From NCBI GenBank assembly GCA_027579435.1, contig JANBPK010000926.1:62001-126000 (forward strand): DNA of 64,000 bases. The letters run 5' to 3'. Origin of the DNA: Candolleomyces eurysporus. Taxonomy: Eukaryota; Basidiomycota; Agaricomycetes; Agaricales; Psathyrellaceae. The translations under genes and the position numbers were made by a program. Every line of letters begins with the position of its first letter. Within the stretch, counting starts at the first letter, position 1. The notes beneath the pieces are model-generated. The model searched no databases. It was not told the DNA's origin and worked only from the letters and a program-made list of their open reading frames with translations. This document shows positions 1 to 64,000 of the stretch, piece by piece.

Positions 1-485
1 CAGACCGGATCAGTAACGAGGTGAATCAATAGCGGCCAACTTTATGCCCCCGTTCAAGGTACGCGTTCACCCCTCCACAACTATATCTGTTTTTACGGGG
101 CAGTGGATACATCATCGATAGCTCGGTATACAGCGATACACGATACACGTGCAAGAGTGCGTCCGTTTCACAGGATCAATTGTCCGGTGCTCAGCATCTC
201 TACCTTCCCCAAGTTATCCTTGCAACGAGTTCGCATAGCATTCCATAGTCACTGCCATACCGAGACAACATTCCAACGCCCTTCCAAATAGATGGATGGG
301 ATATGTAAGATAGGAGAGGTGGCGGAGCCAGGTTCCAACCAAGAACGAAAGGTTTCCGAGCTATGGCGTGACAGTCTGTGGCGTCGAGTCACAAAACGAG
401 GCACCACACGTTTTCTCTCCGTGATTATAATCTCCTCTAGCTCTTCATTCCTAGGGACTCGAAGAGAAAGGATATACTGCTCGTC

Positions 486-1410
486 ATGTCCATGCGGCCC
501 TCAGCGTCGGCACCATTCGCATCACTAAACCACCAGGCGACGCCGATAGGTCAAGGCCACCAGCCACAACACAACAGCAAAATTTTTTCACGCCTGAGCA
601 GCCTAGGATGAGAAATCCGTGCTAGCTTCTAGACCACGACCCGTTTGCTTTTCTCGAAGTCACAATTAAGCTCGACCCCAAATCCTGTGGAGGCTGTAGG
701 ATTAGGAACTGGCGCTGGAGTAGGCGGGGCAGAGGAAGAAGGGCCATAGGTACAGCATTAGCTCCTATGGTCGAAGAACCGAGTTCAAGCCTCCACAATT
801 GAGTCCTCTCGCCCCGAGCTCCAAGAAAGACGAATGGGAAGATGACACGAACGATAACGACGACCATTTTAGCTTGCACTAACCCTCTTCCTCACTCAGA
901 CGCCTCCTCCAACTAGCAGTAGTATCACCACCGCCCTAAAAAGCACCTCCACGCTCAACATAGGTATGAATCGGTCTATCTGCAGATGGCCCATAACCCT
1001 AGTTCATGACAGCGATGACGACGACGAACTAAATGCTCCCCCGTCGCTTGTCAAGGCCGATACAAATTCAAAGTCCCTAGCGCCTTTACCGCAGATCCAA
1101 CACCTTCACCCTCGCTAGACAGTTCCCACCTCCACGCCCTAGCCACTCGCCATCCGTGCCTTCTTCAAGCCTGCGCCATGTTGATGGACATGAGGACTTG
1201 TGCCGTGCATTTTTGAGAAGAGAATCCAGAAGTGATAATTTTCGGGTGCGAGGAGGGGGGTGGAAGTGCCCGAGGATTGATTTGCCAATGCGGACGAGGA
1301 AAGTCGGGTACGGTTGGCGGAAACTTCATGGCAGGATTTCTCCCGAGCGAAATTCCAACCGGGGCATGAGGAAGAGCAAGTACAAGGGAAAAGCGATCAG
1401 CGATCACTTT
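486..1410 (+). pseudogene. Decayed copy 1 of the acidic low-complexity gene
   Basis: Nucleotide similarity to the intact gene at 20158-21858 is visible along the whole stretch. It begins at the Met-rich start followed by Pro/Ser/Gln-rich codons (compare 20167 onward) and reaches the Lys/Gly segment near 1380-1410 that corresponds to about 21085-21115. Stop codons and indels interrupt every frame, and the second exon was not recognised. Function is presumed lost. This is the 5'-most of three decayed copies. Confidence 0.75.
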
Positions 1411-1734
1411 TCCTGCTACCCCAAGCGTCTAGGGAGGCTGTGTGCTTGGGTTTCCTGAACTCTCATTCAGAGATGCCGCTATCCCGATCGAATCGCGCAG
1501 TTCCACCTTTTCGCGGAGGAGCTTTAATTGCCGAAGAATGCTTAGTGGGGCATACTCTCAAGCCTGATAGAGACCCGCCATTGTACCGTGCTGAATGTCA
1601 TGCCTAGTTCGCGGGTGATGTGGGCAGACGATGCCTTCACAGAGAAATAATTCAAAGTGTCCCAGGTGCCCTTTTCACGGGTCAGAATGAACCAACCACT
1701 TGACGCTCACTCAGTGCCTCGAATCATCCCCAAC
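1411..1734. other. Unassigned spacer
   Basis: Sits between the decayed acidic-gene copy and the P450 relic. Short overlapping open frames exist, but none shows a recognisable motif or a paralogue in the window. Confidence 0.4.
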
Positions 1735-2420
1735 TGCGATGGCCATGCAGCTGGATCAGATATGGTGAGTGCCTACGCTGAGGCTTGAATCCGATCTTAA
1801 AGAAGTGTTAACTTCGAATATCGGACTGTATCAGCCATCGCGTCTTTCATCCTTGGCCTTGTAGAGCATCCGAAGTCCTGAAAAAAGCTCAGGCACAAGT
1901 CAACTCGGTTGTCAAACCAGGAAATTTGCTTGAATTTGAACATGAATCCTCTACCGTACATAACCCGGACCGCGATCAACTACGGGGCGCTGCAATGGAG
2001 AGAAGATGTCCTTCCTTGCAGCTTCTGGTCTCCACCCGGGTTCGAGCTACTGGTTTTTGCACGGCTAATTTAGCTCCCTCTCATCATTTGTCAACTGGAG
2101 ATGTGTCTTCCAGTAAAGCCAGGTGTGTTTGAATGGAAGATTAACTACACATACATAGGGCGATGCTTCACGACGAGACTGTCTAACCCCGATCCATTCA
2201 CCTTCGACCCGGATCGCTTCACCAACCCATATAACGGCAAATGTAACTTCAAGATCCTTCATTTGCGTGCTGGGAATTCGGCAGGAGAGCCCGTCCAGGC
2301 AGATACGTGGCTTTTTCATCGATTTGGCTGGCTATTGCCTCTCTTGTCGCTGTGTTCGATATCGAGAAGGCGAAAGAGAAAGTCAGGGTTGTAGGAGAGA
2401 ATGGGTTTGAGAGGATGACG
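1735..2420 (+). pseudogene. Cytochrome P450 relic (C-terminal half)
   Basis: Three separated pieces in shifting frames look like the distal half of a fungal P450. An I-helix-like AAGSDMVSAYA lies near 1745-1785. A segment reading EVLKKAQAQVNSVVKPGN at about 1869-1925 corresponds to the K-helix approach. DPFTFDPDRFTNP at about 2192-2230 is the familiar PERF-region pattern. A post-heme helix-like stretch, SIWLAIASLVAVFDIEKAKE, is readable around 2320-2380 in another frame. The Cys-containing heme loop is missing or unreadable and stop codons separate the pieces, so this is a dead fragment. The P450 assignment is motif-based. Confidence 0.65.
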
Positions 2421-3185
2421 GCTGGGCTGACGCATAAATACGTTCCTTCCCTCTCTCTCTCTACGTAAATCTCTCTCTATTTCTGTCGTGACTTTTCGAG
2501 TTCCAATTCATGATGTCGGTGAATCTCCGCGTTTCACACTTCTTACCCTGTTCTCTGCTACGTGAGAACGCGAACTTCCACATAGTTCCTGCGACTTTCC
2601 TACTTTCTATGTAAACTGAAATCACCAGTACAATCACCCTTCTTCCTTCGTGATCTACTTTTGCCAGATGCGGGGTCGAGTTTGGAAATTTCCGTGATAA
2701 ACGATTCAATAGGAATGCGCTTCCAAATTGGTAGAGGAATGAGAAGGCTCAGACTTGGATCCGCCGCCCATGGAGTTACGGGAAGATTGACTTTCTCCCC
2801 TATTCAGTGATTCTATTATTGTCACCTAGTAGAATACGGTACTTCAGACGGCTTCGCAGGACTTGACATCTATGGCAGAGCATTGACCGTTGCTTCTTTG
2901 TCCGCTTCCCCTTACCGGGCCACGCAGATCACGGCGAAGGCGTGTAAAACAGAAGAAATCCAAAGGGGCTACAACAACGATTCGAATAACCTAATGTCCG
3001 ACACCTAATCTGGAGCAGATTCTGAGTCTTCTCCACTTGATGGGCAGGACATCACGGTGAAGTTCTTGGTTTCTCCGACCTCGCCTTTCGACAATGTTCC
3101 TCAAGACGACCCAAAGCGCTATCAGACAGAAATTCGACTTCACTAGAAACCTCAGATGATCCCAATAGGCGCCTTGGGTCTCTCT
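2421..3185. other. Unassigned intergenic stretch
   Basis: No gene recognised. A CT-rich tract lies near 2445-2480. Confidence 0.4.
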
Positions 3186-3405
3186 TTCATCACGCTCTCG
3201 CTGGATGCACTTTCATTACGCCTTCAATGCATAGCCACCTGAGCTCTTGCTCTCGGGCGCTTTCATCACACCTTCGTGAATATTACCTGCTAAGCCCAAG
3301 CTTGGGACACCTTCATCGTATAGCCAACTGAACCCTGTCTCTCGAACACATTTTCATCACACTTTCTTTGAATAGCTACCTGAGCCCAGGCTCCCAGATA
3401 AGTTA
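3186..3405. repeat. Degenerate minisatellite, about 50-bp period
   Basis: A phrase of the form TTTCATCACACCTTC, then TGAATAGCTACCTGAGCCC, then GCTCTCGGACAC recurs at about 3211, 3261, 3311 and 3354, with a partial unit at 3186. Units differ at many positions, so the array is old. No coding role is apparent. Confidence 0.6.
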
Positions 3406-4179
3406 TCTGGTACTACGTCGTGCTATAGCTAATCTGCGTGTTTACTTGCATTTCACAGAGGGTAAAGGCACGAGGTGTGAAGGATCATTCATGATGCCCA
3501 GCGCTTAGCCTTGACAGTGTTTCCGATTCCTGACCGTATACACTGCATGGTACGCTATCATATATCACGCGCGGAGAGACATGGCTCCCGTATTCCCCCA
3601 GAATTGTACTAATCTGTACCGCCTGCGGATACAATAAGCACAAAAACTGCTGTAGTAACTGTCCATGGCGCTTAATTGGGGGCATTGGGTGGAGATGGCG
3701 ATGTGTCCCGGGCTCAAGATCAAGGGCGTTGGAATCGTCGTTCTTTCTTCTGACAAAACGAGATGCCAGATCTATTATCTTGAAGGCTCAGTTGTGGCAG
3801 GCATTCCTTGAAAGTGGGGTAGACTGCGATGCACGGCACTAGTTTATGAGCTCATGACCTTGTGCTATTTTTAGCGTTGTCGTGTAACCTCATCTGTAAC
3901 GCGCCTGGCGAACCAGTACTCTTTACCGGGTGCCAAGGAAGTGGGATGAATTTGGAAAGGATTAACTTGGACCTATGGCGACCCTCATGTAACTCTTGAA
4001 GAGCCAGTATAGAAAATAGGAGCCGAAGCGTGCCATTTCCATTGTCAGAAGATTCGAGAGCTTCAATCGGGATGATTATTGAAAGAGAAGAAATGTTGTC
4101 GTCTGGGCAAGGTTGGAGAGAGATGGTCGTCGAAGCACCACCCCACTGTTGTGTCAACAGGCCGGTTGGACGACAGATG
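3406..4179. other. Unassigned intergenic stretch
   Basis: Several short open frames lie on both strands. None shows a domain, a plausible intron pattern or a paralogue in the window. Confidence 0.35.
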
Positions 4180-4290
4180 AAGTCCCGAAATACAGGGATG
4201 AATATGAGTGTAGTGGGGTAAACTGGGGGCATAACTCGTAGAGCATGGTCCACAAGGCCAAGTCGGTCCCATGAGACTGCCTCGTTTTGC
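4180..4290. repeat. Conserved distal upstream block of dsRBM-like gene 1
   Basis: A segment containing GAAATACAGGGATGAATATG, then a phrase near GTAGAGCATGGTCCACAAGG, recurs at 7435-7545 and, inverted, at about 31750-31875. In all three places it lies outside a minisatellite that precedes a dsRBM-like gene. It was therefore duplicated with the gene; a regulatory role is inference. Confidence 0.55.
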
Positions 4291-4329
4291 TAAGGAAGGG
4301 GCGGAAACTTCATGATTGCATAAGGAATC

Positions 4330-4680
4330 GACAACGTTGATTTCCTCCTTTATTAGGAGTGACAGATAGGATTTGGAAGCCTCGTAAGGAATCGTTAAGA
4401 CGAGTATGTTTCACATCATCAGGAGTGATCCAGGCAGACAGGATACGGTGGCCTCGTGAGGGTTTGTCAAGCAATTATCCCCTTTTTCATCAGGAATGAT
4501 GCAGACAGACAGGATTGAATCGTCAACGGTCAAGGCGGTTATCCCCTTCCTCGCTAGGAATGATCCAGGTAGACCGGATTTGGTGGCCTTGTGAGGAATC
4601 GTCAAAGACAGTTGTACCTTCCTTACCAAGAATGAATGATTTAGACACCTCCCGGAGAATCCGCAAGACCGCTATCTCCT
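4330..4680. repeat. Minisatellite of about 72-bp units upstream of dsRBM-like gene 1
   Basis: Roughly four degenerate units carry CAGACAGGATTTGGTGGCC, GTGAGGAATCGTCAA and GGTTATCCCCTTCCT-like phrases. The array lies about 0.65-1.0 kb before the start codon at 5324. Related arrays occur at 7600-7900 and, inverted, at 31382-31645. Confidence 0.65.
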
Positions 4681-5149
4681 TTCACAAGGGCAACCTCCGG
4701 GAAGCGCCCAGACCACAGGTGACGAGACATTTTCAGTGCTCGCACAAAATCCGTGCTATGCTCAAGTATCAAAGAGAGCCGTAGAAATTTGTTCATTATC
4801 TTCTCCGGAACGAGGTACTTTGAGCGCTTTTCCTACAATTGGTAATTAGGCGTGAAATATGAAAGCAACGTGCAAGAATCGAGGAAAGGCGAAGACGACA
4901 TAAAGAGCACGTATCTGAACGGCAAGAATGAAGGCCCAGAGGAAAAGTGAGATCAGGGTACGAACACGGAATATACACTGCCAGTCGTTGGGGAAGGAAC
5001 TGTCTCCGTAACATGCGGCAACAGTCAAGATTTAGCAGCCTCTTGAGGAGTCAAAGCTGTTGTCTTCCTTAACGATTGAGGCCCCTAGAGGAGTTGTCTC
5101 GACAATACTTCAGTATGGGGAAAGATCACACGCAATCGAGCTCGAACCT

Positions 5150-5165
5150 GAGTTCGGTGCCAATA
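5150..5165 (+). promoter_or_regulatory. Conserved CCAAT-containing motif before gene 1
   Basis: GTTCGGTGCCAATA lies about 165 bp before the ATG. Near-identical motifs sit at about 8021-8034 (before 8197) and, inverted, at 31151-31165 (before 30972). A CCAAT box is a plausible reading. It is absent before the copies at 14006 and 19459. Confidence 0.45.
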
Positions 5166-5269
5166 TGTCCACTTAACGCCAGGGTAATAGGGTGCTTGTT
5201 CCAAGAGATATCCTCCTGTCAACATACCGTTTTGCTTCTCAAATAATGGTATCAACATGCGGTCTCTGG

Positions 5270-5277
5270 TATAAAAG
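5270..5277 (+). promoter_or_regulatory. TATA box of dsRBM-like gene 1
   Basis: TATAAAAG lies 54 bp before the ATG. It is followed by a GGAGGCAGGTTGAGTCTTGC leader that is conserved in the other copies. Confidence 0.65.
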
Positions 5278-5323
5278 TTAGGAGGCAGGTTGAGTCTTGC
5301 TGCAGAGCACCGCCAAAGGCATC

Positions 5324-5697
5324 ATGTCAAACGGTCAGAATCTAGCCTTCATCAGTCACCCTCTCCTCAACACTCACTGTGAGCTACAGGGTCATGTGCA
5401 ATGTTTAACAATGCTACGCAGCGAGTCTACGGAGGCTTCGTCTCCCCTGTTGTTTACGTTTGGGAGACGAACGACCCACTCAATTCTTGGTACGCTGAGG
5501 CACGACGTAAGTATTAACTGCGGGCCATGTTATTCCTGGTGTGCTGATTTTTTACAGTTATCAGTGGCAACAGCGTTGTAAGGAGGTTTAACCAAGCATC
5601 GGCCCCTAAAAGGCAGACAGCGAAGGACCTCGCTGCGAGCAGTGCATACCAATGGCTCCGCACTCAGTTCCCAGATATCAACCTGACTAACGCCTAA
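5324..5697 (+). CDS. Small dsRNA-binding-motif-like protein, copy 1
   Basis: Three exons (5324-5333, 5390-5506, 5558-5697) encode 88 residues. The first exon is only 10 nt and supplies Met-Ser-Asn plus one base. The central exon carries the family signature VWETNDPLNSWYAEAR at about residues 28-43. The last exon has KRQTAKDLAASSAYQWL at about residues 60-76. That segment resembles the C-terminal KKxAKxxAAxxAL helix of dsRNA-binding domains, and the order helix, strand-rich middle, helix also fits. The family assignment is by pattern only. Exon and intron boundaries were fixed by aligning five copies: introns of 56 and 51 bp, central exon always 117 nt. No signal peptide or other domain is present. 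RNA binding is inferred. Confidence 0.82.
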
Positions 5698-7434
5698 AGA
5701 GGTTCTCCGTTCTCCGAGAGACATGGTCACAGATTTGCAGCGTGGTGTCCAGATGTGTCTTATGTTGAGCGTAGAATCATATTTTCTGTGGGAAAGCGAC
5801 CCGGTACTCGATAATAGTAGGCAGCTGATAACGAGGTGAAATAAGCGCTGGGGTGACATAGACGGGATCTGTGATTAATTCCTTCTGTACCGGATGCATA
5901 ATCAAGGTCAACCCGATGAAATAAGGCACAAGTTCGGAAGAAGTGCATGCAGCCAGAATCAAGATAGTCTAGACATAGTTCGGCCCAGATATGGCTGAGC
6001 TGTACATGTATGAAATGAACGTAAAGGCCAAGGAAATCTGAACCCACCGGGTTGCCGAGTCTTGCCGAGTACTCAAGGGATCCAAAAACGCCGACCGGCG
6101 TTCCTCTCTGCAACCGGGCCACCTCTCCCGGATCTGTCATTTTTGTTCTTTTCCCTACTCCGCCATCACACTCGGTGCCGCCGTCCCTTTGGATTTTGCA
6201 GGCAAACCGCTCCTCCTCTGCCCCGGCTTCTGCCGTTCTTCGGCATGCTCCTCGGTCTTGCGTGCCGTTTATGGACTTCCATTCCTCTCCCTCCTGCGCT
6301 TTCCGTTCAGTTTGTACGGTTACCGTATTATTTAATTCATTTTTGGCTCATCGACATGTTCTTCAGCACACAATACACGTATCGCTCGCTTTTGAGTTCC
6401 ATCCCCATCCCTTGGCAAGGGGTTTCACCCTCCCGCTGGAGCATCATCTACGCTGTTGACAGTGGCGAGACTGGCGAAGCGCTGATGGATCGTAATGGGA
6501 TAACAACAAAACGAAGTCGAATGGCATGCACAGCGCCAGCAACGCGTAATACACCTTTTAGTCGCTTTTCCTTCCAAAGTTAACGCGTAATGCTCCGCTC
6601 GTTACTTGAATCGTGACGCATAACGGGCGTGGCGATCGGAATGTTCCAGTATATGGCGAGAAAAATTGTATTGCACTGCACGGGATATGACGAGAAATCG
6701 AGGGTGCATTTTCACTCCTGAGAAGAATGAAGGAGCCGACTGGTGTTCCTATTATGGACCTGAATATCAAGTTCACGAAGTGTAACATAACTTCCTGGGG
6801 GGTCCCCATCAGCTAAAGGTCGACAGTCCGACTAGAAGGTAGACCTTGGGAATCTACTCGATGGGTACCATTCGGCCGATTCACCATTCCACTCGCTTCC
6901 ATTCATCGATTACGATCTCCCAACCTAGATCCGTCGGCTTTCCTCCCTGTATGACCCACAGCAACATGTTCACCATACCTTGGCCGCTGAATCCGCTGGT
7001 GGGCCAATGGATTGGAATGAAGACTCCTGCCTGAGCAAGGACGCAAGGCTATCTGCTTTACATCATGCCACGGATTGGATTCTAGCTCAGTAGGAACTGC
7101 GGTAAAGAAGCTGGATGCGCTGAATTTGCTGGAAATCGCTACTTTGAAATCTGTTTCCTACCAGGCAACATGTATAAAATGTGGAGATCCTTCCGGTTTG
7201 AGCTGACATTTGGAACATGAGAGCGAAAGCAGGGCTCGAGGCTAATCGAGGTGGACATGATGCGCTAAGCGTGACATCTTTCATGTCGGCCGCGCATTCC
7301 AGCGCTTAACAACGGGTGATTTAGTCACCGCCGCGCCTCCATCGCGGTCTCCGACATCGGGAATCTAACCAAGGATGGAGAGGTAGCTGTGGATCAAGTA
7401 GAGCAGCACCGCCCTACTGCTACGTCAATTTATT
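5698..7434. other. Spacer between dsRBM-like genes 1 and 2
   Basis: The first 350 bp resemble the sequence after gene 2 (for example the phrase ATGAACGTAAAGGCCAAGGA near 6014, compare about 8848). An imperfect hairpin, AACGCCGACCGGCGTT, lies near 6087. The decayed acidic gene found in the other units is absent here. No further gene recognised. Confidence 0.45.
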
Positions 7435-7545
7435 GGAAAGGTCAAAATACAGGAATGAATATGAATGTGAAGCGATAAATTCGGGTCCTAACCTCACAGG
7501 GCCAAGTCAATCCCACGAGATACCCTCATTTCTAATAAGATACCA
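7435..7545. repeat. Conserved distal upstream block of dsRBM-like gene 2
   Basis: Direct counterpart of 4180-4290; shares the AATACAGGAATGAATATGA phrase and the GGGCCAAGTCAATCCCA phrase. Confidence 0.55.
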
Positions 7546-7589
7546 TACCCGGACGGCGGTCACGTAAAGGGCGTAAATTTGTGGCGACG

Positions 7590-7900
7590 TGAGGAATTAT
7601 TATTTTTATCATTGGGATTACAGACGGGATTCGGCAGCCTCGCAAGGAATTATCCAGAGAGACAGGATTTGGTGACTTCATAAGGATTCATTAGGGCGGA
7701 TTTAACCTTCCCAAGAGTTTTCCATGGAGGCAGGATTTGGAGCTATTATGAAGATTTTTCAAGACGGTTATCCCGCTCCTTGTCGGGAATAATCTAGATG
7801 GATAGACAGAATTTGGCGCCCTTATGAGAATTCGTCAAGCTGGTTGGCCCGTTCTTTATCAGGGACGATTTAGTAGAATTCCCTCCTGGAGAACCGTCAA
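7590..7900. repeat. Minisatellite of about 72-bp units upstream of dsRBM-like gene 2
   Basis: About four degenerate units share GACAGGATTTGG, TCGTCAAG and GGTTATCCCGCTCCTTGTC-like phrases with the array at 4330-4680. It ends about 300 bp before the start codon at 8197. Confidence 0.65.
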
Positions 7901-8143
7901 AATGTAATCTAAGAGCAACAGACAGCAGACAGATTGTGCGATCTTCCGAGGAATCGATAAATCATATAGATTTCATCGTGCCACATTCCCTAACGAGGGA
8001 TGAGTATATTACAGATCTGAGCTCGGTGCCAATAAGCTCCTGCGGAAGGAGTAACAAGCGAGGATGGCTTATTACAAGGCGAAATATCTCGGTCAATTCT
8101 CCGCGATCGGTCTCGAAAAAGGCTACCAGTATGCAGTCTCCAA

Positions 8144-8151
8144 TATAAAAG
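8144..8151 (+). promoter_or_regulatory. TATA box of dsRBM-like gene 2
   Basis: TATAAAAG, 53 bp before the ATG at 8197, at the same spacing as in copies 1, 3, 4 and 5. Confidence 0.65.
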
Positions 8152-8196
8152 AGGGCTGCAGTACTGGTCGTGCTGCAGAGATAGTCGAAGAGTACC

Positions 8197-8585
8197 ATGT
8201 CTGACGGTCAGTATTTGGCCCTCATCCTCCACTCTTTCCCTGAACGCTCATCGAGCAACTTCAAATCACAGGCTCGTGTGCAAAGTTCAACAATGCTACA
8301 CAACGAGTTTACGGAGACGTTGTTTCCTCCATCGTTTACGTCTGGGAGACGAACGACCCACTCAATCCTTGGTACGCAGAAGCTCGAAGTCAGTACCAGT
8401 CCGTGAACGTCCTTCCCATTTGCTAAAGTCAATTTTTTACAGTTGTTAGCGACAACGACGTCGTAATCAGGAGGTTTCCCCAGGCTTCGGCACCTAGGAG
8501 ACAGACGGCGAAGGACCTCGCTGCGAGTGCTGCATACCAGTGGCTCCGAACTCAGTATCCGAATATCAACCTAACTAACGTTTGA
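8197..8585 (+). CDS. Small dsRNA-binding-motif-like protein, copy 2
   Basis: Exons 8197-8206, 8272-8388 and 8443-8585 encode 89 residues, with introns of 65 and 54 bp. This copy is closest to the family consensus. It starts MSDGSCAKFNNATQRVYG, then has a hydrophobic strand VVSSIVYVWE, the invariant core NDPLNPWYAEAR, a strand pair IVSDNDVVIRRF, and the basic Ala-rich helix RRQTAKDLAASAAYQWL. It ends in INLTNV. The alternating pattern is what one expects of an alpha-beta-beta-beta-alpha dsRBM. Upstream lies the same CCAAT, TATA and minisatellite arrangement as copy 1. No catalytic domain is attached, so the product would be a free-standing dsRBM microprotein. Confidence 0.85.
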
Positions 8586-9454
8586 AGGGGCTCGATGTAC
8601 CCCGAGCTATTATCACAGAGTTGCAGCGTGTATGTCTAGATATGCCGTATGTTGAGCGAAGAATCAGTTTTTTCTGTGAAAGCCACGTGGTGACGCTCGC
8701 GTGGGCCGCTTATTACGACGTCAAATAGCGGTGAGATGATCGGTGCCTTTATCGATGGGTTCCTTCAGTTATGTTTCAATAGAACAAAGCCGAATAAGCA
8801 TATGTTCACGGGCTCACAGTAGTCCAGATATCCCTGTACGTGGGAAGTGAACGTAAAGTCCAAGGAACCCTAAATTCGAACCCTCAAATGCGACAGGGTT
8901 CACCTTCGGAAAAACGATCCAAAACGTGGTCGCTTGGCCTGGAATTAACCCAGCGCATCATCTCGCCATCGAGGATCAATTACCCTACCTCGCTACAGGT
9001 CATGCATCATGGGTGGCGAAGAGAGGTGTGCGCCTTGGTACCTTGCAGATGCTCTCTTTCCCAATCCTCCACCATTACTCATGCAGTTTGCGGCATTTCG
9101 AATGCTATGTACAGGAAGCTAAGATAACGAGTATGTGTCGCTCTGAGGATACCCTCAAAGAGGGCCACCAGAACCAAGCTGCCGTTGCTGGCAACAGCCT
9201 CCGAAAGCTTTGCCTTCAGACATGTCTAAGAACGGTTTTGCGCTGAGGTCCTTCGGACTCGTTTGAAATCACTTTTCAGCTGAGCCCGTATACGTACCGC
9301 CAACTAGGCGACAGGACAGCCGACGCAGGTCGACATCACGCACCGTGGCTAAACAGCACGTGAAACGACGTTGCATTCATCTTGCCAGCAACCATCGTCG
9401 TTTGCTGGTGCTCTATCCTCTCCACTGTCCCTATTATCACAAAGAATTGGAAGA
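8586..9454. other. Spacer after dsRBM-like gene 2
   Basis: Starts with a segment shared with the region after gene 1. Otherwise no supported gene. Confidence 0.4.
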
Positions 9455-10490
9455 GAATGGAAATGGCATTTTCAATGCACATGCAACCCTCACTATCGAC
9501 ACCGTTTGCATCACCGAACCACCAGGCGATGCCGACAGCCCAAGGTCATCGGGAACAGCGACAGCGATATTTTAACGCCTAACCAGAGGACGAGTACTTC
9601 GTTCCAGTTCTCCAGCCAAGACCTGTTTGCTACTCAGACCTCCATTCGAACTCGGCACCAAAGTCTGGAGACCCTAGGATTGTGAGCTAGAGCTGGAGCT
9701 GGAGCAGGGGTACAGGCAGCGGGGCCATAGACAGCGCACTGGCTTATATCACCAAGGAAACGAGCTCAAGCCTCTGACCTCGAGCCCCTTCACTCGGAGC
9801 TACAAGACAAGGGGAAAGATGACATGGACGATGGCGAAGACATTTCCAGTTCACATAATCCCCCAGTCACTCAGATGGGCCTCTTTCCTACATCCCCGAA
9901 CCGCAGCACCGCCGCCACTCCAGGGAGCGCCTCGCGCTCAATATGGGTGTGGCTCGATCTGCCCGCAGGCAGTCGAAGAACCTGGACCGTGGCCGCGATG
10001 ACCACGATCAACCCTCCCCTCGTCCAGCGCCGCAAAGCACAATACGAATCCATGGGTACTGGTACCCTACGTTCAGAATCCAACACCTTGTGGCACGTAA
10101 TGTTGATGTGGATGAAAATTCGTGTTGCGCATTTTTGAGAGGGGCTTAGGAGGAGGTATATCGCGACGGTGACGAAGGCTAGGGAGTCTGAATGAAGAGG
10201 TACCCCGCTAACCCTCTTCTATTGTATTATGATTCTGATTGAGCTTGATCACAGAAAACATGAACTGCAAACTAGAACACGCCCACCGCGTCTACTGCGC
10301 ACACGAAAACGGAAGCTCGATTGACCCGGACATCGAGGACGCTAATCAATGGTAGGAGGAGCTCCGAGTCGAACCTCCTCTCTCCCGCCATCTGCTCCTC
10401 CAATCTTACTCTACTACTTTCCTCCCCTCCTCTACCTCTTTTCCTCGTACTCCTCGTCGGAACTTTATCTATCGTATCATGCTTCAACTA
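9455..10490 (+). pseudogene. Decayed copy 2 of the acidic low-complexity gene
   Basis: Aligns by eye with both exons of the intact gene at 20158-21858. The start region (about 9462-9500) has the same Met-His-Met-Gln-Pro codons. The block near 10010-10060 matches the Pro-Leu-Val-Gln-Arg-Arg segment, and about 10260-10350 matches the start of exon 2. Stops and frameshifts are frequent (for example a TAA near 9573), so no long product is possible. Confidence 0.75.
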
Positions 10491-11239
10491 GGAGTTCTCG
10501 GAATGCTTAATTTGCATTTTTGTGATCTGTAACACGGACTCACCGAAGAGTACGTCGGTCGTCGAATTTCCGTGATACAGTTTTGTTCGAAGCGGGATTT
10601 TTGACCTTTCCGTCTTCGACCTTCCCGTCTGATACAAACTTTCACGAGCCGAATTTGAATTGCCTAAAACTAATCTTCGCAACTTTGAGAAGGCTGATCA
10701 GTACGTGGGGACCCTGTCCTTCCGTCGGCATCTTCATTGTCCTGAAAACCTCGGGACCTGCTGCTCCCGCTTGCTTCAGATTATTCGCTTGAGTATCTTC
10801 CGTGGATTCTTTTCAAAGTCGCGTAGTGTAGCGGGAGATCGTACGAAGGATAATCGACAGAGGGTTAGAGCGTTGGACATAAGCGGGAGTGTTTGCACAT
10901 CAGAATGTCGCGCGAGGCGGCTCACCGCTTGGTGAGCCTCACGCTCACATCTTGCACTTAGTAGTCTACGACTCCTATAGATCGGGTCTTGTGCTACGTG
11001 CTTGCGAGCCGCTTAAGCTGAGAGCTCTCAGTAATGTGGAGTACCCGTTACACGTAGTACTCGGTATGCCATTTTCGAAATCTTGCAGCCATAGCACTCG
11101 AGTGCGCTAACAAACCTTCTGGGCCGTCTTCATCACTTAATCCAGAGATGATCCTTAGACGCTGCCGTGCTAGGAGATAGTGGCACGTAGGCGATAGTAG
11201 GCCATTGAAGTCCAGGGGGTTGAAAGGTCTGGCCAGTCC
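10491..11239. other. Unassigned spacer
   Basis: Partly similar to the stretch after decayed copy 3 (16390-16930). No gene recognised. Confidence 0.4.
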
Positions 11240-11960
11240 GAGTCGCCTTTATGTACATGCCTATCCAGATCCTAACTTATTATGCACCGCGATGTGTCTA
11301 CAAGGCTGGCAGGAGTAGAATATGCAACCGTAAGGGATGTAGTAGAAGCAGAGTCTGCGTACGTTGCCAGAGCTGGGGAGAAGCCACAACAGCCGGGTTG
11401 TTGTATGCCGTGGACAATGAGAGAATCTGAACTGAAGGAGTACCACCAAAGTGTACTTCTTCGCATCCCGCACCCCGAGTCCCTGCAAGTATGCTGGCTT
11501 CTCTGATACAGGGAAGCTGTGCATAACGTTGCTTACCCTGCTCCCGTATCCCAATCTAACGTAGTATTCACGTCAATGCTCTCTGACTCGACCTCTTTTC
11601 ATTCTTGGGGGATCGGGAGGCTAGGGTGGAAGCGCCTCCGAACCTTCTTGGGGAAACAAACTGCATGAATGAGTACCCCAAAAGCATCCCAACATTTATT
11701 TCGACTGGCTTAGATATACTCGGGAAATTGTGTTGGTCTAACCATGAGTGTGGGTCTTCGCACTGCTATTGTGGTTTGTCGAGACTCCAGATCGCGATAC
11801 GTTTGGTCTTGGAGAAACTGGGGATCATCATATTCGAAGGTGCCGCCGCATCTGTCATGTCAAACTCTTCTTGCTGGTATGATCATTTTCTTGCGCCATG
11901 TTGGAAGAATCTAAGGAAATATATTATATCATACTCCATTCGAGTATGGTAGAATCATAA
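11240..11960. repeat. Duplicated non-coding segment C, copy 1
   Basis: Shares long stretches with 16925-18010, for example CAAGGCTGGCAGGAGTAGAA at about 11300 and 16990, and the GGGGAAACAAAC phrase at about 11650 versus 17623. Frames are not conserved between the two copies, so it is probably not coding. It contains one unit of the roughly 98-bp element that is triplicated in copy 2. Confidence 0.65.
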
Positions 11961-12719
11961 AGGGACCATAGCAAAAATAGCAAACACTAATTTCGCAAAC
12001 GCAAGGGCGAGTCGCGTTTTGATGCAAACCCAGAAGACTTGAGCGTCTAACACAGAACATTCTTAGAGACTATTCTCCAACCGGTCATATTAATTTTGCT
12101 ACGAATGTTGGAGTACCTCTTAGTCGAGTGCACGAGGCTGTAGCAATACAAGTAGAGCCAAATTGTGTGCATTCAATCGCGGCGTCGCAGCATCTCGGAT
12201 GCAAACGTTGGGACTCGGAGGCGAAAGGCGGAAGCTAGAAATAGAAATCAAAATTGGGTGTGACGGGAGAGGCGCTGTGGTTGTAATATAGTTCGCTCTG
12301 ACCATGAGAAAATTCAAACAGCTGAGCAAACGATGACTGTTGTCGACACTGCGTAATTTACGTGTGATGGAATCGAAATCGAAAACCTCCGCACGTACGC
12401 TGTCATCTTGCTTCGAGGGTGAGGACGACCAATGATATCGTGGCGCTTATCGATCGATCGGGGATTACCATATTCTGGCAGCCCACGTTTATTTACATGG
12501 GTCGAAAGTCTGGGCGATGACGACATGAAGAGTGGCTTGTAATTATGTGTGTGGTCTAGAACAAAGATTCGATCGGTCCACTCAGACAACAGAACAGAAG
12601 ACCCCGCAGAATTTATCCCCTGATGCAACGTCTCAGGGTACAGGCAGAGCAACTGGAGCCCAAGTGTGGGCAACAGGGGTGTAAAATCATCCATCAACTC
12701 GAGGGCGACGAAGGGGAGA

Positions 12720-13660
12720 AGACCGTGTGCTTCCCAGACTCATACCGCCCTCCTGCGACCTGGACGCCGCTCCTTGTTCTCGCTGCTCCTGATCAAAGTC
12801 AAGGTCGCAACCCAAATAGTTCCTATGCCCACCTGACGATTGGTTTGCAGGACGTGATAATCATAGGTATATGTCGGAGAAAGTTGGCGGTTCCCAAGAG
12901 ACAAGCGGAGGGTGACTGTGGCAGGACCACGCTATCGGTGGCCCCTGAACCGTTGAGTTGACAGGCGGCCGTTGTTTTGGCTTTTCGCAACTCGAACACT
13001 CCTGAAGCGAGAATCATCGTTCATGTCAAGGTCAGTGGCCGGGAGAATTGCGGCACGCTCTACCCCAGTGTCGATACACGGCTGCGACGAGGAAGTCTAG
13101 AGGTTCCCGTACCCCGTACCGGAGCGGCGACAAAGCTGTAGAACGGGCAGACCTCGTGGAATAGGCTAGCGTTAAGAGTGCTGTAAAAATCAGGTGGAAC
13201 TCCAGGCTTGCTATCCCAAAAGCGCATGAAAGGCACTTTCACCTATGGCCTCCCAATTCTTTGAGAATGACAAGAATGAAAGGAGAAATTGATGAATGAA
13301 TGATGGGATACTTTTGGGCGCTCGTGTGTATCAATAAAGTGGAACGACAAGAGAGACTAAGTCGGGGAGCATTGACGTGGGTGCACGATCGAATTGGGGT
13401 ATGCGAAGTTCTGGGTAAACGGGTTTGTGCACAGGTTCCCTAAATGGCCTGTAAGATCAACTTCTTGCCTCGATTCAAAGGCACACGAAGTTCAACTCAG
13501 CGGCGAGTTTTACAAAAGTACTCTATCAAGATGTGCAGTGCTCAAGTTACTCTACATATTATGCTATTGAATGTAGTGTCTCCGGATATTTCGACAAATA
13601 GCTACGTCAGGCCGGGCTCCTCGGTATTTAGCGTATGCGTTGCGGGTGTACAGGGAAAAG
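12720..13660. repeat. Duplicated segment D, copy 1
   Basis: Similar to 18170-19100: shared phrases include CTCCTGATCAAAGTC at 12786 and 18209, and GGTGACTGTGG at about 12910 and 18340. It precedes dsRBM-like gene 3 as copy 2 precedes gene 4. A minus-strand frame keeps a weak SVVLPQSP/SMVLPQSP similarity between copies, which may be a trace of an old gene; no function can be given. Confidence 0.55.
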
Positions 13661-13950
13661 AACTGGTTTAACGGACCCGGATGTGGAGCAGTCTGGGTCG
13701 GCCACCATGATCATCAATTTTGAGCGCGTTAATTAGCGATGCCAAGTAAGGTTGTCCTTCTCTTATCAGGGATGAAAAATTCCTCCCGTGGAACTATCGA
13801 ACCATTTTTCGGGTTCTACAAACAACATGTTTCTGCCTTCCACATTTCCGCATGAAGACGGACAGGTGTCATTCAGCTGCGTGAAGAGATATCATTTTAT
13901 GCACTCGAAACGTTGCATTCTTGAAACATGCCACCTAGATGTGATCTCTG

Positions 13951-13958
13951 TATAAAAT
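13951..13958 (+). promoter_or_regulatory. TATA box of dsRBM-like gene 3
   Basis: TATAAAAT, 55 bp before the ATG at 14006. The minisatellite and CCAAT motif found before copies 1, 2 and 5 are not seen here. Confidence 0.6.
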
Positions 13959-14005
13959 CCCCAAGGAAGGCCGAATTCTTGCATCGGAGTACAGCGGAAG
14001 GTTCC

Positions 14006-14383
14006 ATGTCTGACGGTGGGTATTCGACTCACATCATCTGTCCTCTTAGCCCTCACTGTGTAGCTTCAAACCACAGGGTCATGTACGAAGTTTAATAACG
14101 CTACGCAACGAGTCCTTGGACCCACCATCTCCCCTATCGTTTACGTTTGGGAGACGAACGACCCACTCAACCCTTGGTCCGCCGAAGCCCGACGTAAGTC
14201 TCAATGTGTGAGTGATGTCCTTCCCAGTACGCTAACGTCGACTTTATTAAAGTTTTCAGTGGAGATGATGTTATAAGGAGGTTTCCCCAGGAGTGCGCAC
14301 CTAGGAGACAGTGTGCAAAGGACCTTGCTGCGAACACTGCATACCAGTGGCTCCGCGCTCAGTATCCAAATATATTAACTTGA
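14006..14383 (+). CDS. Small dsRNA-binding-motif-like protein, copy 3
   Basis: Exons 14006-14015, 14077-14193 and 14253-14383 encode 85 residues (introns 61 and 59 bp). Compared with copy 2 it has Ser for Tyr in the core (NDPLNPWSAEAR), two extra Cys in the last exon (PQECAPRRQCAKDLA) and a shorter tail ending PNILT. The Ala-rich helix (AKDLAANTAYQWL) is kept. The upstream region belongs to the segment-D type, so its promoter differs from copies 1, 2 and 5 although the TATA spacing is the same. Confidence 0.82.
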
Positions 14384-15399
14384 ATAATGTTTGAGGAGGT
14401 TCAACATTCTCCGAGAGACTATTCCATATTCCATCACAAAGAAGCAGCGTTCCGTACGTTGAGCGAATGAATTAAATTACTATCATTGGTAATGGGTTGC
14501 AAAATGGACCTAGAGATGCAAAAATGGCTTTCTGGAGACCACTGAAGGTTGGAGGGCAGATCGGAGTTGGGAATATGGTGTAAAGTAGCTCTTATAAAAT
14601 GTTGGTCAAGACCGATTAGAGAAATACTCATTCCTTCGAGGGATGCACGCCTATCAGTGGAAATTTTTCAGGCGAAAAACACGATTTTCGTGAGAAATGC
14701 TACTTCCTAGGCCACACAGAGGGAACAGTGTCACAGAAATTGGCGTGGTAGTACACATATACCTTTCAAATGCGCAAGCCTATTTTCAGGGAGATTGGGC
14801 GTACGGGAGGGTTGTCCTACATGAATCAATGCTGTGTGACGGCCAGGGTGACGAGGAGGACCCATCATATTCCAGTCTCCGCCCGAATGCCCATCAGGGA
14901 AGCGAGAGGAGTGTCGCGACGCGTGAGCCGTACGTGACATTCTGTCAGAATCCGTGACATTTTGTGACATTTCGTGACATCCGCTTGTGCAACTCCCTGC
15001 CTTTGGGCACTTTTTCCACCGGCATCCGTCTGGCTCGCTCAAAAGTAGGTGCTTGAGCGAAAGGCCTTGTATAACCCTTTGAAAGAAGTACATCAATGAT
15101 CGTGTAGATTCTTAGAACACACCGTTTAGTGGGCGACGAGATAAACATCAGTCAACAAAATTTTTTGCAACTCCACTCCGATGATAGTATCTGTTAGAAA
15201 AGCGGCTTAGGCGTCTACGTGGGTAAACTCCGTTTCAAGGATCAAAGCGGTGCATACTAGTAGCTTGACATCACGCGTTCTCCCTAAACACTGACAGCAC
15301 TCCTGTCCAACGGTTTGCCGTCAGCGACAATCGTCGTTGGCTGACACTCTACGCCTTCTCCACTGTCCTCATCATCTCTTAGAACCGGAAAAGAAAGGA
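14384..15399. other. Spacer after dsRBM-like gene 3
   Basis: Contains a short cluster of GTGACATT-type direct repeats near 14935-14980. No gene recognised. Confidence 0.4.
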
Positions 15400-16390
15400 A
15401 ATGGTTTTTCCAATGCACATGCAGCCCTCACCATCCCGTATGGTCGAGAAACCGGGCTCAAGCCTCTCAAATCGAGTACACCCGCCCGGAGCGCTCCAAG
15501 CAAGACGAAAGGGAAGACAACATGAACGATAATAACGGCCATCCAAACCTCCTTCCCGCTCCGACACGTCTCCTTCCCGTCTCCTCCAACTAGCAGTCGC
15601 AACACTACTGTCCTAGGGAGCACCTCCGCGTTCAACATGGGTATGGTTTGGTCTATCTGCAGACGGCCCAAAAATGTAGGCTACGACGACGACAAGTTAA
15701 ACCCTTCCCCTCTTGTCCCACGTCGATGAACCCAATACAAATCCACGGGTCCTATCACTTTACCGCGAGGATTTAACACCCTCACCCCCAGTCGGCGATT
15801 CTCACCTCCACGTCCTAGTTCTTCGGCGGTATCCTCGCTGTCGTGGTCTCATCACCTACGAGCTCGCCACCCGTGGCCGCCTTCTTCGAGCGTCCGTGAC
15901 ATGTTGATGGGGGTGGGGGCTCGCGCGGCGCGTTTTTGAGGGAGAGGTCTCCGAAGGGATAATTTTCGAGAGCAATGAATGCTAGGAGGAGGTCGGAAGA
16001 AACCGAAGATTAATTTACCAATGAGGATGAAGACAGTGGTAATGAAGAGGAGGAAGGGAGGATAGACTCTGAACGACGAGGTATGCTGCTGACCTTCTCA
16101 TACTGTATTGTGTGATTCTGATTGAGCTTGTTATACTTATACAGCTCTTCAGCTCAATTATAATGAACGTGAACCAGCGTGCCTACCGCGTCTTCTACGA
16201 AAAATTGGAAGCTCGGTCGACCCAGAAATCGAGGACGTCAGTCGGTGGGAGGAGCTCCGAGCCGAGCCTGTTCCCTCTCGCCATCCTTCCCCCGGATCCA
16301 ACTCTACCACGTTCCCTTCCTCTACTTCTTTTTCTCCCTACTCCTCTTCCTCTCGAAACTTCATTTACTGTACCATGCTTCAACCTGGAG
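15400..16390 (+). pseudogene. Decayed copy 3 of the acidic low-complexity gene
   Basis: Parallel to both exons of the intact gene at 20158-21858. The Met-His-Met-Gln-Pro start is near 15412. The Ser/Pro/Arg-rich middle runs to about 15910. Exon 2 starts near 16140 after a TACAG acceptor-like end, and an ATCGAGGACGTCAGTCGGTG block at about 16226 equals about 21330. In-frame stops break the product. It lies directly after intact dsRBM-like gene 3. Confidence 0.78.
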
Positions 16391-16924
16391 CTATTGAAAT
16401 GCGTACTTTATATTTTTATCACCTTCAATACAACCCCATTGAAGAGTACGTTGATTGTCGAACTTCTGCGATCTCGTTTCGGTCGGAGCAGGATTCTTGA
16501 CCTTTCTGCCTGCTGGAGCGTCTTGGAAAGACTGTATCCCGTAGTCGAATCACGCAGCTACACCCTTACACGAGGAGAGGATTTCATTCCCATCAAGCTA
16601 ATCGCAACTTGAAGAAGGCTGATCGGCGCTAGCGGACGCTGTCCTCCCGTCGACATCCTCATCGTCAACCTGTCCTCGGAACCTCGAGGGCCTACTGCCC
16701 CCATTTACTAAGGATTCACGGTAGAAATCAATATGCCTTTGTTCAAACACTTTCAGCTATAGGACTCTGGTGACCACGAACAAACCTTCCGGGTCGTTTT
16801 CTTCCCTCCATCTAGAGATGATCTTGCAGTTCTGTGAGAAAGGGACTTGCAACCGAGGTACCTGATGGGATAGGTAGGCAATAGAAGGTCGTTGAAGTCC
16901 AGAGACTCGAAAGGTCTCCAGCCC

Positions 16925-18010
16925 CAGTGGTCCTTATATACATTGCCCAATCACATCCTAACTCTTGCACCGCGATGCGTCTCCAAGGCTGGCAGGAGTA
17001 GAAAATGCAACTGTACGGGATGTAGCAGAATAAGAGTCTGCACCCGTTGCCAGAGCTGAGCGGAAGCCGCATCAGCCATTCGGTTGTAGCAAGTCATGCA
17101 CAGCGAGAGGATGTGAAACAAAGGAATACCTACAAAGTAGCTGCTTCTTGGCACCCCGCTGCCTGAGTCCCCTGCTAATATGCTGGCTCCCCTGATTCAG
17201 GGAAGCTGCCAGTGTACTTAACGTCGCTTGATCCGCACCGATCTCCCAGTCTGACGTAGTACTGACGTCAATGGCTTCTGACTCGACCCCGCTCTCCTCT
17301 ATCAGCACCAGTGAGTCCCTAAAAGTATACCCTGCACTGAGATCCCAATCCGACCTAGTACTGACGTCAATGCTTTCTGACTCGACCGCTCCCTCCTTGC
17401 TCCTCTATATCAGCCCCAAAAGCATACACCGTACTCATATCCCAATCCGAACTAGTACTCACGTCAATGCTTTCCAGATCTGACTCGACCTCCTCCCTCC
17501 TCTATATCAGCACTAGTGAGTCCCCAAAGACACTCCGGCATTCATTTAACTTTCCCCTTCATTCTTTTCATTCTCGGGGAGTCGAGAGGCTATAAGTGGA
17601 AGCATATTCTGAACCTTTTTGGGGAAACAAGCCGCACCAATGAGTGCCCTTGTTCTGTTACGGTATTCCCCCTCGTCATCTCCCTCCCTTACCTCTCGCT
17701 CTCACAGCCCCTCTCCTCTGTCCGCCTCCTTCCTTTTCGTACTTTTACCCTACTGCCTGTACCGTAACTGTCCAGTCTCATTATGGGTAATAACACGAGT
17801 CTCACCTGATTTCTGACAGTTCCCAAAGCATCCCATCACTCAATTCCCCTTTCACTCGCACTCGCTTAGATGAGCTCGGAGAATTGTGTTTGTTTGACCG
17901 TGTGTACCCAAGGTCCTCGTACTATCATTGTGGCCCATCGATTCGCGATTGCGATATTTTGGTCTCGCAGAAGCTCGAGATCATGATCATCATGTTTGAT
18001 GCAGATGACT
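16925..18010. repeat. Duplicated non-coding segment C, copy 2
   Basis: Counterpart of 11240-11960 but longer, because one internal unit was tandemly triplicated (17241-17530). On the minus strand a TATATAAGG lies at about 16934, but no conserved reading frame follows it. Confidence 0.6.
17241..17530. repeat. Three tandem units of about 98 bp containing ACGTCA motifs
   Basis: Units begin near 17241, 17340 and 17438. Each carries CCCAATCCGA-like sequence followed by TAGTACTGACGTCAATG. The 8-bp palindrome TGACGTCA (CRE/ATF type) is perfect at 17263-17270 and 17362-17369, and altered to TCACGTCA near 17458. Only one unit is present in segment C copy 1 (about 11540-11600). Confidence 0.65.
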
Positions 18011-18169
18011 TAAACCCTCCGACGCCAGGTTCGCCGGCTTGAACGACAAGAGAAGATGTGACATCTCAGGAAACAGGGTGGGGCAGGTGGAGTCTAGATC
18101 TGTGAAACGAGAGCGTGTGTTCAGTTGAACGTATCCGTTGAGTTGAGCGCAGCAAAGGGGACGAAGTGA

Positions 18170-19100
18170 CCCCAGATCACCTTGGACCTTGCTCCTTTCT
18201 CTTCGCGCTCCTGATCAAAGTCGAGGTGGCCACTCAAATAGCTACTATACCCATCTGGGGCTACGTTGCAGGATGTGGTCATAGAGCTATATTGATGAAG
18301 ATCAGGGGTTCGTCCAGAGAACGGCGGAGGGGCGGGGTCGGTGACTGTGGAAGGACCATACTGTCGCAGGTATATGAAATGTTAACCTGACTAGCGGTCC
18401 TTGTTTCGGTGTTCGCAAAGTGAGCACTCTTGGAGCGAGGATCTTTATCCATGCCTAATTCGATGACCTGGAGAAAATCAGCACTTGGTACATGTCTTGC
18501 TTGGCTCGCGACGAAGAAATCGAGATCACCGTAGTCCGTCTTCTCTGGCCCCCGACGAGAGCGGCAGAAAAGCTGCAGAGCGCGCAGAGCTTGCGTAAAA
18601 GGCAAGCCTTGCGAGTTATGTAAAGTCTAGTGGGACTCTGGGTATGTTTCTTCAGGGGCGCTCGAAGGCACTTCACCCACAGCCTCCTGACTCCCCGGAG
18701 AATGAGAGGAATGAAGAGGAGAATTGAATCAATGGTGGGATGCTCTCGGATATCCATTGGTGGTGATATAGAGAAACGAGAGGAGAAAAGGGGTAAGAAA
18801 GGACTGACGTGTGAGTGCTAGGTCGAATTAGGATATGCCAAGCACAGGTAAACCTGGTCGTCCGCGGCGCGTCTGAACCGTAACGGTCTGCTGACTTCCC
18901 GAGGCCTCACTAGCGCCGATTTAAGCACTATCATTGACAAAGACACTGTAAGATCGAGCTTCTACTCTGAGTTACGTCAGGCGGTGCTTCGAGCACATAT
19001 CTTTTCCAAAGACACTGTAAGATAGAGCTTCTACTTTGAGTCATGTTAGGCCGGGCTCATCGGTAGTTACCATCTGCGTTGCGGGGTACTGAGAATTTGT
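18170..19100. repeat. Duplicated segment D, copy 2
   Basis: Counterpart of 12720-13660, lying immediately upstream of dsRBM-like gene 4. No intact frame is shared with copy 1. Confidence 0.55.
18939..19065. repeat. Local tandem duplication, about 68 bp
   Basis: AAAGACACTGTAAGATCGAG near 18939 recurs near 19007 as AAAGACACTGTAAGATAGAG, each followed by CTTCTACT.TGAGT and a GTTAGGC/GTCAGGC phrase. Confidence 0.65.
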
Positions 19101-19402
19101 TTTTCTGTTCGAAAATAACGGACTCGGGTGCAAAGCGGTTTGGATCGGCCACCGTGTCTTCGATCTTGAGGACTGGGCGCCTTAATTGGTGATGCTAGGT
19201 GAGGTTTACCCCATTGCTAATCAAAAAAAAGAAAATCCCAACCATTTTAGGGCATCCACACTGTCAGACAACAACTGTCTCCCTTCCACGTTTCCTCATG
19301 AGGACGCAAAAAGGTGCTTCGGCTGAGTGCCGATGGTGTGATATAGCCCGATCTACTCACCACATTCGATTTTCGAAAGAGGCTACCTGCGTGTGGTTTA
19401 TG

Positions 19403-19410
19403 TATAAAAG
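19403..19410 (+). promoter_or_regulatory. TATA box of dsRBM-like gene 4
   Basis: TATAAAAG, 56 bp before the ATG at 19459, followed by the conserved GGAGGAAGGCTGAAGTCTTG leader. Confidence 0.65.
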
Positions 19411-19458
19411 CCAGGAGGAAGGCTGAAGTCTTGCTGCGGAGTACCGCTTAAAGGACCC

Positions 19459-19830
19459 ATGTCTGACGGTGGGTATTTGTCCTTCATCCTTTACTCTCTT
19501 TGCGCTCAATATGTAGCTCCAAACCACAGGCTCATGTGCGAGGTTCAACAACGCTACCCAACGAGTTTTTGGAGGTTTCGTCACCCCTGTCGTTTATGTT
19601 TGGGAGACAAATGACCCACTCAACCCTTGGTACGCCGAAGCCCGATGTAAGTGCCAATTTGTGAGCGGTGCTACTCACAGTGTGCTAATGTCGACGTCTA
19701 TACAGTCATACGTGGCGACAGTGTTGTGAGGAGGTTTCCCCAGGCATGCGCGCCTACGAGGCAGAGGGCAAAGGACCTTGCCTCGAGCACTGCATACCAG
19801 TGGCTCCGCACTCGGTATCCGAATATTTAG
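19459..19830 (+). CDS. Small dsRNA-binding-motif-like protein, copy 4
   Basis: Exons 19459-19468, 19530-19646 and 19706-19830 encode 83 residues (introns 61 and 59 bp). It keeps MSDGSCARFNNATQRVFGG, the core NDPLNPWYAEAR and the C-terminal helix AKDLASSTAYQWL. The stop comes right after the helix (YPNI), so the tail is six residues shorter than in copy 2. It is the only direct-repeat copy followed by an intact acidic gene (start 20158, 327 bp downstream). Confidence 0.82.
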
Positions 19831-20157
19831 GCTAAATAATTTTTGAAGAGCTTCGGCATTCTCCGATCGATTATTCCGTCACGAAGTTGCGGCGTCGTAT
19901 CCAGGTGTTGGACGAAAGAATTTTAATTGTCTGTGAGAAAGCGCCTGGGCGTCTACGCGGTCCGTTAATATAAATCAAGGATCAAAGCGGCACGCAGCGT
20001 GACGGCGCGTCATGTCACGGACCCCTAAAACGTGACATCACGCGTTTTCGCTCAACAACGCGTCACGCTCTCCGTTGAACAGTCTTGTCAGCGACCATCG
20101 TCGTTGGCTGACCCTCGACACCTTCTCCACCGTCCTCATCGTCTCGAAGAACTGGAC

Positions 20158-21858
20158 ATGGCTTTCACAATGCACATGCAGCCCTCATCATCGACACCGT
20201 TCACATCACCGAACCACCAGGCGACGCCGACAGGTCAAGGCCACCAGCAGCAACAGCAGTTGTTTTTTACGCCTCAGCAGCCTAGAACGAGTAATCCATT
20301 CCATTTTCCAGGCCAAGATCCATTCTCCTTCTCGAGCCTACAATCGGATTCGACACCGAAGCCTGTGGAGACCGGAGGATTAGGAGCTGGAGCAGGGCAG
20401 AAGCAGAAGGGCCATAGACACAGCACTGGCTCCTATAGTCGAGGAAGCGGGTTCAAACCCCTAAACTCCAGTCCACTCGCCCGAAGCTCCAAGTTGGTCG
20501 AAGACGAAGATGACATGGACGACGACTTCAGCTCACACCAACCCTCCTCCCCACTCGGACGCGTCTCCTTCCTCCCTCCCCCAACTAGTAGCAGTACCAC
20601 CACTGTTCCCGGGTTCAACATGGGGCTAGCTCGGTCTACCCGCAGACGGCCCAGGACTCTCGGACGTGACAGCGACGACGATGACGACGAAGTGAACCCC
20701 TCCCCCCTGGTCCAACGTCGTCGAGCCCAATACAAATCGACGGGTCCTAGCACCCTACCAAGAGCCAACACATTCACCCCCGCTCGAAGATTCTCAAGTA
20801 CACGTCCTAGTGCTTCGGCTATGTCCTCGCTGTCGTGGGACTCTTCCCCATCGAGCTCGCCCCCTGTGGCAGCCCTGTTCGAGCGTCCACGTAATATTGA
20901 TGTAGACGAGGACCCCCGTCGTGCGTTTTTGAGGGAGAGGTTCAAGAAGAGGTATTTTGCGAGGGCGACGAAGGCGAGGGAGAAGGCTGTTAAGGCGAGG
21001 AGGAGGAGGGTGGAGGGGACTGAGGATTACTTTGCCACTGAGGACGAGGAAAGTGATGATGGTGGAATCGGGGGCATCAGGAAGAGTAAGGGCAAGGGAA
21101 AAGCGATTAGTGACGACGAAGATATGGACGACGAGGAGGAGGGTGAAGAAGAGATTCTCAATGATGAGGTACGTTTAGTATCTTCCCTACCCCTTTTGCT
21201 ATATTTCTAACTAGGGCTGTCATCTATACAGCTCTTCAGCCGGATAGTCGCAAACATGAACCGCAAAATGCAACACGCCTACCGCGTCTCCTACGCACAC
21301 GAAATAGGGAGCTCGTTCGACCCCGATATCGAGGACGTCAGTCGGTGGGAGGAGGAGCTGCAAGCCGAGCCTCGTACTTTCCCCGCATCTTCGTCTGCTA
21401 CCTCTCTGCCCTCCTCGTCTTCGCACACCTTCCCACCATCCTCTTCGGGCACCTTGCTCACACCCTCCTCGTCCGGATCCCGGTCAGGTACTGCACGTGC
21501 AGACATTGGCTCTTCCCCACCCCGTGCTCCTACTGATTACGAGTACGACGGAAATGACGAGGACGAAGACGGCTTTGCGGACTTTGAGGACGCGGAGATC
21601 GAGGCGTACGCAGAGGAGTATGCTAGGGCTATAGAGGCTCAGGAGCAGGGGCAACAACAGAACAACGCTGGGAATGTGCTCTCGCAAAACGACGTGAGCA
21701 GCGGTAGCGTGCAGACAGGACAGGAAGACCTCTTTGCGGGACTCGAGGATATACCAGAGGACGAGTTGTTTGGGGAGTGGAATTGGAGTGAGAGCGAGGC
21801 TGAGGGTCCGGGTATTGGGGCGAAGGTGGATGAGGATGAGGATATGGATTGGTCTTGA
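20158..21858 (+). CDS. Hypothetical acidic, low-complexity protein (only intact member of its family here)
   Basis: Two exons, 20158-21168 and 21232-21858 (intron 63 bp, GT-AG), encode 545 residues. The Met at 20158 was chosen because the decayed copies lose similarity upstream of this point. An in-frame Met at 20032 would add 42 residues. The N-terminal 250 residues are Ser/Pro/Gln-rich with an acidic patch (EDEDDMDDD, about residue 118). At about 257-290 there is a strongly basic, helix-prone stretch (FKKRYFARATKAREKAVKA) followed by acidic runs. Exon 2 opens with a charged segment LFSRIVANMNRKMQHAYRV, the best conserved part in the relics. Glu/Asp-rich regions follow to the end (DEDEDMDWS). 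No known domain is recognised. Composition suggests a nuclear disordered protein, but that is inference. Confidence 0.75.
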
Positions 21859-22992
21859 GTGTTGCGATTGAGATGTCGTTTTGGGTGTTATGTGCATATT
21901 TTTGACACGGACGCAGGAGATGTCAATGGGACGAGGTAAAAGGCGAAGCAAATTTTTTATAAGGTTTCACTTATTGTACCATGCTCGAACTTAGAGACTG
22001 AATTATTGAACTTTGGAATATTTTGAACAGCCTTTTTCGCAGAAATGTGTTGTCGGATTCTGGGTTCGAACTTTTCCCGAGAGTATACCCCCTTTCCTTC
22101 TTCTCCTTCTGCTTCTCCTCCGTCTCCTTCCCCTCCCGTGACAATTCGTCTACCACCATGATAAATGGATTCACATTCGATGAGAATGCGGTGCCCAATA
22201 GTGAAAGCTATTTGACCGCCAAACTCGCGTCCTTCCTTGCTGCTGCGCTTGAGTGTAATAAGGACGCCTCGATCTGAGTGGCAGTGGAATCGCCCGCTGG
22301 AGCGTTGGAACGCAGAGCGATGTTTTTGTATCTGAGGTACATACAATTAATCATCTTGTATTCGAATTCCCCAGACCATTCCTGTAAGAGTAGGNAAACA
22401 CGAAAATGGGTTGGCCGAATTCGGATCAGTGGCGTGGGTGTGTGTCTGATCCGAGATCAGATTGCTTGCCAGCCGTCTCGTTCCCGCGAGCGAGCAGCTA
22501 GCAACGCGGCTACCCAGCGATTCGGGCAAAAGTTGGCGCTGTCAAGTTGTTCTCACCCAAGGCCTTCTGGCCGCACCTCATGTTCGTCGTAATAGAGCGG
22601 CACCAGTACTCGCTGGCAATTTTTATCAATGACGAGATGGGAATTGAGCGATCGATAGAATAGATACATAGATATTCTATGATACAACGAATGTCCGATG
22701 GAAAGCGATCGGTGGAAGGAGAGTTGAGGAGAAGCTACAAGCTACAGATGGTGACTGGTATCCCACTTAAGGATCATCTAAGGAGGAAGGGGTCGGTGTG
22801 GGCCGACGTTCGAAACTCGAAGGTTGTGTCGATTGAGGAGGGGGAGGATTCGAAAGACGTCGAGAGACACTTGGCTGAAGAATAACTTGAATCGATCCTA
22901 TCGGTCGAACCGGTCCGTGAATACATGCTCCACAATAGGTTTAGAAATGGTGGCGACTTACAAGCTGGTCCTCGGGCGAACGGCGTGCTTGA
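21859..22992. other. Intergenic stretch after the acidic gene
   Basis: AT-rich 3' flank, then a CT-rich tract at about 22095-22140. A single N at 22395. No supported gene. Confidence 0.4.
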
Positions 22993-23198
22993 TTAGGTGC
23001 AGCTGTTAAGCATGCGGCACCCCTGGGGGTTGGCTTCACGGGCAGCGACCTCGGCGGGCCCTGCAACAGGGACAGGGGAGGAGGCTACCAAGGTAGCGAC
23101 TAGAATGAGAACAGATTTAAGTTGCATCCCTGCAGTAAAAGGCAAAATTGCATACAGAAGAGAGCGACGACGGTGGTGAAAGCAGCAGAGAATTGCAT
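22993..23198 (-). CDS. Putative small secreted peptide (49 aa)
   Basis: Exon 1 is 23156-23198 and exon 2 is 22993-23099. The 56-bp intron starts GTATGC and ends TTCTAG. The predicted product starts MQFSAAFTTVVALFFATLVA, a good signal peptide. It continues through a short Pro/Val/Glu-rich propeptide-like part and ends ANPQGCRMLNSCT, with two Cys in the last eight residues. Small secreted peptides with this layout are common in basidiomycetes. A TATATAAG lies about 120 bp upstream (23315-23324), followed by a CT-rich leader, as expected for a well-expressed gene. Without transcript data the intron and the early stop remain uncertain; a longer, further spliced product is possible because a GTAAGT follows about 35 bp after the stop. 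Confidence 0.5.
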
Positions 23199-23314
23199 GT
23201 TGGATTGATTAGAGAGCGGGTAGAGAGAGGCTGGCTTGGATAAAGCTTTGGAGGTGTGAAGCAGAAGAAGATGGGAGTACTGCAAGCTGTAGGATATGTC
23301 ACACTTTCTACCCG

Positions 23315-23324
23315 ACTTATATAC
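23315..23324 (-). promoter_or_regulatory. TATA box of the small secreted peptide gene
   Basis: GTATATAAGT on the minus strand, followed by a CT-rich leader that leads to the ATG at 23198. Confidence 0.5.
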
Positions 23325-24306
23325 GTCTTTTCTGTGGGATACGGCTAGGCACACAAAGGTCCACCCCAAAGCGGCAGTTCGACACTGATATTCAATTGAA
23401 GGTAAGAAATCTGATCCCGCTTCAGCAAGTTTCCCGTCATAACGAGGTAGCGACTCGAACGACAGCACGAACAAGTGGCACCTCTGCCACCTGTCTAGGC
23501 CGCAAATGAGGCGAAAGCTAGTGATGTTAGATATTCCGCTGGGAAAATTCGGTGTAGGACCCATAAACGCGCTTCCCAAAACGGAGGTCGCCTTGTCTCT
23601 TTATGCTTCTGTTCATCAAACGAACATCTCTATATGGTAGGATGTAAGCCAAACATTGCCAATACACGAGGCAAAGAGACATCCCTGCTATTGTACGGTG
23701 AGTGCTGAATCGCTTTGCTTCGCAGCACTGAAGTGACGAGCATTAATTGAGAGCGCACACTTGCGTGCGCAAGTATCCAGAGAATTTTGCTCGTCTAGCG
23801 TTAAGATGTTTCGCTTGGACTAAGAGACGACTAAATACAGGTGTTGCTTTGAGCGAAGCGATAGAACTACATGACATGAGGCATTGCATCCAAACTCAAT
23901 TACAATCCAACGAGGTGATATTTGATGGAAGACGCTTGATGCTAGGCGAAAGTCCTATGCGTGATTACGGATAGCAAACTCCGCCGTTAGCAACCGATGA
24001 AGAAAGTAGCAACCACTCGAGACTGTCAAGTCATCGATAGCCAGCAGAACGAACGCTGCTCTGAGGACCTGGTGTAAACGTTAGCTGCACTGTGGCTCGA
24101 ACGAACATATTTGGGCTTAGGTGGCCAAGGCGTTTCTCAAGAGCGCTCGAGGCTTGTTTCTAATGGTGCCCTTCACCTCTACGCAACGGGTCAGGAGAGG
24201 GGAGAAGGTCATGTCAGCCCAGGTGAGTTTACTATACATGAAAGGACAAGATTCCTCTCGACAAAGACAAGATGCAAAATTTACTAAAACACCAGCTAAA
24301 CTAGCT
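23325..24306. other. Unassigned intergenic stretch
   Basis: Open frames are short and unsupported on both strands. Confidence 0.4.
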
Positions 24307-27300
24307 CTACGTCAAATCAATAAAATCAATGGGCGTAGTCTTCGGCGGTTCTCGCTGCTTCCTCTTCCGAGTGGTCGTACGAGTAACATTTACACCAGAC
24401 GACAGTGAGCTAGAGTTCGAAAGTGCCGCTGTGTCCGCCACCGAAGTCCGCTGTGCACTCGCGGCGACACCCGCATCCACATCCCCGCCCAAAGCACCCA
24501 CCACACCGGTTGACTCGACGGGTGTGAAAGCCTGTTNCCCCCTGAACAGCTTTCAGCACATCCGCATACCGCTCTCCCATAACCTCCTTTAACCAGTCCT
24601 TCTTCTCCCCAACCTCAACCGCCTTCAAGAATGCCATCGCCGCAGCCTGCCTTCCGCTCCACGTGTACCGTGCCATTGCCTCCTTCTTCTTTGCAACAAC
24701 AAGCGTATGAGGCGAGCCAGTCGTAATCGTGCGCTGAGTGAGGAGGTCCGAGGCATCGTAAGATATCCGTATTTCGAGGTGCTGTCGTCGGCCCGCCACG
24801 GCTTTGAGCTTGAACTCATCCATTGCGTTCAAGTCGTTCAACCAAGCTTCAAGCTGAGTACAATCTTCGCAGGTGGGTCCACATTTAATGGTGCGGTTGA
24901 GTTTCGGGATGGCCGATTTTGATCCTAGAACGTGGACGAGATACTTAGAGACGAGGTTCTGGATGAACGTTGCGAGCGGCGGCGACGAAGACAATGATCG
25001 GCTTCTGGAGGGGTTATGCTTCTTCAAAACCTGTCTGAGCTTCGGGATTAACGGAACGTAGACGCTCTTGAACATATCCGCAATGTCCTCTCCGTCCTTT
25101 CTCTCCAGAATCATTGCCAAGAGCTCGGAGCATGGTCCCATCTCCCCGACCGTGAAGCATAGATCGACCATCTCGGCTATCCGATCCGTCCTCGATGAAG
25201 GTGAGTTGGAGGCGTTCGACCTTGAGGTGTTATTGTAAATATGAGTAGTTCGCTTGTTAGAGGTCCGGGCAATAACGTCCCACTGTCGAATCACTGCCTG
25301 AACACACTCGTGGATAACACCTCCAACGGTCAAGGAAACTGTTGGGGAGGAACCGTCATTCTGATTGGAAGGGGCAATTCCGGAGAATTCTTCGCGGTGT
25401 TGATATAAACCTTTGGCAAGAGCAGCCAGGAAGAGGTATGACCCATTTTGATTTGACACGTTTTGAATGATCCTGGCAACCAGAGAAGTGGTGAGAAACG
25501 ACGGAGCAACGGAAGAAATATGAAGAGATGTGGAAGTGACAGTACTCACCTCGTCTGAGCAACCTCTAGCCCCACCTTTTGCAGAGCAGAAATGATGGTC
25601 GGTATGTCGTCGACCGAGTTGGCCGTGTACGAAGATACTGCGTCCCTTAGAAGTCTGTCTGTCCACGCAGGACTAGCACCATCGCCTCCTACGAGATTAG
25701 AGATCAAGTCAATAACCTTGATGCGCTCCTGGAGCGACTCGGAGGACCGTCCGACATATTCTTCAATCCTATGTTTTGCAAAAGATCAGAATTCAAATTA
25801 ACGACAGAGTTCACGCAGAACCGCTCACCCAGCTTGGATCGAGGCTAAACCGAAGGCGTCTAAAGCCTTCTCAATCCCTTCTCCAATTGATTCAACTCTT
25901 TGACTACCGCAATACGGGAAAGCCTCGTTCCAGAGTTGAGGGTCCTTCCAGCTGATTGCATGGTTCATCAGAGGTTGGACACACTCCATCGCGGAGTCTC
26001 TTCCGGCTCTCAACTCTGAAAGTGCACGAGCAGCCACGGTTCGAGCGTCTGGTGTTGGTGGGCTGGAAAATATATCCAGAGTGTTAATAGCCCAAAGAGC
26101 CCCTTTGACGTCCAGTAATACGGAGATTTCGTCTTCCTTGCGAAAGATAACGAGCACGGACCGGTCGTACCCTGTGAAGAGCATGATTAGGGTGAAGAGG
26201 AAGAGAGAAATCGTTGTACGAACAGTAGTCTAACGTGCCGGATTCCTGAGGCAAGACAGGGTCCACGATTAGTCAATTTCGAGAACTGGCAGGAAAATCG
26301 AAACGAGCAACTTACATTCCCCATATACCCTTCATACTCTGTCCTATCGGGCGACTTTCCGTCAAATGCGCCCTCAGGAATAACAGACTCTCGAGAAATA
26401 GTAAACTTTCCCAAATCCAAACTCTTTCCCTCTGTAATCGAGACACAATTCTTGATCTCGTACTCTTCCTCTAATACTTCAACCATATCCGGTCCATCAC
26501 CACCCACACGTTTGTTATCTCCCTCAGATTCATCCTCATCTTCGTCTTCGTCCGAGTCATACCGACCGCGCTTGTAATAGCATTCCCCGTAGTCGTCTGC
26601 GTAACCATGCTGAGCGTATGTCAAGTTCGCTAGGCAGACTGAGAACCCGAGTTCCTGAGCGAGAGGGAGGATGTGTGCGGCTTTGTGCGCGTCGGAGCCT
26701 TTGAGGCACTGCAAACCCTTCTTAAAGTCACTGGGACTATACTCGTGCGATAGCGCGTACGCCATGAGAGGAGGTTCTTGCTCAAGTTCATATTCCCCGT
26801 TCTTCCATCGCACCAACACCTCCCGCAATACAGCCAAGGCGGTGTGCATGTTCGAGAAAGAAGGTCGAGGAATGCTGGGAGATGTGTTAATCAGGTTGTA
26901 AGAGAGGGCGAGTCGGTATCCAGATGTGATAGGTTTGACTTCGTGGACGACGTCGGTGTACCATGCTAGAATGGAGGTGTTGAATTCGGAACCCTTTGCT
27001 ACGTCGATGACTGCGTTCTGTCCTGAGTGGGAGACGTGGACTTCGCCACCCTCAAAGGCTGAAGGAAGGACGAAGACAACCGTTGCGAACATCCCATCCG
27101 CTTTGTAAGTACTATCATCCAAATGGTTAGCATACAACTACTCGACAGATTTCGAGGGTCAATCTTACTCTTGATGAGGCAGAAAGCTGTTCGAGGGGGC
27201 ATGAGTGGCATGTCAATTAAGGCTTAGTGAGAGGGTGCCTACTGGGAGCCAGCCTGATAGAGTAAGATCTTGTACAGCTCACACCGGGGCCTTGTGTTCC

Positions 27301-27797
27301 ACGGTGCAACCCCCAGAGCAGTCCAAATCGTGATCGACGCGAGTTCGTCGACATACTCATGCCACTTGGGATTCTTCAAAGTAGCACACGTAGGGTCAAT
27401 CTCCCAGGTATCTCGTACCGTCGTATCGATGAGAGTTTGGTCGCCTTTACCAAAAGGTGCTTGTGCTGCTCGCGAGATGAGGAGTTGGGCGTCGCGCTCA
27501 GGAAGCGGTAGCCCTATCAGACCAATGCCCTCGATTACCAAGGATGGATTGGGCGCGTTTGAGGTGGTTAAAGAGTGGTAGAAACTCCCTTTAAAGTCAA
27601 AATCCGCGGCCAGTGCGCCATTCAAGTCAGCCTAAAACACGATCAGCATATTCGGAGACGTGGCATCCACAAGCAATGAAACACACGCAAAGGTCTCCAG
27701 TACAAGTCTGTCTCGAGCCAGTTTTTGTCCCAATAACAGTCTGATTCACGTTTTCTTGGCTGTTTTGTGTCCCCCCTGTCGCAGGAGCAGCATTCAT
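24307..27797 (-). CDS. 2OG-Fe(II) oxygenase (prolyl-4-hydroxylase-like fold) with long C-terminal region, copy 1
   Basis: Eight exons (27687-27797, 27243-27631, 27169-27186, 26316-27111, 26224-26245, 25829-26171, 25550-25768, 24307-25472) encode about 1020 residues. The ATG has an ACC context. Exon 3 is only 18 nt and carries the first metal ligands. The facial triad reads H171-x-D173 (FLPHQDT) and H229 (DVVHEVKP), followed by R239 (SGYRLALSYNL), the usual 2-oxoglutarate-binding Arg. The family hydroxylates protein or other substrates using O2 and 2-oxoglutarate; the substrate here is unknown. An acidic insert (DEDEDEDESEGD) follows near residue 370. The helical C-terminal half has two CxxC-like Cys pairs (KCGPTCEDC) and ends in basic TRKRKQREPP then DFIDLT. 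The N at 24537 must be ignored to keep frame. The inverted paralogue at 37623 confirms all exon borders. Confidence 0.88.
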
Positions 27798-28112
27798 GGT
27801 GGGTGTTGAGAAAGGAAAACGCGATGACGCCCGTTACCAAATGAAACGTAATGATCTCCAGATTTTGCTCCGCTCTCACCTCTCGCTCCGATATTCCACT
27901 CGATACTAGTACTGATAGATGCTGAGAACGCATTTCTGGTCGTCCGACAGGGACCTCAGCTTAAAAGTGTCCGAGCGTCAGTATAGAGTTGTCCGAGCTC
28001 CTAGATAGGGAGCACGTAAAAGGAATACTCGAAAAACATCCCCATCAAAGACATTCTCGGTGACAGCTAATATACATCGAGATTCCTAGTCGTAATCACA
28101 GCGCTGCACGAG
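27798..28112. other. Intergenic region, presumed promoter of the oxygenase
   Basis: 315 bp between two minus-strand genes. No clear TATA seen. Confidence 0.45.
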
Positions 28113-28694
28113 TCAAGTAGAACTAGCCTCCGGAACAAAGATACAATGTCGGCAATTCGCGCCCCACGAAGTAGGTACGGCATGGAACCCTGGTTCACAA
28201 GTCGTCTCCGTAGTGCAAGGTCTTTGTGCTTCCTGGGGGATTGGACCGCATCGACACAAAAGCGGACAATCGGTGCCCGGCTCGGGTTCATAGACGTAGC
28301 AAGATCCGGTAGGACAGATGAAAGGAGGGCAATAGATGTAGGATGTACAGGTTCCAGTGGTGGTCGTAGGAGATGTGGTTGTCCGCGTTGGTGCGGTTGT
28401 CGTGAGTTCAAAGTTGTGGTCTAGAGAAAAAGATCAGGGTGAGTTTGATTCTGAAGAGAGAAAATAACTTACATTGCGATGCTTGGCCTCCTACAGGGGC
28501 TGGCGTAGCGACAGCGCTAGTGGCAGCTCCACCTAGGGGCAGGTAAGCAGTCTAGTCTCCGAAAATTGCCAGAGAATCCGGAGGGAAAGAAGGATATGTC
28601 TTTCGGATCGTCCTCACCTACTTTCCATCCCACTAACCACCTGCAGCACATCCGCAAACACGAGTAATGAGAGACTCCTGGATAGATTGCGCAT
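28113..28694 (-). CDS. Small secreted cysteine-rich protein (146 aa)
   Basis: Exons 28622-28694, 28473-28532 and 28113-28420 (introns of 89 and 52 bp) encode 146 residues. The start MRNLSRSLSLLVFADVLQVV is a plausible signal peptide, cleaved near VSG. A Thr/Pro-rich linker (TTTAPTRTTTSPTTTTG) follows. The C-terminal domain has eleven Cys, with CPPFICPTGSC, a CRC and a terminal NCRHC pattern. The spacing suggests a compact disulfide-bonded domain, but I do not recognise a named family. The odd number of Cys leaves one unpaired or allows dimerisation. A TATATATC box lies at 28765-28775, about 75 bp before the ATG. An effector-like or cell-wall role is only a guess. Confidence 0.72.
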
Positions 28695-28764
28695 TTGAAT
28701 GAGACGCTCGGAGGAAGTGCAATCGATGAAGAGGCCAACAGGTACCCTGAGACGCATTGCTCAC

Positions 28765-28775
28765 GATATATATTC
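28765..28775 (-). promoter_or_regulatory. TATA box of the cysteine-rich protein gene
   Basis: GAATATATATC on the minus strand, about 75 bp before the ATG at 28694. Confidence 0.5.
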
Positions 28776-29033
28776 GAACGAGAGGATTATCCGAGGAAAT
28801 CAGTCAGGTGGCAGCCTAGGGTCTCGGCCTGAAAAGTGTGTGTGAAGCACTGATATCATCCCCTGGTCTGGCATTCGCAAAAATTCAGTCCTCGGAGGCT
28901 GTCTGTCTGCACAGGTGGAGTATTGAAGCCTCATTGTCGCTACATAGTACGTTGTCTAGAAAAGGCCGTAATGTGGACGTAGCTTGGTCTGTAGAAAGAC
29001 ACCGTGCGGTAACTGGTGCGTACAGATCTTCTC

Positions 29034-29088
29034 ATCGTCCTGGGGGATATGGTCTAAAATCGTCCTGGAGGATATGGTCTAAAATCGG
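29034..29088. repeat. Short tandem duplication, about 26 bp
   Basis: TCGTCCTGGGGGATATGG, then TCTAAAA, is followed at once by TCGTCCTGGAGGATATGG, then TCTAAAA. Confidence 0.8.
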
Positions 29089-29495
29089 CCGGATGTGTGA
29101 ATTCCAGCCCACAAGCAGTGTTACAGTATGATCCTCAAATGAGGCAGAGGTTTTCGAGTCCAGGTCCCCTCAAAGGTTGTTCAAAGCTTGAGCAAGATCT
29201 TCAAATTTCTGCCCGTAAGAACTTGTCGATCGTGGAGCGTCTCCAAGTAGGCTTTGAGTTTGAGTTACTTGAGTAATTCCATTGAGTTTTCCTGCAGTAA
29301 TTCCTTGATTTTGCAGGCGACCCAAGTCTCCGTCCGTTGAGGATCAAACATGTACGATAGCCTGTCAATGTTGGGCAAGGGGGCTGGACCCCTTGGGTAG
29401 ATGCTCGAGCGAACTGACGGCTTTGAGTTCCATTTAGTGGGAGGGCGAGCAAGGGAAGCTAGGAACGCTAAAGAAATGGATGAAACAGGTCGTGA

Positions 29496-29933
29496 GGTCA
29501 ACGGTTAGTAGCTTTTTGGCCGCTCTGACAAACGAGGTCGTATATCTCGCTCGACCAGGATGAAGATAACCAGGTCTTGATCTGCGAAAACTCACCTCCA
29601 TGAGTTCTTTGTAGGCCTCTGGACAATCCCTAAATGTATACAGTTGCAACCCCAGTGACCAAAGGGAGTATGCCCCAAATGAGACTAGTAACCACAAAGC
29701 AACTAATTGCGGGACGGTGAGATGGTTCCGAATTGGTTTCGACGTCGACGATTGGATAGAGAGCGAATGTATGGACGAATGAGCGGCTTCAGTATACGGC
29801 TATATTTCATGTCATATGACATATACCACTGGCAGAATGGTTGCAGCAGTAGCTTTGCTGACAACGGGCAGAGCAATAATCTGAAAGAAGGCCAGTATGT
29901 AGATGACGGTGAGGATCGATGCGCCCTCGCCAT
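29496..29933 (-). pseudogene. DPM3: Relic of dolichol-phosphate mannosyltransferase subunit 3
   Basis: Exon 2 (29596-29702) reads LWLLVSFGAYSLWSLGLQLY then TFRDCPEAYKELME. This is the diagnostic DPM3 stretch with the conserved second membrane segment and the F-x-D-C motif. Upstream, from the ATG at 29933, a hydrophobic segment (LTVIYILAFFQIIALPVV) fits the first membrane helix, but it is out of frame with the MARA start by 2 nt and with exon 2 by 1 nt. Downstream only traces of the coiled tail remain (AKKLLTVD near 29500-29525). DPM3 normally anchors the DPM1 catalytic subunit in the ER for N-glycan, O-mannose and GPI synthesis. Because the gene is essential, an intact copy should exist elsewhere. 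Sequencing indels could exaggerate the damage. Confidence 0.65.
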
Positions 29934-30590
29934 GTTGCGCTGAGTGAGAGCTTTCCCTTCAGATGAGGTGGCTAGAGTTGGACTAAAGTTTTTGAAACTG
30001 AACGGCCAGCGTTGATACTGGTTTTGTGAACAAGCTTGATAGTAGCGCGNAAAAAATCAAACACCGTCGTTACATCAATATTGCTACGAACGATGGTGAA
30101 CAACCAAGTAGAGCGAGTTCATGACGATACTGCAACACTAGACTGCGAACTAGACTGCGAACCACGCGCCAGTCGATCAGGTGTCCTCACTTTTCCGACG
30201 GTTGTTCTCACGAGGAACCCGGCACAACTGCGGCCTGAGGCTCTCTGGACTCAGGTTCATTCCCTACCCGTAGAGCTATATGTGGACCGGACCATGTCTC
30301 AAATATCTTGATTCCGATTACCTACGCTTCCTTCGACCGCACTCTGTCCTTATTTTGATGTGCGACCGAATGAATGTACCCAGATATACAAGGCATCCAT
30401 CGCAGATTAAGTTACTGATCCAGATCACCTCTCGCTTAGATCCAACACAGATAAATATCGAGCGCCCAGTGTCAAGCGCCGAGGCTGAGATACCGCCAAC
30501 TCGCTTTCTCACTGAAAATTCAATTCTCCGCTCCAAACGTAAGGCACATCAGCTGCAACTCTGACAAAATAGTCCCCCGAGATCGCCGAC
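29934..30590. other. Spacer downstream of dsRBM-like gene 5
   Basis: A stretch around 30075-30160 resembles 12090-12155 (ATTGCTACGAACGATGG-type phrase). Near 30148 ACTAGACTGCGA is duplicated in tandem. A single N lies at 30050. No gene supported. Confidence 0.4.
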
Positions 30591-30972
30591 TCAACCTCTT
30601 CCAGCATTAGTTGTAAACTGGGCGCAGAGCCGCTGGTATGCGTAACTTGCAGCGAGGTCCTTTGCTCGCTGCCTCCTCGGCGCTGATGCCTGGCGAAACC
30701 TGAGTACAACATTGTTGCCACTGATAACTGTAAAAGGTCGACGTAAGAGCACTGGGAAGGACATTGCTTACACTTACTTACGTCGAGCTTCGGCGTACCA
30801 AGGATTGAGTGGATCATTTGTCTCCCAAACGTAGACAACGGGGGAGACGATGCCTCCAAAAAACTCTTGTGTAGCATTGTTGAACTTCGCACATGAACCT
30901 TGAATTTGAAGTTGCGCAGTGAGCGTTGAGGAGAGGGTAGAGGATGAAGACTAGATACTCACCATCGGACAT
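30591..30972 (-). CDS. Small dsRNA-binding-motif-like protein, copy 5 (inverted)
   Basis: Exons 30963-30972, 30782-30898 and 30591-30727 encode 87 residues (introns 64 and 54 bp). The core NDPLNPWYAEAR and the helix RRQRAKDLAASYAYQRL are kept. A shift in the helix-1 region gives TQEFFGG instead of TQRVYGG, and the tail (FTTNAGRG) differs from all other copies. The upstream cassette (TATA, CCAAT motif, minisatellite, distal block) is the one found before copies 1 and 2, inverted. This copy therefore arose from that subgroup by an inverted or ectopic duplication. Confidence 0.8.
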
Positions 30973-31020
30973 GACGCCGTTCGACCGTACTCCGCAGGAA
31001 GATTTCAGCCTTCCTCCTGG

Positions 31021-31028
31021 CTTTTATA
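31021..31028 (-). promoter_or_regulatory. TATA box of dsRBM-like gene 5
   Basis: TATAAAAG on the minus strand, 49 bp before the ATG at 30972, with the conserved CCAGGAGGAAGGCTGAAATC leader after it. Confidence 0.65.
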
Positions 31029-31150
31029 CCAGAGGCCGCATGCCGGTAGCCTTTTTGGAGAACCGAACGCGGTAAAGTGATAAAACTAGATCACCTCGTA
31101 ATCCTTCTCCCTTCCTCCCCTGATATTGTTTCACAGACAGGGACGTCGGA

Positions 31151-31165
31151 TCTTATTGGCGCCAG
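31151..31165 (-). promoter_or_regulatory. CCAAT-containing motif before gene 5
   Basis: CTGGCGCCAATAAG on the minus strand; equivalent of the motifs near 5150 and 8021. Confidence 0.4.
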
Positions 31166-31381
31166 ACTCAGGTTCTTAATTGATTCACATCTGTCCTTCA
31201 TCCGGGGGTGGTGGGTACCGTTTTGGCCCTTCCTTAGGGGGCCGCTAGTCTCCCGTAGCCAGACTGACAATTCCTGCGTGTCGTTACGATTAGTAAGAAC
31301 ACATTCATCAGTAGGGGGCCGCCGAATGTTGTCTTTTGCTCATAGATAGCGGGCCGATTCTCCAACCCCTTTCGGCTGAAT

Positions 31382-31645
31382 CATTCCTAATAAGAACTGT
31401 ATTGACAACTCTTTACGACGCCACCGAATCCTGTCTGCCTGGATCATCTTTGATGAGGAAGGGATAATCATAACCCGGCCAATCCTGTTTACCTGGGTTT
31501 CTTTGATGAAGAAGAAATAATCGCAACTCTATTCAGTCCTGTTTGTCTAGGTCCTTTGATGAGGAAGGGATAAACGTGCCCCCATTCAATCTTGTCTGCC
31601 TGCATCATTTTTGATGAGGAATGGGAACCGTACGATCCACTTAAT
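31382..31645. repeat. Minisatellite of about 72-bp units upstream of dsRBM-like gene 5
   Basis: Three to four units of AATCCTGTCTGCCTGGATCA followed by TTTGATGAGGAAGGGATAA. These are the reverse complement of the units at 4330-4680 and 7590-7900. Confidence 0.65.
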
Positions 31646-31749
31646 CCGACTCATTTCGGGCGACGAAGAAGATAGCAGTCTCGACGGTTCCTCACGGGGC
31701 CATGAGATCTTTTCTGCCCTTTACGTGGGCGTCCTATCAGACCTTTGTG

Positions 31750-31875
31750 CCAATGTGCCATACTCTAGATCCCATGGTGCCGATTTAGGCTTAGCCTTGC
31801 GAACCATGCTCTATGGGTCAGAAACCATTCATTGCATAACATTCATATTCATTTATGTATTTCGACCTTTGGTTA
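31750..31875. repeat. Conserved distal upstream block of dsRBM-like gene 5
   Basis: Reverse complement resembles 4180-4290, including the AATGAATATGAATGT and ATAGAGCATGGTTCGCAAGG phrases. Confidence 0.5.
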
Positions 31876-32794
31876 ATGCTAGCAGGTGGTCAGTGCTTCG
31901 ATCGCCACTCCATCTGTCCAACAATTTCCCCCTTCAACCTTGTCTAGATGGCGAATAGCTTTGATCTTTCGATATACGAATCGAGTTTGTTAAATTGCCA
32001 CTCAAGGTGGATGAAACGACTCATTTAAAAGCGTCACCATTGAATACCTCGTGGACTTTGACTTACTATACTCCAAAGCAGAAGAGGGTGGTTCCGCATT
32101 CTAGCTTCTGTTGTATTGATGCTACAAGATGGAGTTCAGTTTGTGTCGCGAAAGGTGGAAGTCAGCATATTTGCGCCTCGAATGACTGTTGTGCTCGTAT
32201 GGAAGATACCCCTGAATTGATGACGTCACCACTCACCAAGCTGAAAAGCGGTCGCTATTGACTTCATAGACCCACTTTACAGAAATCACTGTAGTTGATT
32301 CGGTGGGCTGCATTCCATGAACAGTATGCTGATGGTGTAGCTGTATGACCTTGCTCACTCTTACCCGGGGCTCAGTTTTGCATACACGGGACGTCACTAA
32401 AAGCCATTATTTGCTCTTTCTTGGGGCATTTGCGACGGTTTCCCATAGAGATTGCTTGAGAAGGTCTTATGAAGTCCATGTACATAGATTAGTTATTCTC
32501 GGATTTTGATGCATTTTGGCTAGATGACGCTCGAATTGTCTTCACAGCCACAAAGGTGTAAAGCATGACCCCCATCGATCATAGCGATGCTGTTAACCGC
32601 GAACCGTGCAAACTCGAGGTTCAGCCCCTACCCTCAGCGTCCTACTCCTGGGACGGCCGATGACAACGAAATCCAAGGACATCAAAGCGGAACCATAACA
32701 ACCTCATCGTAGACAACTATTCCCCTGTCCCTCCAAAGGTGTACTTTCAACAAGGAAACCAGGCACCAATCTGCGACGCAATCAACAAGGCCCT
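31876..32794. other. Unassigned intergenic stretch
   Basis: No gene recognised. Confidence 0.4.
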
Positions 32795-33632
32795 GGAAAG
32801 CCAATCATGTGGGTCTATAGCTATGCACCTGCGGGTCAGGGCATGGCAAGACCGCTATCGCTACCATCCCCAAGATGCTCGCAGAAACTGTGGACCTTGA
32901 TTTCAGTCCTCTCGGGCCCCAGACTTCTACGTGATTGGAGATCACATGAACGATGCGGAGAAGTATGTATGGGCTGAGCTTTCTCGCATCGCGGGGAATA
33001 TCGGGGGCCAGGAATGGCCTGAAGGGGACATCGTTCAGCGCTTTGTTAGGAAAACCAATGGCCGCTTGCTCTACGCTTCTACCATTATCCGGCATAGCGA
33101 CGACCCATACGACGAACCGCAGAAACGCCCCAACGACATCCTCGACGCTTCAATCGACTCAAACTCTGACCTTGCGCACTCCACCCCTTTTTCCTCCCTT
33201 GTACAAGCTTTACAGGCGGGTTTTGCGATCTTGCTCAGAGAGTGATCGCTCGTTCATGGTCGAGGTACTTGAAGATTATTTCCGTGAAGATTTTGATCTC
33301 TGCGATGCTCTCGCTATCCTTGACTCCCTGTCAGGCCGAGCGGCGGGCTGTGGGGCGAGAGCCATTTGAGGCCTCCATGCGGTGCTCCACCTCATATCAA
33401 AACTCAATAGGTCTACCCATTTTCTACGGAATCTGGACCCTTTCATCCACTCATCCTTCGTCGAATTCTTGATGAACCCTATGCTTTCATTGGAATCTGC
33501 CGTCGACCAGAAGAAGGGAAGTCGGCGACTGTTATGGAAATGTCTCGAATGCATAACCGCCGTTACCAGTCAACGGAAGGGAGAAGAATCCCACCTCCGG
33601 TTTGCCGTTCAGACCTTTCGATCCCTCTAGGT
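32795..33632 (+). pseudogene. Relic of a NACHT-type NTPase (NLR-like)
   Basis: A P-loop segment lies at 32797-32870: GKPIMWVYSYAPAGQG, then after a 2-nt shift GKTAIATIPKMLAE. It is followed after a large internal deletion by VWAELSRIAG (about 32970), then FVRKTNGRLLYASTIIRHSD and DDPYDEPQKRPNDILDA (33035-33150), which is the usual NACHT winged-helix approach. Further frames give RSFMVEVLEDYF (about 33250) and PFIHSSFVEFL then LLWKCLECI (33440-33550), also typical of these proteins. Frameshifts separate the pieces and both termini are missing. Basidiomycete NACHT proteins are linked to non-self recognition and cell death; this copy is dead. Confidence 0.7.
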
Positions 33633-35924
33633 CAATGCCTCTCCAAACTTGGAAAGTTGACGGTGAGCGCCCCATGAGCCTTATTCTTTGGCAAATTTCT
33701 CTCGAGAGCATCCACGACGTATACCCCCGGCTGGTCATTATTGGAAGGAGAGAGAGGCAGGGCTATTGTCACATCCTCTTGACTCCCACTGGTTCTCAGA
33801 ACCCTTTGCTGACGATCGCCTATAGGCAATTCTGCAGCCAAAATGACCTGTGAGCAAAAGGCGTTACCATGGATTAGTCTTCCTCGTTGTCATCAACGTG
33901 TAATGAAGAATTTTTAGACCTGACACTCGTGCAGCTCGGCTGCTGAAGCTGTTGACAAAGTAATCAAGCAGGTAATGACCCCTTTCAGCGTTCTGTAAAT
34001 TAAGGCCATCAAGTCTAGAAAAGGCTCTCACTGCTTTAACCCTGTGACTTCTCGTACCTGGGTGCAGTCGGCTCTCTCTCAGAGAACCCCGGAAAGACAC
34101 AGCTATCTGGTGACTTGATAGGTCAATCACACCCGCTCATTCGGTGCATTCCTTGCCTTCTCGCAGCTCGTGACCATCTCAAGATTTCTTGACCCATCGG
34201 GATTTTTCCTCTGCAACATATAATTGCTTAGGACATGACAGAGAGCAAAATAAGACGTGACAGGTCTTCTATGATGAACTGGGGTAAGTTTAGCTCCTTT
34301 TGTAGATTCACGTCGACAACTAACTTCCATGTTTCCTGTTTTAGTAGGCTTCTTGGGATCCGAAGGCTCATTGAGTAGCCGACAGTCTCGCAAGCGCGTT
34401 CACGGAGCTACTCACAAACAACGAATAAGTCAGTGGGGACGAGTGTGATTACATATATATCGGGTTTTTGAACTAGCTCAGTTTCCGAGATGCCTGTCTT
34501 TCTGAGAAAAGAGCCAAACACGCCAGGCCAGATTGAAGCCGACAACTCAATTACCGCGATTGCTTGCTCCTTTGAAACAGAACAGAAACAAATGTGTGAC
34601 GATGACTCGTCTCTTCGTAAATACGCAGCTCGGAGTACCAGACAATCCGATTTTTTGGACCCTGCCTCACTGCTGCCCCGTGTCGTATGACCAGATTTTG
34701 TTTATACTAGGAGTAGACGAGGTACCTCATTTATCTGGGCCCGTCTTGGGAAAGCCTGTGCACGGGCGCACAAGTGTTTCTGGATGGGGACGGTGTTACA
34801 AATTGGGGCGCTCTATCATTCAGCCAGGCTCCTCTATTCAATGATAGTGTCTAACATATCACATTTACATCCCTTCCTTCCTTACTCCACTTAATTACCT
34901 CCTTAAAAGAGAAAAAGGGAAATCATAGACCTTCACATGTGACCATCCACGCTTCCTGCACCATAGCGCGTGAAGGGGCACGCGACGCATCCCTCTTCCA
35001 ACCCACACGACTCAGGAGGTGCACGTATTGAACTCTATTTTCTCTTGGTATTCCTAATAAGCTATTTCCTGAGTTTGATTTCTCTGGCTCAAGTGACACA
35101 ATTTATGAACCTTGAATTCAGCAAACACACGTTTTGCGGAGCTTTGGATATCAGGGACACCCCATGCCTTCTGTCCGATGGGTTTGCTTGCCGCTATCCC
35201 CTCTTCACTTTCGGAATCGTGTTCTCTGAGGTGCCACCAGCGTGTCTGGCACTTCCTTTTGCAGATAACCCTTGTAGTCCCTATTTTTCTTGGGATGCTG
35301 CATAACCCCTAGTCGTGCTGTAACCTTCCATCCCCTTGTGCCGAGACGTGTATTGTCGTTACCTTCACATCTCGTCCCAGCCCAGCATTGCCTACTTCCA
35401 GTGTAGACTCTTATTGGTCATGTTCTTCAAATTTTACGTTGACGTTAAGGTTTGTGCTGTCCAGTCAGAAGTCAACGAGTCGCAAGAGACAGGAAGCCTA
35501 GCTACCTTCCCTTCGTACGAAGACCTGGCGTTGCCGTGTGGAGAATCTGACTCGACACAACTCTTCCCTTCTATTCTATTGTATTCTGTGGCACATCAAC
35601 CTCGACTTGAGCTAAAACCCATCCGACGTCCAGGTCCGTGACTAAAGGTACGGCTTCATACACTAAATCTGGTGGAAATGCTCCTTAACCTTTGTCAATC
35701 GACTTACTGGTAGACCCCCATCGGGACTGGTATTGGCAGCATTGAATACTCTCTGGAACTCTTGAAAAGAATCCATGATTGGGCGACACCACTGGCAAGT
35801 GTTTACTGGAGACCCATCTAGCATGAACGTCGCGACGCTCTCTCATATTTAGCCCGATCGCACTTCTTGCCTCAGAACCCTCTTCGTGCCTCAACGCCCA
35901 ACCAAAGTTAGGTGAATAGCGCAA
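33633..35924. other. Long gene-poor stretch
   Basis: Nothing with a recognisable motif, intron pattern or paralogue was found in 2.3 kb. Short open frames overlap on both strands. Confidence 0.4.
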
Positions 35925-36711
35925 ACCGTGATGGATCTTTGCTTCTCTATGGGCGACTTGGAGCCATGTTCTATGCTCAAATTATTTTGGCTACCGTCCG
36001 GGGACTAGTGAAGACCTTTATACGCCTTTGATTCCTCAGCTCAAAGCGGTGTTGGAGAAATATGGACAGCGGCTCCCTGTCATCGAGCCGTTTGCCTCGT
36101 TCGTAAGAGACCTTATTTCCTATACCTTTCTGTATTGTTGGGCTCGAAGGACACGATTTCGACTCTCGATCGGCCAGCACGGTGCATCACGGGGCCCAGG
36201 AACGGGAACTGTGCGAATTGCGGACAATTCGATGAGTGGGTTAATGGTTTACATGGTCCGAGGAGGTATACCTTGAAAGGCGATTGTGACCGCAGAATGC
36301 TTCTGGAATCGCACGTCCTCAAATGCGATGATTTTCTTGAGACCGAGACGATTTATTCGAGTAATACGGTGGTGGTGACGAGGACGCGGCATGTTTTGGC
36401 GCAGTATACGTGGGAGGCAAATTGGAGTGGTTGCATATCTCAGGGCGGTTGGTTCGGATGAGGAGGTAGAGAAGATTATGAAGCAGAGGTATCTAAATCT
36501 GGTGAAAGCTTTTCAGAGAACGCGGTCGATGCGTAAGGTCACTGCGGAGATGGGGAAGAGTGAGAATGCTACTGCAATCACAGGGTTTCAGCAGGAGTTT
36601 CAATCTGGAGTTCAGACCGTTGCGGTTACGGACATGAAGATAATGAAGAGGAGCCTCTCGAAGGGTGCCAACGATGCTATGGACTTGAGCTGGATGATGT
36701 CCCGTGAATGA
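35925..36711 (+). pseudogene. Relic of a third 2OG-Fe(II) oxygenase copy (C-terminal part only)
   Basis: Matches only the C-terminal half of the two full-length oxygenases. VMDLCFSMGDLEPC (about 35928) compares with VDLCFTVGEMRPC at about 40197. LYTPLIPQLKAVLEKYGQR lies near 36012-36070. GNCANCGQFDEWVNGL near 36200-36250 corresponds to the Cys-rich HCSDCTQFETWVNDV stretch. AYLRAVGS and MKQRYLNLVKAFQ lie near 36440-36520. A final KIMKRSLSKGANDAMDLS is near 36640-36690. Frames shift at least twice. The oxygenase domain is absent. It lies 0.9 kb upstream of copy 2, in the same orientation. Confidence 0.75.
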
Positions 36712-37622
36712 CGCGCATATTGTGCTCCGAGTCCTAAGCGCGTCGGATCTGAATCTTAGGCTGATCGTGGCATACGTTGATCACAAGCAACGCATATAAG
36801 ATCTCGTCGATATCCCGATAGCCGGTATGCTCTTCTTTGGTCCACCATCTGTGAGTACACATACATTTTTCCGCAAAAACAATCATTGATAATCATGTAC
36901 CTGTCAAGAGAGGTTGGCAATAGTTGATACAGAAGCAGGATAAGCGCAAACGCCAAACACTCGGCAAACCGAACTTAGAAGTCTGCTTGACGACCGTAAA
37001 CGAGAATCGAGCCGAAACCAAGCCATAGCGTGGTGCTATTAGAGCAGGACTATCGCAACCTCCGAACGGGGACCAAAGCAAGACTCCAGCGAGATTCAGA
37101 TGTCACGCGTTGAGTTTACCAAGATCTCATAACGGTCCGTGGCTACTAGCGGGCTTCGCCGCCTTAGCCCGCTACTCCAAGAGCTCTTTGGCAGACCTTC
37201 CTACCTCATATCATGCATGCAACCTGGGACAGAGGGAAAGAAAGCTACTGTATATATAGTGCTGAAACCGCAGGCTCAACAGAAAGAAGTTCTAGGTACG
37301 TTCGTACTCGCAAGAAAGAATCGCTATGTGAAAGTTCATGGAATGTCCATGTGCCGAGATAAGGAGGAAGGAACGCTTTGGGACAATTTGTACAACTCGA
37401 GGAAAATGGGGACCACAAGGTATCCAAGATGCACACTCGAACATGAATCTACATGTACGTCATCACAGGGTATGAACAGGAGGTTGCCGAAGCGCGCGCC
37501 AATGGGAGCGTGTGGGAAGAATTTATAAGCGTTAAGAGGGGAAGCCTCTGCAGAAAAGCCAGTAGTAGCGGGCATTACCGTCACGCGACCTCAGCGGTGT
37601 GTTCCTTTCTGACCTCACCACA
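36712..37622. other. Upstream region of oxygenase copy 2
   Basis: A TATATATAG lies near 37251. No gene supported. Confidence 0.35.
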
Positions 37623-40600
37623 ATGGACGCCGTCTCCCCTGTAGGTGGGCCATCCCATCCCAACCCCAATGCGATTGAAGNAAAAAAATGAAAGCAAGCC
37701 AACAGGCCTTTATGAAGGAGACCTTCGCGTGCGTGATCGGGCTTCCTTTCGAAGTGTCACCTTATTATATGTTGACACGTATTTTAGAGGGATTTGGACG
37801 AAGCTCTGGACNAAAAAATTTGATTTTAAAGGAAAATGTTACTTCAACGGGACTACCTCTACTGCACCCAACCCCGCATTGACTATCGAAGGCATTGGAC
37901 TCATCGGACTGCCCCTCCCTGAACGGGATGCCAAGCTCATCATCTCAAAAGCCTTGCGGGCACCGTTAGGCGACCAGACTGTCGCCAATACCCAGGTGCT
38001 CGATGGTTGGGAGATCGAACCAACGAGGGTTAGCTTCCGGAATCCCAAGTGGAAGCAGTACGTCGACGAAATGGCGTCGAAGACGATTTGCAACGCTCTA
38101 GGTGTTGCAACTGGGGCTTCAAACCCCCGCTGTGAGCTGTCTAAGTTGTCACTATACCAGGCTGGGTCTCAGTAAGCTCCTTCTCTCTGTGAATACCCAT
38201 TTAAATGCACTAACCGTTTTTGAACAGTTTTCCGCCCCACCAAGAGTAAGTTTTACCTTCTGAATACACAGTGTACTTGTATGCTGATTCCTCCATAGTA
38301 CTCGCAAAGTAGACGGAGTGTTCGCCACTATCATCTTTATTCTTCCTTCCGCCTTCGAAGGTGGCAACATTCACATTTCTCACTCGGGAACCAAAGTGTT
38401 CATCGACGTCGCGAAGAATTCTGAGCTCAACACTTCCGTTCTGGCATGGTACACGGACGTCATCCAAGAACTCAAACCCATAACTTCCGGGTACCGGCTC
38501 GCTCTTATATACAATTTGATCCACACATCACCCGACGTCCCTCTACCCTCTTTACCGAACATGCAAGGCGCTGTCACTGGTCTGAGAGAGGTACTGACGC
38601 GATGGAAGAACGGTGTATACAAGGTCGAGCAAGAACCTCCTCTCATTGCGTATATCTTGTCGCACCAGTACAATCTCGTCGACTTTGGGAAGGGGTCCCA
38701 GTGTCTCAAAGGCTCCGATGCACACAAAGTCGCGCATATCCTCCCTCTCGCTGAGGAACTAGGCTTCTCCGTCTGCCTCGCGAACCTCACTTGTACTCAA
38801 CACGGGGAGGCCGAGGATTCTATGTACGGGTGTCATAGCCGAAGCTGGTTTGGGTACGGGAGACGGCGACGATTTAGTTTCTTCGACGAGGACGACGACG
38901 ATTTCGAGGAGACGCCTGTTATGGCCGAAGTCAGAGAAGAGGAATACGAGATCAAAGGTTGCGTGCGTATAAGTCGGGGGAGAAAGTTGGATCTGGGTGA
39001 CTTCAGTGTCTCCTCGAACGCGATTTCGCCGGAGGGAGCGTTTGAGGATGCGGATCCGAATGGAACGGAGGGCGATGTAAGCCTTGTCTATCACTCTTAA
39101 GCCATTTATCCAGTAGTAACATTGTTCCTAGGGTGCCGGTTGGGTCGAGCAATGTGAGTATAATCGAATGTTGTTTCTGCATCCGCTCATGGGTCTCGTA
39201 GGGTTCAACCGATCCGTTCTGGTGCTTTTCCGGAACGAAGACGCAATCCCGATTGCAATGGAAATTAAAGGCGCCTCTTGGGCTCTCCAGCAATTGGATC
39301 TATCGTCCAAATTTCCGACTGAGGAGGCTCGATCAGTAGCTTCAGCGGCCCTTGCTGACCTGAAAAACGGGAGAAACTTGACGTGCGCTCTTCCTCTGAT
39401 GGATCGTGCAGTGCTTTGGGAGGATGCTCAACTCTGGAATACCGTGTGTTCGTACTTCGGTAATACGTCCATCGAAACAATCGGACAGGCTGTTGAAAAG
39501 GCTTTGGAGGCGTTTGGGTTAGAGTCGATCCAACCTGGGTGAGTCATTTCACTTTTGCGAGTTGCTTCGTTCAACTAGCGGCTGATCAAACTTCCACGGG
39601 TATATCTAGGATTGAGGGGCTCGTTAAAGGTGTAGCAAAGCTCCAGAAACGCATCGAGATCATTGATACCGTCTCGAATCTTGTAGAAGACAAGGTTGAT
39701 CCGGAATGGACCAACGCTCTTCTAAATGTTGCGATATTTTCGTATACCCAAGGGTCGGTAGACGATATTCCGAACTTGATTTGGGCTTTGCAAAAAGTGG
39801 GATTAGAGAGTGTTCAGACAGGGTCAGTCTTGTGCTAGATGTAGATCCTGCATCCTACTAATATCCGGTGAATTTTTTAGAATCATTCCGAAGATGTCAA
39901 AGAATGGTGGATCGCATCAGTTCTTTGTCGCCTTGTCGAAGGACTTACATCACCATCGCGAAAAATTTGCCTCGTCGGGACGAGTTTCCAACCAATCCAC
40001 CTCTGCGCAAGCTTCCTCCGCCCCATCAGTTAGTGAAGTTGTCCGCCAATGCGTTTCAGTCGCGGTACAGCACTGGCGCTCGGTCGCCTCAAGGAGGGAG
40101 CAAGCACACATTCAACCGACTTATCCCTTTTTATACGGAATCAATGCTCCACGGAGTCAGGACCCGTCTAGGATAGACTGGATAGTCGAGATGGTCGACT
40201 TGTGCTTCACGGTCGGCGAAATGAGACCGTGCTTCGACCTCTTGAAAGACATTTTGCTCCATAGAGGTGGAGTGGACACTCCCGAGATGTTCAAAACCGT
40301 CTACGTCCCTCTGATCCCGAAGCTCAAATCGACTTTGGAGAAATACGGAAAGCGGATGTCGTCGGAGCCTACGATTGCGTCCTTCCTCCAGAACCTCGTC
40401 TCTGTGTATTTCGTCCACATACTCGGATCCAAGAGCACTCTGCCGAAACAGCTTAATCAAGCGGTTAAATGTGGACCTCACTGCTCAGACTGTACGCAGT
40501 TCGAGACCTGGGTGAATGACGTCAACGCTGTAAATGATTACCACCTGAAAGCTGCCCAAGGTCGAAGGAAGCATATCGAAAGTCGGATTCGTGCAATGGT

Positions 40601-41012
40601 CTTGGACTGCCTGGCTACGAACACCCTCGCGATCGGTTCTCCGCATACGCTCGTTGTGTCGAAGAAGAAGGAGGTTTGGGCAAAGTATACGTGGAGTGGG
40701 AGACAGACGAGTGCGGTAGTCTTCTTGAAGGCGGTGGCGAGCAGTGGGGAGGCGGAGTTGAAGGAGCTTATGGGCGAGAGGTATACAGATGTGCTGAAGG
40801 CTTTGCAGGGCGCTCAGATGTTTACGCCTGTAGAGGGCCTGGTTGGGGTTGATATTACGGGCCCAGACTCATCGGATACAGGTGCAGGTGCTATGGGGCA
40901 GCGTCCGAGGGTAGGACTTAATCCGACCATACCCCCTTTGCCTCCCAGTACTGTTGGTGTGAAGAGGAAACGGAGCGACTTATCGCCTACGGACGCTATT
41001 GTTTTGACTTAG
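37623..41012 (+). CDS. 2OG-Fe(II) oxygenase paralogue, copy 2, with altered metal site
   Basis: Eight exons (37623-37728, 37788-38171, 38228-38245, 38299-39076, 39132-39153, 39202-39538, 39610-39822, 39881-41012) encode 995 residues once the two N symbols at 37681 and 37812 are ignored. Every exon border matches copy 1. H167-x-D169 (PPHQDT) and R235 (SGYRLALIYNL) are present, but the distal ligand position reads Gln225 (DVIQELKP, codon CAA) where copy 1 has His. Loss of this ligand should weaken or abolish iron binding. The Cys-rich stretch KCGPHCSDC and the basic tail VKRKRSDLSPTD are kept. The frame is open throughout, so the gene may be expressed in a non-catalytic or changed role. Confidence 0.85.
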
Positions 41013-42185
41013 GCCACTGGGCTCCGGTGTGCCTTGCCTTTCTTGTTGTTCGTCTTCCGTTCAAGTTAAGGTGTCAAGCTCTTGTCNTTTTTTTGAAACG
41101 CTGTTCAATTCTTGAATGATACTTGTATATTAGAGCAAGCATACTATAAGTTAATCTTTTCCAATAATGCCTGTATTTCTAGGTTAAATGTGCAATGGGG
41201 CGTCAGTCGCGTTACTCATTTATCACAAACGCGTCTTGTCACACTGACGCAATGCGTTTCATTAATTCCATTCGTCACACACTGATTGGCGTACTTGTTC
41301 CGACCCCTGCCAAGGTTTTGATCGAACAAACCACTGTCTCTCCGTAGATTTGCTTGTTGTTTGTCAAAATGCATTGAGCCACAGGCGAGTGGATTCCATT
41401 CAAGGAACTTCGTATGACAGTGGCAAGAAGACAATCAATGATTCTTACTTCCATAAAACTCATATCACAGTAATATGCGCAAAACATCATTGGGGGTCAA
41501 TGCTGACACAAGGCGTGAGGAACCATCTGTCTCAGAGAAAGATGTGTTAAATATATGAGTTAATATATGAAATATTTCCAAAATATTTCTCCGAGTAACA
41601 TGCTGGAATTATGTGGTTGTATAAGTGAGGGCCGGCAACATGCTGAACTTATACTGACCGCATGATAATTCCGAGGCANTTTTGACTTGGGTACATTATC
41701 TCCTGGGTCAATGTGCACCGTTCCTGACACAGCAGGACTGCTGCGGTGACTCCAGCTGTGGCATGGTGAGCGTGTCATGTTAGACAGACTCTCTATAATC
41801 TCTTTGTTTTCAACATGATTTTGATGGAGTCATGGCCAATACACTGTCCAATGTCTGCAAGATGGAATCTCTTTGCAATTCCTGTGGGAATCAAGGTGGC
41901 ACCAGCATCACATCAGTTTTTCTGGGGACATGTATTCTGTGGACAAAGACAAAGAATATGGGACTGAAAGGCACATTTGAGATATATGGAGGGAAAATGG
42001 ACCTATGTTTCATGTCTTTGGCCAATGACTACGTAAAAGTGGAATCTATCTAGGTAAAAGAGAGTCTGTCTGCCAAAATGCAAACACAATGACAACTGCG
42101 GAATCACCTGAGCGGTTCTGTGGTGTGAGATGTGCTGGTCACATCACTAGTGGCTGGAATTTTCCAGTTAATGCTTCTCACAATT

Positions 42186-42389
42186 CCAAGGCATTTTGAC
42201 TCGGGTTCATACATGCAGATTCCAGGCGCCAAGATGGATGCGCGGCATGCGCAGGAACCAACAGTGGCCCACTGTTTCCCAGTGGTATTTCCTGTTCTCC
42301 TTTTCTGGGTTCACATTTGCCTGTCCCCTTTGGCCTCCAAAACCTTGAAAGCAATTCATGTACATACTGGTGGAGTCAAAATGCCTCGG
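42186..42389. repeat. Short inverted-repeat element, about 204 bp
   Basis: Left arm CCAAGGCATTTTGACTC and right arm GAGTCAAAATGCCTCGG are inverted copies. The interior has no coding capacity. Confidence 0.55.
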
Positions 42390-43636
42390 ACCACTGCCAT
42401 GTGAAGCGGCGGCCACTTCCCGCAGGTTTCCATTGGCCACATTGTTTTGTTCACAGGATTAACTGGTCAATGCAGCTCATATGATTCTCAGGCTAAACAA
42501 CAACATGCAGGTCGTGTGCACCATACTGGTTTATCTGTCTATGAGAAATCTTTTTTGGTACATGAACAATGTGAATCTTCTTGCAAGATGAACTGATGAG
42601 CATGCAGTGCATTGTTGGAANCCCCCCCTCACTGGTAAAGGGTCAGATGTGGTAGCCAATAAGGTGAGAAGGAGAGAGAGCACCTTGGCTGATTTCTTTT
42701 CATTGAAATTGAGATGCTTGACATGATCATTGTTTGACGCCATAATAACAATTCAGAAAGAAGAGGAGATGGGTGGGGGACATGATTAAATAGTTGGCAA
42801 GGGGTGGAGCACAGTGGGTGAACATTGAACAGTGGATGGTGGGTACGTCTTGAACCGCTGGCATGGAGGATTCAGGAAAGTGAGGGCCTGATAGCAACCA
42901 AGTCACAAGATGTTGGCCTATAGACAGGGGATGATGACCAAATGTGTCAAAATGCCTCAGATTCACTGGCAAGCACAGCGGTGGCCCACTTCCCAAAATA
43001 TCAAAGCCTTTGGGCATGAATAAGGGATGAGTGAGTTGGTTGCCATTGCCAGCACAGTGCTCAGTGCGGTGCTCAATGCTACTCCTATGACAACCACTGG
43101 GTGGCCAGTTGAAGCCTGTCAGATCATTTGAGCAATTTCCAACCTCACAGATCAAACACTGCTCAGGCCTGTTTCACTCAGACCTCTCAATCATTTGCTC
43201 AGACCTTTTGAAAGGACCTTGGGGCAGGTCTTTTAATCATAACCAAACAGTGGAACAGAGAGAGAGAGAGAAACAAAAACTTGCGTGTTATGGGCCGTTG
43301 CATTGCGCGGCATATTCCGAGGACTCAAGGGGGTTCATTGCCCTTGAGAAGTGCTCTTGTAATTTTTTACTCTAAAATCATAAATATAACAAAATTCATT
43401 TTGCCCAAACTGAACCTTCAGTATTTGAAATGCAATGAAAAGACTTGCACATAGCAAGGTTTGAACACAAAGCTATGGTTGTGGTCACATGATTCCGAGG
43501 CATTTTTGACTCGGGTACTTTGTACCCTGGAGCTCCTTGCGCCAAGCCTTTACACACGGCACCGACACTGCCATCTTTTCGCTTGTTTCCATCGGCTCTT
43601 TCCATCTGTCACTGCATGATTGCCGTTTATGGAAAA

Positions 43637-44369
43637 GCCAATTCCCATGCTCGCGATTTTTGGGCATTTAGCTGGTCTGCGACTTGTGGCAGGCATATCT
43701 TGATGTCCAGAGCTTGGAGGGGCATGATTTAAGATTCTTTAGAAAGTTTTAAATCAGGTGAATTGAAAAATACATAAATCNATGCTACTAAAATGAGTAG
43801 GCCTGGTGCAGCATGACATTCTTCAGAAAGCAGGTATATTAGGAAAGTGGTTGAACTGCAGACATAGTGCAACAGCCTGAACACATAGCAACACAATTCT
43901 AGGCTATTTGGAAAGCTGCAACTGAGACAATTTGAGCAATATATAAATCTCCCCCTTCAGTGAAGGGAAACAAGCAGGTAACTGTGGTGCATGCCACTGG
44001 CTGATCATGACAATATGTGTGCCTGTGAAGTCAACCTCATTGAGTGGAGGAGATTTATATATTGTTGAAATCATCTTAATTGCAGCTTTCCAAAAAGACT
44101 AAAATCATGCTGCCAAGTGTTCAGGCTGCTGCACTGTGCCTACCATAACTCAATCACATACCTAATATACCTGCTTTCTGAATGAACATCATGCCACACC
44201 AGGCCTACTGGTTGTAGTACTATGATTAGTATATTGTTCAATTTTTCTTATTTACAGATTTCTAAAAAATCTAAAATTACATTCTTCCAAACTCTGGATG
44301 CTGAGATATACCTGCCACAAGCTGCAGGCCAGCTAAATGCTCAAAGAATTGCACTCATGTGGGAATTTG
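43637..44369. repeat. Large foldback element with about 320-bp arms
   Basis: The left arm (43637-43956) and right arm (44046-44369) are imperfect reverse complements around an 89-bp spacer. Matching blocks include GCATTTAGCTGG with CTTGTGGCAGG, then TCTTTAGAAA, AGTAGGCCTGGTG, AGAAAGCAGGTATATTAGG, and AATATATAAATCTCC next to the spacer. Divergence of the arms shows it is old. No coding potential. Confidence 0.75.
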
Positions 44370-44801
44370 GGTCCTGCTCAACCTTTTTGAAAACAGAGCT
44401 ATATGCTGCTTGGGCACATAACACATGAAGGAATACCACATTTAATCTTAGCTAGCAGCGACTGATTATGCTCAAGATTGAAGACATTGTGTTCTCTGTT
44501 CTGAACCTCATGAACTCCCTTTTCTTGGACCAGAAATTGAAGTCAGTATGTTGAAACAGAGCCATGGCAGAGCATGCAGTAGATTGTAAGGTAATGCCTA
44601 GATACAACCCAGAGCCTTGCCATCTCAAGGTCCTGCTTAGATGATTAGTCTTGCACCTGTATATCTACTGTCTGCTTTCATTACTGTACTGCATCTTCAA
44701 ACAACTTCAATTTATCACTAGTTTCCAATATTGATTTTTATTTCATAATATTCAAGTTAACTCTGCACTCTGAGCAGTCAGAAAATTCCATAATGAATGA
44801 T

Positions 44802-44944
44802 AGCTAGCAAGTCAAAAATGCCTTGGTCAAACTGCCGTGCGCAGCATCGGCCCACTCCCACTATGTACTCTTGGTGTATACATAGTGGAAGCAAGCCAAT
44901 GCTGTGCATGGCAGTTTGGCCAAGGCATTTTTGACTCAGTAGCT
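44802..44944. repeat. Compact foldback element, about 143 bp
   Basis: AGTCAAAAATGCCTTGGTCA at 44810 returns inverted as GGCCAAGGCATTTTTGACT ending at 44936. The arms continue inward through CAAACTGCC and GCAGCAT to CACTATGTA/TACATAGTG at the centre. The outer AGCTA/TAGCT also pairs. Confidence 0.75.
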
Positions 44945-45177
44945 GTCATCCATTTTGTATGGTTCCGAGGCCTATGGACTCGGGTTCTTGTAAGGTGCAG
45001 CGCGCGCCAAGCTTTTCCTGCATATAGGAACCAGTGACCGTGGAGAATAACTTCCTCTTCCTAACCTTGTGCTTCCCTTAGATCTCGTTTCCCCTCCCTC
45101 CTCTAATTATATAAGTACATGAATGAGAACTCCAAGTAGACCTTTAGTAAAAGGCCTTGGAACTGCCACGCACTAGC

Positions 45178-45180
45178 GCT
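45178..45180 (+). repeat. Target-site duplication GCT, left
   Basis: GCT directly before the CACTA terminus; matched by GCT at 52005-52007. Confidence 0.85.
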
Positions 45181-45510
45181 CACTAGGGAATTCCAGGCCG
45201 GGGGAATCTCCAGGGTCCACCCCCCGGACATTCCAGGAAAATCCCCCAGGATATCCAGGCGTTTTTGCCGGGTACCCGAGGGTATTTCCTGGCTTATCCA
45301 TGACGCAGATTCCAGGAGATCCCCCCGCCGTTTCTCTGGACTTTTTTCCAAAACCCCTGGGCGCCTTCTGACGGGATCTCCAGGGGGTTTCAACGTGTAA
45401 TCCATTGAAAACCGGAGGGTTGTCCTCATGGGAGATCCAGACGATTCTCCCAGGTAAACCAGGATATTTCGACTGCTACTCACCGGGCTTTACCAGGGGA
45501 ATAGACCGTA
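45181..45510. repeat. CACTA left terminal and subterminal repeat region
   Basis: Terminal inverted repeat followed by repeated motifs such as GGGAATCTCCAGG, CCCCCAGGATATCCAGG and GATTCCAGGAGATCC in both orientations. Confidence 0.8.
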
Positions 45511-45806
45511 ATAAATACCAGAAATTCACAAATATTCGAATAAAATCAAATAGGATTCAATTAGACATCTAGTATATGAATCTAGGGGCGGTTGAGTATG
45601 CAATTGCGTACACGAAATGAAGATTGAAAGTAGGCTGTAGGAATAGTGATGGTAAAAGAATGTTAAGGATAGAATGCGTCGAGGACTGATGAATGAAGGG
45701 AGGAAGGGAAACAGGTGAGCAGAGTCGAATGTCGAGAAGATGATGCTGAACAACGAGTTAATGCGCGGTCCATTCACAAAAAGATAAGATAAGACCATAC
45801 AGGTAT

Positions 45807-47309
45807 TTATGCATCATCTGAACTGAGCACGATCGCCGACTTCCTTGGCCTCTTGTTGGACGTTGAACTGGCGTTGCTTGGGGACGGCACAGCTTTACGC
45901 TTGAGCCCATCTTGAGCCGGGGAGTTGGGAGCAAGCTGAGAGCGAAGCTGGGGGAATCGCGACAGGAAACTGGCCTTCATCTGCTCGAATTGTTGAATAG
46001 CATCCCCAAGGGTTTCACCGTCATCGCCATCACTGCCGACAATGCCAGCATCATCGATATCGATCCCATTGTCACCCTCAATGCCTCCCTCGCAATTCGT
46101 CTCCTCATCATCACTGCCGACCCCATCCTCCTTTCCATGCGTACAACCTATGCTCTCCTCGCTGCCAGCTTCGTCCTCCTCGCCGTCAAAGTCATCGCCA
46201 CCAGAAGGGCCAATAAGACCAGGAGGCGGGGTACCATCTGCCTCGGGCTCTTCGTCACTAAGAGAAGGGTCATCTCTCGCCTTCTGCTTTCCCTGACTCT
46301 TCTTGGACCGCTTCTTACGCCCGCCTTTTTGCCTTTGGTTGAATTCCTTGCGCTTGTTGTTAAAAACCGACATTGCTAGCTCGTGGAGAGGCCAATTGCG
46401 AAGGAACAACCCCTGGTCAAATAGCTCAGGGAAATGAACCGCAATCTTGGAAGAATCATTAGCTACAAGTCAACGGGTCAAAATTGAATAAACCTTCTTA
46501 CATGTGCCTGTATTGCAGAACGTTTGCGTGGTTCCTGATCTCGGTAGGTTATTGAAACATCAAAGTCATATTTTGAGAGCCCTTCTCGTGCTACTCGCTG
46601 CCCATAAAGATGGTGACCGTCAGATCGATAATACAATATGAAATAGAGACATACGTGGAGTTCCCTCCATAGGTCATCTGAGATGGGGGTAACTTCGTTC
46701 ATCGCGTCCCTGGTGACAAACCCTGGCTTACTCCCATCGCCTGAGCGCCCGGCCTCACCACGCGGTTTTGGAGCACCACGGTGAGCCTTGCCTTAAAACG
46801 CAATCATAATCAGTACGGATTCCCTTGAATTATTGCTACTCACCACCTGCAGAGCGCTGACCGGATCCCTGCATTGCCTCCAGCTGCGCAAGGCGATTTC
46901 TCAGCTCTTGCAGCTCATCATGGTTGACGGAGCCTGAGCTTGGCGCTGAAGAACTGGGTGGCGTTGTACTCGGTGGCGGTGAACTTGGCGAGGTCGAACT
47001 CTTTTCAGAATTGCCAGGTGGCGAAGAGGGTTTGGAAGATTTCGAAGTCGTGGCGCGGCTGCCACTGCCTGCAGGCTCTACAATAGAATCAGTTATCGTT
47101 ACTCCAGACAGCAATGAAAGCCTGCCGTTACTCTTTTGGAGCAAGCCATTTAATTTCTCCTTTATAGCGTTATCATTGTTGGTCGAAATGTCGGCGGGGC
47201 TAGTTCGCTTGGGTTTGGCAGTGGGTTTCGCCTTGCTCGAGCCAGGGTTTCGTTTCGCTGATTTAGTGGGTTGAGCTGCGCGTGATTTGTTGGTTGTTTG
47301 TGGTGCCAT
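45807..47309 (-). CDS. CACTA accessory protein (TnpA-position), 445 aa
   Basis: Exons 46844-47309, 46655-46791, 46502-46597 and 45807-46445 form one open frame of 445 residues. The N-terminus (MAPQTTNKSRAAQPTKSAKR) is basic and Ser/Pro/Thr-rich, and a short coiled-coil (ELQELRNRLAQLEAM) lies near residue 143. The middle exons have a compact conserved-looking part (DAMNEVTPISDDLWRELH, then LSKYDFDVSITYRDQEPRKR). The last exon has a basic KKRSKKSQGKQKA segment, long Asp/Glu/Gly-rich stretches and a terminal nuclear-signal-like NKRPRKS. It is convergent on neither neighbour and is transcribed away from the transposase gene. The position suggests the DNA-binding accessory factor of the element; the family is not recognised by name. 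Confidence 0.72.
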
Positions 47310-47511
47310 AGATGTGATAAAGATGAGGGGAAAGGACTCAAAGGATAGATGTGTAGAGAAAGTTCAATTCTAAGAGGCGGGCGGGTGACAAACAGTTGAA
47401 GGAGAGCGGCGTGCACTTCAGTCGACCTAAAAATAGAGCAACAGTGTGTTGCGTCACACATGTTATTTATACTCTCATACAGAACGCACTCACCTTTGCA
47501 GCATATCTGCA

Positions 47512-48110
47512 ATGGATTGCAGCCAGCAGTCGCCTCATATTTGCTTGACATCCGACCCACTTGAAGTCGAGTTGGATTCGCCTCCGGCGAGATCTCGAGA
47601 ATCTGGCAAAATGGCAAGTTTGTTGAGATTCATGAATTTGCAGAGCTTGGGCTTGGGGCACTTACCATAGAGTTACAGAATTCGTCAACACCCCCACCGA
47701 CGTTCCCAACATCCACCGAGCCCACTGTCCTTCTGCCTGTCGATTTGGCGCTGCCACCACCATTTACTCGTCCATTCAAGTTGAAACGGGCAAAGTGCGT
47801 TCAGCAAGATGGATTGGAGGACACTAGCGTAAACCTGGGCCCTCTTGCATCCTCACCAAGACCGCCCAAAAAACTGAAACGACCAGCGTCTTTCACCATG
47901 TTGTCGGCCAGCACGAAGGTTCCAGATATTGCGCCTTTCGTCAATGACCATGGTATGGAAGCTGGAGCTCTTGACAACAGTTGTAGCCCTGAGGTCGTAC
48001 GCCTGGACATAGAGCTTGAAGAGATCCAGGCAACGATCCGTGTTCTGCAAACTAAACACGACCGATTACTTGCGCTCCGGCGCGGCTTGGTTTGCAAAGT
48101 TAGAAACTAG
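47512..48110 (+). CDS. Small CACTA-internal protein, 179 aa
   Basis: Exons 47512-47613 and 47673-48110, joined across an intron with a GC donor (GCAAGT) and an AG acceptor. The product is Pro/Ser-rich at the start and has a basic patch (RPPKKLKRPAS) near the middle. It ends in a heptad-like coil (RLDIELEEIQATIRVLQTKH), suggesting dimerisation and DNA binding. It lies between the divergent start of the accessory gene and the transposase gene. The exon 1 call depends on the non-canonical donor; without it the product would start inside exon 2. Confidence 0.5.
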
Positions 48111-48377
48111 AAAGATTGGACTTAGCTTGATACTTTCAATGTATAGAAGATCTTGTTTCTTTAAAGAAGACATCCATGGCCTTTGAAATGAACAATCGTG
48201 CAATTCAGGGTGACTGGAGAGGACAGGGCAGCGATGGTCAACGGTCCTTGATGATTGTCGGTGATGGGTGCTCGACCGTGAGAATTAGTCAGCCTTGGTG
48301 AGCTGGCATGGCCATCTCTCGTCTTCGACCACCATCGACCATAATTTACCATTCTATAATGATTTATTTTCGCTCCT

Positions 48378-51300
48378 ATGCCTAGAGACTGCACATCCAA
48401 GACCTCAAGCCGGCCAGAACCCTACCCATGTCGGTGTAATTGTGGTTCACTGGTCCACCAGGACATTTGCGCTCGCACCGAATCCAATCACCTCAAGAAA
48501 GCACCGAGAAACCTGAAGATTTTCAAGGATGGCCGGTCTCTCGAGAAATCTCATGCTTTACAGCATCTACGGTCTTATCTCAACACGCTTATGGAGCCGA
48601 ACCTCTTTGCAATATTCCCGCTGCTCTCATGCTCTTTGGACGACTTGGCTCCAACCGTTGATCCAGCGGTTGAGGATCCTCCAAGTCCTTTCATAGCTCC
48701 AAGCCCTCGCATGACTTGGACAACCTCTCCCTCTCCTGGGCCTGACTCTGATACTGTATCTGATTTGGCCGACTCGAATGGTGTTGTAACTGGTGTTCTG
48801 GATGGATGGGCCCGGACGACGGCATATGGACGTACGACTGTTGAAGATGTGGATGAGGAAGAAGACTGCGGGACAACAAAACCTTACGTGTCTGAAGAGG
48901 ATGGGGTTTTTGACTACTCTCGAGAGGACGAATATCACCTGAATATGGATTCACTTTCGGAGGAGATGGAGGAAGAGATGGAGAGGTTAATCGCTGACTT
49001 CAGTGCGTATTGACTACTTTAAAACTACTCAATAACACTGATTCATTTTTCTAGGTGCCGAGATTGATGAAGAAGACATGGATATGCTGCGAGCGTACAA
49101 TTTGAAGCTTGTTGATAACCTTTCGGACGCAACATTTGCCCACCTTCCGCAAGCATTTCCAAAGCATCATATTGCCAGTCTAAAGGTCACACGAAAGCGT
49201 GTAGAGCACCTTGCCCAATTCCAGCCCCAAGCCTTCGATTCATGTATCAACTCGTGCCTCTGCTATGTCGGCCCCAATGCAGAACTCCAGAGCTGCCGCT
49301 TCTGTGGTGAACCTCGTTTCAACCCTTCCGGAAAACCTCGAAAGCGATTCAACTATGTTCCACTCGTCCCTCGTCTTTCTGCGCTGTACCAGAGTCCCGA
49401 GACAATAGAAAAAATGGCGTACCGGCATCGACACCAGTCACAAGATGGCGTTTTCGAGGATGTTTTTGACGGCGAGATTTACAAGCGCCTGCAGGAAACC
49501 AAGGTCACGGTTGGCGACATCGAACAAGATCATGTGTTTTTCCAGGACGAAACCGACATCGCTTTGGGGTTTGCGACAGATGGCTTTGCCCCTTTTAAAA
49601 CCCGGAAGCAGACGTGTTGGCCAATCCTTGTCTACAACTACAATCTCCCTCCCGACATCCGTTTCCATCACGAGCACCTCATCTGTGTGGGCGTTATACC
49701 TGGTCCCAAAAAACCAAAGGACATGGATTCTTTTCTCTGGCCATTCGTTTTCGAACTCTTGGAGCTTGCGCTGGGCATCAAAACCTTTCACAAGGTTTAC
49801 GACCGATTCTTCTCGCTAAGGGCTTATCCAATCTTGGGTGGTGGAGACATGCCTGCGGTGTCGATGATGCTGCTCATGAAAGGCCACAACGGGATCTACC
49901 CATGTCGAATGTGCAAGATACGTGGCATCCTGAAGCCTGGAGGTACAACATATTATGCCCCACTGGTTTCGCCATGGTCACTTCCAGTTCCACCCGACCA
50001 TCCTCAATCATATGATCCTTCCAACCTCCCCCTTCGAAGTCACGAGGAATTCATCCAGGACGGCAGTTATGCTCAGTCAGCCCCAAATGCCACCCAATCC
50101 GAACAGCGAGCTCGAGCTTCAGGAGTGAAGGGGGTCCCTCTCCTATCGCTGCTTCCATCCTTGTTTTTCCCGATGTCATTCCCTTTCGACTTTATGCACC
50201 TGCTCTATGAGAATACAATCAAGAATCTCGTTAGCTTCTGGTGCAGAACTTACAAGGATTTGGACCACAATGACGAACCTTATTCCATCAACAACACCGT
50301 CTGGAGTGCCATCGGTGAAGCAACAGCAGCTGCTGGGAAAACTACGCCAGCATCATATGGCCCTTCCGTCCCGAACTTGACGGAGGATGGCGTCAAACTC
50401 ACAGCCGACATGTACTCCTTTTGGTTCCAGTACCTCGGCCCGGTTTTTCTTCGAAAGGTGTTTGCCAACCGAACTGTGTACCAGCATTTTGTTGAGCTTG
50501 TCAAGCTCATCAACAAATGCTTGCAGTTCACCATCACCACAGACAATCTTAACCAAATTTGGGAGGATTTTATTCACTGGGTGAAGGAATACGAAAGGTG
50601 TGTGCCACGTTCTCATCTCTACTCCATCTGGCACTAATATATCAATGATTTGAAGGATCTATTACAAGTTTGAGACCGACCGCCTTTCTGCCTGTCCGGT
50701 GACCATTCACGCACTCTTGCACATTGCCGATGGAATCCTATTGCTTGGCCCTGTCTGGGTTTACTGGGCCTTTCCTATGGAGAGGTTCTGTGGGAGATTG
50801 GCACGCTTTATTCGCAGTCACCGTTTCCCTTTCTCGAATCTTGATAACCAAGTTCTTGCCCACGCTCAAATGACGCAGATCAAGAACCGCTACAACCTCC
50901 ATGACATGTTATCGTTGACTCGAAAAGCTGGCCGAACTGTCAATTGGGAATATCAAATACCTGATTTATCTTGTATGTTCTTTCTCTTTCATCAAATCTG
51001 CGAGACTTGTATCAATCTGTGGCTCAAATTTGTCTGCAGATAGTAAATACGTGCTCGTTTCTCCACGAAGAGCGAACCCAACAATCCCGGATTCCCTCTT
51101 AACCAAGATAGCGGCGGCTCTGGTCACACGATTTAGCCCCATCAACGCTGTTACAAGTGAAGATTTGATCCCAATCCGTACTATGAAACAGCTACTCTCG
51201 ACTTTCACAATCGAGTCATGGGGCCGTCTTCGTCGCTTGGAGGGTGGTGATACGATGCTCGCCTCCGAGCTGGTGAACCTTGACAGTGATGATCGAAGGG

Positions 51301-51735
51301 ATGCTACTTTTGTTCGGGTATGTTAACCGTCTTGCTCTCAGCACAATTTTTACTTAGTTTAATTCTCAGTATGAACCTTTGGTTGATGAAAGAGGGCGAT
51401 CACATCACGCGCCTACGCAACTTCGCCTCAAGCTTCAATTCGGCCGCCTAACACATGTTTTCCTTCTCAAGGTCCCACCGACACCAGCATTGAACATCAA
51501 CCAACCGACATTTATTGCACTTGCTGTCATCGAGGAGTGCGAGAAACCTGTTCAGCATTCCTCAGGTCTTGACATTTACTTTTACTCGAAGATGAAGAGT
51601 GCCGAGGTCGTCGACATCACGACCGTCAAGGCACTTGTTGGAAGAGTGTGCTGGGGAAATCAGTGGGCAATCTTTGACTGTAATGGGGCGCTTATTCAAG
51701 CCTTATTCGCAGAGGACGAAGATTCTGACATTTAG
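48378..51735 (+). CDS. Tnp2-type transposase of the CACTA element, 1042 aa
   Basis: Five exons (48378-49002, 49055-50597, 50656-50972, 51040-51317, 51370-51735) with short GT-AG introns. The N-terminus has a CxCxC cluster (YPCRCNCGS). Residues about 265-305 hold a second Cys cluster (CLCYVG, CRFCGEPRF). The catalytic core has LGFATDGFAPF (Asp at about 384), GGGDMPAVSMM (Asp at about 473) followed by the zinc-binding-like CRMCKIRG, and FDFMHLLYENTIKNL. These are the signatures of the Tnp2/Transposase_21 family of the CACTA superfamily. The enzyme would cut and paste DNA at the CACTA ends. No disabling lesion is visible. The start codon is the first Met of the long exon. Confidence 0.88.
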
Positions 51736-51794
51736 CATGTTTCTGGGTTGTATTTACCTCTATCCCTATTCTAATATATATCTAAGCTTTGTTC

Positions 51795-52004
51795 CCCGGG
51801 CTTCGCATCAAATAAGCCTGGATAATCCAGCTGTGTGAGCTTTCCCGGGTGATCCAGGGCGCATCCCAGCGCAGAAAAAAAACCCCTGGATATGCATACC
51901 CCCGGGTTTTCCAGGAGCCAGTGGGTTCCCCCGGAAAATCCAGGTGTACCCGGGGGTACCCAGGGGTCACCCAGGGGCTTCCCCCGGTTTGAGGTTCCAT
52001 AGTG
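51795..52004. repeat. CACTA right terminal and subterminal repeat region
   Basis: Repeated CCCGGGTTTTCCAGG, CCCGGAAAATCCAGG and CCCAGGGG-type motifs that end in the inverted CACTA terminus at 52004. Confidence 0.8.
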
Positions 52005-52007
52005 GCT
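52005..52007 (+). repeat. Target-site duplication GCT, right
   Basis: GCT directly after the TAGTG terminus; matches 45178-45180. Confidence 0.85.
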
Positions 52008-52975
52008 GGCCCATAACCCTCAAGTTATCGAACTACTTGATTGCCCAGAGTAAAGCTGGATAGGATCAAACAAAAAAAAACCTGTTCCAACAGGCAAGAA
52101 GTTGCACAACTTGCAGAGTGCATCTGTTGTGTGAAAACACAAGATCTGACGGACAAGAAACAGCACTTTGATAGGAGGGAGTAGAGAAGAGAGAGACTAA
52201 GTTGTACTATGCAATGATGGATAGAAATCAAATAACAAGTATGTCCCCTGCTTCCATCATCTAGTAACATAATTTCGAGGGAATGGTACTATCACACCCC
52301 CAGATACACAATTTCCTGGGGTTTTGCCAATCTATTTTCCTTGATTTACTTTTTATAAAATTCCTTAAATTAATACAGTGAATGTGAACCTGCTTGAGAT
52401 ACATTAGAACATCATGTTTTAGGAATCTACCAAATTTGAGATGTGGAAGAGGTTGTTNAAGGTCTAAGTTCCTTNGCAAACATGTACAGCTACTACAGCA
52501 GCAGAACCATGGAGCTTTTGGCAATNAAAAAAATTATAAATTGGTTCAGAATACTAACCTTTGCTATTGCACAAAATTTCAAATCTCAAGATGCTTGCCA
52601 CAAGTATTCAAAATCCAACCTCCATTTCATGGTTTGCAAAGGTAGCATTGCATTCACCAAATATGACAGAGTGCTGTGGCAGAGATTGAGATTTCATGTG
52701 ACCCATCCAGTCATAAAGATTTGCAGAACCCTGAAAAAACAGGTTTTTGCCCTTGGGTTCTCTCCACATGTCACAGTCTCCCTAATGAGTTGTACCATCT
52801 AACACAGATTTAAGCTGGCTTTCTAACAGTACCCATTTCATAGCGATACATGAAGAATTGAGTTTATAAATGTCAAAAATGTAAATATTTGTATATCTAG
52901 GGTTGTGATCAATAGTAGCTGTGGGGTCATGGCAAAAGCCGACGGAAATAAGCGAAAGGCTGCGCGGCAAGGTCG
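52008..52975. other. Right continuation of the repeat island
   Basis: AT-rich, with N symbols at 52458, 52475 and 52526. No gene. The interval from about 52915 onward is the reverse complement of 43490-43630 (hairpin phrase plus GCCAAGCCTTTACA and CGGCACCGAC phrases). Confidence 0.55.
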
Positions 52976-54271
52976 GTGCCGTATGTAAAGGCTTGGCGCA
53001 CAGAGGTTGGAGGGACAAAGTACCCGAGTCAAAAATGCCTCGGAATACCCGATGCATGGAAACCTGTGGAAAAGACGACTCGGATGGAGGGGAGGATGCA
53101 GCGGTTGGGGACGACGGACCTGACGAGTTCTCAGTTCTCGTCTCAACAATCGAGACGGAGCATGTCCTGTTCAGCACTGCGCCTGCCGTGCGCTGTGGGC
53201 AATAGGCTTAGAGTGTGGAAGCCTGTCCGGCAAGGGATGTCAGGTACCATGCTCACTGATGTCGAGGCATCGAGGGTGTATGATGTGCTGTCAAGGGCAT
53301 GGCTTCCTTCAACATGCAAGACCTATGGAGCTGGCCTCATGGTGTTTCACACGTACTGCGACAAGCGGGACCCACTGATACCAGAGGACATGCGTGCCCC
53401 TGTGCAGACGCCTGTTCTATTGGACTTTCTAACATGTTGTGCAGGACTGTATTCCGGATCAGCAGCAAAGAACTATGTCTATGGGGTGAAGGCATGGCAT
53501 ATGGTTCATGCATTACCTTGGAAGGTGGATGAGAACCAGCTCACCGCGGCACTGTCAGCAGTGGAGAAAATGACGCCTCCATCCTCTCGACGTCCCAAAC
53601 GGCACCCTGTCACTGTGGATTGGTTGTGCAGGGTCGCCAGCCAGTTTGACATGTCCAAACCCTTAGATGCTGCGGTATTTGCATGCTTGACAACAGTTTT
53701 CTGGTCCGTCTTGCGGCTAGGGGAGTTTGTGGTACCTTCGGTGGATGCGTTTGACCCTGCAGCTCATATTACGCGATCGTGTGTCAGACGAGGAACAGAG
53801 GGACGGCTCGGTCTTCCTGTGACGACATTCAACTTGCCTAGGATGAAGAAGGCACCCGATGGCGAGCCTGCCCAGTGGTCTTCGCAACGGGGTGCCGCAG
53901 ACCCTGAGGCCGCTCTGGCGGCCCACTTTGCCATCAACAATCCAGGCGAGAATGGCCATCTTTTTGCATGGCGGTCTGCTGGTTGCAAGCTGGTCCCACT
54001 CTCGCGGCGCACGTTCTTTCGTCAGGTGGAGAAAGCCGTTGATGCAGCAGGACTGGAGTCTATGAATGGTCATGGGTTGCGCATTGGCAGTGTTCTAGAA
54101 TTCCTGCTACGTGGTGTATCCTTTGAGGTAGTGAAGGTAATGGGCAGATGGTCTAGTGACGCCTTCCTTTTGTATTTGAGGAAGCATGGGGCAATCTTAG
54201 CCCCATACATCCAGGACACTCCTGTACTTGAGCCATTCACCAGGATTGCGATGCCTAGTAGGATACGATAA
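52976..54271 (+). CDS. Stand-alone tyrosine recombinase (phage-integrase-fold, DNA breaking-rejoining enzyme)
   Basis: One uninterrupted frame of 431 residues; the conserved part starts at the Met at 53237 (residue 88). All recognisable catalytic residues are present: Arg247 (SVLRLGEF), a Lys in the hairpin (LPRMKKAP, about 291), His366-x-x-Arg369 (GHGLRIG), Trp392 (MGRWSSDAF) and the nucleophile Tyr400 (LLYLRKHG). The N-terminal part (SRAWLPSTCKTYGAGLMVF, then the CAGLYSGSAAKNYVYGVKAW stretch) resembles the core-binding SAM-like domain. Such proteins are frequent in Agaricomycetes, and the tail ALEPFTR-like (VLEPFTRIAMP) is characteristic. No reverse transcriptase or RNase H is nearby, so a Crypton-like or captured recombinase is more likely than a DIRS/Ngaro element. 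The first 30 residues overlap a repeated hairpin sequence, so the true start may be 53237. Confidence 0.85.
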   Translation: MPYVKAWRTEVGGTKYPSQKCLGIPDAWKPVEKTTRMEGRMQRLGTTDLTSSQFSSQQSRRSMSCSALRLPCAVGNRLRVWKPVRQGMSGTMLTDVEASRVYDVLSRAWLPSTCKTYGAGLMVFHTYCDKRDPLIPEDMRAPVQTPVLLDFLTCCAGLYSGSAAKNYVYGVKAWHMVHALPWKVDENQLTAALSAVEKMTPPSSRRPKRHPVTVDWLCRVASQFDMSKPLDAAVFACLTTVFWSVLRLGEFVVPSVDAFDPAAHITRSCVRRGTEGRLGLPVTTFNLPRMKKAPDGEPAQWSSQRGAADPEAALAAHFAINNPGENGHLFAWRSAGCKLVPLSRRTFFRQVEKAVDAAGLESMNGHGLRIGSVLEFLLRGVSFEVVKVMGRWSSDAFLLYLRKHGAILAPYIQDTPVLEPFTRIAMPSRIR

Positions 54272-54809
54272 ATTGATGATTACTTTCGGAGTTCCTCCTT
54301 CTGATGAATTTGGGGGTCCTCGGTCACTCGACGCGTCGTCAGAACTCCTAACAAAGGTTGGGTGTGCTCGCTTACTCGGTCCCCGTTGCAGATCGGGTAG
54401 GATTTCGAGTCGAGGCCAAAGTTGGCCCTCACCCAAACCTACTCAATGCATATTGTGTAGCCTCATCAGGCCCGAGCCAAATCTTAACATGCACCACATA
54501 GTTATGTTGGTATAGATCAACATCCCCCTTATCAGATCATAAGCGTTTCCACGGCGTAGACGGTGCATTTATGCTCCGAGCTTGATTTGGCACTCTGATC
54601 GCATCCTTTTCGCCACCGTATTGTTCGCGTTCCCCTTCGAGACATTTCAGAACTTCATTGAATAGGTAGGAGTAACACGGCACAAGAGCACAAAGAGAAG
54701 TACATAGAGACGTTNAAAAAAAATAGTACTGCCAAGAGCTGCATACGTGTCCAGTAAAAAAAAACCCATACCCGGTACGAGGATGCGTAAATTACAGACT
54801 GTCCCCCTT
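54272..54809. other. Intergenic region between recombinase and protease array
   Basis: The right part (54640-54800) resembles the 3' flanks of the second and third protease genes, so it is probably the 3' untranslated region of protease 1. N at 54715. Confidence 0.5.
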
Positions 54810-56903
54810 CTAGACGGACAATTGAGAATATCCCGTAGTCGACAACTGATCCTCGTGCTTTCTACCGCTTCCAATTCCTTGCTCGCTCGTTGCATGAGAC
54901 TTCACGGGGACATAAAGAAGGGCCGACTTCGTGGTTCCTCGGGCAAGTCCCCGTCGTTGAAGCAAATTGAAGACAGAGAGAGCGAGAAGAATAACTCCAA
55001 TCACCGCGTTGACTGCCATGAGCCCAATGATAGCGGGCCCGTATTTGTCCACGGACGACCGAGACTCCTGCGCCGATGGGAGTTCTTGGGTTGAGAAGCT
55101 TGCCGCGGACAAAGGGGCGTTGCCAGGACGAATGGTAGGATCTTCAGCGCTCAGCATTTCCACGAGCTTTGCAGGTTCGATTTCTGGGGGTAAATCGGCC
55201 ATGGTCCTGCTTCGGATAAGGGCAACTTGTGCAGTAGCCTTTGCGGGATCTGTTTTAGCAAGGAGCTGAATGTACGGCTGGCCAGCAGCGGTTCCATCAG
55301 AGTCACCAAAGTCAAAGCTATAGAAGACCGAGTGAGCTCCAAATCAAAGCGTGAATAGCATGGGAGCTCACACGCTATAAACGTTTCTCAAAAAGACAGT
55401 CCCCAGCGACATGTCGATCCCAGACGAAGTCAATCCGTCATCGCCAGGCATGCTGGCCATGCACACGGTGTAATTTTGACCACCAACTGTGACTGGTTGG
55501 ATAATGAAGCTCAAATCTAGAGGGTGGATAGGGATGCGCTGGCCGCTGAAACGCATGTGAGACCAAGAAGGTTCGATGAGGTCTTTCACTCACCCAAAAG
55601 TGAATTCAACTATCGTCGTGGTGTTGCAAGGTATTATCCACACTCGACTGTCGCCCTGGCTAAAGGTCGCAGCTCCGGGAATGTACGAATACAAGTCGTT
55701 TGCCAGGTTCCGTTGAAGGACCGCAGCTGGGTCGCCGGTGTCAATGAATGCTATCAATCGGCCTTCGGGGACACCTCGAAGCAAAGAGGAGAGGCTCAAA
55801 GGCGTACCACCAACGGTAATGCCGTCCAGCAGTGTAGTCCACCAATAACCTCCTTGAGGATATTGGTACAGCTTGGGAGCTTGGGCTACGGCTTTCCATT
55901 GGTCCGCATACTCTCCGATGGAGAACGAACCACCATCAGTATCCTCCAAGTCGTCGGTCCTCGATAAATCAAACGCGATGAAATTGGATTCATTGCGGCC
56001 ATCTTGAGAGAAGATGTTTGTTAGGACGGTGCTTCCTAAAGTGGCGTTCTGGCCCCATTGTCCCTTCACAGCTTGATTAATGGGCGAGACTATCGCAGAG
56101 CTAAAGCCCAACCCAAGGAGACCGTCGACTCCGTATTCCTTCAAGCCTGGGGCATTAGCCTGAATGGGTATTCAGAAAATAAATTCATCAAAGGAAAATG
56201 TTATCCTCACCGATTCAACGTGGAGGAATGCTAGGCGGGGGGTAGGGTAAGCATACTCTTTAGAAGATGAATTCAACTGCGCACCTTGCTGAGGTACATC
56301 GAATGACCCCATCTGAAAGGATGCGAACGCAACGGTACCGTTTACCCCAATCGATCCATCTCCATAGCGCATATCCACGGGAATATCAGTGATGTTGTAG
56401 AGCCCTTCACCTCTATCATCGGGAAAGACCCTAAACCACGCATGTTCCGTGAGTCTGAGAAAACTATGAGCTCCGCTTCGAGCACACTCACCAGAGATCT
56501 GCACTCCCAGTATCCAATGCGACCACAAACTCTTCAGTGGCACAGTCAGTGGAAAGACAAAGCCGGAAAAATGAATAAGATAGCACCTTTGCCACCCAAG
56601 GTGATGTTGGTTGAATACTGTAACCAAAGCCACCATTCAGCAATCTGGCAGCATCGACAAGCGAAAGAACTCAATAATACACACCCTAACATCGAGATGG
56701 TTATTCATTCTGTTGTTCCCTGGTCCATCTCCACTAGTCCCACGAGCATGCAGGCCCGAGCTGGTAGAAGGCAATAAAGACCCTCTCTTGGAAGAAGCCG
56801 ACGATTGTGCTATACGTCGAAACTCCAAAGAGGTTGCAGTGACCCAGCTGGTCGAAAGGCAGAGTACGTTCAGAAGCGAGAGGGAAAGACTTGCACACTT
56901 CAT
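54810..56903 (-). CDS. Pepsin-like aspartic protease 1, membrane-anchored (family A1)
   Basis: Eight exons (56685-56903, 56587-56617, 56492-56531, 56285-56430, 56211-56230, 55594-56159, 55372-55545, 54810-55317) encode 567 residues. The signal peptide is MKCASLSLSLLNVLCLSTSW. A Ser-rich propeptide follows, then the first catalytic motif FVVALDTGSADLW (Asp90). The flap has YGDGS. The second motif is FIDTGDPAAVL (Asp292). Near the C-terminus a hydrophobic helix (AIIGLMAVNAVIGVILLAL, about residues 494-516) is followed by a basic tail, so the enzyme should be anchored with its catalytic domain outside the cytosol. The residue after the second DTG is Asp instead of the usual Thr/Ser. Tandem with two paralogues; all exon borders agree among copies. 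Confidence 0.88.
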
Positions 56904-56945
56904 GATGGGTCCTTCTTGCAGAGTTTCAATGACCTGCGAACGTTT

Positions 56946-56954
56946 TTTTATATA
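56946..56954 (-). promoter_or_regulatory. TATA box of protease 1
   Basis: TATATAAAA on the minus strand about 45 bp before the ATG; counterparts lie before proteases 2 and 3. Confidence 0.6.
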
Positions 56955-57029
56955 TTTCAGCAACGAGGCGAAAAGCCTTTGCGATCTTGTGCACTCCTGG
57001 AGAGTCTACAGCGGTGCATTCCAACTGCC

Positions 57030-57420
57030 TCATGGAGGCCCTGTGCTTTCAGAGAGGACGACGCAGCCCTTCAGATGTAGTATTCCCTCTTTAAATAAAC
57101 TGCGGGGGAGAGTCATTCGTACGTCGCATGATGATGGATGAGGAAAAGAGACAGCACCAACCGATTCGACCCTCGTGCGGTAGAAACTAGCCAAGGTGCT
57201 GGCCATTCCTATGATACGTTGATACTGACATGCATGGGCAAATACACGGATGACCACACAAAGAGCTGGGCCAAGTCCAGATGAGGTTTTACACGGACTC
57301 CAAAATCAATGAGGATGGAAAACAATGAGATGCGGTGCGAAGCATGCGATGCGGATGTCATGAATGAACGTGAATAATGAAAGAGTCAAATGAAAGTTGT
57401 GCATAAGAAAGCATAATAAC
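57030..57420. repeat. Duplicated protease upstream region, copy 1
   Basis: Similar to 60440-60720 and 63680-63960: all share GATGATGGAT, GAAGAGACAG, GATTCGACCCT and TTTTACAC.ACTCC phrases. The tandem duplication therefore included the promoter region. Confidence 0.6.
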
Positions 57421-57429
57421 GAACGGACC

Positions 57430-57800
57430 TTCCCTCGAATCCAATTCGCTGGAGAGCACGGCGGAGTTTACGCCAGAGACTTTGGACCACCAGATGTCGG
57501 AGCGAGCCGTCGAAGAGTTCCCCCTCGCAAACGAACCTGCTCTCCCCGAGATTATTTTGCAGCAGACAGGAGCCTTGGAGGTCAGTCCCTCGCCGACGCC
57601 ACCCCGCCGATCTCATCGTTGGTGATGAACATAGCTTAGTGGCGATGTGGACGAGTTATATGCAGTGCTGGAAGGAGAGGCCGTCGAACCCTCAGATATG
57701 GTTCAGGTTCCTTCAGACCACTCACTGAGCACCTCACTAGACACCGAAAGGTCACGCCCATCAATGGTAAGTGGGAAACATTGGTGTGGTGCATACGATG
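57430..57800 (+). pseudogene. Possible gene fragment of unknown kind
   Basis: One frame reads SERAVEEFPLANEPALPEI then QQTGALEVSPSPTPPRRSH, ending near 57620. After an intron-like GTGATGAACATAGCTTAG it continues DVDELYAVLEGEAVEPSDM. A related but broken stretch lies at 61230-61460. It could be the tail of an unknown gene duplicated with the proteases. Start and upstream exons are not found. Confidence 0.3.
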
Positions 57801-57826
57801 CGATAGCATCCTTTTTCGCCGTCTGC

Positions 57827-60305
57827 TCACATTCCCCTTTCAAGACAGTTTCCGAACTTCATTAGGCAGGTAGAGAATAATGCGAAACAATGTCCCGGTA
57901 TCTTAATACAGAGGAAATTAAGATAGCGCTGTAAAATATGTGTCCAGTACGCCGATACGAAGAAGCATAAATTAGAACTATGTCCTTTTTCTGTCCTTGA
58001 CGGATAATTGAAACATCCCGTAGTCGATAGCTGGGCCTCGTGCCTTCTGCTGCTTCCAACTCCTTGGTCGCTCGTTACATGAAATTTCACGGGAATATAA
58101 TGAAGGCCCGACCTCGTGGGTCTTCGGGTAAGCCCCAGTCGTTGCATCAAATTGAGGATTGAGAAAGCGAGAAGAGTAACCCTAATCAACGCGTTGGTTG
58201 CCATGAGCCTCACAATGACTCCAGGCCCGTGTATTTGCCCATAGACGACCAAGACTCCTATGCCGACGAAGGTTCGTGGGTTGGGAGGCTTGTCGCGGAC
58301 GAAGGGGCGGCAGGGGGGGGTCGCAGTGCTAATGGTAGGATCTTCGACTTTCAGCAATTCTAAAAGCCTTGCAGGCTCTATTTCTGGGGGTAAATCTGCC
58401 ATGGTCCTGTTCCGGATAGGAGCAACTTGTGCCGTAGCGTTTGCAGGATCTGTTTGGGCAAGGAGTTGCATGTACGGCTGTCCAGCAGCGGTTCCATTCG
58501 GGTCACCAAAGTCGAAACTATGATAGAGCGAGTGAGATTCGAAAACTACAGTGGGTTCCGGAAAGTAACCGGACACCGCCACCCATTGCGCAGATTCATT
58601 CACTTACCCTGTTGTTTGCAATGCCCCAAAAGACCTGTTTTGGTTGGTGATTCATTCTGGCCTCTAGAAGTGTTAGTAAAACAAATTTCAAGCAGTACAG
58701 GCAAATGGTGGACTAGTAATTGACAAATTATTCCACCAATGAATCGTGTGATGTCCGGTTACTTTCTGGAGCTCACTGTAGGCACGAACAGTATATGTAC
58801 TCACACGCTGTAAACGTTTCTCAGAAAAATATCCCCCAGCGACACCTCATAACCCTGCGAAGCCGGTACATCATCACCGTCTATAGAGCCAATACAGGCG
58901 GTGTACTGCTGACCACCAGCCGTGAGTGGCGCAGAAAGGTAACTCAAGTCTAAAGGGTGGATAGGGAATCGCTGGCCGCTGAAACCCACAACATGAGATC
59001 GAGAAGGTTGGATGAGCTTGTTCACTCACCTAAAAGTGAACTCGACCATCGTTGTGGTGTTGCAGGGTATTAGCCACAATCGGGGCTGACCCTCAGCGGT
59101 AAATGTCACAGCTCCGGGAATGCGTGAATATAAGTCGTTTCGGAGGTTCGGTGGAAGGTGCGCACGAGCGTTGCCGGTATCAAGGAGTGTGACCAACCGA
59201 CCATCGGGAGCATCCCGAACCAACGAGGAGAAGTTCAAAGGCGTACCGCCAACGGTAATACCTTCTAGCAGCGTAGTCCACCGGTCGCCTCCTTGAGGAT
59301 ACTGGTAGAGCCTTGGAGCCTGGGCTACAGCTTTCCAAGGTTCTGCGTATTCTCCGATGGAGAACGAACCACCATCAATATCTTCCAAGTCATCGGTCCT
59401 TGACAAATCCAACGCGACGAAATTGGACCCATTGCGGCCATCTTGAGAGAAGATGTTGCTAAGGACGGAGCTTCCCCAAGTGGCGTTTCGTGCTGTCACA
59501 GCTTGATTGATGGGTGACGCTGTCCCAAAGTCGAAGCTCAACCCAAGGAGACCATCGATTCCGAAATTCTTCAAGGTTACGCCTGTATACTGAAGGCGTA
59601 TTCAGAAAATACAATTACCATGGGAGAATTATGACCTCACCGATTCCACGTGGAGGAATGCTAAAAGGGAGTAGAGTAAGCAACTATTCCGGAGGTGAAG
59701 TCAACTGCGCACCTTGTTGAGATACATTGAATGACCCCATCTGGAAGGATGCAACTGCGATGGGACCCTCGACCCCAGACGATCCACCTCCATATCCCAA
59801 CTGGACGGGAATATCGGTGATGTTGTAGAGCCCTCCATCTCTATCGTCAGGAAGGACCCTAAATCAAGCATACTACATGAGTGAGAGCTACAATGAGCTC
59901 AATTTCGACCATACTCACCAGAGATCTGTACTCCCAGTATCCAATAAAACCACAAAATCTTCAGTCGCACAGTTAGCTCAAAGTCAGTCCACTAAAATGA
60001 TGAGATGACCTTTGCCACCCAAGGTGATGTTGGTCGAATACTGTTATAAATGGCTCTGTTCAGCAATCTCGCAACATCGATAGGCGGACGGACTCGATGA
60101 CACGCACCCGAAGATCAAGATGGTTCGTGATGCTGTTATCCCCTGGTCCATCTCCACTAGTCCCACGAGGATGCACACTCGGGCCGGAAGACCTTCTCGC
60201 CGACGAATGTGGTACACGTCGGAACTCCAACGAGGTCGCAGCGACCCAGCTCGTCAAAACGCCGAGCATGATCAGATGTAAGAGGGACAGACTTGCATAC
60301 TTCAT
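57827..60305 (-). CDS. Pepsin-like aspartic protease 2, membrane-anchored, altered C-terminus
   Basis: Exons 60108-60305, 60010-60040, 59919-59958, 59713-59858, 59641-59660, 59030-59589, 58805-58978 and 57827-58517 encode 619 residues. Signal peptide MKYASLSLLHLIMLGVLTSW; catalytic DFVVLLDTGSTDLW (Asp83) and LLDTGNARAHL (Asp282). The flap reads GYGGGS. A C-terminal membrane helix (VIVRLMATNALIRVTLLAF, about 488-514) is present but interrupted by two Arg, so it is weaker than in protease 1. After QLSTTG the frame differs from protease 1 by a one-base loss and runs on for about 68 extra residues. The last intron (58518-58804) is enlarged by a 230-bp MITE. Confidence 0.82.
58549..58778. mobile_element. 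MITE of Tc1/mariner type, 230 bp, inside an intron of protease 2
   Basis: The left end CAGTGGGTTCCGGAAAGTAA and the inverted right end CAGTGAGCTCCAGAAAGTAA match over about 27 bp, both running into CCGGACA. TA dinucleotides flank both ends (58547-58548 and 58779-58780), the target duplication of Tc1/mariner elements. The equivalent introns of proteases 1 and 3 are 54-59 bp and lack it. No coding capacity. Confidence 0.88.
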
Positions 60306-60345
60306 GATGGGTTCTCCTTGAACGGTTACAATGACCCGCGGATGG

Positions 60346-60353
60346 TTATATAC
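60346..60353 (-). promoter_or_regulatory. TATA box of protease 2
   Basis: GTATATAA on the minus strand about 42 bp before the ATG at 60305. Confidence 0.6.
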
Positions 60354-60439
60354 CTTTCAGCAACAAGGCTTTCCGCCGTGTTGCTGTGCACTCCTAGGCC
60401 TGGAGTCCGCAGCGGTGCATCATGAGCGCCTCGTGGAGA

Positions 60440-60720
60440 CTCTGTGTTGTCAGCGATGACATCGCAGCCCTTCAGATATAATATTCCCTCTTCGAACACG
60501 GAGGCCGGAGAATCGTCAGTACGTTGCGTGATGAAGGATGAAGGAAAGGGACTGCGCTGACCGATCCTGAAATTCCGATGCGGTGAGGACGAGCGGAGGG
60601 GCTAATATCCCTATGCGAAGCGAGCTACTATACGTAAAAAGCCGTGCCAAGTCGAGGGCCAAGTCGAGGTAGCCTTTCACGGAAACCTGAAAACAAATGC
60701 GGTACAATGAGATGCAATGC
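60440..60720. repeat. Duplicated protease upstream region, copy 2
   Basis: Counterpart of 57030-57420 and 63680-63960. Confidence 0.6.
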
Positions 60721-61700
60721 AGGTGTCATACAGCCAGCTCAGTATTGATACCCGACTCCACGAAGTGGGGAGGGTTCTGTCGCGAAACGTAGATCCTTTC
60801 TGTTGATTCGTGAGAGTATTTACCTATAAGAAGGTGATTGGGAAATGAGAAGTTATGTACGTCATATCATTTGACATGCTCCGTTCCGCCTCGCCCCTCC
60901 ATCCTTTTCCAAAGCAACATCCATGCATTTCGCTAGCGCAGCACTGCCTTCCCTTTGATGAACCGCATTATCCTGACCCGCCCTACCTCCTGCACTATTT
61001 GTTGCCGATAAAGGTCTCTGTCCCTTGATGGCATTCAGCTCGGTGAAGGCAGGCTCGACTCGAGAGTGCGCCTTCCCATCACTTTTAATTGACCCATGCT
61101 ATTCACGCTGCCAAGCAATAAGTATCGTCTTCTCTAATCTCGGTTTGCTCCTTCAGTTCTTGTTCTCGTTATAGCATCACCGTTACCTTGTCATATTTGT
61201 CGACAACGAGACCATCCTGCATTGGTCGTCTATCTTTGCTTCCAATCGCTGTCCCCTCACAGACAATTCCCTCTTTCTGAGACTATCTCACAGCATACAG
61301 GAGCCCGGTTAGAGATCAGTCCCCAACGGCCTTACCCCTGCCGACCTCATCGTTAAAAATTGCCTCAGATGAACATCAACTAAGTGGCACTGTGGACTGG
61401 TTGCGTGCAGTGGCGGAGACCCCGTCGAACCCGTAGACACGATTCACTGGATACTCATGGTACGACGGCATCCTTTTGTGACTCGCCGCCTTGTTCACGT
61501 TTGCTTTTCAAGACATTCCCGAACTTCATTAGGGAGGTACAGAATAACACAGCACAATGTCCTAATATACAAATACAAAGAAAGATGCAGGGAGACGTAA
61601 AAATAAGATAGCACAGTAAAAGATTTATCGTATCTGGTGCGCCGATACGAGGATGCATAAATTACAACTGTGCCTGACTACGACTCGCTGTTGGAGACTC
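60721..61700. other. Region between proteases 2 and 3
   Basis: Contains a broken copy of the fragment noted at 57430-57800 (about 61230-61460) and, from 61500, a 3' flank shared with proteases 1 and 2 (phrase CCGAACTTCATTAGG). No intact gene. Confidence 0.45.
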
Positions 61701-63536
61701 CTACGGCGAAGAAAGTTCGTGGACTAAGAGGGCTGCCGCGGGAGAAGGGGCGGCAGGAGGGGTCGCGGTGGCAAGGGTAAGACCTTCAGCTTTCAGCAGC
61801 TCCAAGAGCCTTGCAGGTTCTATTTCTGGGGGTAAACCCGCCATGGTCCGACTCCGGATAGAGGCAACTTGCGCCATAGCGTCTGCAGCCTCTGTTTGGG
61901 CAAGGAGCTGCATATACGGCTGGCCAGCGGCAGTTCCGTTGGAGTCACCAAAGTCGTAGCTGTAGATCGCTTAAGTTAGCTTCGAAATAAACGCGAACTC
62001 GAAGCAAAAGCTACTCACACGCTGTAAACGTTTCTCAAGAAAGTAGCCCCTAGCGCCATCTCGAAACCATACTCGGCCAATTCATCATTGCCATCTATAG
62101 CGGCAATGCAGGCGGTGTACAGTTGACCACCAGCCGTGACTAGACCGGGAAAGATGCTCAAATCTAGTGGGTGGATAGGCATCGGCTGGCCGCTGAAACG
62201 CACGTCATAAGATTGAGAAAGTTCGATGTACTTATTCACTCACCCAAAGGTGAATTCGACTATCGTTGTGGTGTTGCAAGGTATTAGCCATGATTGGTCC
62301 TGGCCTTCAGCGGTCCATGTCACAGCTCCGGGAATGTGTGAATATAAGTCGTTTTGGACACTCCGTGGAATGACCGCGGTAGCAACCCCGGTATCAAGAA
62401 GTGCGACTAATCGGCCATCGGGAACACCTGGAACCACCGAGGAGAGGTTCAGAGGCGTACCGCCAACGGTAATGCCTTCCAATAGTGTAGTCCATCGATG
62501 ACTTCCTCGGGGATACTGGTAAAGCTTGGGAGCCTGGGCTACGGCTTTCCATTGGTCCGCATACTCTCCGATGGAGAACGAACCACCATCAGTATCCTCC
62601 AAGTCGTCGGTCCTCGATAAATCAAACGCGATGAAATTGGATTCATTGCGGCGATCTTGGGAGAAGATGTTGCTTAGCACGGAGCTTCCCAAGTGGCGTT
62701 CTGACCTGTCACAGCTTGATTGATGCGTGACGCTGTCCCAAATCTCAACCCAAGGAGACCTTCGATTCCCAGTTCCCTCAGGTCCCCGACGTTAGACTGA
62801 ATGCGTATTCAGAAAATAAAATTATCAAGTGAGAATGTTATCCTCACCGATTCCACGTGGAGGAACGCTGAACGGGGAGTAGAATGAGCCTACTATTTCG
62901 AAGATGAAATCAACTACGCACCTTGCTGAGATACACTGAATGTCCCCATCTGAAAGGATGCGGTTGCAATAAAACCGTCTACCCAAGCTGATCCATCGCC
63001 ATATTCCATCCGCAAACGAATCTCAGTGATGTTGTCAAACCCCTCACCTCTATCATCGGGAAGGACCCTAAACCATGCATGTTCCATGAGTGGAAACCAC
63101 AACCCCCGTTTCGCGCACACTCACCAGAGATCTGTACTTCCAGTATCCAATAAAACCACAAATTCTTCAGTAATACAGTCAGTTGAAAGGCAAAGCCGGC
63201 AAAATTACTAATATAGCACCTTTGCCACCCAAGGTGATGTTGGTAGAATACTGTAACCAAAGGCACCATTTAGCGATCCGTCAGCATCGACAGGCGTACG
63301 AACTCAATGATACACACCCTAATATCAAGATGGTTATTGATTCTGTTGTTCTCTGGTCCATCTCCGCTAGTCCCACGAGGATGTACCCCCAAGTTGGTAG
63401 AAGGCAATAGAGACCCTCTCATGGAAGAAAACGGCAATTGCGGCACACGTCGAAACTCCAACAAAGTCGCAGTGACCCAACTCGTCGTAACGCTAAGCAC
63501 GATCAGAAGCGAGAGGGACAGACTTGCACACTTCAT
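61701..63536 (-). pseudogene. Pepsin-like aspartic protease 3, one-base frameshift, no membrane anchor
   Basis: Exons 63318-63536, 63220-63250, 63125-63164, 62922-63067, 62848-62867, 62244-62796, 62019-62192 and 61701-61959 follow the layout of the paralogues. Signal peptide MKCASLSLSLLIVLSVTTSW; catalytic FVVLLDTGSTDLW and, after the shift, LVALLDTGVATAVI; flap EYGDGS. Near 62689-62691 there is a run of three C where the paralogues have four, which stops the frame soon after the flap domain. This may be a real lesion or a homopolymer miscall. Ignoring it, the product would be about 480 residues and end at ALLVHELSSP, before the membrane helix found in copies 1 and 2. If functional it would be a soluble secreted enzyme. 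Confidence 0.75.
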
Positions 63537-63575
63537 GATGGTTCCTTCTTTGGCGGTTTCAAAGACTTGCGAATA

Positions 63576-63585
63576 GTTATATATC
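63576..63585 (-). promoter_or_regulatory. TATA box of protease 3
   Basis: GATATATAAC on the minus strand about 45 bp before the ATG at 63536. Confidence 0.6.
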
Positions 63586-63679
63586 TTTCAGCAAGTGCCA
63601 AGGAAGCTGAAAGCCTTTGTGCCGCGTATTTCTCGAGCCCACAGCAGTCCATTTTGAGTGCCTAGCGGAACTGTGCTGT

Positions 63680-63960
63680 CAGAGATGACATGGCAACGCT
63701 TCAGATATGATATCCTCTCTTTGAACGATCTGGGGGCCAAGAATTGTCAGTACATCGCGTGATGATGGATAAAGGGAAGAGACAGCGCTGACTGATTCGA
63801 CCCTCACGCGCTAAGGACTAGCGAATGTGCTAGATATCCCTACGATACGAGTGAGCCTACTCCGTAAAAGCCGTGCCAAGTTCTGGTAGGGTTTTACACA
63901 AACTCCAAAACAGCTGTGGATAGAATACGATGAGATGCGACGGGGGTAAGCTAACTCAGT
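63680..63960. repeat. Duplicated protease upstream region, copy 3
   Basis: Counterpart of 57030-57420 and 60440-60720; continues to near the window edge, where no further gene start is visible. Confidence 0.55.
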
Positions 63961-64000
63961 CCCAATGGATTGCTCCACCCTCGACATTTTTGGGGTCATC

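What the first reader, a model, noticed from the sequence alone, without database searches (positions are those of the whole stretch)
5324..30972. Five-copy family of dsRBM-like microproteins with a 10-nt first exon
Five genes of identical three-exon architecture (10 nt, 117 nt, 125-143 nt) encode 83-89 aa proteins. They keep a core NDPLN(P/S)W(Y/S)AEAR and an AKDLA-Ala-rich helix like the end of a dsRNA-binding domain. All five are open with intact splice sites, in a block where neighbouring genes have decayed, so they appear to be under selection. Free-standing dsRBM microproteins could modulate Dicer, ADAR-like or antiviral RNA pathways; that role is inference.
Basis: partly seen in the sequence, partly recalled or inferred. 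Interest (0 to 1): 0.85.

Follow-up and report, generated by a model that had tools for sequence, protein, structure and literature searches.

The report
Mushroom array of lone dsRNA-binding-domain genes
A mushroom genome carries about sixty places that encode a tiny protein made of nothing but one double-stranded-RNA-binding fold; five lie in this window and evolve as working genes, perhaps to tune RNA silencing or antiviral defence.

Summary
The five gene models are correct, but the contig holds nine copies and the assembly 62 places. The genome is very probably Candolleomyces eurysporus. The "10-nt first exon" is probably only the coding part of exon 1. The predicted fold of an annotated family member is alpha-beta-beta-beta-alpha (pLDDT 91.6), closest to dsRNA-binding domains such as DGCR8's; a diverged member agrees, and one relative passes the Pfam dsrm cut-off. 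Purifying selection is strong: dN/dS is 0.09-0.34 in all 36 pairs of the nine copies, while a co-duplicated neighbour is broken in five of six copies. The domain is not canonical: the helix-1 Glu and GPxH loop are absent, and KKxAK reads mostly [KR]QxAK. Constraint still peaks at the end holding those regions (pN/pS 0.13 against 0.50). Most likely these single-domain proteins bind or help bind dsRNA. That they modulate RNA silencing is inference: the machinery exists in the genome, but nothing here links them.

The parts
5324..5697 (+). dsRBM microprotein gene W1, 88 aa; coding exons 5324-5333, 5390-5506, 5558-5697
   Evidence: TATAAAAG at 5270
8197..8585 (+). dsRBM microprotein gene W2, 89 aa; coding exons 8197-8206, 8272-8388, 8443-8585
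   Evidence: TATAAAAG at 8144
14006..14383 (+). dsRBM microprotein gene W3, 85 aa; coding exons 14006-14015, 14077-14193, 14253-14383
   Evidence: TATAAAAT at 13951
19459..19830 (+). dsRBM microprotein gene W4, 83 aa; coding exons 19459-19468, 19530-19646, 19706-19830; lacks the C-terminal tail seen in most relatives
   Evidence: TATAAAAG at 19403
30591..30972 (-). dsRBM microprotein gene W5, 87 aa; coding exons 30972-30963, 30898-30782, 30727-30591; lies in a segment shared in inverted orientation with copy U1 at C1218:45k
   Evidence: TATAAAAG 56 nt upstream of the ATG
20152..21855 (+). passenger gene co-duplicated with the dsRBM gene, the one open copy: two open pieces (20152-21207 and 21211-21855) in one frame with a single stop between them, probably inside an intron; no Pfam match
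471..1404 (+). decayed passenger copy downstream of U4
   Evidence: 2 matched pieces in 2 frames, 15 stops
9457..10445 (+). decayed passenger copy downstream of W2
   Evidence: 3 matched pieces in 3 frames, 8 stops
15415..16317 (+). decayed passenger copy downstream of W3
   Evidence: 7 matched pieces (some overlap) in 3 frames, 6 stops

Best explanation
A family of stand-alone double-stranded-RNA-binding-motif proteins, found here in three species of one mushroom genus, expanded by tandem and segmental duplication and kept by purifying selection. Shown: gene structure, fold prediction of relatives, homology to dsrm, purifying selection, and constraint concentrated at the end of the fold that carries the dsRNA-contact regions. 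Inferred: the protein docks on dsRNA through that end with a basic [KR]QxAK patch at the start of helix 2 and a family-specific short T-N-D loop in place of GPxH, as one domain or a dimer. By occupying dsRNA it competes with or helps larger dsRNA proteins (Dicer, other dsRBM proteins) and so tunes RNA silencing or the response to viral and transposon dsRNA. Step by step: dsRBM fold about 0.95; functional genes about 0.97; direct dsRNA binding about 0.6; modulation of the RNAi or dsRNA response about 0.4.
Against: No window copy matches Pfam dsrm at E up to 10 (HMMER's filters drop most matches above about 0.1), and W2 alone finds nothing in the PDB. A dsrm scan of the whole assembly gives four places over the cut-off, none of them a family member; the family members it lists (C1040, C1124, C548) stay below it. 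The canonical helix-1 Glu is missing (N10 and N11 in 33 of 33), GPxH is absent, and the middle Lys of KKxAK is Gln in 27 of 33. By the definition in PMC11309768 (passages) this is nearer to type B, which is said to help stabilise protein-RNA or protein complexes. Net charge is only -2 to +5. PDB searches with single members are weak: for P0020 the top 11 of 14 matches were beta-lactamases at E 0.04-0.83, PKR came at 0.88; for P0009 an unrelated protein at 1.4 came before DGCR8 at 1.5. No transcript, small-RNA or binding data were available. The two residue sets were chosen, so that contrast is not an independent test.
Confidence: 0.5

Rival explanations
1. The proteins are dsRBM-fold microproteins in the strict sense: they bind protein, not RNA. 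They pair with the dsRBM of Dicer or of a dsRBM cofactor and titrate or scaffold it, as type-B dsRBDs do.
For: Two of three RNA-contact regions lack the canonical residues. The structural matches include dsRBDs solved in protein complexes: Loquacious dsRBD3, Staufen dsRBD5 with Miranda, TRBP with Dicer, DRB7.2-DRB4, ADAR1 dsRBD3 dimer. The conserved T-N-D loop and W37-x-A-E-A strand are family-specific and could be a protein surface.
Against: The basic start of helix 2 is kept ([KR]61 in 32 of 33, A64-K65 in 33 of 33), and constraint is highest at the end that would face RNA, although a protein partner could use the same end.
Confidence: 0.33
2. The proteins bind a particular structured RNA (ribosomal, mitochondrial or a non-coding hairpin) in a housekeeping or developmental role unrelated to silencing or defence.
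For: Mitoribosomal proteins and DHX29 are among the structural matches.
Against: A housekeeping role would not be expected to need about 60 places in one assembly and repeated tandem birth (the expectation is general knowledge). No targeting extension: the protein is the domain alone.
Confidence: 0.12
3. The array is a relic: unexpressed duplicates on the way to pseudogenes, with the apparent exons an artefact.
For: Some members are broken or partial: 9 of 62 places show only one exon match and 10 of the other 53 carry a stop flag. W3, W4, W5 and U1 have short or altered C-terminal tails.
Against: dN/dS 0.09-0.34 in 36 of 36 pairs; all nine C1218 copies open with GT-AG splice sites; five of six neighbours broken; TATA box in 9 of 9; proteins of the same domain are annotated in three species, one of them identical to my spliced model.
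Confidence: 0.03

Closest known systems
Pfam PF00035 dsrm, UniRef 'DRBM domain-containing protein' entries of Candolleomyces aberdarensis
   Same: Same family: P0005, P0009, P0013, P0014, P0018, P0019 and P0020 (45-56% identical to W2) and P0028 and P0029 (43 and 49% identical to P0002), 78-91 aa, carry the UniRef name DRBM. P0020 passes the Pfam cut-off.
   Different: The window copies fall below Pfam detection and were not among the annotated proteins found (best 64% identity over the full length).
DGCR8 dsRBD1, ADAR1 dsRBD3, PKR dsRBDs (PDB 1x47, 7zj1, 1x49)
   Different: Those are domains inside large proteins; here the domain is the whole protein.
Plant cofactors DRB7.1 and DRB7.2, which with DRB4 sequester inverted-repeat dsRNA (PMC8138440, one passage)
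   Different: No homology beyond the dsRBM fold was tested; many copies here; no DRB4-like partner identified. That DRB7 proteins have a single dsRBM is recalled.

Membership tests
dsRBM superfamily (PF00035-like) | alpha1-beta1-beta2-beta3-alpha2 fold | tested here: met
   (predictions for two family members, pLDDT 91.6 and 88.7).
dsRBM superfamily (PF00035-like) | Profile match to Pfam dsrm above the curated cut-off | tested here: inconclusive
   P0020 27.4 bits against 23; 11 of 19 relatives at E<=1; 0 of 5 window copies; no family member over the cut-off in the six-frame scan of the assembly.
Canonical (type A) dsRNA-binding dsRBD | Region 1: Glu in helix alpha1 | tested here: not met
   No column among 5-18 and 20 has a majority Glu; N10 and N11 are invariant in 33 of 33 (column 19 was not tallied). 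Region definition from PMC11309768 (passages).
Canonical (type A) dsRNA-binding dsRBD | Region 2: GPxH in the beta1-beta2 loop | tested here: not met
   Loop 30-36 has T30 in 33 of 33, N31 in 31, D32 in 29; the column counts leave no room for GPxH in any of the 33 rows.
Canonical (type A) dsRNA-binding dsRBD | Region 3: KKxAK at the start of alpha2 | tested here: inconclusive
   [KR]61 in 32 of 33; second position Q in 27, K or R in 5, H in 1; A64-K65 in 33 of 33; register from HMMER alignments.
dsRNA-binding protein | Binds dsRNA | not testable with these tools
   Needs a gel shift or similar.
RNAi cofactor (DRB/TRBP/Loqs type) | Partners a Dicer | not testable with these tools
   Only the presence of RNase III, Piwi and RdRP domains in the genome was shown.

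The most novel reading that the evidence does not exclude
A mushroom genus runs a large repertoire of lone, non-canonical dsRBM proteins born in tandem arrays. They read dsRNA through a T-N-D loop instead of GPxH and act as a tunable buffer or decoy layer between dsRNA and the silencing machinery, analogous in logic to an expanded immune gene family.
Probability: 0.2. Interest if true: 0.85.

Novelty: new variant of a known kind. Interest (0 to 1): 0.6.

Why it matters
dsRBMs are best known as modules of larger proteins such as Dicer, ADAR or PKR (general knowledge). A fungus that keeps dozens of free dsRBM domains, with selection shown for those tested, would offer a natural test of what a dsRBM can do alone, and of whether GPxH and the helix-1 Glu are needed for dsRNA recognition. 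It would also suggest an unexplored layer of dsRNA handling in mushrooms. The fold and selection are now well supported, so the binding question is directly testable with 90-residue proteins.

Tried and rejected
Considered and rejected: (a) decaying relic, by dN/dS and the passenger control; (b) first-exon micro-exon, by the TATA box position (no transcript seen); (c) secreted effector: the models start MSDGSCAKFNNA and go straight into helix 1 (H5-20), leaving no room for a signal peptide (by eye, no predictor run); (d) viral origin: among viral structures no match had E<=0.001; the top rows hold RNase III and dsRBM-type PKR inhibitors, but also an unnamed protein and a phage dGTPase inhibitor.

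Led nowhere: Pfam on the five window proteins; Pfam on 18 flanking open frames, 14 without match; PDB searches with W2 (none), P0020 and P0009; tRNAs in the window (none). Literature: the titles and abstract openings listed (1 of 1; 15 of 91; 10 of 91; 12 of 48; 12 of 21; 2 of 2; 8 of 19; 6 of 57; 2 of 2) do not describe this family, and (Candolleomyces, genome, RNA interference) found none; the unlisted papers were not seen. Papers were seen only as search listings, except passages of PMC12786890 (no mention of dsRNA, double-stranded, DRBM or tandem in the main text), PMC8138440, PMC4237382, PMC11309768 and PMC4701949 (not relied on).

Rows dropped: of 33 places inspected (its output was cut in the middle) 28 were modelled and 5 left out as broken or partial (second copy on C1133, C222, C216, C130, C1007). 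Of 28, three gave no model (C1099 105k, C1099 139k, C520 30k) and one (C1133 148k) was dropped for an N base in exon 3; 24 remain. The modelling script looked for a 10-nt coding first exon and tried a 117-nt second exon first, so the plan was partly imposed. 34 of the 62 places were not modelled. The 33-row alignment A4 left out near-duplicates and fragments. Two of three pairs in the dispersed set gave no dS (saturated). The stop counts include overlapping low-complexity matches: the open passenger copy itself scores one stop and an extra frame there, though none.
Full report
What is there. The five genes described are present with the stated exons. W1 is 5324-5697, W2 8197-8585, W3 14006-14383, W4 19459-19830 (plus strand) and W5 30972-30591 (minus strand). 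The introns are 51-65 nt, all GT-AG, and the products 83-89 aa. Forty-five columns are invariant among the five proteins.

How many. A protein search of the whole assembly (65.85 Mb, 1296 contigs) gave 115 matches. Grouped at 500 bases they are 62 places on 29 contigs; 53 of 62 have both large exons and 43 of those 53 have no stop flag. Nine lie on the window's own contig C1218 and 20, two of them partial, on C1099. Some contig pairs differ by only one to three bases in the gene (C109 with C1265, C146 with C82, C1124 with C548), which looks like two haplotypes, so the number of genes is below 62.

Which organism. P0002, annotated by NCBI as H1R20_g6086 of Candolleomyces eurysporus, equals letter for letter my spliced model at C1099:135k. 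The window is therefore very probably from that species (Psathyrellaceae). Relatives were found in C. aberdarensis and C. efflorescens and in unnamed sources, and in no other named genus; the search has limited sensitivity, so this is not proof of restriction. Two cross-species pairs are well supported (P0012 with P0028 and C1099_115k with P0005, both 100/98). The window copies themselves were not among the annotated proteins returned.

Gene models. A 10-nt coding first exon and a 117-nt second exon fit 25 of 28 models attempted, including relatives only 46-47% identical to W2; the script favoured that plan, and one of the 25 (C1133 148k) was later dropped for an N in exon 3. The first exon is probably short only in its coding part: a TATAAAA box lies 48-56 nt upstream of the ATG in 9 of 9 C1218 copies, within a block of raised conservation. 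Of 16 models elsewhere, one (C1133 148k) has a TATA-like box at that place, so the promoter is largely a feature of this array.

Selection. Pairwise dN/dS (Nei-Gojobori) among the nine C1218 copies is 0.09-0.34 in 36 of 36 pairs, with dS 0.44-1.21; the 21 pairs of seven C1099-type copies give 0.19-0.60. A simulation with substitutions only, which forgives loss of the last codons, puts the chance that one copy stays open at 0.17 for 0.15 substitutions per site and lower for more, hence about 1.1e-7 or less for nine independent copies; the copies are not fully independent, so this is a rough bound. The array carries its own control: a neighbouring gene was duplicated with the dsRBM gene in six of the nine units. 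Downstream of W4 it is open (20152-21855) in two pieces with one stop between them, probably within an intron. The five other copies are split over frames and match 178-450 of 566 residues (overlaps counted), with 0, 3, 15, 8 and 6 stops in the matched pieces. The same count gives the open copy one stop from overlapping matches (none). W5 and U1 share a further segment in inverted orientation.

What the domain can do. Canonical dsRBDs contact RNA with a Glu in helix 1, GPxH in the beta1-beta2 loop and KKxAK at helix 2 (PMC11309768, passages). In 33 family rows the first is absent (N10 and N11 invariant), the second is replaced by a short loop with T30 (33 of 33), N31 (31) and D32 (29), and the third reads mostly [KR]QxAK with K65 in 33 of 33. 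A PKR domain carries the same KQxAK (1x48). Loss of the loop motif does not exclude binding: HYL1 stays functional and keeps significant affinity without the loop, and Dicer dsRBDs with short loops bind dsRNA (PMC4237382, passages). Conservation is highest at the end of the fold that holds these three regions. In the nine copies pN/pS is 0.128 there against 0.500 at the opposite end; in the 33-row alignment only the unshifted one of 72 rotations reaches the observed difference. I chose those two residue sets after seeing the residue counts, and the topology is general knowledge of the fold, so this supports but does not test the idea.

Mechanism. I infer a protein that engages dsRNA, alone or as a dimer, through that end. 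Its likeliest use is to compete with or assist larger dsRNA enzymes. The genome has Piwi domains on 7 contigs, RdRP on 8 and RNase III on 4, one of the last below its cut-off, and plant DRB7.1 and DRB7.2 show that dsRBM cofactors can sequester dsRNA from a Dicer (PMC8138440, one passage). The main rival is a protein-binding, type-B-like role, which the missing RNA contacts favour.

Verdict.

Noticed in passing
window 54810-63850 (minus strand): Three tandem copies, about 3.2-3.4 kb apart and 69-89% alike in the matched blocks, of an aspartyl-protease-like gene (PF00026 in 2 of 5 pieces scanned, one of the two below its cut-off); the repeat continues beyond the window end.
   Followed up: partly
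window 52952-54271: 439-aa open frame with a sub-threshold tyrosine-recombinase match (Phage_integrase 20.4 bits, cut-off 27.1).
   Followed up: partly
window 49042-50637: Transposase family tnp2 (PF02992, E 8.9e-21) in a 531-aa open frame.
   Followed up: partly
window 24540-27568 and 37852-40810: Two related gene copies in inverted orientation, 66-71% alike, either side of W5; no Pfam match in the pieces scanned.
   Followed up: no
C1218:3300-33500 (upstream of the window): At least eight segments of about 2.2-3.2 kb, 69-77% alike, in both orientations: another large tandem family on the same contig, not identified.
   Followed up: no
window 17218-17510: Three copies of a unit of about 97 nt in tandem.
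   Followed up: no
C130:8060 and C130:13864-15269: A broken family member lies about 6 kb from two RNase III domain matches; probably chance.
   Followed up: no
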